DNA of 40,065 nt from Ramlibacter sp. (GTDB lineage: Bacteria > Pseudomonadota > Gammaproteobacteria > Burkholderiales > Burkholderiaceae_C): assembly GCA_028292245.1 (NCBI GenBank), contig JAQGMS010000143.1, positions 1 to 40,065 of the forward strand. Reading direction: 5' to 3'. The translations under genes and the position numbers were made by a program. The notes beneath the pieces are model-generated. The model was given only the letters and a program-made list of their open reading frames with translations, was not told the origin of the DNA and ran no database searches. This document shows positions 1 to 40,065 of this stretch, piece after piece; position 1 is the stretch's first letter, and each line of letters begins with the position of its first letter.

Positions 1-263
1 TGCCCGAATCGCAGGTGTCCGCGCTGTTCGACCAGGCGCTCGCCTTCCCGGGCTACCAGCTCACCATCGACCTGGAGCGGCAGGTCGTCGTCAAGCCCCA
101 GGGCGAAGAGCTGGCCTTCGAAGTCCAGCCTTTCCGCAAGTTCTGCCTCACCAATGGCTTCGACGACATCGGACTGACCTTGCGCCAGTCCGACAAGATC
201 AAGGCCTTCGAGGCCCAGCGGCTGGCGCAGAAACCCTGGTTGGCCCACACGCTCGTCGGTTGA
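1..263 (+). CDS. leuD: 3-isopropylmalate dehydratase small subunit, 3' end (truncated by window edge)
   Basis: The C-terminal ~87 codons of the small subunit of isopropylmalate isomerase, which with LeuC interconverts 2- and 3-isopropylmalate in leucine biosynthesis. The reading frame is open to the left edge (the first complete codon is at base 3), so the start lies outside the window. The stretch [18 protein letters not shown] is the family's recognisable C-terminal signature, and the end ([10 protein letters not shown]) also matches. leuB follows 27 bases downstream, the usual leuCDB order. Family recognition is from memory of the sequence pattern. The LeuC partner would be expected just upstream. 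Confidence 0.93.
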
Positions 264-290
264 GCATCCCAATTCCTGAGATTCCAAAAA

Positions 291-1388
291 ATGAAAATCG
301 CAGTTCTGCCGGGCGACGGCATCGGCACTGAAATCGTCGCCGAGGCCTTGAAGGTCCTCGATGTGCTGGACCTGAAGTTCGAGATGGAGAGCGCCCTGGT
401 CGGCGGCGCCGCCTACGAAGCCCATGGCCATCCGCTTCCCGAAGCCACCCTGAAGCTGGCCAAGCAAGCCGATGCGGTGCTGTTCGGCGCCGTCGGTGAC
501 TGGAAGTACGACAAGCTCGATCGGCCGCTGCGGCCCGAGCAGGCGATCCTGGGCTTGCGCAAGAACTTGGGCCTGTTTGCCAACTTCCGCCCGGCCATCT
601 GCTACGAGCAGCTGGTGGGCGCGTCCAGCCTGAAGCCGGAGCTGATCTCCGGCCTGGACATCCTCATCATCCGCGAGCTCACCGGCGACATCTATTTCGG
701 CCAGCCGCGCGGGCGCCGCACCGCCGTGGACGGGCACTTCCCGGGCAGCGAGGAAGCCTTCGACACCATGCGCTATTCTCGGCCCGAGATCGAACGGATC
801 GCTCACGTGGCATTCGAGGCGGCCCGTAAGCGCAGCCAGCGCGTCACCAGCGTGGACAAGGCCAACGTGCTGGAGACTTTCCAATTGTGGAAGGACGTGG
901 TCACCGAGATCGGCAAGCAGTACCCGGACGTGGAGCTCGATCACATGTACGTGGACAACGCGGCGATGCAACTGGTCAAGGCGCCCAAGAAGTTCGACGT
1001 GGTGGTGACGGGCAACATGTTCGGCGACATCCTCTCGGACGAGGCCGCCATGCTGACCGGATCGATCGGGATGCTGCCCTCCGCCAGCCTGAACGCTTCC
1101 AGCCAGGGCCTGTACGAACCCAGCCACGGAAGCGCCCCGGACATCGCCGGCAAGGGAATCGCCAATCCTTTGGCTACAATATTGTCTGCCGCCATGATGC
1201 TTCGCTATTCACTCAACCAAGCCAGCGCCGCCGACCGTATCGAGTCGGCGGTGAAGGACGTGCTCGCCTCGGGCCTGCGCACCGCGGACATCTGGTCGGA
1301 TGGCACGAAGAAAGTCGGCACCCGCGAAATGGGCGACGCCGTCGTGGCCGCCCTGTCGACGATTACCAAGAAGACCACCAAGGGCTAG
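291..1388 (+). CDS. leuB: 3-isopropylmalate dehydrogenase
   Basis: NAD-dependent oxidative decarboxylation of 3-isopropylmalate to 2-oxoisocaproate, the third committed step of leucine synthesis; cytoplasmic. The protein is 365 residues, normal for the family. It begins with the PGDGIGTEI nucleotide/substrate loop, carries [13 protein letters not shown] (substrate arginines), [14 protein letters not shown], the metal-binding aspartate stretch [15 protein letters not shown], and the NAD-binding [15 protein letters not shown] near the C terminus. The ATG at 291 is preceded by an A-rich stretch without a strong Shine-Dalgarno sequence. It lies 27 bases behind leuD and 83 bases ahead of asd, so probably one leu-asd transcript. 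A perfect hairpin sits in the gap to asd. Confidence 0.97.
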
Positions 1389-1409
1389 CAGCTCCGGTTC
1401 GTCGCGCCC

Positions 1410-1434
1410 TTCCCCGGCCAGACGAGCCGGGGAA
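1410..1434 (+). other. Perfect stem-loop in the leuB-asd gap
   Basis: TTCCCCGGC and GCCGGGGAA form a 9-bp perfect stem with a 7-base loop. It is followed by CAAAAGG rather than a T-run, so it is not a typical intrinsic terminator. It may stabilise or mark a processing point in a leuB-asd mRNA. Seen directly; the function is inferred. Confidence 0.4.
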
Positions 1435-1471
1435 CAAAAGGTTTCCAGATAACTTTTGAAAAGGCGATGAC

Positions 1472-2620
1472 ATGAAACTCTCGAACGGACAACAACCCCT
1501 GGTCGGCCTGGTCGGCTGGCGCGGCATGGTGGGCTCGGTCCTGATGGACCGGATGCAGGCCGAGGGCGATTTCGCCCTGATCGAGCCGCTGTTCTTCTCC
1601 ACCTCCAACGCGGGGGGCAAGGCGCCGGCGCAGGCGAAGAACGAAACCACGCTCAAGAACGCCTTCGACATCGAGGCGCTGAAGAAGTGCGACATCGTCA
1701 TCACCGCCCAGGGCGGCGATTACACCAGCGAAGTCTTCCCCAAACTGCGCGCCGCCGGCTGGAACGGCCACTGGATCGACGCCGCCTCGACGCTGCGCAT
1801 GAAAGACGACGCCGTCATCATCCTGGACCCGGTCAACATGCCGGTGATCAAGAACTCGCTGGGCAAGGGCGGCCGCAACTGGATCGGCGGCAACTGCACC
1901 GTCAGCTGCATGCTCATGGGCGTCGGCGCGCTGTACAAGGCCGGCCTGGTCGAATGGATGAGCAGCATGACGTACCAGGCGGCATCCGGCGGCGGAGCGC
2001 AGCACATGCGCGAGCTGCTGACGCAGTTCGGCACGCTGAACGCCGAAGTGCGCTCGCTGCTGGACGACCCGAAGTCGGCGATCCTGGAGATCGACCGCAA
2101 GGTGCTGGCGCGCCAGCAGGCGCTGTCCGGCGACGACATCGCCAACTTCGGTGTCCCGCTGGGCGGCTCGCTGATCCCCTGGATCGACAAGGACCTGGGC
2201 AACGGCATGAGCCGCGAGGAATGGAAGGCCGGCGCTGTAACCAACAAGATCCTCGGTCAGGGCGAAGGCTTCGGCACTCCGGCAACGCCCGTCGACGGGT
2301 TCTGCGTGCGGGTGGGGGCGATGCGCTGCCACAGCCAAGCCCTCACCTTCAAGCTGCGCAAGGACGTGCCGTTGGCCGACATCGAGCAACTGATCGCGAA
2401 TGACAACGCCTGGGTCAAGGTGGTGCCCAACAACCGCGAAGCGACGATGCAGGACCTCACGCCGGTGGCCGTCACCGGCACCCTGCGTATTCCGGTGGGC
2501 CGCATCCGCAAGCTCGCCATGGGCCCCGAGTACCTTGGCGCCTTCACGATCGGCGACCAATTGCTGTGGGGCGCGGCCGAACCGCTGCGCAGGATGTTGC
2601 GCATTCTGCTTGACGCATAA
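1472..2620 (+). CDS. asd: Aspartate-semialdehyde dehydrogenase
   Basis: NADPH-dependent reduction of aspartyl phosphate to aspartate semialdehyde, the branch point to lysine/diaminopimelate, threonine and methionine. The protein is 382 residues and belongs to the longer Gram-negative Asd type: the N-terminal dinucleotide loop [17 protein letters not shown] (about residues 12-28) is nearly identical to the enterobacterial pattern. The catalytic cysteine is Cys142 in GGNCTVSC, and the conserved histidine is His287 in [12 protein letters not shown]. The ATG at 1472 has an AAAAGG-type ribosome site about 9 bases upstream. It is followed by a hairpin that probably ends the leu-asd transcript before fimV. 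Confidence 0.97.
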
Positions 2621-2643
2621 TTCGCCCCGGCAGCTCACGCTCC

Positions 2644-2674
2644 AACGGCCTGTAATCTTCGGTTACAGGCCGTT
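2644..2674 (+). terminator. Hairpin downstream of asd, probable terminator
   Basis: AACGGCCTGTAA and TTACAGGCCGTT form a perfect 12-bp stem around a 7-base loop containing CTTCGG. It lies 24 bases after the asd stop. The downstream tract is GTCGCATC, poor in T, so termination may be weak or Rho-assisted. The arms are symmetric; it could act on either strand but only plus-strand genes are nearby. Confidence 0.55.
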
Positions 2675-2745
2675 GTCGCATCACAACAAAGGCCTGTCCG
2701 GGCAACCTGCGGGGAGACGCGTCCGAAGTTAAAAGCTGTCTCAGC

Positions 2746-2774
2746 TTGTCACTCTAAGACATTGATGTTATGGT
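2746..2774 (+). promoter_or_regulatory. Candidate sigma-70 promoter for fimV
   Basis: TTGTCA (2746-2751) and TATGGT (2769-2774) are separated by exactly 17 bases, 37 bases ahead of the fimV start, in a locally AT-rich stretch of an otherwise GC-rich region. Each hexamer differs from consensus in one or two positions. It lies after the asd hairpin, which fits a separate fimV-truA-trp transcript. Prediction by eye only. Confidence 0.5.
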
Positions 2775-2810
2775 CCTTTTAGCAAATTCAGCGTCGAGGC
2801 GTTTGTTCGC

Positions 2811-5800
2811 ATGATGAGAAAAAAATTGCCTGCAGACCGAGCAATGGGCCAGCAACAATCGATGGAGAAGCCGCATTGGCGCGCAACCGCTCTGGCAATC
2901 GCCGCGGCCGTGCTACTAGGTGTTTCCGCATCGGACGCCAATGCCCTCGCCTTGGGTCGCGTGACGGTCCAGTCCGCACTGGGCGAGCCGCTGCGCGCCG
3001 ACATCGACATCCCCGAAATCACCGCTGAAGAAGTGGCGAGCCTGCGTGCCGCTGTCGCCTCTCCCGAAGCCTTTCGCGCCGCTGGTTTCGATTTCAACCC
3101 GTCGTTGTCCGGCATCCAGATCACGCTGCAGCGGCGGCCCGACGGCCGCCACTTCCTGCAACTCACCAGCACGCGCCCCGTCAACGATCCCTTCATCGAC
3201 CTGATCCTCGAGGCCAACTGGGCCTCCGGGCGCATCGTGCGCGACTACACGATGCTGTTCGACCCGCCGACCCTGCGGCAGTCGGCGCCTCCCGTCGCCG
3301 CCCAGGTCTCGCCGGCCGCTCCGCCGGCCCGTGCACCGGCGGCCACGGAACCCCGAACGAGCGCCGCGCCTTCCGCGGCACCAGTGACCTCCGGGCGCGC
3401 TGCCGGCCAGCGCCTCGCGCCGGCTCCGGCGGCCCCGGCGCCCAAGCCTGCGTCTGGCGACAGCAAGCAGGTGACGGTACAGAACGGTGACACAGCGGGC
3501 AAGATCGCCGCCGCGCACAAACCTCCCAGCGTGTCGCTCGACCAGATGCTGGTCGCGATGCTGCGGGCCAATCCCGACGCTTTCGTGGGTGGCAACGTCA
3601 ATCGGCTGCGGGCCGGCGCGGTGCTGGACCTGCCGACGGGCGAAGAAGTTGGCTTGGTGCCGTCGACCGACGCAAACCAGACCATCATCGCCCAAAGCCG
3701 TGACTTCAATGAGTTTCGCCGCCGCCTGGCCGAAGGGCTGCCCACCACGCAGATCGGCGCGGCCGACCGCAAGTCCTCCGGCAAGGTGCAAGCCCAAGTC
3801 GAGGAAAAGAAGCCCGCTGCGGCCACGCCCGACAAGCTGACCCTCTCCAAGGGCGCCGTGCAAGGCACGGCAGCCGCCGACAAGATCGCCCGCGATCGCG
3901 CCGCGCAGGACGCTGCAACCCGGGTCGCCGAACTCAACAAGAACATCAGCGACCTGAACCGGCTCGGCACGGCGACCGCTCCGGCTGGTGGCGCCAGTGC
4001 CGGCAAACCTGCCGTGGGCCTGCCAGTGGGAGCTGCCAGCGCGGCCAAGCCGGCGCCTGCTCCCACTGCCGCGCCCGTCGCCGCCGCCCCTGCTGCCAAG
4101 CCCGCGTCCGCGCTCGCCGCCATGGCCTCGGCCGCCAAACCCGCCGTAACGGCTTCCGCAGTTGCCGCACCGATGGCCGCCCCGGCCTCGGCCGCCAAAC
4201 CGGCTTCCGCTCCGGCGGTTGCTGCGGCGGCCATGGCAAGCGCACCCGTTGCGGCCGCGGCGCCTGGGGCTGCAGCATCGGCAGCGCCACCGGTAGCAGC
4301 TGCCACGGCAGCAAGCGCACCCGCCAGCGCTGCGGTTGCAGGCGCCAGCGCGCCGGCTCCCGCGTCTCAAGCTCCTGCAAGTGCGGCGGTGGCCGCCACG
4401 GCTGCGGCCGCGGCAGCCTCCAAGCCGCGCGCGGCGACCCCGCCCCCCGAAACCAGCCTGCTCGACGATCTGCTCGAAAATCCGATCGTGCCGGCCACCG
4501 TGGGCGGCGTGCTGGCACTTTTGCTGGGTTTTGGTTTTTATCGCGCCCAGCAGCGCAAGAAGTCGACCCAGGTAGACAGCTCCTTCCTGGAAAGCCGGCT
4601 GCAGCCCGACTCGTTCTTCGGCGCCAGCGGCGGCCAGCGCATCGACACCAATGAAGGCAGTCCCACCGGTTCGTCGATGGTCTATTCGCCCAGCCAGCTC
4701 GACGCGGCCGGCGACGTGGACCCGGTGGCGGAAGCCGACGTCTACCTGGCCTATGGGCGCGACCTGCAGGCCGAGGAAATCCTCAAGGAAGCCATGCGCA
4801 CCACGCCGCAGCGCGTCGCGGTGCACAGCAAGCTGCTCGAGATCTATTCCAAGCGCCGCGATGCCAAGGCGTTCGAGCTGGTTGCCACCGAAGCCTATGG
4901 CCTGACGCACGGCGAAGGCCCCGAGTGGGAACATATCTGCGAACTCGGCCAGGAACTGGACCCGTCCAACCCCTTGTATCGCCCCGGTGGCCATCCTGCG
5001 GAAGGCGCGGCAGTTGCAGCTGGAGCCAACTTCGGCGCCACGCAAGCAACTTCGACTGCGGCATCCACGCAGGCCATGCCGAGCGCGCCCGCTGTCGATC
5101 TCGACCTCGACCTCGACTTCTCGATCGGTGACGATGCGCCTGCCGCGGGGCCGGCACCGGCGCCGACTGCCGCAGCACCTGCGCCCCAGCCGACGCTGAC
5201 GATGACTGTTCCTCCCGCAGCGGCTGACCAGCCGATGCCGGCGCTGGACATGGATTTTGGTGCGGTCACAGCCACACCGGCGGCACCCGCCGTTGCGGCA
5301 GCGCCGGTATCGCTGGAACTGCCGCCGGTTGCGCAGACGGAACCCGCGCGGCTGGACGCGCCCGAACTGACCTTGCCAGAAAACAGCCTGGCCTTCACGA
5401 CCGACCCACCCAAGGCTCCCTCGCCCCCGCCGCCAAGCCCCGCTGCGGCCGCGCCGGCCCCGGCCGCCGCCGATACGGGGATGATCGAATTCGACCTGGG
5501 CGCCTTGTCCCTGGACCTGGGCACGCCGGCAACCGCTGCGCCTGCACCAGCCGCGAGCGCACCGGCCCCGAAGGCCGCCGCTCCCGCCGAACCCGAAGCG
5601 GAAGATTCCATGCTGAGTACCGCAGGCGCACCGCTGAGCACGGGCGGCTTCGAGGACACCGGCGGCGGCGACCCCCTGGCCACCAAGCTTGCGTTGGCGC
5701 AGGAATTCAATGCCATCGGCGACCCCGACGGCGCCCGCAGCTTGGCCGAGGAAGTCGTGGCCGAGGCCTCTGGGGACCTGAAGAACAAGGCCCAGAAGTT

Positions 5801-5819
5801 CCTGGCGGAAATCGGCTGA
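2811..5819 (+). CDS. fimV: FimV-type polar hub / pilus assembly protein
   Basis: A large inner-membrane protein that in Pseudomonas organises the cell pole, the type IV pilus and type II secretion. It is 1002 residues. A signal-like segment (LAIAAAVLLGVSASDANA, near residues 27-44) precedes the family N-terminal motif LGRVTVQSALGEPL. A LysM-like domain occupies about residues 220-276, followed by a long Ala/Pro-rich low-complexity linker, a single transmembrane helix near 562-577 and an RK-rich cytoplasmic stop. The cytoplasmic part has helical-repeat segments, a DLDLDLDF acidic run, and the conserved FimV C-terminal domain at about 954-1002 (GDPLATKLALAQEF onward). The ATG at 2811 has GAGG about 12 bases upstream. 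Starts at 2844 or 2862 would give a more ordinary signal peptide but lack a clear ribosome site. Neighbour order asd-fimV-truA is common in betaproteobacteria. Confidence 0.92.
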   Translation: MMRKKLPADRAMGQQQSMEKPHWRATALAIAAAVLLGVSASDANALALGRVTVQSALGEPLRADIDIPEITAEEVASLRAAVASPEAFRAAGFDFNPSLSGIQITLQRRPDGRHFLQLTSTRPVNDPFIDLILEANWASGRIVRDYTMLFDPPTLRQSAPPVAAQVSPAAPPARAPAATEPRTSAAPSAAPVTSGRAAGQRLAPAPAAPAPKPASGDSKQVTVQNGDTAGKIAAAHKPPSVSLDQMLVAMLRANPDAFVGGNVNRLRAGAVLDLPTGEEVGLVPSTDANQTIIAQSRDFNEFRRRLAEGLPTTQIGAADRKSSGKVQAQVEEKKPAAATPDKLTLSKGAVQGTAAADKIARDRAAQDAATRVAELNKNISDLNRLGTATAPAGGASAGKPAVGLPVGAASAAKPAPAPTAAPVAAAPAAKPASALAAMASAAKPAVTASAVAAPMAAPASAAKPASAPAVAAAAMASAPVAAAAPGAAASAAPPVAAATAASAPASAAVAGASAPAPASQAPASAAVAATAAAAAASKPRAATPPPETSLLDDLLENPIVPATVGGVLALLLGFGFYRAQQRKKSTQVDSSFLESRLQPDSFFGASGGQRIDTNEGSPTGSSMVYSPSQLDAAGDVDPVAEADVYLAYGRDLQAEEILKEAMRTTPQRVAVHSKLLEIYSKRRDAKAFELVATEAYGLTHGEGPEWEHICELGQELDPSNPLYRPGGHPAEGAAVAAGANFGATQATSTAASTQAMPSAPAVDLDLDLDFSIGDDAPAAGPAPAPTAAAPAPQPTLTMTVPPAAADQPMPALDMDFGAVTATPAAPAVAAAPVSLELPPVAQTEPARLDAPELTLPENSLAFTTDPPKAPSPPPPSPAAAAPAPAAADTGMIEFDLGALSLDLGTPATAAPAPAASAPAPKAAAPAEPEAEDSMLSTAGAPLSTGGFEDTGGGDPLATKLALAQEFNAIGDPDGARSLAEEVVAEASGDLKNKAQKFLAEIG
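3970..4440 (+). repeat. Ala/Pro/Lys low-complexity repeat region inside fimV
   Basis: Codons for Ala, Pro, Ser and Lys dominate, with imperfect in-frame repeats of ASAAKPA-like units. The near-identical block CCTCGGCCGCCAAACC occurs at about 4126 and 4186. This is the periplasmic linker between the LysM-like domain and the membrane helix. Such tracts are expected to vary in length between strains by slippage or recombination. Confidence 0.7.
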
Positions 5820-5862
5820 TCCGACCCGCCGGATCGCGCCGCGCCATCCTGAAGGCCTGCCA

Positions 5863-6645
5863 ATGAGGCTGGCACTGGGCATCAGCTACAACGGACAAGC
5901 TTACGAGGGCTGGCAAAGCCAGTCATCGGGCCGGACCGTCCAGGACAGGCTGGAGCATGCCCTCGGCCAGTTCGCCGCGCAGCCCATTTCCACCGTATGC
6001 GCCGGCCGCACCGACGCCGGCGTCCATGGCCTGATGCAAGTGGTGCATTTCGACACGCCGCTGGATCGCGAAGAGTTCTCGTGGATGCGCGGCACCAATC
6101 GATTCCTGCCCGATGACATCGCCGTCGAATGGGCCAGGCCGGTGCCGGATGCCTTCCATTCCCGGGCCTGCGCCCTGTCGCGCCGCTACGCCTATGTCGT
6201 GCTCGAGTCCGCGGTGCGGCCCAGCGTGGATGCCGGCCGGGTCGGCTGGGTGTTTCGTCCGCTGCATGCGCCAGCAATGCAGGAAGCCGCGGCCCTGCTT
6301 GTCGGCAAGCACGATTTCACTTCGTTCCGCGCATCCAGCTGCCAGGCCATGTCGCCCGTCAAGAACATGGCGCGCATCGAGATCAGCCGGCGCGGCGCGT
6401 ACTGGCGCTTCGAGTTCGAGGCGGACGCGTTCCTGCATCACATGATCCGCAACATCATGGGTTGCCTGCTCGCGATCGGCCAAGGCCAACAGCCCGCGCA
6501 ATGGATGAGGCAGGTGCTAGGCGCGCGCGACCGAGATGCGGCTGCGCCCACTTTTTCGCCCGATGGCTTGTATTTTCTCGGCCCTGTCTATGGCCCGGAG
6601 TGGGACCTGCCCACCCGCACGCCTGCGTATGATTGGCTGCCATGA
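5863..6645 (+). CDS. truA: tRNA pseudouridine(38-40) synthase
   Basis: Isomerises uridines at positions 38-40 in the anticodon stem of tRNAs. The protein is 260 residues, the usual size. The catalytic aspartate is Asp51 in CAGRTDAGVHG, the signature of the TruA family; FLHHMIRNIMGCLLAIG is the second conserved block. GAAGG lies 7-8 bases ahead of the ATG at 5863. A 43-base gap separates it from fimV, and its TGA overlaps the trpF ATG by four bases, so it is probably co-transcribed with trpFBA. Confidence 0.97.
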   Translation: MRLALGISYNGQAYEGWQSQSSGRTVQDRLEHALGQFAAQPISTVCAGRTDAGVHGLMQVVHFDTPLDREEFSWMRGTNRFLPDDIAVEWARPVPDAFHSRACALSRRYAYVVLESAVRPSVDAGRVGWVFRPLHAPAMQEAAALLVGKHDFTSFRASSCQAMSPVKNMARIEISRRGAYWRFEFEADAFLHHMIRNIMGCLLAIGQGQQPAQWMRQVLGARDRDAAAPTFSPDGLYFLGPVYGPEWDLPTRTPAYDWLP

Positions 6646-7382
6646 GCCCCGGGAACCCGACCACCGAGCGCACCCGCATCAAGATCTGCGGGCTGACGCG
6701 CGAGCAGGACGTGGACGCCGCCGTGGCTGCCGGCGCCGATGCGGTGGGGTTCGTGATGTACGCGAAAAGCCCGCGCTGCATCGCGCCGCAGCGCGCGGCC
6801 GAGCTGGCACGCCGGTTGCCGCCCTTCGTGACGCCGGTCCTGCTGTTCGTGAACGAGGCGCCCAATGCGGTGAAAGCCGCCTGCGAACAAGTCGCCGGCG
6901 CCACCGTCCAGTTCCACGGCGACGAGACCGCGCGCGAATGCCACGAATCGACCGGCAACGGTCGCCATCCTTACCTGAGGGCGGCGCGCATCCCGCTGGA
7001 CGAATCCAAACCCTTCGACTTGGTAAGATTCGTCTCTGAATATCCATTGGCCCAAGCCATCCTGCTCGACGCGCACGTCGAGGGGTACGGCGGCGGCGGA
7101 AAAGCCTTCAATTGGTCACGTCTTCCACCAAGCGTCAACTGTCACCTCGTTTTGTCTGGTGGATTGACGCCTGCAAACGTGACCGATGGCATCGTGCAGG
7201 TGCGGCCGCGCTGTAGAACGCTGGCCGTCGATGTGAGCTCCGGGGTCGAGATGGCCGCCGCGGGAGGGCAGACCCTCAAAGGCATCAAGGACCCGGAAAA
7301 GATCCATCAGTTTGTCGCGGCCGTGCGTGCCGCCGACAGGCTTCTTGCCCAGAGTCAACATGCCTTCCTACCAACAACCTGA
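6642..7382 (+). CDS. trpF: Phosphoribosylanthranilate isomerase
   Basis: Converts phosphoribosylanthranilate to CdRP in tryptophan synthesis. The protein is 246 residues with a (beta/alpha)8 pattern. The general base is Cys16 in IKICGLT, and the general acid aspartate lies in [18 protein letters not shown]. Phosphate-binding glycine motifs (LSGGLTP and VDVSSGVE) follow. I chose the ATG at 6642 because it makes an ATGA overlap with the truA stop; a TTG at 6633 in the same frame is less likely. The 3' end overlaps trpB by 23 bases, suggesting translational coupling. The C-terminal tail after AAVRAADRL is slightly longer than usual. Confidence 0.96.
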
Positions 7383-8616
7383 CCCGACAGGCCATTTCGG
7401 GAATTACGGCGGCAGCTTCGTCAGCGAAACGCTGACCCACGCCATCAACGAACTGCGCGACGCCTACGCGAAGTACCAGCACGACCCGCCGTTCCTGGCC
7501 GAATTCCAGTGGGAGCTGAAGCACTTCGTCGGCCGTCCTTCCCCGGTCTACCATGCCGCCCGAATGAGCCGGGAACAGGGCGGCGCGCAGATCTACCTCA
7601 AGCGCGAGGACTTGAACCACACCGGCGCGCACAAGATCAACAACGTGATCGGCCAGGCGATGCTGGCGCGCCGCATGGGCAAGCCGCGCATCATTGCCGA
7701 AACCGGCGCCGGCCAGCACGGCGTCGCCACCGCGACGATCTGCGCGCGTTACGGCCTGGAGTGCGTGGTCTACATGGGCAGCGAGGACGTCAAGCGCCAG
7801 AGCCCGAACGTCTACCGCATGAACCTGCTGGGCGCCAGCGTCGTGCCCGTCGAGTCGGGCAGCAAGACCCTGAAGGACGCGTTGAACGAGGCCATGCGCG
7901 ACTGGGTCACCAACGTCGAGAACACCTTCTACATCATCGGCCCCGTGGCCGGGCCGCACCCCTACCCGATGATGGTGCGCGATTTCCAGAGCGTGATCGG
8001 CAACGAGTGCCTGCAACAGATGCCCGAGCTGGCCGGCTCGCAGCCGGACGTGGTGGTTGCCTGCGTCGGCGGCGGCAGCAACGCCATGGGCATCTTCCAT
8101 CCCTACATCCCGTTCGAAAAGACGCGCCTGGTGGGGGTCGAGGCTGCCGGTGAGGGCCTGGACAGCGGCAAGCATTCGGCGTCGCTGCAGCGCGGCAGCC
8201 CCGGGGTGCTGCACGGCAACCGCACCTATATCCTGCAGGACGAGGACGGCCAGATCACCGAGACGCACAGCATCAGCGCCGGGCTGGACTATCCCGGCGT
8301 CGGCCCGGAGCACGCGTGGCTCAAGGACATCGGCCGGGCCGAATACGTGGGCATCACCGACAAGGAAGCGCTGGAAGCGTTCCACTACCTGTGCCGCACT
8401 GAAGGCATCATCCCCGCGCTGGAGTCCAGCCACGCAATTGCCTACGCGATGAAGCTGGCCGCCACCATGAAGCCGGACCAGAAGATCCTGGTGAACCTCT
8501 CGGGACGCGGCGACAAGGACATCGGTACCGTCGCCGACCTGGCCGGTGTCGACTTCTATGACCGGCCGTCGATGCGCGGCCTGCAGGTCAAGGGCGCAAG
8601 CGGGACCAAATCATGA
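7360..8616 (+). CDS. trpB: Tryptophan synthase beta chain
   Basis: PLP-dependent condensation of indole (channelled from TrpA) with serine to give tryptophan. The protein is 418 residues from the ATG at 7360. The PLP lysine is Lys92 in HTGAHKINN, the phosphate-binding loop is GGGSNAMG, and [10 protein letters not shown] is the substrate carboxylate loop. The frame is open further upstream into trpF, but the family N terminus ([13 protein letters not shown]) starts just after this ATG, so longer forms are unlikely. The ribosome site is weak, consistent with coupling to trpF. Its stop overlaps trpA by ATGA. Confidence 0.97.
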
Positions 8617-9422
8617 GCCGCATCCAGATAACCTTTGCGGCGCTCAAATCGCAGCAGCGCACAGCCCTCATTCCCTATGTCACTGCCGGCTTTCCCTTTG
8701 CCGACATCACGCCCGAACTGATGCATGGCATGGTCGCGGCGGGTGCCGATGTCATCGAGCTGGGCGTGCCGTTCTCCGACCCGATGGCCGATGGGCCGGT
8801 GATCCAGAAGGCCGGGGAGCATGCGCTTGCGCTGGGCATCGGCACACGGCAAGTCCTCGAAATGGTGCGCCGGTTTCGCCTGGATGACGGCCAGACACCG
8901 GTCGTGCTCATGGGCTACGCGAATCCGGTGGAACGCTACGACCTGACCCACGGCAAGGACGCATTCATTCGCGACGCGGCGGCGGCCGGGGTCGATGGCA
9001 TCCTTGTCGTCGACTATCCGCCCGAGGAGTGCGAGGCGTTCGCGGCCAAGCTCAAGTCCAACGGGCTGGACCTCATCTTCCTGCTGGCGCCGACCAGCAC
9101 CGACGAGCGAATGCAGCAGGTTGCGCGCGTGGCCAGCGGCTACGTGTACTACGTGTCGCTCAAGGGCGTCACAGGCGCGGGCAACTTGGACACCGGCGCC
9201 GTCGAGCGGATGCTGCCGCGTATCCGGCAGCATGTGCACATCCCGGTGGGCGTCGGTTTCGGCATTCGCGACGCGCAAACCGCAAAGGCCATCGGCAAGG
9301 TGGCCGATGCGGTCGTGATCGGCACCAAGATCATTCAGCTGGCACAAGCCCAGCCACGGGAGAAAGTAGTACCGGCGGTATCGGATTTCCTGCGCGGAAT
9401 CCGCGTGGCACTCGACGCATAG
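8613..9422 (+). CDS. trpA: Tryptophan synthase alpha chain
   Basis: Cleaves indole-3-glycerol phosphate to indole and glyceraldehyde 3-phosphate, passing indole to TrpB. The protein is 269 residues. The catalytic pair is Glu49 and Asp60, within [17 protein letters not shown], at the same numbering as the enterobacterial enzyme. The flexible loop is [10 protein letters not shown] and the phosphate site is VGVGFGIRD. The start is the ATG of the ATGA overlap with trpB. accD follows after 28 bases. Confidence 0.98.
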
Positions 9423-9450
9423 AATAGTCTTCCTCGAAGGAACACCCCCA

Positions 9451-10323
9451 ATGAGCTGGCTCGAAAAACTCCTCCCGCCCAAAATCCAGCCGACCGATCC
9501 GGCCGAGCGCCGCCAGGTGCCCGAGGGCCTGTGGGTCAAGTGCCCCAGCTGCGAAAGCGTGCTCTACAAGACCGACCTGGAGCAGAACCAAAATGTCTGC
9601 CCGACCTGCGGCCATCATCACCGCATCGGCGCTCGCGCGCGTCTGAACGGTTTCCTGGATCCCGAGGGACGCTATGAGCTCGGCCAGGAAGTACTGCCGG
9701 TGGACGCGTTGAAATTCAAGGACAGCCGCAAGTATCCCGAGCGCCTGAAGGAAGCGCTGGAGAACACCGGCGAGACCGATGCCCTGGTCGTGATGGGCGG
9801 TGCGGTGCAAAGCATCAGCCTGGTCGCCGCCGCCTTCGAATTCGACTTCATGGGCGGCAGCATGGGCAGCGTCGTGGGCGAGCGCTTCGTGCGCGGCGTG
9901 GAAGCCGCAGTGGAGCAGAAGGTCCCCTTCCTGTGCTTCACCGCCACCGGCGGGGCGCGCATGCAGGAAGGCCTCCTCTCGCTGATGCAGATGGCCAAGA
10001 CCAATGCCGCGCTGACGCGGCTGGCCAAGAAGGGCCTGCCCTACATCAGCGTGCTGACCGACCCAACCATGGGCGGCGTGAGCGCCGGTTTTGCATTTGT
10101 GGGCGACATCGTCATCGCCGAGCCGAAGGCCTTGATCGGCTTTGCCGGGCCGCGGGTGATCGAATCCACCGTGCGCGTGACCTTGCCCGAAGGTTTCCAG
10201 CGGGCCGAGTTCCTGCAGACCAAGGGCGCCGTGGATTTCATCTGCGACCGGCGCGAATTGCGCAAGACGGTGGCGCATGCGCTGGCCATGCTGCAGCGCC
10301 AGCCGGCCGACGCGGTCAGCTAG
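9451..10323 (+). CDS. accD: Acetyl-CoA carboxylase carboxyltransferase subunit beta
   Basis: Zinc-ribbon subunit of the carboxyltransferase that moves CO2 from biotin-BCCP to acetyl-CoA, giving malonyl-CoA for fatty acid synthesis. The protein is 290 residues. The N-terminal C4 zinc ribbon uses Cys31, Cys34, Cys50 and Cys53. The crotonase-fold core shows [10 protein letters not shown] and [20 protein letters not shown] stands about 11 bases ahead of the ATG. It ends the plus-strand metabolic block; a convergent YggT gene follows after 10 bases. Confidence 0.97.
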
Positions 10324-10333
10324 GAGCCTGCTT

Positions 10334-10903
10334 CTAGACGCGCAAGAGGATCGCGATGGGGCCCAGGAAATCCGCCAGGCTCCACAGCACGAAAATCCCG
10401 ATCTGGATCGGCACCAGAAACGCCAGCGGCGAAAGGTCGATGCCGCCCACCAGCGGGATGTGCCTGCGAAACGGGCGCAGCAGCGGGGCACACAGCCGGT
10501 CGATCACGTCCACGATGGGCGAATCGGCCCGGACCCAGGACAGGATGGCATAGACGATCACCAGCGCCATCAGGGCCGAAAGCGTCAGCCGGACCAAGGC
10601 GAACAGCGCGATGGCCAGCAGCGAGACCGCAGGCCCCGGCTGGCCCCGCAGCAGCCAGAGAATCCCGAACTGCGCCAGCTCCACCAGCAGCACACTGACC
10701 AGACTGGCCGTGTCCCAGCGCCCCACGGCGGGCAGGACCCGGCGCAGCGGCAGCACCAGCCAGTCAGTAAGCGCAAACACGAATTTCCCCACTGGATTGC
10801 CGAACGGAACTCGTTGGTATTGCATGTACAGGCGCAGCAGGCAGGCACCGCCGAGCAGGCCGGCCGCGACATCGAGCAAAAATGAAATGATTTGGTAGGG
10901 CAT
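10334..10903 (-). CDS. YggT family integral membrane protein
   Basis: The protein is 189 residues, almost entirely hydrophobic, with about four transmembrane segments arranged as two YGGT repeats; the second contains YAILSWVRADSPIVDVIDRL and PLLRPFRRHIP, typical of the family. The molecular function is not established; homologues elsewhere are linked to osmotic tolerance or cell-division-related loci. The frame is open 23 codons further upstream, but the ATG at 10903 fits the family N terminus (MPYQIISFLLD). It faces accD convergently and is divergent from the Lon-domain gene, with 52 bases between the two starts. Confidence 0.85.
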   Translation of the reverse strand: MPYQIISFLLDVAAGLLGGACLLRLYMQYQRVPFGNPVGKFVFALTDWLVLPLRRVLPAVGRWDTASLVSVLLVELAQFGILWLLRGQPGPAVSLLAIALFALVRLTLSALMALVIVYAILSWVRADSPIVDVIDRLCAPLLRPFRRHIPLVGGIDLSPLAFLVPIQIGIFVLWSLADFLGPIAILLRV

Positions 10904-10955
10904 GCAACGCGGGAAAGTGGGTCGTGGGATGATAGCGGGCAGAAACGGGAATTCG

Positions 10956-11588
10956 ATGTCGTCCGCACTCACCCTGCAGTCTCTGCCGCTGTTCCCTCTG
11001 GGGGCAGTGCTGTTCCCCGGCGGCGTGCTGCCGCTGCGGATTTTCGAGGTGCGCTACCTGGACATGATCGGCCGCTGCCACAAGGCCGGCGCTCCCTTCG
11101 GCGTCGTGTTGCTGACCCAAGGCAACGAGGTGCGGCAACCCGGTTCCACCGAGGCTTTTTCCCATGTGGGCACGCTGGCAACGATCAGCGAGTTCGAAAC
11201 CCCCCGCCCGGGCCTCATGATGATCCGCGCCAATGGCGCGCAACGTTTTCGCATCACCGCAAGCGACCAGTTGCGGCACGGCCTGTGGGTCGCCAACGTC
11301 GAACGGCTCGCCGCCGATATGACCGTCCCGATCCCGGAAGACTTGAAGATCACGGCGACGGCGCTCGCCAAGTTGATCCAATCGCTGGAGCAAAAGGCCG
11401 GCGCTCCGAGCCAGATGCCGATACAAGGTCCGTGGCGGCTCGACGACTGCGGCTGGGTGGCCAATCGCTGGTGCGAACTGCTGCCGCTGCCGATGCCGCT
11501 CAAGCAACGGCTGATGGAACTGGACAACCCGCTGGTGCGGCTGGAATTGGTCAGCGACGTGCTGGCGCGCACCGGCATCGCCAACTAG
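10956..11588 (+). CDS. LON peptidase substrate-binding (N-terminal) domain protein
   Basis: The protein is 210 residues and consists of a stand-alone Lon N-terminal domain. The pattern LPLFPLGAVLFPGGVLPLRIFEVRYLDMI begins within the first ten residues (given here as a family signature; the hallmark is PLF-PLG then P-L-IFE-RY). No ATPase or protease domain follows, so it is not Lon itself. Stand-alone proteins of this kind are widespread in proteobacteria without an agreed function. I chose the ATG at 10956, directly before the domain. It is convergent with the dehydratase gene downstream; only 12 bases separate the stops. Confidence 0.85.
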   Translation: MSSALTLQSLPLFPLGAVLFPGGVLPLRIFEVRYLDMIGRCHKAGAPFGVVLLTQGNEVRQPGSTEAFSHVGTLATISEFETPRPGLMMIRANGAQRFRITASDQLRHGLWVANVERLAADMTVPIPEDLKITATALAKLIQSLEQKAGAPSQMPIQGPWRLDDCGWVANRWCELLPLPMPLKQRLMELDNPLVRLELVSDVLARTGIAN

Positions 11589-11600
11589 CCATCCGTCGAT

Positions 11601-13424
11601 TCAACGCGGCGTGTACTCGGGCACCTGCCCGCGCAGCCAGCGGCGCAGTTCGTCGTGCGCCGGTGCCGGCCCCGCATCGGCGATCCAGCGAACCACCGAC
11701 TCGATGTCGGGCAATTGTCCCGACGTCTTGGCCACCCTCAACTTCGGGTGCGGTGTCGGCTCGGTCGTTTCATCGTCCGCCAGCAGCTCCTCGAAAAGTT
11801 TTTCGCCCGGCCGCAGGCCCGTGTAGCTGATCGGGATTTCCTGCTCGGTCTTGCCCGACAGCCGGATCAGCATGCGCGCGAGTTCGACGATCTTCATCGG
11901 CTCGCCCATGTCCAGCACGAAGATCTGGCCCGAGCTTCCCATCAGCCCGGCCTGCAGCACCAGCTGCGCGGCCTCCGGAATGGTCATGAAGTAACGCACG
12001 ATCTCCGGATGGGTCACCGTCACCGGCCCGCCGCGCGCGATCTGCGCGGTGAAAAGCGGGACCACCGATCCGCTCGATCCCAACACGTTGCCGAAGCGCA
12101 CGGAGACATATTGCGTGCCGCTGTATTCGGCCGCGACACCCTGCACCATCAGCTCGGCAAGGCGCTTGCTGGAGCCCATCACGTTGGTCGGGTTTACGGC
12201 CTTGTCGGTGGAGATCATCACGAACCGCCGGGCACCGCACTCTCCTGCCACGCGCGCGGCGTTCAGCGTGCCCAGGACGTTGGTGCGCAACGCCTCGATC
12301 TCGTTGAGCTCCTCCATCAGCGGCACGTGCTTGTAGGCGGCAGCGTGGAACACCACCGCCGGCCTGTGCTTGAGCGCGATGGCGCGAAGCCGGTCCACCT
12401 CCCGCACATTCGCGGTGTAGTAGCTGCCATGCATCTGCGGATGGGTCTCGCGCATCTCCTGCTCGAGCTGGTAGACGCCGTATTCGGACACGTCCACGCA
12501 GACCAGCCGCGCGACCCCGAAACGCGCGGCCTGCCGGCACAACTCCGAGCCGATCGAGCCGCCCGCTCCGGTGACCAGTACGGTCTGGCCCGACAACAGT
12601 TCGGCCAGCCCCGCCTCATCGAGCTGCACCGCGGTGCGGCCGAGCAGGTCTTCGAGCTCGATCTTGCGCGGGCCCGCGCCCTCGGTCTTGAGCCATTCGT
12701 CGGGCCGCGGCATCGTCAGCAGTGTCAAGTGCGAACCCGCCGCGCTCATCAGCGCGGCGCGGCGTTCGGACGAGCCGGCCGGGCTCGCCACCAGCGCTGC
12801 GCTGGCATCGGCGGCCTCGCAGATATGCGCGATCTCCGCCGTCGGCCCGAGCACGCGCACATCCTGGATCGAGCGTCCGACTTCGGCGGCCAGGGGCGAC
12901 ACAATGCCGACCGGCTGCCACTGCTGCGAGCCCTTGAGCGCGCGCAAGGCGTCAGAAGCGTCCTGCAGCGATCCGACGATCACCAGGCGGCGGCCGCCCT
13001 GGCTCAACGTGCGCCGTTCGATGAACGTGCGCCAAGCGGCCCGGACGGCGCCCAGCATCACCAGGGCAATCATGGGCTGCAGCAGGAGCACCGATCGCGG
13101 AAACCCCGGCATGCGCTGCATCAGGATCGCCGCCGTGGTGAGCAAGCCACCGAGCATGATCCCCGTGGCCAGCTGCCGCAGTTCCGGCAGCCCGATATAA
13201 CTCCAGACCTGCCGATAGACCCGCGCCAGCGTGAGGCCGGCAGCGTAGGCCACCACGCACCAGGGGCTCGCCAACAGGGCCAGGTGGTCGAACTCTTCGG
13301 GAATGTCGAAGTTGAAGCGCAGCCAGAACGCGGCCCAGCCGGCCAGCAGCACCAGCGCCAAGTCGACCGCCAACAGGACCAGTGTGTTCCTAGGCAGCCG
13401 CACGCCGGTCCTCTGCCAATGCAA
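11601..13424 (-). CDS. Membrane-bound UDP-GlcNAc 4,6-dehydratase, PglF/WbpM/CapD family
   Basis: Predicted to convert UDP-GlcNAc to UDP-2-acetamido-4-keto-6-deoxy-glucose, the first step toward bacillosamine and legionaminic sugars. The protein is 607 residues, the long membrane form. Four hydrophobic segments lie in about the first 130 residues, then a CoA-binding-like Rossmann domain (about 143-240), then the catalytic SDR domain with GAGGSIG at 286-292. ISTDKA (404-409) and NVMGSSK (414-420) show Met in place of the SDR tyrosine, as is typical of this subfamily. It overlaps the aminotransferase by 35 bases; a GTG at 13403 is a possible alternative start. It is last in the sugar operon. The long form is usually retaining at C5 (family knowledge). 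The exact substrate is inferred. Confidence 0.88.
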   Translation of the reverse strand: MHWQRTGVRLPRNTLVLLAVDLALVLLAGWAAFWLRFNFDIPEEFDHLALLASPWCVVAYAAGLTLARVYRQVWSYIGLPELRQLATGIMLGGLLTTAAILMQRMPGFPRSVLLLQPMIALVMLGAVRAAWRTFIERRTLSQGGRRLVIVGSLQDASDALRALKGSQQWQPVGIVSPLAAEVGRSIQDVRVLGPTAEIAHICEAADASAALVASPAGSSERRAALMSAAGSHLTLLTMPRPDEWLKTEGAGPRKIELEDLLGRTAVQLDEAGLAELLSGQTVLVTGAGGSIGSELCRQAARFGVARLVCVDVSEYGVYQLEQEMRETHPQMHGSYYTANVREVDRLRAIALKHRPAVVFHAAAYKHVPLMEELNEIEALRTNVLGTLNAARVAGECGARRFVMISTDKAVNPTNVMGSSKRLAELMVQGVAAEYSGTQYVSVRFGNVLGSSGSVVPLFTAQIARGGPVTVTHPEIVRYFMTIPEAAQLVLQAGLMGSSGQIFVLDMGEPMKIVELARMLIRLSGKTEQEIPISYTGLRPGEKLFEELLADDETTEPTPHPKLRVAKTSGQLPDIESVVRWIADAGPAPAHDELRRWLRGQVPEYTPR

Positions 13425-14892
13425 GGGCGCGGCGCAACTGCTCGATCACGCGGGCCTGCTGGTCCGGTGTCAGATTGGAGCCCGAGGGCAGGCAGATGCC
13501 GGCTTCGAACAATCCCGCCGACACGTCGCCGCTTTCGTGCGCGAAATACGGCGCGCCGCGAAACAGCGGCTGCTGGTGCATCGGCTTCCAGACCGGCCGC
13601 GCTTCGATGGAGTGGCGCTCCAGCGCCCGGAGCACCAGGTCACGCCGCAGGCCGGCATCGCGGCCCGGCAAGGTGAAGCAAGTCAGCCAGCGGGTGGAGC
13701 GATAACCTTGCGGCTCGGGCATCCACTGCAATTGGGGCTGGTCGGCCAGCTCGGTGCGATAGGTCTCGAACACCTGGCGCCGCTGCGCCACCCGCTGCTC
13801 CAGCACCCGCAATTGGCCGCGGCCGATGCCGGCCAGCACATTGCTCATGCGGTAGTTGAAGCCGACCTCGGTGTGCTCGTAGTGGGGAGCCGGTTCGCGC
13901 GCCTGGGTCGCGAGCTTGCGCGCGCGCTCGACCACTGCCGGGTCATCGGCGACCAGCATGCCGCCGCCCGACGTCGTGATGATCTTGTTGCCGTTGAAGG
14001 AATAGATGCCGATGCGGCCAAAGCTGCCGCTGGCCCGTCCCTTGTAGCGCGCGCCCAGCGACTCGGCCGCGTCTTCCAGCACCGGGACGCCGTAGCGGTC
14101 GCAGATCGGAAGAATCGCGTCCATATCGGCGCTCTGGCCGTAGAGGTTGACCGGGATGACGCAGCGCGGCAGGCGCCCTTCCTTCTTCGCCCACTCCAGC
14201 GCGCGCTCCAGCGCGGCAGGCGACATGTTCCAGGTCTGCGGGTCCGAGTCGATGAACACCGGACGCGCGCCGCAATACAGGATCGGGTTGCAGCTGCCCA
14301 CGAAAGTCAGCGACGAGCAGAACACCGTGTCGCCCGGCTTCACGCCGAGCAGCAGCAGCGCCAGGTGGATCGCCGCCGTACCCGAGCTCACCGCGGCCGC
14401 GTGGCCCACACCGACGTGCGCCGCCAGCTCACGCTCGAAGCCGTCGACGTGCGGGCCGAGCGGGGCGATCCAGTTGGTGCGAAACGCATCTTCGACGAAC
14501 GCCGTTTCCTCTTCGCCCAGGTGCGGCGACGACAACCAGATCCGCTGCGAGAGTTCGCGCCGGAACATGACGTCCACCGGCCTGCCGGACGCATCGACCA
14601 CCGGCAGATGGTCGATCTGGTGTTCGTCCAGCAGCGCCATGCCGGCGGCAAACGTACCATCGGTGCCGATGGTGATCGGCGGCTGCTCGGGCAGTTCGCC
14701 AACCTGCGTGGACTCGCTCACATGACTGAGCGCGGCGCGCCGCAAGTCGCCGTCGGTGAGCGTGCGCCGCAGCCTGCCGTCGGGATGCAGCACCAGCAAC
14801 ACGCCCCGGCCGCTCTCGTTCAATGCCGCGAGCGCCTGCAGTAGCGTGCAGGCGGCTGGTACGCACAGCGCGTTGAATTCGTCCGCGGTCAC
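13390..14892 (-). CDS. CBS-domain / DegT-DnrJ aminotransferase fusion (PglE/LegC-like)
   Basis: A PLP-dependent sugar aminotransferase predicted to aminate the C4 keto group of the dehydratase product. The protein is 500 residues, about 115 longer than usual. Residues 1-115 look like a pair of CBS modules (RRTLTDGDLR; then HQIDHLPVVDASGRPVDVMF). The aminotransferase begins at about 118 with LSSPHLGEEE and NWIAPLGPHVDGFE, close to the PglE pattern. EDAAES (273-278) and the PLP lysine Lys303 in SFNGNKI are intact. The start is a GTG overlapping the previous stop (GTGA), with GGAG 6 bases upstream. CBS pairs in these pathways are better known fused to a nucleotidyltransferase (PtmE type), so this arrangement is unusual. 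The CBS ligand is unknown. Confidence 0.88.
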   Translation of the reverse strand: MTADEFNALCVPAACTLLQALAALNESGRGVLLVLHPDGRLRRTLTDGDLRRAALSHVSESTQVGELPEQPPITIGTDGTFAAGMALLDEHQIDHLPVVDASGRPVDVMFRRELSQRIWLSSPHLGEEETAFVEDAFRTNWIAPLGPHVDGFERELAAHVGVGHAAAVSSGTAAIHLALLLLGVKPGDTVFCSSLTFVGSCNPILYCGARPVFIDSDPQTWNMSPAALERALEWAKKEGRLPRCVIPVNLYGQSADMDAILPICDRYGVPVLEDAAESLGARYKGRASGSFGRIGIYSFNGNKIITTSGGGMLVADDPAVVERARKLATQAREPAPHYEHTEVGFNYRMSNVLAGIGRGQLRVLEQRVAQRRQVFETYRTELADQPQLQWMPEPQGYRSTRWLTCFTLPGRDAGLRRDLVLRALERHSIEARPVWKPMHQQPLFRGAPYFAHESGDVSAGLFEAGICLPSGSNLTPDQQARVIEQLRRALALAEDRRAAA

Positions 14893-15521
14893 TTCAATCT
14901 CCTGGCGGGAACACCCGCGTAGACGCCGGCCTCGGGCAGGTCTTCCACGACGACCGCCCCGGCCCCGATCACCACGTCGTCGCCGACGCGCAAGCCGGGC
15001 AGGATACCAGCGCCGCCGCCGACCAGCACGCGCCGGCCCACCTGCACGCCGCCGCCCAGCACAGCCAGCGGCGCAATGTGGGAGAAATCGCCCACGCTCA
15101 CGTCGTGATCGACGACAGCGCCATGGTTCACGATCACGGCGATGCCGAGGCTGGCGCCGGGCGCCACCACCGCCTGTGCCGCAACGAAGCAGCCGGGCGA
15201 TATCCGCGCGAGGGGCGAAATGCTGGCCTTGGGATGAACCACGCTCGCGAGCGCGCCGGGCGGCAATGCGCCGACTTCCCTAGCGCGCGCCGCAGCGTCG
15301 CCTATCGCGACGTGCACAGCGGCGGCTGAAGCGGCCATGCTCGCTGGCCCCAGCGCCACACCCGGCAGCAACTCACCGGTGCAGCGCGCGGGATCGCGAT
15401 CGGTCGCAGACACGCTTGGCCAGCGGCCCGCCGCAAGCGCCGCATCCGCAACCACGCGGCCATGGCCGCCTGCGCCAAAGATCAGCAAGCTGGACACGCC
15501 AGGAGAGCCCTCGGGTTTCAA
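14889..15521 (-). CDS. Sugar O/N-acyltransferase, NeuD/PglD family
   Basis: A left-handed beta-helix acetyltransferase predicted to acetylate the 4-amino sugar to UDP-2,4-diacetamido-2,4,6-trideoxyglucose (UDP-diNAc-bacillosamine). The protein is 210 residues. The N-terminal Rossmann-like part starts with LLIFGAGGHGRVV. The hexapeptide-repeat part contains NHGAVVDHDVSVGDFSHIAP, including the histidines used as general base in PglD. It ends with VYAGVPARRLK, typical of the family. The start is a TTG overlapping the NeuC stop (TTGA), with GGAAAAGG about 10 bases upstream; a GTG at 15497 is an alternative. The acyl donor (acetyl-CoA) is inferred. Confidence 0.88.
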   Translation of the reverse strand: MKPEGSPGVSSLLIFGAGGHGRVVADAALAAGRWPSVSATDRDPARCTGELLPGVALGPASMAASAAAVHVAIGDAAARAREVGALPPGALASVVHPKASISPLARISPGCFVAAQAVVAPGASLGIAVIVNHGAVVDHDVSVGDFSHIAPLAVLGGGVQVGRRVLVGGGAGILPGLRVGDDVVIGAGAVVVEDLPEAGVYAGVPARRLK

Positions 15522-16666
15522 TAGCTGTTTACCTTTTCCAGGAGCTGCGGGCCGGCGGGCAGCGTCGCCAGCAACCCGGCGATGCGCTCGCCGGCCCCGC
15601 CCTCGCCCCAGAGATTGTCACACGGCCACCGGCCATGTCCCAGCGCGGTTCGCAGGCCCGCCTCGATGGCGCCGGCTTCGGCGGCCACGTCGATCACGTT
15701 GGCATTGTGTTCGCGCAGCCGCTGGCGGTCGCCGACGTTCACCACCGGCGTGCCGAAGGTCGCCGCCTCGATGATGCCGGACGAGGAGTTGCCGGCCAGC
15801 ACGTCGCAGTGGCGCAGCGCCGCAGCGAACAGCGGCCGTGGAACATGGCTGATGCGCAGTGATCCAGCCGGCAGCGGTGTTTCATCGAGAGCGGCCATGA
15901 TTTCCAGAGAACCGGCGTCAGCATTCGGCTCCAGCCAGACCACCGGCAAACCAACGTCTCGCACGGCCTGCAACAGCGCCTGGGTCTGCGCACGCGCCTG
16001 CCCCGCCTGTTGGACCACCGGATGGAACACCGCCAGGATGAAGCGTGCGCCGCCGGCGAGACCCAGTCCGCGCAGGCATTCCTCGCGATCCATCGCGCCC
16101 AGCGCCGACAACCCGTCCAGGCCCGGCGCACCGACGACGAAGATACGGCCTTCGTCCTCGCCCATCCGACGCAGGCGTTCCTTCGAACCCGCCGTGGCGA
16201 CCAGGTGGTAGCTGGCGAGCTTGCTGATGGCGTGGCGCACCGGCTCGTCAACGGTACCGGAGCGCTCGCCGCCGTGGATGTGGACGCAAGGCACACCCAC
16301 ATGAAGCGCCGCAATGGCGCCGGCCAGCATCTCGCCGCGATCGCCGAGCAGCAGCAGGAAATCCGGCTTCTCACGCTGCAGCAGTTCGGTCATGCCGCGC
16401 AGGCAATCGGCGATGCCCAGCGCCATGCTCGCGCCCGAGCGCGTGCTCATGTCCATCGCGATCTCGGCGCAGATCGGCAAGCCGCTGGCGCGCACTTCCT
16501 GCGCCGTGTTGCCGTGCGCCGGGCTCAGGTGCATACCGGTGACCGCGACTTGAACCGCCAGCCTCGGTGTCGACGCGATCCGCTTGAGCGTACTTTCCAT
16601 CAGGCCCCAATCGGCCCGGGTACCGGTGAGGTAGATCACTCGCCGGGAAGGTGCGGCCGTGCTCAT
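15518..16666 (-). CDS. Hydrolysing UDP-sugar 2-epimerase, NeuC/LegG family
   Basis: Predicted to epimerise C2 and release UDP, giving 2,4-diacetamido-2,4,6-trideoxymannose (or ManNAc if it uses UDP-GlcNAc). The protein is 382 residues from the ATG at 16666. GTRADWGLM (about 15-23) is the UDP-binding start. GDRGEMLAGAIAA, HIHGGERSGTVDEPVRHAI and the C-terminal GNSSSGIIEA are hallmark motifs of hydrolysing epimerases. The ATGA overlap with neuB fixes the start. Between NeuB and an acetyltransferase the LegG role is more likely than a sialic NeuC role, because the cluster makes the 4-amino-6-deoxy precursor. Substrate choice is inferred. Confidence 0.9.
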   Translation of the reverse strand: MSTAAPSRRVIYLTGTRADWGLMESTLKRIASTPRLAVQVAVTGMHLSPAHGNTAQEVRASGLPICAEIAMDMSTRSGASMALGIADCLRGMTELLQREKPDFLLLLGDRGEMLAGAIAALHVGVPCVHIHGGERSGTVDEPVRHAISKLASYHLVATAGSKERLRRMGEDEGRIFVVGAPGLDGLSALGAMDREECLRGLGLAGGARFILAVFHPVVQQAGQARAQTQALLQAVRDVGLPVVWLEPNADAGSLEIMAALDETPLPAGSLRISHVPRPLFAAALRHCDVLAGNSSSGIIEAATFGTPVVNVGDRQRLREHNANVIDVAAEAGAIEAGLRTALGHGRWPCDNLWGEGGAGERIAGLLATLPAGPQLLEKVNSY

Positions 16667-17691
16667 CGCGGCTCTCCGCCCAATTGGTCCCACTGCAAGA
16701 CCGTCCCCGCATCAATCGGAACCAGCGCGACACGGCCAATGACACGCGGCAATTCGCGCGGCGCGATACCGGTGGCGGGTCGGCGGCACACCAGCATTGC
16801 TTCGCTGATAGCAACGCCGGCGGGAATATCCACTGCCGCGGCCACGCTGCGCCGCGCCACCCGGGCCGTGTCGCGCTCCTGCGGCGTGGGCGCCTTGATG
16901 CCGTCGCCCAACATCGCAGCCACGCGCCGGATGCCGGTGACCATGCGGCCGAACTCGGCCGGCTCCAGCGATGCGGCGTGATCGGGTCCCGGCAAAGCCC
17001 GGTCCAGTGTCAGGTGCTTCTCGATCACCGTGGCGCCCAGGGCAACGGCGGCCAAGGGAGCTTCGATGCCCAAGCTGTGGTCCGAATAGCCGATGTCGAC
17101 CTTCAAGTCGCGCGCCATCGAACGCAGTGCGTTCAGGTTGAGCGCCTCGTCCGGCGCGGGATAGGCTGAAGTGCAATGCAACACCGTAACGCCATCCAGG
17201 TTACCGCGGGCACCGCCTATCCATTGCAGGGCCTCACCGATCTCCTCCATGGTCGCCATGCCGGTGGATACCAACAGGGGCAGCCGCGCGGCGGCGGCGC
17301 GCTCCACCAGGGCGCGATGCGTGAGCTCGCCCGAAGACAATTTGATGCGGCGCACTCCCAGCTCCACCAGCATGTCCACGGCGCCAACCGAAAAAGGCGT
17401 GGAGAAGAATTCGATGCCGATGCCGTCGCAATGCGCCTTGATGGCCGCGTGCTGTTGTTTCGACAACTCCAGCTTCTGCAGCATCGCGAACTGGTCGTGC
17501 TGGCCGGTCTGCCTTTGCTGGTAGTCCGCCGTCGGCGCGCCGGGCAAGACCAGGTCTTGCGCGCGGAAGGTCTGGAACTTCACCGCATCGGCGCCGGCGG
17601 CGCGCGCTGCATCGCACAGGCGCAGCGCCATCGACAGGTCACCGTTGTGGTTGACGCCGGCTTCGGCGATGACGAACACCGGCTCAACCAT
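16663..17691 (-). CDS. N-acetylneuraminate/legionaminate synthase, NeuB family
   Basis: Condenses phosphoenolpyruvate with an N-acyl-mannosamine-type hexose to form a nine-carbon nonulosonic acid. The protein is 342 residues. The TIM barrel starts with IAEAGVNHNGD, followed by STPF (97-100), KLSSGE (117-122), STGM (142-145), LHCTSAYPAP (171-180), GYSDHSLG and IEKHLTLDRALPGPDHAASL. Metal-ligand histidines are expected at His225 and His238. The last about 60 residues form an antifreeze-like SAF domain, which closes the active site of the dimer partner. It overlaps the CMP-sugar synthetase by 8 bases. Context favours a 5,7-diamino (legionaminic-type) product over sialic acid; the sequence alone does not decide this. 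Confidence 0.93.
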   Translation of the reverse strand: MVEPVFVIAEAGVNHNGDLSMALRLCDAARAAGADAVKFQTFRAQDLVLPGAPTADYQQRQTGQHDQFAMLQKLELSKQQHAAIKAHCDGIGIEFFSTPFSVGAVDMLVELGVRRIKLSSGELTHRALVERAAAARLPLLVSTGMATMEEIGEALQWIGGARGNLDGVTVLHCTSAYPAPDEALNLNALRSMARDLKVDIGYSDHSLGIEAPLAAVALGATVIEKHLTLDRALPGPDHAASLEPAEFGRMVTGIRRVAAMLGDGIKAPTPQERDTARVARRSVAAAVDIPAGVAISEAMLVCRRPATGIAPRELPRVIGRVALVPIDAGTVLQWDQLGGEPR

Positions 17692-18400
17692 TGCCTGCTC
17701 CTGTGGCCAGGTGACGCCCGAACAGCCACTGGGCGTGTTCGAAATCCTCCAGCGTGTCGATGTCGACGCACTTCCATCGTGGCATCACATAGGGCGCGAC
17801 TGTCACGCTCCACAAACCGTGGATCGCGGCGTGCGCCAACGCGGAGCGCTGCCAGACGTAGATCGAGCCGTTGAGCGCGTACACGGGCGGAACATCCTGG
17901 CGGCGCGCGGCACCATCGCCCTTCGACAGGTGAACGAGGCCGTCGCCGGCCGCCTCCACCAGGTTGAAATAAGGATTGTCCGCGGCCTCGCCGACGCTGA
18001 CCACCAATTGCGCATCGGGACGCGTACGCAGCGCTGCGGCGATGTCGGAACTCTCGCGCAGCGGCGAGGTCGGCTGCAGGTCGACGATGCGGCCGATCAG
18101 CTCGCCCTGTTGCTCCAGGTGCGACGCCAGATGTTCGATCACCGGCAATTTTCCAGCCTGGTCGGTTGCGAGTTCGGCCGGGCGCAGGTAAGGGACGATG
18201 GCGCCCGCGATGCGGGCTGCATCGGCGATCAGGGGATCGTCAGTGGAAACATAAACCGCGTCGATCTCGGGGCAACCCAGCGCGTGCGCGATGGTATGGG
18301 CGATCAATGGCTTGCCTGAGAACGGGCGGATGTTCTTTCCGGGCAGGCCCTTGCTGCCGCCGCGCGCGCAGATGGTCGCGATCGTGCGGGCGGTGTTCAT
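17684..18400 (-). CDS. CMP-nonulosonate synthetase (cytidylyltransferase), NeuA/LegF family
   Basis: Activates the nonulosonic acid with CTP to CMP-sugar, the donor for glycosyltransfer. The protein is 238 residues. CARGGSKGLPGKN (11-23) is the CTP-binding P-loop-like motif. VDLQPTSPLR (107-115) and VYALNGSIYVW are substrate-pocket motifs, and DIDTLEDFE near the C terminus supplies metal-binding aspartates. The frame is open about 75 codons upstream inside hisH, but the ATG at 18400 overlaps the hisH stop (ATGA) and directly precedes the motif. It has no phosphatase or acylesterase fusion, unlike some NeuA proteins. Confidence 0.91.
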   Translation of the reverse strand: MNTARTIATICARGGSKGLPGKNIRPFSGKPLIAHTIAHALGCPEIDAVYVSTDDPLIADAARIAGAIVPYLRPAELATDQAGKLPVIEHLASHLEQQGELIGRIVDLQPTSPLRESSDIAAALRTRPDAQLVVSVGEAADNPYFNLVEAAGDGLVHLSKGDGAARRQDVPPVYALNGSIYVWQRSALAHAAIHGLWSVTVAPYVMPRWKCVDIDTLEDFEHAQWLFGRHLATGAGNG

Positions 18401-19035
18401 GAGCCGAGGAATCGCCGGAGCACGCTCAGGCCCGGTTCCGCGCTGCGCTCCGGATGGAACTGGCAACCGTACAGGTTGTCGCGGTGGACTGCCGCGCAGA
18501 TCGGGACCCCGTCGTAGTCCACATGCGCCAGACGCACGCCGTCCTGCGCCGGCTCGGCCGCGAACGAATGAACGAAATAGACGCGGTCCAGCGGCCGGAC
18601 GTCCGCCAGGACGGTCTCCTGCCACGGCGCATCGGGCTGGAGGGGCCGCCAGCCGATATGTGGAATGCGATGCGGCGCGCCGTCCGCGCCGGTGGCGGGG
18701 ATGGCGCGCACCCGCCCGGCCAGCAAACCCAGCCCGGCGTGCTCGCCCATCTCCTCGCTGGCTTCGAACATCACCTGCATGCCCACGCAGATTCCGAGAA
18801 ACGGACGGCCGGTCTGCGCGAACCGCTTGACCAGGTCGTCGAAACCGCGCGCGCGCAGTTCGGCCATGCCGTCGCCGAAAGCACCGACGCCGGGGAGCAC
18901 CAACCGCTGCGCCTCCACATCACCGGCCGAAGCCTTCTGCACGACTTTCACCGACGCGCCGCAATGCTCGAGCGCGCGCAGCACGTTCAACTGGTTGCCG
19001 ATGCCGTAATCCAGGACCGTGACGGGAATGCTCAC
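18397..19035 (-). CDS. hisH: HisH-like glutaminase subunit for sugar amidination
   Basis: A class I glutamine amidotransferase of the HisH type that releases ammonia from glutamine. The protein is 212 residues. The triad is intact: Cys83 in GICVGMQ, His194 and Glu196 in QFHPERS. The start is a GTG overlapping the hisF stop. It lies beside hisF and a WbpG-like amidotransferase in a sugar locus rather than in a his operon, as for the HisH2/HisF2/WbpG trio known in Pseudomonas LPS. I infer it feeds that enzyme and is a paralogue of histidine-pathway HisH. The loop usually written HMGWN reads HIGWR here. Confidence 0.88.
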   Translation of the reverse strand: MSIPVTVLDYGIGNQLNVLRALEHCGASVKVVQKASAGDVEAQRLVLPGVGAFGDGMAELRARGFDDLVKRFAQTGRPFLGICVGMQVMFEASEEMGEHAGLGLLAGRVRAIPATGADGAPHRIPHIGWRPLQPDAPWQETVLADVRPLDRVYFVHSFAAEPAQDGVRLAHVDYDGVPICAAVHRDNLYGCQFHPERSAEPGLSVLRRFLGS

Positions 19036-19808
19036 GCCGGCCCCCCATCGGTGCGCCGCACGTCCAGGCCAGCCGCGGCCGCATGTGCCTTGATCTCGGA
19101 CAGGGTCATGCGCTTCCAGTGCAGCGCATCGGCGATCGCGATGCCCGAGACACCCGTGGCACCGACCGCGGCCAGGTCTTCGGCGCGGCCAAAACCGCCG
19201 CTGGCCGTCACGGGCACATTCACCGCGTCGCAGACCTGCTGCACCAGCGGCAAGTCGAAGCCCTTGCGCGTGCCTTCCTGGTCAACCGACGTCAACAGGA
19301 TTTCGCCGGCGCCCAGTTGCACGGCGCGGCGCGCCCACTCGACCACATCCTGGCCGGTCTTCTCGCGCCCGTTGTCGGTGTAGGCCTCCCAGCGGCCGGG
19401 CGCGACCCGCTTGGCTTCGATGCCAAGGACCATGCACTGCGAGCCGTAGCGGCGCGCCACCTCGGTGATGAGGTCCGGCCGGGCGATCGCCGCCGTGTTG
19501 ATGGCGACCTTGTCGGCCCCCGAATGCATCATCTCGCTCACGTTGTCCAGGGAGCGGATCCCTCCGCCCACCGTGATCGGGACATAAATTCGGTCCGCCG
19601 TGCGCTTGATGATGTCCGAGAGGTTGTTGCGCTGGTACAAGCTGGCGACGATGTCGATGAACAGCAGTTCGTCGGCATCCTGCGCGTAATAGCGCAACGC
19701 GAACTCGTGCGGATCGCCGACCACGCGAAGCCCTTCCAGGTGGATGCCCTTGATGAGGTTGGGTCCCTTGATGTCGAGCCGCGGGATGATGCGAACGCTG
19801 TTGGCCAT
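19032..19808 (-). CDS. AglZ/HisF2-type HisF paralogue for acetamidino modification
   Basis: A (beta/alpha)8 cyclase-like protein of 258 residues, predicted here to dock HisH and channel ammonia to the neighbouring sugar amidotransferase. RIIPRLDIKGPNLIKGIHLE at the N terminus, GGGIRS and SLYQRNNL resemble the modification-type HisF rather than the histidine enzyme. Asp12 (of the PRLD motif) is kept, but the second catalytic acid of HisF, Asp130 in Thermotoga numbering, is Glu131 (GIEAKR). That argues against a normal cyclase role. The second phosphate loop reads SGGFG. The ATG at 19808 is 10 bases after the amidotransferase stop. hisF as a gene name would be misleading, so the symbol is left empty. 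Confidence 0.86.
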   Translation of the reverse strand: MANSVRIIPRLDIKGPNLIKGIHLEGLRVVGDPHEFALRYYAQDADELLFIDIVASLYQRNNLSDIIKRTADRIYVPITVGGGIRSLDNVSEMMHSGADKVAINTAAIARPDLITEVARRYGSQCMVLGIEAKRVAPGRWEAYTDNGREKTGQDVVEWARRAVQLGAGEILLTSVDQEGTRKGFDLPLVQQVCDAVNVPVTASGGFGRAEDLAAVGATGVSGIAIADALHWKRMTLSEIKAHAAAAGLDVRRTDGGPA

Positions 19809-19818
19809 CGCTAGCGGG

Positions 19819-20991
19819 TCATGTTTCCCAGACGGGATGGCGCAGCTTCCACTGCGCGCCTTCGCGCTTCCAGATGTGGTCGCCGCGCCAGCTGTCGATC
19901 ACCGCGTGGAAATCTTCCTCGCTGATCTCGCAGTAATCCAGGAAGTCCCGGAAGTAGCGCTGAGGGAATTCGCCGTCGTAGCGGCGCACCAGGGCCATGC
20001 CCTCTTCGCGCGTGATCTTGTGATCGCGAATCTCGTGAGCGGTGTCGGATGTAGTGCGGCCGATGCCGAACTTGATGTAGGCCAGGTAGTAGTGATAGCC
20101 ATCGATGCGGTCGTCGAGGCTGGCGTACTTGGAATAGGTGCCTTCGGACCGCTCGGTGTTCGGCGCGAACCCGGTGTGCTCCACGCAATAGTAGAAATTC
20201 TCCTGCGGGTCCCAGAACTTGTAGTAGCCCAGGAAGTGGATCTCGGTCCGGTTCTCCATGATGCGGTTGTAGGGCGGCGCCATGAACGGGTACAGGTCCC
20301 CCAAGGAGACGCCATGCTCGGCCCAGAATTCCGGGGGCAGTCCCGAGAAATAGTGCTTGTCGTGGTCGGCGATGTCGCGCGTCGGCTTGAACGCGTTCTT
20401 CATGTCGCCGCCATATTCCACCTCGCCGTTCTCGCCGTACATGATGAGCTGTACGTCATGCTTCACGGCCATGTGCAGGGGGTAGTTCGTCTGGCCGTAG
20501 ATGAACGGCTGGAACGGGTCGCCCAGGTGCGCAAACGAAAGCTGCGTGAGCTTGCGCGTCACGATCGGGTTGGGAGTGCCCAGCACATGGTTGAAGCCCG
20601 ACTGGATGAAGGAATCGAGGTTGCGCCGGCCGATCTCGGTGGCCAGCAGCGGCGCCCAGGTGACGCACAGCGGATTCATGCCGTAGCGGTGCTTGAGCTG
20701 ATGGGCGACAAAACTGCCGTCCTTGCCGCCGCTGCAAGGCACGATCACGTCGTAGCCACCGTCGCTCTTGCGGTGCTGGTCGCACAGTTCGCGCAACTCG
20801 CGCTCGCGCGCATCCCAGTCGACTTTCTCGCGCTTGTACACCGCGTAATGGCAAGCCGCGCAAATGCCGTTCTCGTCGAAGGTGATGCGCGGCCGCTGGT
20901 TGGAGACCGTGCACAGCTTGCAGAACTTCACTTCGGCGGGCAGCTTGTACAACTGCGCCACATCCTTGCGCTGGATCGACAAAAAACTCAT
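19819..20991 (-). CDS. N-acetyl sugar amidotransferase, WbpG/PseA family
   Basis: An ATP-PPi-type ligase predicted to adenylate an acetamido group of a sugar and replace it with ammonia from HisH/HisF, giving an acetamidino group. The protein is 390 residues. CKLC (24-27) and CAAC (44-47) form a probable zinc site near the N terminus. The PP-loop CSGGKDGS sits at about 86-93. Conserved blocks include YGENGEVEYGG and WDPQENFYYCVEHTGF. It is 1 base behind the GT-B gene and 10 ahead of hisF. Family precedent: PseA/PtmG on flagellin sugars and WbpG on LPS sugars. Which sugar and which position is modified here cannot be read from sequence. Confidence 0.9.
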   Translation of the reverse strand: MSFLSIQRKDVAQLYKLPAEVKFCKLCTVSNQRPRITFDENGICAACHYAVYKREKVDWDARERELRELCDQHRKSDGGYDVIVPCSGGKDGSFVAHQLKHRYGMNPLCVTWAPLLATEIGRRNLDSFIQSGFNHVLGTPNPIVTRKLTQLSFAHLGDPFQPFIYGQTNYPLHMAVKHDVQLIMYGENGEVEYGGDMKNAFKPTRDIADHDKHYFSGLPPEFWAEHGVSLGDLYPFMAPPYNRIMENRTEIHFLGYYKFWDPQENFYYCVEHTGFAPNTERSEGTYSKYASLDDRIDGYHYYLAYIKFGIGRTTSDTAHEIRDHKITREEGMALVRRYDGEFPQRYFRDFLDYCEISEEDFHAVIDSWRGDHIWKREGAQWKLRHPVWET

Positions 20992-20992
20992 C

Positions 20993-22225
20993 TCATAGTT
21001 CCTTCAACACTGCCAATACGGCCTTCGCGGCACCTTTGCTTTCCCGGTCCGTCTGGGCGTGCTCTTCCCGGGTTGCGGCACCCGCCGCCAGGCAGCCGTC
21101 CAGCACACCAGCCAGCTCGCCGGGGGAATGGCACGCCGTTGCCATGCCGAATCGGGCAAGGGGCACCGATTCATCAAAGAGCGAACCCAGAACCTGCACC
21201 ACCGGGCGTCCCGCGATGTAGGCCTCGACACCGACGGTCGAATTCATGGTCACCAGCGCGTCGCAGGCATGCAGCAACTGGTGCAGCTCGAATTGTCGCC
21301 CATCCCATCGTACGTTGGGAACCGGCAGCGGCACGGGCTCGGCCTCGCTGGGGTGCCTGCGCACCACCAGCAGGCGGTCGTTTGCCGCGGCAGCCCATTG
21401 CAGCAATTCCTGCTGGATCTGTCCGGGCAGCGCCGGATTGCCGGTGCGGCCCGGCACGGAAGGGTGGGTCGCGGGCTCGGGCTGCGAAGCCCACACCACG
21501 ACATTCCTGCCGCCCCAACCCTGTGTTTCGCGCAGCTCTTGCCCGCTTGTCGCCATGTCAGGGTCACGCAACGCGTCGAAAGCCGGGTTGCCGGTCACGA
21601 CGATCTCTTCGGGCCGGCGGCCGGCGGCAACCAGGCGGGCGCGCACTGCCTCGTTCAGGACGCACACCCGGTCGGCGTAACCATCGCGGCCGATCCACGC
21701 CACCTCGTCGACCGCGAACAGGTCGACGATGCAGGCCGAGGGGACGCCCCGCGCATGGGCCGCGAGGATGGCCGCCTTCTCGGCACGTGGTGAGTTGGTC
21801 GCCACCACCAGCGCCGGCTTCATCCGGCCAATGATGCGCTCGAGCACACCCTGCGGCTCGAAGCACTGCCGCCCCTCCTGCTCGTAACGGCGCTTCGCCT
21901 CGGGGGGGCCGTACCGCGCTTCCAGGTCCGCATAGGACAGACCCAGGTATGCAGCGGTCTCTCGCCCATCGACCGGGATACTGGCGAGGCCGGCAGCCAG
22001 TTGCCTGCCCTTTTCCAAAGCCTGATCGTCGCCCGGCTCGACGAAGTCCGCGAAACCGACCGGCTCGAAACCTTCCTGGCGCGCAGCGGCGGCGGCCGTG
22101 GTGAGGGCCAGGATGACGGGTTCAGCCAGGCCGCGTTCACGCGCGAGCCGTGCCACGGGCAGGAGCATCCTGATGTGGCCGCCCCCGTATGCCACGAACA
22201 GCCAGACCGGAGGTTTACCGCTCAA
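20993..22225 (-). CDS. GT-B-fold glycosyltransferase/epimerase-like protein, unknown specificity
   Basis: I do not recognise the exact family. The protein is 410 residues from a TTG at 22225, which overlaps asnB by 11 bases and has GGGAG about 7 bases upstream. The open frame extends further into asnB, but that part is antisense-like noise. The N terminus (VWLFVAYGGGHIRMLLPVAR) looks like the first Rossmann strand and glycine loop of a GT-B protein. TGNPAFDAL (211-219) and MNSTVGVEAYIAGRPVVQVL near the C terminus resemble nucleotide-sugar pockets of UDP-GlcNAc 2-epimerases and capsule/teichoic-type transferases. It is the only plausible soluble glycosyltransferase in the cluster, so it may transfer the CMP-nonulosonate or another sugar. 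Function inferred from fold and context only. Confidence 0.65.
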   Translation of the reverse strand: MSGKPPVWLFVAYGGGHIRMLLPVARLARERGLAEPVILALTTAAAAARQEGFEPVGFADFVEPGDDQALEKGRQLAAGLASIPVDGRETAAYLGLSYADLEARYGPPEAKRRYEQEGRQCFEPQGVLERIIGRMKPALVVATNSPRAEKAAILAAHARGVPSACIVDLFAVDEVAWIGRDGYADRVCVLNEAVRARLVAAGRRPEEIVVTGNPAFDALRDPDMATSGQELRETQGWGGRNVVVWASQPEPATHPSVPGRTGNPALPGQIQQELLQWAAAANDRLLVVRRHPSEAEPVPLPVPNVRWDGRQFELHQLLHACDALVTMNSTVGVEAYIAGRPVVQVLGSLFDESVPLARFGMATACHSPGELAGVLDGCLAAGAATREEHAQTDRESKGAAKAVLAVLKEL

Positions 22226-24005
22226 GGGTGCGCTCCCACAACGCCAATGCCGCGAGCGCCCGCAGTTCGCGCGTGTGGTTGGCCGTGCCGTCACGGTGGC
22301 TGGACAACATGGCTTCGATCGCTTCGGGCCGCAACAGCCGCTGCAACAGTTCGCTGCCCTCGAGCGTCTGCTTGAGCCAGGGATAGCTCGATGTGCGGAA
22401 CCATTCACCCACCGGGACGGTGAACATCTGCTTCTTGCGGTACGCCAGGTCGGCGCCAATCAAGGGCACCACCGCCTTCTTGTACCAATGCTTCTTGTCG
22501 CCGCCTTGCAGTTTGGTCTCTCCGCGCGAGCGGAAAGCGAATTCCATCATTCGCCAATCGAGAAACGGGGTGCGCGCCTCGATCGACACCGCCATGCCCA
22601 TGCGGTCGGGCTTGACCAGGTTGTTGCCGGACAGGAGCAATTGCATGTCCAGGTACAGCGCCTGGTTGAGCCGGTCGAAGTGCTGCGATTCGTCGAACCA
22701 CGGCTTGGCCGCGACAGTGAAACTGTCCAATCCCTGCAGCTGCGACGCGACGCCCGGCTGGTACAGCGCGTTCTTCGCCTGCGGCGTGAACAGGGAGATC
22801 GAATCGAAGTAGCCGCGCTGAAAGCTTCCCGCATCCAGCCCCTGGGCGCCGGGCCGGTCGAAGAAATCGGCGTACTTCTCGTAGCCGGCGAAAAGTTCAT
22901 CCCCACCGTCGCCGGTGAGCACCACCTTGACGTGCCTGGCGGCCAGTTCGCTCACGCGCAGCGTCGGCATGAACGACGCGTCGCCGTGCGGCTGGTCCAG
23001 GTGGTACAGCACATGAGGCCAGCGATCGAGCATGTTCAGCTCCGCGATCTCGCTGGTGTGCTCGCAACCGAAGCGCCGCGCCGCTTCGGCGGCAAAAGCC
23101 GATTCGTCGAAGCGCGGATCGGAAAATCCGATGCAGAAGGTCTTGACGGGCCGGTCCACATGCCGCGCCATCAGCCCCACGATGGTGCTGGAGTCGACGC
23201 CGCCCGAAAGAAACGCGCCCCAGGGGACGTCCGCACGCAGCCGGATGCGGGTGGCGTCATCCAGGATGGACATGAATTCCTGGGCCCAGTCGCCGAACGC
23301 GAAGTCCCGCTCCCGCTGCTCGGCCAGGTTCCACCAGCGATGTGTCTCCACGCCGTTGCGCGTGAACTTCATCCAGGTTCCGGGCATCACGTGGCGGATG
23401 CCACGCCAGATGGTCCACGGCGCCGGGATGTAGTTGAACGTGAGGTAGTGATGGACGGCCTCGAGATCGATGCCCTCGAAACCACGGTCGGTGCCGGTCC
23501 ACGGCAGCATCGCCTTGATCTCGGAGGCGAAGATGGCGCGAGTCCCGTCGTCGGCAACATACAGAGGCTTGACGCCGATGCGGTCGCGCACCAGGTACAT
23601 GGCGTCTTGGCGCACATCGTCGATGGCGATGGCGAACATACCGTTGAGCTTGCTGAGGAACGAAATGCCTTCGCGCTCGTACAGGCGCAGGATGACCTCG
23701 GTGTCCGAAGCCGTCCGCAGATGAACGCCCTGCTGGCGCAACTGCGCGGCGAGCTCGACGTAGTTGAAGATCTCGCCGTTCTGCACCACGGCCACCTGGC
23801 CGTCGTCCGAGACAAAGGGCTGGTGCCCACCGCCGATGTCGATGATCGACAGGCGCCGGTTGCCCAGTGCGACGCCGCGCTGCGGCTGGTTCCAGATGCC
23901 TTCGTCATCCGGCCCGCGGTGCGCGAGCTTTTGGGCCATGGCAGGCAAGGCATCGGCCGGCAACGCCCGGCGCTGCCGATCCCAATAGCCGAAGATTCCG
24001 CACAT
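22215..24005 (-). CDS. asnB: Asparagine synthase-like glutamine-dependent amidotransferase
   Basis: The protein is 596 residues with the two AsnB domains. The N-terminal glutaminase has the Cys2 nucleophile (MCGIFGYWD) and the glutamine pocket motifs RLSIIDI and NGEIFNY. The synthetase domain has the ATP loop SGGVDSS at 267-273. Family reaction: aspartate + glutamine + ATP to asparagine. In surface-sugar loci, AsnB homologues such as Pseudomonas WbpS instead amidate sugar carboxylates, and the position here between a phosphoglycosyl transferase and a GT-B protein favours such a role. Sequence alone cannot separate the two. It abuts the transferase stop with no gap and overlaps the next gene by 11 bases. 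Confidence 0.87.
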   Translation of the reverse strand: MCGIFGYWDRQRRALPADALPAMAQKLAHRGPDDEGIWNQPQRGVALGNRRLSIIDIGGGHQPFVSDDGQVAVVQNGEIFNYVELAAQLRQQGVHLRTASDTEVILRLYEREGISFLSKLNGMFAIAIDDVRQDAMYLVRDRIGVKPLYVADDGTRAIFASEIKAMLPWTGTDRGFEGIDLEAVHHYLTFNYIPAPWTIWRGIRHVMPGTWMKFTRNGVETHRWWNLAEQRERDFAFGDWAQEFMSILDDATRIRLRADVPWGAFLSGGVDSSTIVGLMARHVDRPVKTFCIGFSDPRFDESAFAAEAARRFGCEHTSEIAELNMLDRWPHVLYHLDQPHGDASFMPTLRVSELAARHVKVVLTGDGGDELFAGYEKYADFFDRPGAQGLDAGSFQRGYFDSISLFTPQAKNALYQPGVASQLQGLDSFTVAAKPWFDESQHFDRLNQALYLDMQLLLSGNNLVKPDRMGMAVSIEARTPFLDWRMMEFAFRSRGETKLQGGDKKHWYKKAVVPLIGADLAYRKKQMFTVPVGEWFRTSSYPWLKQTLEGSELLQRLLRPEAIEAMLSSHRDGTANHTRELRALAALALWERTLER

Positions 24006-24560
24006 CTAGTTGCTTCCCTTGCCGGTCAACCGGCCCAGCGTCCATCCCAGGATTCTGAGGTCCAGCCAAAGGCTGTGTTCGCGGGCGTAGCGCAGGTCCA
24101 GTTCCAGGCGCTGGGCCTCGGTGGCTTCCGAGCGCAATCGGGCCTGCGCCAGACCGGTGATGCCGGGGCGGACGCTGCAACGCCGGGCCCAATCGGAATC
24201 GCTGTAGAGCGCGCGCTGCGCCGGGACGTCGGGCCGCGGGCCGACCAGGCTCATGTCGCCCTTGAGGACGTTGAGCAATTGCGGCAGCTCGTCGATGCTG
24301 GTGCGCCGCAGGAAGCGGCCGGCCCGCGTGATGCGGGGGTCGTCGCTGGCGGTGTGCCATGCGCCGATCGAGGCGGCGTCCTTGACCATGCTGCGGAACT
24401 TGTACATCGCGAATTCGCGGCCGCCCAGGCCCAGCCGCGTCTGGCGAAACAGGATGGGCCTGCCGCTTTCGAACGCGATGGCCGCGGCGGCCGCCACGAT
24501 CAACGGGGAAAGCAGCGCCAGCGCGAGCAGGGACAGCAGCACGTCGAGCATCCTTTTCAT
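24006..24560 (-). CDS. Initiating phosphoglycosyl transferase, PglC/WcaJ C-terminal-type
   Basis: A monotopic membrane enzyme that transfers a sugar phosphate from a UDP-sugar to undecaprenyl phosphate, starting a lipid-linked glycan. The protein is 184 residues, the minimal PglC-like size. One hydrophobic re-entrant segment (about 5-28) contains the helix-breaking SP of LLSPLI. FRSM follows, and the catalytic Asp90-Glu91 dyad lies in SIDELPQLLNVLKGDMSL, ahead of VGPRP and the RPGITGLAQ loop. The start overlaps the aldolase stop (ATGA). Because the operon makes UDP-diNAc-bacillosamine, the substrate of Campylobacter PglC, that sugar is the likely substrate (inference). Confidence 0.9.
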   Translation of the reverse strand: MKRMLDVLLSLLALALLSPLIVAAAAAIAFESGRPILFRQTRLGLGGREFAMYKFRSMVKDAASIGAWHTASDDPRITRAGRFLRRTSIDELPQLLNVLKGDMSLVGPRPDVPAQRALYSDSDWARRCSVRPGITGLAQARLRSEATEAQRLELDLRYAREHSLWLDLRILGWTLGRLTGKGSN

Positions 24561-25363
24561 GCGCCAGGACCCGCACCGGCCGCGATGCGCTCGATGGTGG
24601 CGGCGACGCGCTTTGCGTCGGCGTCGACCTGCGCCGGCGACCGCTGCGCCAGTTCCCGTTCCGCTGCGCGCAGCTTGGCCACTTCGGTTTCGAACGGATC
24701 GCTTTCCCCGCCGCGATGGAACGTGCGCGAAAGAATGACCGAGCCCGATCCCAGCCGCAAGTGTTCGGCCAGCACGTCGCGACCGGGCAACTGGCCTTCG
24801 TCCACGCGCGCGATGCCGCCGAACCCGAAGCGCAAGCCCTGGAGCTGGGCGGCCCGTGCCACGCGATCCACCAGCCCCAACGCCAGCGGCTCGAACATGA
24901 AACGGCAGCCCAGCGACAGGTGCAGGTCGTTCAACCCGACATAGACCTCGCTCAGGCCCGGCGTGGCGATCCATTCCTCCAGGCACTCCAGCGCGCCGGC
25001 CGTTTCCAGTAGCGGCACAATTGGAGCGCGCCCGGCGACCAAGGCCGCGAATTCGCGCAGCTCATGCGCCTGGGTGAACATCGGCAGCATCAACAGGTCG
25101 GCGCCCTGGGCCAGCGCGCCGTCGACCTCCGCGGGCGTGCCCGGATTGAGCGGGTTCACGCGCACCATCAACGGCGAACGCTGCAGCGCCTGTTTCACGC
25201 GGCCCACATCTTCGAGTGCGTGGACGCTGATGAACGTGTTGCGGCCGGCTTGGCGCTCGGCCTTGCCCAACCGCTCGAGGTCGACGAACAGGCGGAAGCC
25301 GCCGAGTGCGTCGCAGCGGCGCGCGAACGCCGGGTCATTCGTGATCTGGATCAGTTCAAGCAT
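24557..25363 (-). CDS. HpcH/HpaI aldolase / citrate lyase-like family protein
   Basis: The protein is 268 residues with a phosphoenolpyruvate/pyruvate TIM-barrel pattern. Probable active-site residues are Arg68 (MVRVNP), metal-ligand Glu120 (PLLETAG) and Asp146 (VGLNDL), matching the HpaI arrangement. Known members cleave or form C-C bonds between pyruvate or a CoA ester and an aldehyde. A role in a nonulosonic acid locus is not one I can name; it might make or trim an unusual sugar or acyl substituent. The ATG at 25363 is 14 bases after the flippase stop, and a much longer open frame upstream is antisense noise. The last 60 residues are Ala/Arg-rich and helical. Confidence 0.75.
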   Translation of the reverse strand: MLELIQITNDPAFARRCDALGGFRLFVDLERLGKAERQAGRNTFISVHALEDVGRVKQALQRSPLMVRVNPLNPGTPAEVDGALAQGADLLMLPMFTQAHELREFAALVAGRAPIVPLLETAGALECLEEWIATPGLSEVYVGLNDLHLSLGCRFMFEPLALGLVDRVARAAQLQGLRFGFGGIARVDEGQLPGRDVLAEHLRLGSGSVILSRTFHRGGESDPFETEVAKLRAAERELAQRSPAQVDADAKRVAATIERIAAGAGPGA

Positions 25364-25377
25364 GGGGGAGCCTGTAA

Positions 25378-26847
25378 TTATCGCGCCAGGGCCGCACGCA
25401 GGTCGTCGCTTCCCCACCAGGTCAGGAGCATCACCGCCAAGCCTGCGAAGACGGCGGCGGCCAACCCGGGCCACAAGCCAGGGACCGGCGGCAACCAGGC
25501 CTGCGCAGCCACGCCGGCAAGGGCCGACAGGCAGGCCATCGATATCGCCATCGAGCGCCAGGGCAGCCAATCGCGCGCATCCGGTCCGAGCGCGATGAGC
25601 ACGATGATCGCGACCGCGCCAAGCAGCAAGTTCAGCAGAATCATCAAAGCCGCGCCGTCGGGTGCGCCCCAGGCCGCGTACGACAGCAACGCCGCCAACG
25701 CCAGGCCGTAAGCCGTCACGGCGATTTTCATCCGGCCGCGAGCCGCCAGCACCGTGAGGGCCACTGCGATCAGCGCTTGCGGCAGCAAGCCCCATGCGCC
25801 GAGGGCGCCCCAGTGCGCCACGCGAGCCAGACCTTGTGCGTCCATCCGGCCCCAGCCGAACAGCAATTGGGCAATCGCCGGCGCTCCCACCACCAGTGCC
25901 GCGGCTGAGGCGCAGGCGAGCGTCCAAGCCAGGGCCATAGCACCGCGCACCGCGCTTTTCGTGACAAGCGGATCGCCGCCCGCGAGCGCCTTGGCGATGG
26001 CGGGAAACGCCAATGTCGCCACCAGCTGGATCGCAAGGATCAAGGGCAACTCCACCAGTTTCCAGGCGTAATTGAAGGTGGCGAGCGCGCCCTCCCCCGC
26101 CTGCGAGGCGATCGAGCGCGCCGCGAACGGCAGCGCCAACGGCAGGCCGGCCGACAGGACGGCCCACAGCCAGACGGGAACCGATGGCAATGCCGGCCCC
26201 GGCGCGACGCCGTCGTCCCGTGCGATGGCTTGCGCCGGCGTTCGCCAGCGCAACCAGCCCAGGCGCAACAGCATCGCGGTCAGCAGCCCCGCACCCAGCC
26301 ATGGCATCGCGGTGCCGGTACCCACCCGGCTGCCTGCCCATGCGATGGCGGCGATGAGAACGGCATTGACCACCAGGTTGGCCGAATACATGCCGGCGAA
26401 ATCGTGCTCGTGCTGCAGCCGGGTGGTCCACAAGCCGGCGAGCAAAGCGGCTGGAAGCGCCAACGCGCTCCAGACCATGGCATTGGCCGCGGCCGGCACC
26501 ATGGAGCGGGAGAGTCCCCCGGCGAGCCATTCCACCGCCGGTTCACGCAGCAGGATCAACAACAGGGCCAGCGCTGCACCCGCAGCCAGCAGACCCGTTG
26601 CCACCTTGCGCTGGGTCGCCGCAACCTGCGCGGGCGACTGCCCGGCCCAGGCCGGCACCAGCACATAGGCCAGGGCGCCGCTGGCGAGCACGCCGGCCAG
26701 CCAATCGGGCAGCGTCAACATCAGGACCACCACGTCGGCCAAGCCCGAGGTACCGAAAGCCGCGGCCTGGGCCGATTCCCGCATCAGCCCGAAGACCCGG
26801 CTGGCCAGCAGCAAGGCCAGGGACAGGGCACCGGCTTTCAAAAACAT
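25378..26847 (-). CDS. MurJ-like lipid-linked oligosaccharide flippase (MOP superfamily)
   Basis: The protein is 489 residues with about 13-14 hydrophobic segments. The start [17 protein letters not shown] followed by an aspartate copies the MurJ pattern: Arg23 and Asp38 align with E. coli MurJ Arg24 and Asp39. The MurJ double arginine (PNLLRR, residues 52-53) is replaced by PDWLAG (Ala51-Gly52), and the protein is shorter than typical MurJ. As first gene of the sugar operon it may flip the lipid-linked glycan made here rather than lipid II. A canonical murJ elsewhere in the genome would support this. A role as the only MurJ cannot be excluded. It is divergent from lysS, with 92 bases between the starts. 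Confidence 0.75.
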
Positions 26848-26939
26848 GGGCTGGATTATCGAGGGCGCTCAGTCCCCATCCTCAACAAAAAACTAAAATC
26901 AGCGGTTTCGCCCGCAATACCCCTCTTCCCCTTCCCTCC
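26848..26939. promoter_or_regulatory. Divergent promoter region between the flippase and lysS
   Basis: Ninety-two bases hold the upstream regions of two divergent units: the 14-gene sugar operon (minus) and lysS (plus). An A-rich stretch with ACTAAAATC at about 26891-26899 is a plausible -10 element for lysS, but I found no well-spaced -35 for it. For the minus strand, GATAAT lies very close to the flippase ATG, so its true promoter remains unclear. Placement is by necessity of gene direction more than by motif. Confidence 0.4.
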
Positions 26940-28478
26940 ATGTCCGACAAGAACACTTCAGCGCCACCGGCGCCGCCCATCGACGAAAACCAGCTGATCG
27001 CCGAGCGCCGCGAGAAACTCAAGGCCCTGCGCGAGGCGCAGCGGCAGGGCAAGGGCGTGGCCTTCCCCAACGATTTCAAGCCCGGCCACCATGCGGCGGA
27101 CCTGCAGCAACATCACGGTGACAAGACGACCGAACTGCTGGCTGAACAGGCGATGCCGGCCAGCATCGCCGGCCGCATGATGCTCAAGCGGGTGATGGGC
27201 AAGGCCAGCTTTGCCACCATTCAGGACGCGACGGGGCGCTTCCAGATCTACGTGACCCGGGACGACGTGGGCGAGGAAACCTACGCCGCGTTCAAGCACT
27301 GGGACCTGGGCGACATCATCGCGGCCGAAGGCAAGCTGTTCAAGACGCGCACTGGCGAGTTGTCGCTGCACGCGACCAGCATCCGCTTGCTCACCAAAAG
27401 CTTGCGGCCGATGCCCGACAAGTTCCATGGCGTAGCCGACCAGGAGGTGAAATACCGCCAGCGCTACATCGACCTGATGATGGACCCGGTCGCGCGCGAC
27501 CGCTTTGTGGCCCGCTCCAAAGCCATCAGCGGCATCCGTGAGTTCATGGTGTCGCACGGCTTTCTGGAGGTCGAGACGCCGATGCTGCACCCGATCCCGG
27601 GCGGCGCCAACGCCAAGCCTTTCGTCACCCACCACAACGCGCTGGACCAGGAGATGTACCTGCGCATCGCGCCCGAGCTGTACTTGAAGCGCCTGATCGT
27701 CGGCGGCTTCGAGCGGGTGTTCGAGATCAACCGCAGCTATCGCAACGAGGGCATCTCGGTGCGCCACAACCCCGAGTTCACCATGATGGAGTTCTACGCG
27801 GCCTACTGGAACTACCGCGACCTGATGGACTTCACGGAAACACTGATTCGCGACGCGGCGCAAAAGGCCGTCGGCACGCTGCAACTGAGCTACAGCGGCC
27901 GGCCGGTCGACCTGTCGCAGCCGTTCGAGCGGCTCACGATCCGCGAGGCCATCCTCAAGCACACCGAAGCCGGGGCGAACGTGGACGACCGGCAATGGCT
28001 GGTCAACGCCTTGCGCAAGCTCGGCATGAGCGAGGAGAAGGACAAGCTCGCGGCACGTTCGCTGGCCAGCCTGCAGGTCATGTACTTCGAGGAGACGGTG
28101 GAGGAAAAGCTCTGGCAGCCGACCTTCATCATGGAGCACCCGACCGAGATCTCGCCCCTGGCGCGCGCCAACGACGAGCGTCCCGAGGTGACGGAGCGCT
28201 TCGAGCTCTACATCACAGGCCGTGAATTCGGCAACGGCTTCTCGGAACTGAACGACGCGGAGGACCAGGCGGCGCGCTTCAACGCACAGGTCAGCGCCAA
28301 GGACGCGGGCGATGACGAAGCGATGTTCTACGACCACGATTTCGTGCGGGCCCTGGAATACGGCATGCCGCCCACCGGCGGCTGCGGTGTCGGCATCGAC
28401 CGGTTGATGATGCTGCTGACGGACAGCCCCAGCATCCGCGACGTGATCCTGTTCCCGGCCCTGCGCCGGGAAACCTGA
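26940..28478 (+). CDS. lysS: Lysyl-tRNA synthetase, class II
   Basis: Charges tRNA-Lys. The protein is 512 residues. An N-terminal OB-fold anticodon-binding domain ([19 protein letters not shown]) is followed by the class II catalytic core. Motif 2 is [20 protein letters not shown], and motif 3 is [21 protein letters not shown] near the C terminus. The ATG at 26940 was chosen over upstream in-frame codons because the family N terminus ([17 protein letters not shown]) follows directly and upstream codons lie antisense to the flippase. It is monocistronic in appearance, with nagZ convergent 2 bases away and no terminator visible between. Confidence 0.97.
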
Positions 28479-28480
28479 GG

Positions 28481-29560
28481 CTACGGCAGCAGGCCCAGCG
28501 CGTGGATGTAGTCGGGATGCGCCATCAGCGCGTCCCAAGGCATCGCGGGGCCTGCCGGCAAGAGCGCCAGGCGCCGCTGTTCGCTCGCTTCGCTGGCCTG
28601 CCACTGCCCCTTGACCTGGGCCCGCGCCAGGCCGTCAAGCAAGTCGTCGACGGCCTGCGGATCGTTCACCGACTGGTTGCACAGCGGCACCAGGTCGCAG
28701 CCGGCGTTCAGCGCGGCGACAGCGGCTTCGGTAAAGCTCAGTTCGCGGCCTTCGATCAGCCGCGCGCCGGCCATGCTCAGGTCATCGCTGATCACAGCCC
28801 CGCCGAAGCCCAGTTGACCCCGCAGGATGTCATTGAGCCAGCGGCTGGAGAAACCGGCCGGCCGCGGGTCGACCTTCGGATACACGACGTGGGCGGGCAT
28901 GACGCCGGACAGCGCCGTGTTGAGCCACTGGTACGGCGCCGCATCGTCGGCGAGGATGGCCTTGAGGCTGCGGCCATCGACCGGAATCTCGGCATGCGAA
29001 TCGGCCTTGACGAAGCCGTGACCCGGGAAGTGCTTGCCGCAATTGGCCATGCCGGCCCGCAGCAGCCCGTGCACCAGGCTCTTGGCCAGCAGCGTCACCA
29101 CGCGAGGGTCGCGATGGAAGGAACGGTCGCCGATGACGCCGCTTTCGCCCCAATCCAGGTCCAGCACCGGCGTGAAACTGAAGTCCACGCCGCAAGCGCG
29201 CAGTTCGGCGCCGAGCACGTAGCCCGCCGCCGTTGCGGCATTGGTTGCGGCCATCGCGCCGGCCGTCTGCCCGGACCCTTCCTTCATCCAGAGCTCACCC
29301 AGCGCCCGCATTGGCGGCAGGTGGGTGAAGCCGCCGGTGCGAAACCGCTGCACCCGCCCGCCCTCGTGATCCACGCAGATCAGCAAATCCTCGCCGACCG
29401 ACTTGATGTCGGCGCACAGGACCTGGAGGTGCGCCCGGTCCTGCCAGTTGCGCGCGAACAGGATGATGCCGCCGGTCATGGGATGCGCCAGGCGCCGGCG
29501 ATCGACGTCCGTCAAGGAGGTGCCGGCGATATCCAGGATCAGGGGTGCGTGGTCGCTCAT
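28481..29560 (-). CDS. nagZ: Beta-N-acetylhexosaminidase (peptidoglycan recycling)
   Basis: A cytoplasmic glycoside hydrolase family 3 enzyme that removes GlcNAc from anhydro-muropeptides during cell-wall recycling. The protein is 359 residues. [13 protein letters not shown] is the substrate loop, and KHFPGHG carries the catalytic histidine of the mobile NagZ loop. The nucleophile aspartate is expected in VISDDLSM. It is last in the lepA operon, and its ATG overlaps the acpS stop (ATGA). A single GH3 domain with no signal peptide fits the cytoplasmic role. Confidence 0.95.
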
Positions 29561-29958
29561 TCAATTGCCCTTTTCTCGACGACCACAAAGCTGGCCGCGT
29601 AGTCGCTTTCGTCGGTCACGGTGACGTGGGCCACCCAGCCCTTCGTCTCGAACCAGTCCTTCAGGCCGCCGTGCAACACGATCACCGGCTTGCCGCTGGC
29701 GAGGTTGGCGATCTCGCAAAGGCGCCACGTCATGGGCATGCGCAGGCCCAGGCCGACGGCCTTGCTGAAGGCTTCCTTGGCCGAAAACCGGGTCGCCAGG
29801 TAGCGCAAGCCGCGCTCCGGCCAGCGGGCGCTGCGTGACTTCCAGACCGCCAGTTCGCCGTCGCTGAGGATCCTGCGGGCGAAGCGCTCGCCGTGCCGCT
29901 CCAGCGAAGCACGGATTCGCCGAACGTCGCAGATGTCGGTGCCGATGCCCTGGATCAT
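29557..29958 (-). CDS. acpS: Holo-[acyl-carrier-protein] synthase
   Basis: Transfers 4'-phosphopantetheine from CoA to apo-ACP. The protein is 133 residues, the usual size. [12 protein letters not shown] holds the magnesium ligand Asp8, and [13 protein letters not shown] carries the second metal ligand Glu and the CoA-binding lysine. The ATG overlaps the pdxJ stop by four bases and its own stop overlaps nagZ likewise. The pdxJ-acpS pair is conserved in proteobacteria. Confidence 0.97.
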
Positions 29959-30728
29959 GGCTTGGCGCTATTGTCGAAAGCGCGGGCTATGGCGGCAAGG
30001 TAGGCCTTGATCGCGGCTGCATAACCCAGCTCCAGCGCGTCCGAGACCAGCGCATGGCCGATCGAGACTTCGCGCACGCCGGGCACGGCACGCAAGAAGT
30101 CCGTCAAATTCTCGCGGCTCAGGTCGTGGCCCGCGTTGACTTCCAGCCCGGCGGCTTGGGCCGCCTTTGCGGCTTGCGCGAACGAGCGCAGCACTTCAGC
30201 CTGGCGCGGCGTGCCCCAGGCGCTGGCGTAGCTCTCGGTATACAGCTCCACCCGGTCGGCGCCGATGGCCTTGGCCTGCGCCATGGCCTGCGGCAGCGGG
30301 TCCATGAACAGGCTGATGCGCACGCCCAGCGACTTCGCTTCGTCGATGACAGGCCGCAGCCGTTCGCTGTCCGCCGGCAGGCTCCAGCCATGGTCGCTGG
30401 TTAACTGGCCCTCGCTGTCCGGGACCAGCGTGCATTGGTGCGGGCGCAATTCGCGCACGAAATCCATCAGGTTGTGGAACGGGTTGCCTTCGATGTTGAA
30501 TTCCACCCCGGGCCAGAATTTCAGCATCCGGTGCAGGTCACGGACGTCGTCGGCGCGGATATGGCGGGCATCGGGGCGGGGGTGCACCGTGATGCCTTGC
30601 GCCCCGGCCTCGAGGCACAGCGTGGCCGCGCGAGTGACGCTCGGGATGCCGAGGTGACGGGTGTTGCGCACCAGCGCCACCTTGTTGAGGTTCACCGAAA
30701 GAGCCGTCCTGGAATGGGATGAAGTCAT
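29955..30728 (-). CDS. pdxJ: Pyridoxine 5'-phosphate synthase
   Basis: Condenses 1-deoxyxylulose 5-phosphate with 3-amino-2-oxopropyl phosphate to pyridoxine 5'-phosphate. The protein is 257 residues. [15 protein letters not shown] is the N-terminal signature, [18 protein letters not shown] holds substrate-binding His/Arg residues, FNIEGNP the catalytic Glu, and [11 protein letters not shown] is a late conserved block. I chose the ATG at 30728, which overlaps the recO stop (ATGA); an in-frame extension upstream lies inside recO. The PLP made also serves the aminotransferase of the sugar locus, but no direct link is implied. Confidence 0.97.
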
Positions 30729-31474
30729 AGGGCTTGCAGGTCGATCATCAGCTGCCGGGTGCGCAGCGTCGAGACACCGCAATGGTAGTGCAGCAGGGTG
30801 CGCAGTTGGGGCTTGAGCTCGGCCATGGTCTGGGCGGCCTGCCGCAACGTGGCGTTGAAGGGGGCGCCATCGTCGAGCGAACGCTGCAAGGCCAGCCACT
30901 GCGCGCCGCTGAGACTGCCGCGGCCTTCCTGATCGCGCGATGCGACCAGGCCCGCTTCCGGCACCAGACTGTAGCGGGCGTCCGGCTCCAGCGGCGCCAG
31001 TGTCAAGGTTTGAAGGTCGAGCGAGGGCAGCAAGCCGATCTCGCGAAGCAGCAGCAGTTCGAACGCGCGCAGCGCCGGCTCCAGCGCTTCGCCGTGTTCC
31101 GACGCCAGCACGCTCACGGCCGCGGCGTAGGTGTCGAACAGCTGGGCGTGCGGGTCGTCACGCGCCAGCAGCCGCAGCACCAGTTCGTTGAGGTAATAGC
31201 CGGAGAGCAGCGCGTCGCCGGTGGGCATGACCTGCCCGCCCACCCACTCTGCCCCCTTCAGGGTGCGGATTTCCGCGTCGCCGCCGAACGCGATACGCAG
31301 CGGCTGCAACGGCAGCAGGACGGGCCGGAAGTTGGAGCTGGGTCTCTTGGCGCCCTTGGCGACCAGCGCCACGCGGCCGTGATCGCGCGTGAACACTTCC
31401 AGGATCAGGCTGGATTCGCTCCAGTCGTAGCGGTGCAGGACGAAAGCGGGCTCGTCGGAGATGCGCTTGGCCAC
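30725..31474 (-). CDS. recO: DNA repair protein RecO
   Basis: A recombination mediator that with RecR loads RecA onto SSB-coated gaps and anneals strands. The protein is 249 residues. The N-terminal OB fold starts [21 protein letters not shown] and contains [16 protein letters not shown], the usual family blocks. No zinc cysteines are seen, which is common for proteobacterial RecO. The start is a GTG at 31474, 15 bases after the era stop and in the same frame as era. Confidence 0.93.
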
Positions 31475-31489
31475 CGCGATCCAGTACGG

Positions 31490-32401
31490 CTACTCGTAGC
31501 CGAACGACTTGACCCGGGCCTCGTCGTCGGCCCATCCGGAACGCACCTTGACCCAGATTTCCAGGAACACCTTGCAGTCCATGAGCTTTTCCAGTTCCTG
31601 GCGCGCCTCGGTGCCGATCCGCTTGAGCCGCTCGCCCTTGTCGCCGATGACCATCGCCTTGTGGCCGTCGCGCTCCACCACGATGGTGGCGGCGATCTTG
31701 ACCATCCGCTTGTGCTTGGGGCTGGGCTCTTCCTCGAACTTGTCGATGATCACCGTGGAGGTGTAAGGCAGTTCGTCGCCGGTGAAGCGGAACAGCTTCT
31801 CGCGCACCGTTTCCGAAGCCAGGAATTTTTCGGTGCGGTCCGTCAGCTCGTCCTCGGCATACCACCAGGGCTGTTCGGGGAGGTACTTCTCGCAGATCGC
31901 GAACAGGCGCTCGGCGTCTTTCGCATTCTTGGCCGACATCGGCACGAATTCCGCGAATTCGTGGCGCTTCTGCATTTCCTGCAGCCAGGGCGCCAGGTCG
32001 CCGCGCCGGTGTACTTCGTCGAGCTTGTTCGCCACCAGCAGCACCGGGATGCCCGGTTTGAGCAGCGCCAGCACCTTCGCGTCGGCCGGGGTGAACTTGC
32101 CGGCCTCGACCACGAACAGCACCAGGTCGACGTCGCCGATGGCGCCCATCACCGTCTTGTTCAGCGACTTGTTCAGCGCGGTGGTGTGGCGGGTCTGGAA
32201 GCCCGGCGTGTCGACGAAAACGAACTGGGCCAGGCCCACGGTTCGGATGCCGGTGATCCGGTGCCGGGTGGTCTGCGCCTTGCGCGAAGTGATGCTGATC
32301 TTCTGGCCCACCAGCGCATTCAGCAGCGTCGACTTGCCGACGTTCGGCTTGCCGACGATGGCGATCACGCCGCAGCGCTGGGCTCCGCTTGCTTCCATCA
32401 T
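31490..32401 (-). CDS. era: GTPase Era
   Basis: A GTPase that binds 16S rRNA in 30S maturation. The protein is 303 residues. G1 is GKPNVGKST, the switch region contains [12 protein letters not shown]3 is DTPGF, and G4 is NKLD. A C-terminal KH domain contains [17 protein letters not shown]. The start overlaps the rnc stop (ATGA; two tandem ATG codons at 32401 and 32398). The rnc-era pairing is near-universal in proteobacteria. Confidence 0.97.
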
Positions 32402-33081
32402 TTACCCTTGGCTTTCAGCGCCAGCAGCATGGCCGCGGCGGCAGCCTGCTCGCCGGCTCGGCGGGAGGCCCCGATGCCCCGCTCCACGGTGCCCAGCTCC
32501 GGAATTTCGCATTCGACGTCGAAGGTCTGCTTGTGGGCAGCGCCGAGCGTGGCAGCCACGCGGTAGATCGGCACCTTCATCTTGCGGCCTTGCAGCCATT
32601 CCTGTAGTTCGGTCTTGGGGTCCTTGGCGGTGGCGGCCATGGTCGGCTTGATCTCGACGTCGTCGAACAGGCGCCGCACCAGCGCCTCCGCGGCGCCATA
32701 CCCGCCGTCCAGGTGCACGGCGCCGATCAAGGCTTCCAGCGCATCCGCCAGGATGGAGGGGCGGCGGCTGCCGCCGGAGCGCACCTCGCCTTCGCCGAGG
32801 CGGATCAGGTCCGGCAACCCCAGGCCGATGGCGAGCTGGTGCAGGGTTTCCTGCTTGACCAGGTTGGCGCGCACCCGCGAGAGGTCGCCTTCAGGTAGGG
32901 CTTCGAGCCGGTCAAAAAGGAGCGCGGCGACCGCGAGGTTGAGGACCGAGTCACCCAGGAACTCGAGGCGCTCGTTGTGGTCGGCCGAAAAACTGCGGTG
33001 CGTCAGCGCCCGCGCCAGCAGCTGCGGGTCCGAGAACTGGTGCTGCAAGCGGGCTTGCAGTGCAATGTGCTGGCCATCCAC
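32398..33081 (-). CDS. rnc: Ribonuclease III
   Basis: A double-strand-specific endoribonuclease for rRNA processing and mRNA control. The protein is 227 residues. The signature [17 protein letters not shown] carries the catalytic Glu/Asp cluster, and a second acidic site is in [18 protein letters not shown]-terminal dsRNA-binding domain starts at about [13 protein letters not shown]. The start is a GTG at 33081; a nearby ATG is out of frame. It is 13 bases after the DUF4845 gene. Confidence 0.96.
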
Positions 33082-33094
33082 GCTTCGCCTGGAT

Positions 33095-33448
33095 CTACTT
33101 CGACTGGCCGGTGTATTTCAGCAGCAGGAAGGCCGGCCCGAACATGTGGATTTCCTTGTTGTAGGCGAACTTCACGACCACCTTGTCGCCGTTCTTGCTG
33201 ACATCCAGGTCCTTGGCGGTGACCGACTTGATGTCGTCGATCTGCGACGCCTTGTCGAAAATCTGCTTGACCTCCGCCACCGTGTTGCCGGCCGAGGCCT
33301 TTTGCGCCGCCTTCAGGATGGCCTGGTATTCGACCGCCGTGGGGAACACCTGCGCCGCCAGCACGCCGAGGCAGGCGAACACGCCCACCACGAACAGCAG
33401 GCCGATGAAGGAGATACCAGACTGTCTGGACTTGAGTCGAAGCTTCAT
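33095..33448 (-). CDS. DUF4845 pilin-like membrane protein
   Basis: The protein is 117 residues with a short basic N terminus, a [23 protein letters not shown] hydrophobic helix reminiscent of a type IV pilin N terminus (helix about 11-33), and a small soluble domain. It occurs regularly between lepB and rnc in beta- and gammaproteobacteria and is annotated as DUF4845. The function is unknown. It has no clear prepilin peptidase site: the residue before the helix is preceded by QSG rather than the usual G-F-T-L-I/E pattern. Confidence 0.85.
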
Positions 33449-33477
33449 GTTGCCAATCCCTCGGAGCAGAAGAGAAC

Positions 33478-34449
33478 CTATTCGAACGACCCGATGCGCC
33501 GGATATTGCTGAAATTCATCCAGACGAGGAAGGCCTTGCCGACAATGTTGCGGTCGGGAACGAACCCCCAGTAGCGCGAATCCTGCGAATTATCGCGGTT
33601 GTCGCCCATCATGAAATAGTGCCCTTCGGGCACCTTGCAGACAACGCCCTCGACACTGTAGCGGCAATTCTGCTGATTGGGAAACTCCATGATCTCGGCC
33701 TCGGAGAGCCCCGCGCGCCGGCTGTCGTCATTGAGCAGGCGGTGGCGGTGCGTGCCCAGGACTTCTTCGTACTGCTTGAAGTAGCGCATCATGTCTTCGT
33801 CGAAGAAATCGGGGATGGCCGCCTTGCTGACCGGCTGGCCGTTGATGGTGAGCTGCTTGTTGAGATATGCCACCTCGTCGCCGGGGACGCCGACCACCCG
33901 CTTGATGTAGTCCAGGCTCGGCTTCGGGGGATAGCGGAACACCATCACGTCGCCTCGCTGGGGCGGAGTGCCCTCGGTCAGCTTGGTATTGAGGACGGGC
34001 AAGCGCACGCCGTAGGCGAATTTGTTGACCAGGATCAGGTCGCCCACCAGCAGCGTCGGGATCATCGAGCCAGACGGGATCTTGAAAGGCTCGAACAGGA
34101 ACGAGCGCAGCACGAACACGGCGAGGATCACCGGGAACAAACCGGCCGTCCAATCCAGCCACCAGGGCTGCATCAGGATGCGCTGGCGCGCTTGCGCCAC
34201 GTCGCCGTCGACCTGGGTGATTCCCTTGGCCGTCAGGTCGGCGCGGCGCTGGGCGGCGCTGGCCTCCAGCAATGCCGCCGCCTTGCGGCGCTGCGGCAGG
34301 AAATAGAGCCGCTCGGCCAGCCAGTACAGGCCGGTGACGACCGTCGCCAGGAACAGCAGCAGAGCGAAGTTGCCCTCCACGTAACCCAGGTACCAGGCGC
34401 CGGCATAGCCGGCGAACGCCGCGAGCACCGCGGCCGTGAGGAACTGCAT
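33478..34449 (-). CDS. lepB: Signal peptidase I
   Basis: An inner-membrane serine protease that removes Sec/Tat signal peptides. The protein is 323 residues. Two N-terminal membrane spans (about 1-25 and 28-45) and a third before the catalytic region (about 102-117) are visible. The catalytic Ser128 is in IPSGSMIPTL and the base Lys183 in YIKRVVGVPGDEV. MMGDNRDNSQDSRYWGFVP is the late conserved box. It follows lepA with no gap. Confidence 0.97.
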   Translation of the reverse strand: MQFLTAAVLAAFAGYAGAWYLGYVEGNFALLLFLATVVTGLYWLAERLYFLPQRRKAAALLEASAAQRRADLTAKGITQVDGDVAQARQRILMQPWWLDWTAGLFPVILAVFVLRSFLFEPFKIPSGSMIPTLLVGDLILVNKFAYGVRLPVLNTKLTEGTPPQRGDVMVFRYPPKPSLDYIKRVVGVPGDEVAYLNKQLTINGQPVSKAAIPDFFDEDMMRYFKQYEEVLGTHRHRLLNDDSRRAGLSEAEIMEFPNQQNCRYSVEGVVCKVPEGHYFMMGDNRDNSQDSRYWGFVPDRNIVGKAFLVWMNFSNIRRIGSFE

Positions 34450-36261
34450 TTATTCCTCCACCTGAAGGATGGCGAGGAACGCTTCCTGGGGCACTTCGAC
34501 GGAACCGATCTGCTTCATTCTTTTCTTGCCTGCCTTCTGTTTTTCGAGGAGCTTGCGCTTGCGGCTGATGTCGCCGCCGTAGCATTTTGCCAGCACGTTC
34601 TTGCGCAGCGCCTTGATGGTCTCGCGGGCGATGATATTGGCGCCTATGGCCGCCTGGATGGCGACGTCGAACATCTGGCGGCTGATGATTTCACGCATCT
34701 TCGCGACCACCGCCCGTGCCCGGTACTGGGACTGGCTGCGGTGGACGATGATGGACAGCGCGTCGACCTTTTCGCCGTTGAGCAGGATGTCGACCTTGAC
34801 GACGTCGGAAGCACGGAATTCCTTGAACGTGTAGTCCATGGACGCGTAGCCGCGGCTCACCGACTTGAGCTTGTCGAAGAAATCCAGCACGATCTCGCCC
34901 AGCGGCAGCTCGTAGGTCAGCATGACTTGCTTGCCGTGGTAGGCCATGTTCAGTTGTACGCCACGCTTCTGGTTGGCCAGGGTCATCACCGGCCCGACGT
35001 ACTCCTGGGGCATGTACAGGTGCACGGTGACGATCGGCTCCCGGATTTCGGTAACCTTGCCTTGGTCCGGGATCTTCGACGGGTTTTCCACCATCATCAT
35101 CTCGCCGTCGGCCTTGAGCACCTGGTAGACCACGCTCGGGGCGGTCGTGATCAGGTCCTGGTCGAACTCGCGCTCCAGCCGCTCCTGGACGATCTCCATG
35201 TGCAGCAGGCCCAGGAAGCCACAGCGAAAGCCGAAGCCCAGCGCCTGGCTGACTTCGGGCTCGTAGTGCAGCGACGCGTCGTTGAGCTTGAGCTTTTCCA
35301 GGGCGTCGCGCAGGGAGTCGTACTGGTTGGCTTCGGTCGGATAGAGCCCTGCGAACACCTGCGGCTGGATTTCCTTGAAACCGGGCAGCGCCTCGGTCGC
35401 CGTGAATGCCGCCCCACCGGTGCCCAACTTGATCAGCGTCACGGTGTCGCCGACCTTGGCGGCCTGCAGTTCCTTGATGCCGGCGATGATGAAGCCCACC
35501 TGCCCGGCCTCCAGCGAATCGCGCGGCTCGCTGCCGGGGGTGAAGACGCCGAGGTTGTCGGCGTTGTAGGTGGCGCCGGTGGCCATCAGCTTGATGCGCT
35601 CGCCCTTGGCCAGGCGGCCGTCGACCACCCGCACCAGCATGACGACGCCGACATAGGTGTCGAACCAGCTGTCGATGATCATGGCGCGCAGGGGGCCATC
35701 GGGGTCACCGCGCGGTGCCGGGATGCGCGCCACGATCGCCTCGAGAATCTCGTCGATGCCCATGCCGGTCTTGGCCGAGCAGGGAATGGCGTGCTCCGCG
35801 TCGATGCCGATCACCTCCTCGATTTCCGCCTTCGCGTTTTCCGGATCGGCCTGCGGCAGGTCCATCTTGTTCAGGACAGGAACCACTTCGACTCCGAGGT
35901 CCAGGGCCGTGTAGCAGTTGGCGACGGTCTGCGCTTCGACGCCCTGGCTGGCATCGACGACGAGCAGCGCGCCTTCGCATGCCGACAACGAGCGCGAGAC
36001 TTCGTAAGAGAAGTCCACATGGCCCGGCGTGTCGATCAGATTGAGGTTGTAGACCTGTCCATCAAGCGCCGTGTAGCGCAGCGAAGCGGTCTGCGCCTTG
36101 ATGGTTATCCCACGCTCCTTTTCGAGATCCATCGAGTCGAGCACCTGCTCTTCCATCTCACGATCCGACAAGCCGCCGCAACGCTGGATCAAGCGGTCCG
36201 CGAGCGTGGATTTGCCGTGATCGATGTGCGCGATGATCGAAAAGTTTCTGATGTGATTCAT
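34450..36261 (-). CDS. lepA: Elongation factor 4 (ribosomal back-translocase)
   Basis: A ribosome-associated GTPase. The protein is 603 residues from the ATG at 36261 (a TTG one codon earlier is possible). [16 protein letters not shown] is the G1 loop, [12 protein letters not shown] is G3 and NKMDLP is G4. The unique C-terminal domain ends with [19 protein letters not shown]. The ribosome site is weak. It heads the lepA-lepB-DUF4845-rnc-era-recO-pdxJ-acpS-nagZ operon, in which every gap is under 30 bases. A strong intrinsic terminator lies 40-77 bases upstream on the same strand, which suggests control of entry into the operon or the end of a separate small transcript. Confidence 0.97.
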
Positions 36262-36300
36262 CAACGGGAACGCTTAAGTGATTGAAAACAATAGGGGCCG

Positions 36301-36338
36301 GAAAAGAAAAAAGGGCGCGTCGAATGGTGACGCGCCCT
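36301..36338 (-). terminator. Strong intrinsic terminator upstream of lepA
   Basis: Read on the minus strand, AGGGCGCGTC pairs with GACGCGCCCT (10 bp, 7-base loop) and is followed directly by TTTTTTCTTTTC. On the plus strand no T-run follows, so it acts on minus transcripts. It lies 40 bases before the lepA start, inside the presumed leader. Confidence 0.85.
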
Positions 36339-36375
36339 AAACCAACAATCTATGGCAACTGCGATAGTTGGAGCT

Positions 36376-36381
36376 TCATTG
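36376..36381 (-). promoter_or_regulatory. Possible -10 element for lepA
   Basis: TACAAT read on the minus strand, in the context TTGCCTACAATG, one mismatch from consensus. No good -35 hexamer is seen 16-18 bases upstream. If used, transcription would start about 25-30 bases before the terminator hairpin, making that hairpin part of the lepA leader. Confidence 0.3.
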
Positions 36382-36505
36382 TAGGCAAAAAGCCCAGGGC
36401 GTACAGATGAACCGGCGGCCAAACCGGCTCGTTGCAGACCAGCAACATGAATGTTATTCACAACTTATCAACAAAATTAGGGGGCAAGCTTTGGGACAAC
36501 ATGTG

Positions 36506-36536
36506 GGCGATCTGTGGATCGCCGGTGCACCACCGG
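36506..36536. other. Two adjacent small inverted repeats
   Basis: GGCGATC-TGTG-GATCGCC (36506-36523) and CCGGTG-CAC-CACCGG (36522-36536) are perfect 7-bp and 6-bp stems that share two bases, so they are mutually exclusive at the junction. No T-run follows on either strand. They could be protein-binding palindromes or part of a small RNA. Confidence 0.45.
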
Positions 36537-36717
36537 AATTCATCCCGTATCGTGGTTTGCGCGCTTTTTATATGCCGCTAATGGCCGATGAGGTGACCAG
36601 ATTCTATCCAAAAATGCAATTAGCTCAGCCAAAAAGTTAGCAAGCGCAAACATAAATGGGGAAACCAAGAGCCGAAATATTTTTTTCCGCTCGTGTTTTT
36701 TTGGTGACCGCCCAAAT

Positions 36718-36752
36718 AAAAAACCCCAAACCCGACCTGGGGCTGGGGCTTT
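36718..36752 (-). terminator. Intrinsic terminator of the mucD operon
   Basis: Read on minus after the mucD stop: CCCCAGCCC, a short loop, then GGGTTTGGGG and TTTTTTATTT. The outer CCCCA/TGGGG and inner CCC/GGG pairs form an imperfect GC-rich stem ahead of a six-T run. It begins about 15 bases past the mucD stop codon. Confidence 0.8.
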
Positions 36753-36766
36753 GGACGAGGCCCGGC

Positions 36767-38251
36767 CTACCGTGCGGGGCGGATCAGCAGGTACGTCGCT
36801 AACTCCCCCCGGCGCAGCAGCACCGGGATCGGCTTGGTCTTGTCGACCTTCGCCACCACCGAATCGAACTCCTTCACGCTGCCGATTTCGGTGTTGCCGA
36901 TAGCGACGATGATGTCGCCCTCCCGGATCCCCGCACGCGCCGCGGCGTCGGTCACGGCATCAACCTTCACGCCGCCCTTGAGCTTGAGTTCCTTCTTCTG
37001 GTCCGCACCCAGTTCGCTCACCGTGAGGCCGACAGACTGCGCGGCCGGCGAGCCCTTGGGCTTTTCTTCCTTCTCGGCAACCTTCTTCACGGGCTTTTCG
37101 GGCTCGAGCTCGGCGATCGTGACCGCGATGTCCTTGGAGCCGCCGCGACGAAACACGGTCATCGTGCCGCGCGTACCGGGCTTGGTATTGCCCACCAGGC
37201 GCTGCAGATCAGTCGCCTTTTCGATCACCTTGCCGTCGAACTTCGTGATGATGTCGCCTGCCTCGACGCCGGCCTTGTCCGCCGGCGAACCGGCCTCGAC
37301 GCTGCGCACCAGCGCGCCCTGCGGTTTGCCCAGGCCGATGGACTCCGCCACGTCCTTGGTGACTTGGTCGATCTGCACGCCGATGCGGCCGCGCGTGACG
37401 CGACCGGAAACGCGCAGCTGTTCGCTGACACGGATCGCCTCGTCGATGGGAATTGCGAAGGAGATGCCCATGAAGCCGCCGGAGCGCGAGTAGATCTGGC
37501 TGTTGATGCCCACCACTTCACCACGCATGTTGATCAGCGGCCCACCGGAGTTGCCCGGGTTGATCGCCACGTCGGTCTGGATGAACGGCACGTAGTCGCC
37601 AGTCTCGCGGCCCTTGGCGCTGACGATGCCGGCCGTCACCGTATTTTCCAGGCCGAACGGCGAGCCGATCGCCATCACCCATTCACCCACCTTGAGGCGG
37701 GCCACGTCACCGACCTTCACCGCCGGCAGGCCGGTGGCCTCGATCTTTACCACGGCAACGTCGGTACGCTTGTCGAAGCCGACGATCTTGGCCTTGAATT
37801 CACGCTTGTCGGGCAAGGTCACCAGCACCTCTTCGGCGCCATCCACCACATGCGCGTTGGTCATCACGAAGCCATCGGGCGTCAGGATGAAGCCCGAGCC
37901 CACGCCGCGCGGCTGCTGCTGGTCCTCGTCGGGCGCGGGCCGGTTGGGGCGGGGGGCCTGCCGCGGCGCACCAGGCACGCCGGGCATGGGCTGGCCGAAG
38001 AAGCGCCGGAAGAACTCCTGCATCTCTTCGTCCATGCCTCCGGGTGCCGCGCTGCTGCTGGCAGGGCGCGAACGCTCTAGCGTGCGGATGTTCACCACGG
38101 ATGGCCCCACCTGTTCGACCAGGTCGGTGAAATCGGGCAGCACCCGGGTCTGCGCCACAGCCGCGGGCGGAGCAAGCGCCATCGTGCCCGACACCGCCAG
38201 CGCGATGGCCACGCCGCATGCGCGCAATTTCATCGCATCGATCTTGAACAT
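36767..38251 (-). CDS. mucD: Periplasmic serine protease/chaperone DegP/MucD
   Basis: A periplasmic quality-control protease of the HtrA family. The protein is 494 residues. A signal peptide (about 1-33, ending AAVA-Q) precedes the protease domain. The triad is His134 (TNAHVV), Asp164 (KRTDVAVVKI) and Ser235 (NPGNSGGPL). Two PDZ domains follow, about 270-375 and 400-494, separated by a Lys/Glu/Pro-rich linker. AAAGG stands 6-10 bases ahead of the ATG at 38251, which supports this start over the ATG 18 bases later. It is last in the rpoE-rseA-mucB-mucD operon, and its product limits the misfolded-protein signal that activates sigma-E. A terminator follows. Confidence 0.95.
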   Translation of the reverse strand: MFKIDAMKLRACGVAIALAVSGTMALAPPAAVAQTRVLPDFTDLVEQVGPSVVNIRTLERSRPASSSAAPGGMDEEMQEFFRRFFGQPMPGVPGAPRQAPRPNRPAPDEDQQQPRGVGSGFILTPDGFVMTNAHVVDGAEEVLVTLPDKREFKAKIVGFDKRTDVAVVKIEATGLPAVKVGDVARLKVGEWVMAIGSPFGLENTVTAGIVSAKGRETGDYVPFIQTDVAINPGNSGGPLINMRGEVVGINSQIYSRSGGFMGISFAIPIDEAIRVSEQLRVSGRVTRGRIGVQIDQVTKDVAESIGLGKPQGALVRSVEAGSPADKAGVEAGDIITKFDGKVIEKATDLQRLVGNTKPGTRGTMTVFRRGGSKDIAVTIAELEPEKPVKKVAEKEEKPKGSPAAQSVGLTVSELGADQKKELKLKGGVKVDAVTDAAARAGIREGDIIVAIGNTEIGSVKEFDSVVAKVDKTKPIPVLLRRGELATYLLIRPAR

Positions 38252-38296
38252 ACCGACCTTTCAATCACAGGTAAATGCCGAGCCCGAATTGGGGGC

Positions 38297-39346
38297 TTAT
38301 TTGCGCCGCTCAAGGCTGAGCGCAAACGCCTTGAGCGTCTGCGGCGGCACTTCACCGACAGCGGTGAGCCACCAGTCCTGGATGCGCCGCGTGAGCGTCT
38401 GCGTCGCACCGCTGGAAAACAGGCCTTCATGAACATGGCGCTGCCGGTCGTAGGCCTCGACGAACAGCGACACGGCGGCCAAGCCATCGGAAAAGACCCA
38501 CTGCAACGTGCCATCCGGCGCCGGCGACACCGCCGGGCGCTTGTAGCAGCTGATGGGCTTGAACCCCGCCACTGCCGCTTTCATCTGCCAGCCTTCGGCC
38601 GCCGGGGTCGTCTTCACCGCTTCGGACTTTTCGACGCGCCAGCCCTCGGTGGCGCCCATCATCTGGCTGAGCTTTTCGATCCTGACCGGCGCGTCGAGTG
38701 CAAGCTCGGAAAAAGCCGCCTGCTCCAACACGTTGCCTTCCGGATCCACGGTTTGCAATTTGACGACCAAGCCGGTCTTTTTCTCGCTCCAGACGCGGTA
38801 GCCAAAACGCAGGTTGTCCTTGGGGGCCAGCTGGACGACGTCGGTCTCGAAGCCGGCAACCCGGTCGGCGCCCAGGCGGCGAGCGGCATAGAACTCCGGG
38901 ATCGAGCTGTCGGTGGACTTGAGAAGGTTCGGGAACAGCCCCAGCGACTCGCGCTTCTCGGTTCGCACCACCCGGCTTTCCGGCAGGAAGGTGACCACCT
39001 CTTCGTTGCGCCGGAAAGTCGAGCGTGGCGCGCCCGTGAGAGATTCCACCCGCTCGATCTGCTGGTCGCCGTCGCAGGCGTGCCAGATGCGGGCGCTGGA
39101 CATGCCCCCGTTGCTCGAAGAGACGACGAAGGTGCCGATATAGCTGCGCAAGCGCGAAGCCTCGTGCATGCGCACCAGCCATTCGCTGACACTGCGCTCG
39201 GCATGCCTGCCGTAGCCCGGCCCCGGCGGCGCCGGGATTGGGAGCGGGGTCTCGGCACCCGCGATGCCCAGCACGCCCAACGCGCAGAAGGCCGCGAAGC
39301 CGCGGCGGCCGGCGATGATCAGTTGTGGCGTGGCGAAATATCCCAT
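38297..39346 (-). CDS. rseB: Sigma-E regulatory protein RseB/MucB
   Basis: A periplasmic lipid-sensing partner that shields RseA from DegS-type cleavage. The protein is 349 residues. An N-terminal signal-like segment (FAAFCALGVLGIAGA, about 17-31) is followed by the MucB N-terminal LolA-like domain (SEWLVRMHEASRLRSYIGTFV) and the C-terminal domain that holds GWQMKAAVAGFKPIS. GNVLEQAAFSEL in the middle is a typical block. It lies 17 bases after rseA and 45 before mucD, in the order of the Pseudomonas algU-mucA-mucB-mucD operon. No mucC-like gene is present. Confidence 0.9.
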   Translation of the reverse strand: MGYFATPQLIIAGRRGFAAFCALGVLGIAGAETPLPIPAPPGPGYGRHAERSVSEWLVRMHEASRLRSYIGTFVVSSSNGGMSSARIWHACDGDQQIERVESLTGAPRSTFRRNEEVVTFLPESRVVRTEKRESLGLFPNLLKSTDSSIPEFYAARRLGADRVAGFETDVVQLAPKDNLRFGYRVWSEKKTGLVVKLQTVDPEGNVLEQAAFSELALDAPVRIEKLSQMMGATEGWRVEKSEAVKTTPAAEGWQMKAAVAGFKPISCYKRPAVSPAPDGTLQWVFSDGLAAVSLFVEAYDRQRHVHEGLFSSGATQTLTRRIQDWWLTAVGEVPPQTLKAFALSLERRK

Positions 39347-39363
39347 GCAATGCCTGGCCGCCC

Positions 39364-39951
39364 TCAGCGGATGGGTCCTTCGAACGTGGCATTGCGCAGG
39401 AACCCCGCAGGCATCTGCAGGGCGGAAGCCCCGCCAAGCTGGCGGTGCGCCGCCAGGAATTCGTCAAGGCGCGCGTCGCGGATCATCACGCCGCGCTCGC
39501 TTTCGGCCAGCACGGTGCTGCCCGGCACAGCAGCCAGTTGGCCCTGCTCGGGCTTGGCGGCAAGTCCGCCGACCACAGTCCAGCCCATCGCCGCGATCGC
39601 GGCAACCGATGCGAAGCCCGCCACCAGCTTCCAGCGAAAACTGGCGTCGTTGGCCGCCGCCGGCGATTCGGCCCGGCGGGCAGCGGCCAAGATAGCGCCA
39701 TCCGCAGCGACGGCCGAAAACCGTTGCTCCGCCTGCAGCCGCACCTGCAGGCGGCTCAGGAACGCCGTCGGCACCGTACCTGCGGCATGCTCGCCGGAAC
39801 GCAGCACGTCGCCGATCAGGTGGTAGGTATGCCACGTCTGTCGCGCCGACAGGTCGCTGGCAGCAAGCTCCACGCCGCGCGCGAACGCCTCGCCTTGAAG
39901 CTGGCCGTCCGCCAATGCCGAAATTAGTTCCTGCGTCTGCATCTTGTCCAT
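39364..39951 (-). CDS. rseA: Anti-sigma-E factor RseA/MucA-like
   Basis: A single-span inner-membrane anti-sigma factor. The protein is 195 residues from the ATG at 39951, which has GAGGTGA about 6 bases upstream; an in-frame start 8 codons earlier would overlap the rpoE end. The N-terminal domain begins with LISALADGQLQGEAF and contains ARQTWHTYHLIGDVLR, the sigma-binding pattern of this family. A transmembrane helix lies at about 107-130, with a periplasmic tail after it. It is placed between rpoE and rseB, 23 bases after rpoE. Confidence 0.92.
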   Translation of the reverse strand: MDKMQTQELISALADGQLQGEAFARGVELAASDLSARQTWHTYHLIGDVLRSGEHAAGTVPTAFLSRLQVRLQAEQRFSAVAADGAILAAARRAESPAAANDASFRWKLVAGFASVAAIAAMGWTVVGGLAAKPEQGQLAAVPGSTVLAESERGVMIRDARLDEFLAAHRQLGGASALQMPAGFLRNATFEGPIR

Positions 39952-39974
39952 CACATCACCTCGCCCCATCACCA

Positions 39975-40065
39975 TTACCAGCGCTTGCCCGACTGGTTTT
40001 CCAGCAAGGGCTTTATCCTGACCGAAATCGCCTCGCGCGCCCGGAAAATACGGGAGCGCACCGTG
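39975..40065 (-). CDS. rpoE: RNA polymerase sigma-E factor, 3' end (truncated by window edge)
   Basis: The last 29 complete codons of a frame running off the right edge and ending TAA at 39975-39977. The translation TVRSRIFRAREAI is the end of the sigma region 4 helix-turn-helix of RpoE/AlgU, followed by a short tail ending QSGKRW. With rseA and rseB directly behind it, this identifies the ECF sigma factor that drives the envelope stress response. The promoter and start lie outside the window. Confidence 0.9.
   Translation of the reverse strand, partial: TVRSRIFRAREAISVRIKPLLENQSGKRW

Follow-up and report, generated by a model that had tools for sequence, protein, structure and literature searches.

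A fourteen-gene Ramlibacter locus predicted to make an acetamidino-modified legionaminic-type sugar, with nearly constant ends and a variable interior

Gene content of the locus

The window (the whole stretch of DNA analysed, 40,065 nt of contig JAQGMS010000143.1 from Ramlibacter sp., GenBank assembly GCA_028292245.1) contains fourteen genes, all on the minus strand at positions 11601-26847 as originally predicted and set between housekeeping genes. In the order of transcription they encode MurJ-like, aldolase, PglC-type, AsnB, glycosyltransferase (GT), WbuX, HisF, HisH, NeuA, NeuB, NeuC, NeuD, LegC and PglF proteins (Table 1). Because 13 of the 14 genes have Pfam matches with E-values of 1e-7 or better and the same order of all fourteen is kept in 12 genomes of the same genus (in L034 the contig ends within the MurJ gene), the locus is far beyond chance. 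Several open frames start upstream of the gene, and the likely starts are at about 18400 for NeuA, about 22225 for GT, 24560 for PglC, 25363 for the aldolase and about 16666 for NeuC.

The original prediction placed dehydratase, aminotransferase, acyltransferase, NeuC, NeuB and CMP-synthetase functions in consecutive genes next to an amidotransferase with its own HisH and HisF, and the family matches agree: WbuX passes TIGR03573, and HisH and HisF adjoin it. The AsnB-like enzyme, the aldolase and the flippase that it listed were likewise recognised by TIGR01536, PF03328 and PF03023, respectively. The predicted absences held as well. Profile searches found no polymerase (no Wzy-type match), ligase, oligosaccharyltransferase or PtmE-kind nucleotidyltransferase among the 14 genes, and the two PtmE domains used as tblastn queries gave no match in the whole window.

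Table 1. Genes and other features of the locus (window coordinates)
Feature	Coordinates	Strand	Evidence
MurJ-like flippase, left end	25378..26847	-	PF03023 65 bits; TIGR01695 murJ 88 bits, under cut-off 235.55
HpcH/HpaI-type aldolase-like enzyme	24557..25363	-	PF03328 32.9 bits, cut-off 25
Short PglC-type (Bac_transf) polyprenyl-phosphate sugar-1-phosphate transferase, initiating enzyme	24006..24560	-	PF02397 220 bits
AsnB-like glutamine-dependent amidotransferase	22215..24005	-	PF00733, PF13537; TIGR01536 428 bits, cut-off 267; N-terminal MCGI, SGGVDSS
Glycosyltransferase, GT-B fold, candidate nonulosonate transferase, lineage B pair	20993..22225	-	Model; family matches all under cut-off
WbuX-type N-acetyl-sugar amidotransferase, lineage B pair	19819..20991	-	TIGR03573 356 bits, cut-off 203; SGGKDGS at residue 87; tree
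HisF paralogue (WbuZ/AglZ-like)	19032..19808	-	TIGR03572 272 bits (cut-off 300), TIGR00735 265, both under cut-off
HisH-type glutaminase	18397..19035	-	TIGR01855 189 bits, cut-off 105; GICVG and HPE motifs
NeuA/PseF-type CMP-nonulosonate synthetase	17684..18400	-	PF02348 80 bits; TIGR03584 143 bits, under cut-off 206
NeuB/LegI-type nonulosonate synthase	16663..17691	-	TIGR03569 410 bits, cut-off 400; PF03102 + SAF; tree
NeuC/LegG-type hydrolysing 2-epimerase	15518..16666	-	TIGR03568 358 bits, cut-off 236
NeuD/PglD-type N-acetyltransferase	14889..15521	-	TIGR03570 182 bits, cut-off 161; PF17836
CBS:LegC fusion, PglE-type aminotransferase	13390..14892	-	PF00571 residues 64-108; PF01041 residues 125-487, 343 bits; TIGR04181 372, under cut-off 420
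CBS part (~118 aa) fused to LegC	14539..14892	-	Profile matches, locus survey
PglF/CapD-type membrane 4,6-dehydratase, right end	11601..13424	-	PF02719 371 bits
Exchanged two-gene segment GT-WbuX	19819..22225	-	DNA identity breaks vs L040

Predicted nonulosonate pathway

The gene set of a UDP-route legionaminic pathway is complete in the locus (dehydratase, PglE-type aminotransferase, NeuD, NeuC, NeuB and NeuA), and PtmE, which a Campylobacter-type GDP route would call for, gave no NTP_transferase match among the 14 genes and no tblastn match in the window. PglF, the CBS:LegC fusion and NeuD would convert UDP-GlcNAc to UDP-diacetylbacillosamine, from which NeuC, NeuB and NeuA would make a CMP-5,7-diacetamido-nonulosonate. 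WbuX, supplied with HisH ammonia through HisF, would then turn one N-acetyl into an acetamidino group. These steps are assigned from the enzyme families and a matching legionellal cluster. The order WbuX-HisF-HisH-NeuA-NeuB-NeuC-NeuD-LegC is also present in G338 and G317 (family of a Legionellaceae MAG) and, without a NeuA match, in G335. Three legionellal loci (L207, L208 and L209) share with the window the CBS:LegC fusion, the gene order (L209 without a NeuA match) and the lack of PtmE. In the section of PMC3766260 on the Legionella pneumophila LPS locus, ORF 21-25 and 28 are named, together with a UDP-diacetylbacillosamine route and CMP-Leg5Am7Ac. The window's order from WbuX to the aminotransferase fits ORF 28 to 21 for the named ORFs; ORF 26 and 27, unnamed in that section, would be HisH and HisF by position. 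Two differences were noted: the L. pneumophila dehydratase is described there as lying outside the locus (PMC3766260) whereas that of the window is the last gene, and the legionellal WbuX belongs to lineage A (see below) whereas the window's belongs to lineage B. The legionellal stretches L206-L209 also gave no MurJ, aldolase, PglC, AsnB or GT match.

In a quick tree, the window NeuB falls in a 17-row clade with legionellal and mostly CBS:LegC-type enzymes (SH-aLRT 93, not starred). Two rows carrying the KIGSGE motif of N. meningitidis NeuB fall apart from this clade; the sialic-type rows are presumed from this motif, as the tree included no proven sialic-acid synthase. The best solved match of NeuC is the hydrolysing GDP/UDP-diacetylbacillosamine 2-epimerase 5xvs/5zlr (E 2e-50), only slightly ahead of 4zht, a UDP-GlcNAc 2-epimerase/ManNAc kinase (E 1e-47). 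LegC best matches the aminotransferase structures 1o61 and 4ztc, which we take to be PglE. The NCBIfam models passed by NeuB (TIGR03569) and NeuC (TIGR03568) carry N-acetylneuraminate names, which speaks against a legionaminic product and for plain sialic acid (Neu5Ac), with the amidotransferase acting on another sugar. We regard that alternative as very improbable: the PglF-PglE-PglD-type trio in the operon is not needed for Neu5Ac, NeuB clusters with the legionellal enzymes and the gene order is that of a legionaminic cluster. Sialic acid as the product was rejected on the NeuB tree and the solved matches of NeuC and LegC. The best reading of the locus is an acetamidino-modified legionaminic-type CMP-sugar made by the UDP route. 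The legionellal gene order and the NeuB tree both support this part of the original prediction, which had proposed a comparison with known clusters and a NeuB phylogeny as checks. We infer the product, the position of the amidine and the linkage; stereochemistry cannot be read from sequence. A residue rule for NeuB position 184 is given in a passage of PMC7371886, and the window enzyme would not fit it, with the numbering mapped without certainty.

The locus HisF and HisH were rejected as the cell's histidine enzymes because relatives keep a separate HisF in addition to the locus HisF. Each of the eight relatives searched carries a HisF that scores over the cut-off, which in the six with the locus is separate from the locus HisF. 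The incomplete genome G000 showed no further HisF-like match scoring above 92 bits. The glutaminase and the HisF paralogue adjoin WbuX at 18397-19808, and the locus HisF is probably the ammonia-channel partner of WbuX. In the relevant part of PMC7099621, PseA gives a C7 acetamidino group on pseudaminic acid and Leg5Am7Ac is also named, so both acetamidino positions are known in nonulosonates; the abstract of PMC3068675 instead writes Pse5Am7Ac. A search for an A. salmonicida anchor of the acetamidino position gave a match in 10 of 150 Vibrionaceae-family genomes.

CBS:LegC fusion and PtmE

LegC carries a CBS pair, and the N-terminal CBS domain of this aminotransferase (PF00571 E 4e-8; KpsF-like match at residues 14-105) was missed in the earlier reading. 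In a survey of 131 loci the CBS:LegC fusion occurs in 36 loci without PtmE and in one with it, while unfused LegC accompanies PtmE in 51 loci and lacks it in 10 (33 loci have no LegC in view). The fusion and the separate CBS-nucleotidyltransferase of the GDP route (PtmE, made up of CBS and NTP_transferase domains) therefore nearly exclude each other. A PtmE-like nucleotidyltransferase is present in 60 of the 79 lineage-B loci (L052-L130). Campylobacter-type legionaminic acid clusters use the GDP route. They share with the window homologues of NeuA, NeuB, NeuC, NeuD, LegC and WbuX/HisF/HisH, but have PtmE and an unfused LegC where the window has the reverse.

Nearly constant ends and a probably exchanged interior

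Comparison of 34 related loci shows nearly constant ends and an interior of about nine types, all with NeuB. NeuB, the aldolase, PglC, AsnB and GT are each found in 34 of 34 loci, the MurJ-like gene in 33 and WbuX in 15. PglF is at least 69% identical in 31 of the 33 other loci; the constant form is missing from L264, which has a remote one (32%), and PglF is not in view in L275. The gene finder mis-called many frames in these GC-rich loci, so that the genes lying between GT and NeuA in classes 2-4 are known only roughly. On the housekeeping tree (stars on 8 of its 31 inner branches; fewer than half the columns filled in 11 of 34 rows) the interior class requires 19 changes, against a minimum of 9 and a shuffled mean of 20.7, and 28 of 200 shuffles were as low. 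Two pairs of sister genomes, L040/L272 and L034/L274, differ in class and are both starred. Class 3 (five loci) is clustered: it needs 2 changes, a value that 1 of 500 shuffles reached.

The identities of GT, NeuA, NeuB and NeuC follow class (0 of 2000 permutations each), and GT is 66% identical within a class vs 42% between classes. No such effect is seen for lonD and lysS (899 and 792 of 2000 permutations); in one comparison of relatives the lonD row is distorted by a fragment of 2 residues. MurJ, aldolase, PglC and AsnB show a small class effect of 1.5-2.3 points (5 to 31 of 2000 permutations), which is larger for PglF (4.7 points, 10 of 2000) and clear for LegC (10.4 points, 0 of 2000). 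The ends are therefore not wholly independent of class. The pattern is best explained by exchange of the interior, i.e., the sugar-making genes with the matching transferase, among species in the manner of a serotype locus.

The GT-WbuX pair

Most relatives of the window's type carry a GT-WbuX pair of a different lineage from the window's own, which is bounded by sharp changes in identity. Measured against L040 in steps of 200 bases, DNA identity runs at 78-88% until about 22300, falls to 45-72% as far as about 19700 and returns to 78-86% from there to 18301; the breaks sit at the AsnB/GT and WbuX/HisF borders. In the best explanation, the transferase and the amidotransferase came together from another lineage. 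The WbuX tree places the window enzyme in lineage B and those of G338, G317 and G335 in lineage A. Campylobacterales WbuX proteins serve only as outer rows, and they cannot be named PseA or PtmG because no NeuB match was found beside them in L213-L215.

The two lineages may carry out the same reaction, the exchange then being neutral or selected only through GT. This is plausible, though we lean slightly against it. Both lineages adjoin similar HisF/HisH/NeuA/NeuB genes in one genus, and each occurs next to fused CBS:LegC in some loci and next to PtmE-type genes in others. A separate CBS protein accompanies lineage A in L048, L049 and L210, the fusion accompanies lineage B in L031, L052 and L056, and in the legionellal G338 two copies of lineage A lie about 17 kb from each other. 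However, four clusters elsewhere (L071, L084, L124 and L130) with two WbuX proteins more than 40% identical to the window's all hold one of each lineage, which is not required of duplicates with one function, and GT and WbuX were exchanged together. A more elaborate proposal is that A and B amidinate different nitrogens of the same CMP-nonulosonate (legionellal A at C5, B at C7), that two-lineage clusters make a doubly amidinated sugar and that GT is exchanged with WbuX because it reads the position. In the same proposal AsnB and the aldolase would modify the initiating sugar with an amide or acyl group, in a five-gene assembly unit also present in Vibrio, Cohnella and Devosia. Taken as a whole, we consider this proposal unlikely.

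The GT model (pLDDT 88.8) has a GT-B/epimerase fold; the nearest solved folds are UDP-GlcNAc 2-epimerases, and no single donor was picked out by the fold search. Sequence matches are weak: KpsC as well as 5fa0 and its variants 8csb-8cse, which presumably have Kdo activity, at E 0.025-0.039, ranking below a 2-epimerase at 0.012. The HP motif is a feature of CMP-sialic-type transferases, and its His is missing from 12 of the 34 GTs, which, like the nearest folds, counts against the proposed role.

Proposed assembly and attachment

It was concluded that the locus probably makes and assembles a short surface glycan holding the acetamidino-bearing legionaminic-type sugar. PglC would load the first sugar onto polyprenyl phosphate, the single glycosyltransferase would add the nonulosonate and the MurJ-like protein would flip the lipid-linked glycan. 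The latter fails the MurJ equivalog model (Table 1) and may flip a lipid-linked sugar despite this score. Attachment would be by PglL, or an O-antigen ligase, encoded elsewhere in the genome. The original prediction suggested a genome-wide search for pglL and wzy-type genes. A PglL protein with PglL_A, Wzy_C and Wzy_C_2 was found on another contig of the same genome (L224:9917-11986, minus strand). In all, six Wzy_C proteins of the genome score over the cut-off, and five of these lack a PglL_A match. PglL homologues (49-61%) are present in five of six relatives probed. This PglL may be the transferase missing from the locus.

O- and K-antigen loci typically exchange their interior and keep their ends constant. 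The window locus could be an O-antigen or capsule locus whose sugar is turned into a polymer and either ligated to lipid A or exported as polysaccharide with the help of Wzy and WaaL encoded elsewhere, a possible but doubtful alternative. The exchanged interior, the five Wzy_C proteins without PglL_A and the legionellal counterpart, an LPS locus in the section cited (PMC3766260), all fit it. Against it, there is no polymerase and only one glycosyltransferase among the 14 genes of the window, and protein glycosylation would be the better fit for a short unit that is not polymerised. In Neisseria and Burkholderia, PglL carries out general O-glycosylation. These systems resemble the window locus in the PglC-type initiating enzyme, the PglF/PglE/PglD-type genes, the flippase and a PglL encoded elsewhere; they differ in that the window locus has a CMP-nonulosonate branch, the aldolase and AsnB.

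AsnB and the aldolase lie in the constant, initiating-sugar part, where they may install an amide or acyl group. The aldolase model (pLDDT 89.8) is a PEP/pyruvate-type TIM barrel with pyruvate kinases as top fold matches. H48, R68, E120 and D146 are invariant in 10 aligned sequences, R68, E120 and D146 being presumably the arginine and acidic metal ligands as in HpaI. Of the 60 genomes of the genus, 45 have an aldolase match and 15 do not. In L043 (G045), without an aldolase match, an acetamidino cluster was found with only PglC, LegC to WbuX and a remote PglF. The O-glycosylation cluster of Tannerella forsythia likewise puts a nonulosonate on the glycan and encodes an AsnB-domain protein, to which the acetamidino step is tentatively assigned in the part of PMC6120980 on this cluster. 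Here, in contrast, AsnB was rejected as the acetamidino enzyme and is unlikely to have that role in this genus, because it is present where WbuX is absent (34/34 vs 15/34 loci). Searches of the open-licence literature (subscription journals lay outside their scope) found no relevant paper on AsnB, HpcH and a sugar transferase together, and none on the locus module as a whole, on nonulosonic acids in Ramlibacter or on legionaminic acid with a CBS domain.

Implications

Whether a locus has CBS:LegC or PtmE is a simple marker that may distinguish legionaminic pathways of the UDP type from those of the GDP type in genomes. That an environmental genus exchanges these modules so often suggests that phages or predators select on its surface sugars. 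The loci amount to a natural experiment: one genus and one chromosomal site, where the assembly genes hardly vary and about nine nonulosonate modules can be exchanged. The module set makes it testable which nonulosonate each transferase recognises and why the initiating enzyme is accompanied by AsnB and the aldolase, and the GT-WbuX exchange in an otherwise unchanged pathway makes it testable which enzyme sets the amidine position.

Gene order and predicted pathway

The MAG comprises 5.81 Mb in 558 contigs and is 85.6% complete; its contig C53 makes up the window. One flank of the locus carries accD and a LON-domain gene (lonD); the other carries a class II aminoacyl-tRNA synthetase gene, which we take to be lysS, and the beta-N-acetylhexosaminidase gene nagZ. 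Profile searches gave clear family matches for 13 of the 14 locus genes. The remaining one, the glycosyltransferase (GT), had sub-threshold matches alone (TIGR04396, NF046086), and its structure model is a confident GT-B fold (pLDDT 88.8). The Ramlibacter sp. ACE_PRO44 record (L052) also bears the locus and is placed among the same-genus loci on the housekeeping tree. A housekeeping hisF is present in eight relatives and was not found in the window's own, incomplete genome; it probably sits in the missing part.

Coordinates of features in the window and its genome
Feature	Position	Strand	Remarks
Fourteen-gene locus	11601-26847	minus	
Glycosyltransferase gene	20993-22225		
FimV-type protein	2811-5819		upstream of truA, left flank
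PglL-type O-oligosaccharyltransferase gene	G000:C464, L224:9917-about 11896	minus	PglL_A + Wzy_C + Wzy_C_2

The gene order WbuX-HisF-HisH-NeuA-NeuB-NeuC-NeuD-LegC is complete in two legionellal genomes (L207 and L208) and, minus a NeuA match, is found in a third (L209). Other WbuX-bearing genomes of the legionellal family (L210-L212) depart from this pattern. The window order agrees with that of L. pneumophila ORFs 28 to 21 in section 6 of PMC3766260, which leaves ORFs 26 and 27 unnamed and gives a UDP-diacetylbacillosamine route with CMP-Leg5Ac7Ac and CMP-Leg5Am7Ac for that locus. The best solved relative of NeuC is a diacetylbacillosamine 2-epimerase. That of LegC is an aminotransferase, presumably PglE. 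HisH retains the GICVG and HPE motifs, WbuX retains its SGGKD loop, and NeuB has Gly at the site occupied by Phe in pseudaminic synthases. Grouping of NeuB with sialic-acid enzymes, which would speak against a legionaminic-type product, was checked: the window NeuB groups with legionellal and, for the most part, CBS:LegC-type enzymes in a clade of 17 rows (SH-aLRT 93, not starred). This clade excludes the two rows that have KIGSGE, a motif of N. meningitidis NeuB, in a tree whose sialic-type rows are presumed from motif and include no proven sialic-acid synthase. We consider the original prediction, an acetamidino legionaminic-type pathway, supported and extended with good confidence, tempered slightly because only two legionellal genomes, not three, have the full order and because of the composition of the NeuB tree.

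The window's LegC-type aminotransferase carries a CBS part at its N-terminus, which we infer gives it feedback control. Both separate CBS proteins that were scanned (L078 and L257) are PtmE-like in pairing CBS with a nucleotidyltransferase; PtmE is the nucleotidyltransferase of the GDP route. Fusion and PtmE are nearly exclusive across 131 loci, a set in which some stretches are short and some are two views of one genome: 36 loci have fused LegC without PtmE and one (L086) has both, while unfused LegC occurs with PtmE in 51 and without it in 10. The other 33 have no LegC in view (15 of these with PtmE).

Probable serotype-like exchange within the genus

An aldolase match was found in 45 of 60 same-genus genomes and was missing from the other 15, among them the genome of L043 (G045). 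WbuX was matched at E 0.001 or better in 26 of the 60 (two weak). We compared 34 loci: the window, 32 from the other 44 genomes with an aldolase match, and L052. NeuB, aldolase, PglC, AsnB and GT occur in all 34; MurJ and PglF occur in 33 each, the L264 copy of PglF being remote. Sorting by eye on gene content and identities gave ten classes, with 1A and 1B separate and five holding one locus. The classes include acetamidino types (the 15 loci with WbuX), a PtmE type (L257) and one type that has the pseudaminic NeuB motif (L270); class frequencies carry no meaning, since the last 20 loci were added mostly for absence of a WbuX match. In three acetamidino-class variants (L032, L044 and L045), NeuA is divergent (48-50%) and additional DNA separates HisH from NeuA or NeuA from NeuB.

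GT, NeuA, NeuB and NeuC are far more identical within than between classes (0/2000 permutations each; GT 66% versus 42%), a test not wholly independent because NeuA, NeuB and NeuC helped to define the classes, and WbuX and GT the split between 1A and 1B. LegC shows a gap of 10.4 points (0/2000) and PglF 4.7 points (10/2000). For MurJ, aldolase, PglC and AsnB the gap is just 1.5-2.3 points, yet it was reached by few permutations (5 to 31 of 2000). No class effect was seen for lonD (899/2000) or lysS (792/2000). On the lysS + nagZ + lonD tree, which is weakly resolved and has 11 rows under half full, the class distribution takes 19 changes, against a possible minimum of 9 and a mean of 20.7 after shuffling (28/200 shuffles were as low). 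Close sisters on this tree can be of unlike class (L040/L272, L034/L274). Class 3 is clustered, with 2 changes (1/500 shuffles as low).

The exchanged GT-WbuX pair

Compared with L040, the window is 47% identical in GT and 44% in WbuX, versus 73-93% in every other gene. DNA identity drops at the AsnB/GT border and comes back up at the WbuX/HisF border. WbuX identity is 86% between the window and L031, 85-95% among 11 other loci and 44-48% across the two sets; the corresponding GT values are 64%, 59-75% and 46-53%. The window's WbuX lineage (B) also occurs in L052, and on the housekeeping tree the distribution of the three lineage-B loci takes 3 changes, at least 2 of them forced by starred branches. 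The HP-motif His of the GT is kept in the window (RHPSE) and is replaced by Arg in 12 of the 34 loci, namely all 11 class-1A GTs (L032-L041, L046) and that of L257.

The WbuX tree has 101 rows, reached from 166 extracted sequences by dropping 21 that were weak or partial and thinning the other 145 by hand; in it, lineage A (30 rows, legionellal copies among them) and lineage B (49 rows) are neighbouring groups. Among the best 80 of 114 loci taken with a lineage-B query, a PtmE-like domain is present in 60 of the 79 loci L052-L130, and 13 loci have a second WbuX-family match, nine remote (24-32%) and four at 41-45% identity. The two lineages probably have different functions, because all four of the latter clusters (L071, L084, L124 and L130) pair one A with one B copy; two lineage-A copies in one legionellal genome count against non-redundancy of A and B. 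We would guess that the difference is the C5 versus C7 acetamidino position, and these four loci possibly make doubly amidinated nonulosonates. Lineage-B WbuX is also found in a record titled Candidatus Woesearchaeota archaeon (L129), with HisF, HisH, NeuA, NeuB and NeuC matches, and in one titled Gimesia (L063), with HisF, HisH and a 49% identical AsnB; the 9.4 kb of L063 gave no match to NeuB.

The constant module

The MurJ-aldolase-PglC-AsnB-GT block lies beside PtmE-type clusters in Vibrio bivalvicida (L070) and two Cohnella (L078, L095). Devosia indica (L056) has the same five genes in another order, with a broken GT frame, beside a CBS:LegC cluster. With a threshold of E 1e-20, aldolase matches came from 5 of 398 Pseudomonadota genomes (own genome included) and 3 of 198 genomes of Cohnella's order (Cohnella itself included). 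No nonulosonate genes were matched in about 20 kb around four remote aldolase loci (L252-L255). L254 groups PglF, PglC, aldolase, a 2-hydroxyacid dehydrogenase and an AsnB-domain protein; L252 groups a class IV aminotransferase, PglC, a PLP decarboxylase and aldolase; neither PglC nor AsnB was seen in L253 and L255. Because L254 and L252 keep PglC without nonulosonate matches, the aldolase seems, on thin evidence, to go with the initiating sugar and not with the nonulosonate. The aldolase was modelled as a TIM barrel of the PEP/pyruvate kind, and the residues corresponding to the catalytic ones of HpaI are invariant in the alignment.

Predicted destination of the glycan

Family searches found no polymerase among the fourteen genes, in agreement with the original prediction. 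The oligosaccharyltransferase also missed there may lie outside the locus: the PglL on contig C464 is a candidate transferase for the glycan, judged by its domains. This PglL is one of six above-threshold Wzy_C proteins encoded in the genome, and homologues of it (49-61% identity) were found in five of six relatives (one Wzy_C region probed each, two in G059). A locus that has one GT and lacks a polymerase, in a genome that encodes a PglL, favours a short protein-linked glycan; LPS or capsule is a less likely destination. The enzymes are of known kinds. What is new is their arrangement, the fusion rule, the module exchange and an AsnB-aldolase module of unexplained role.
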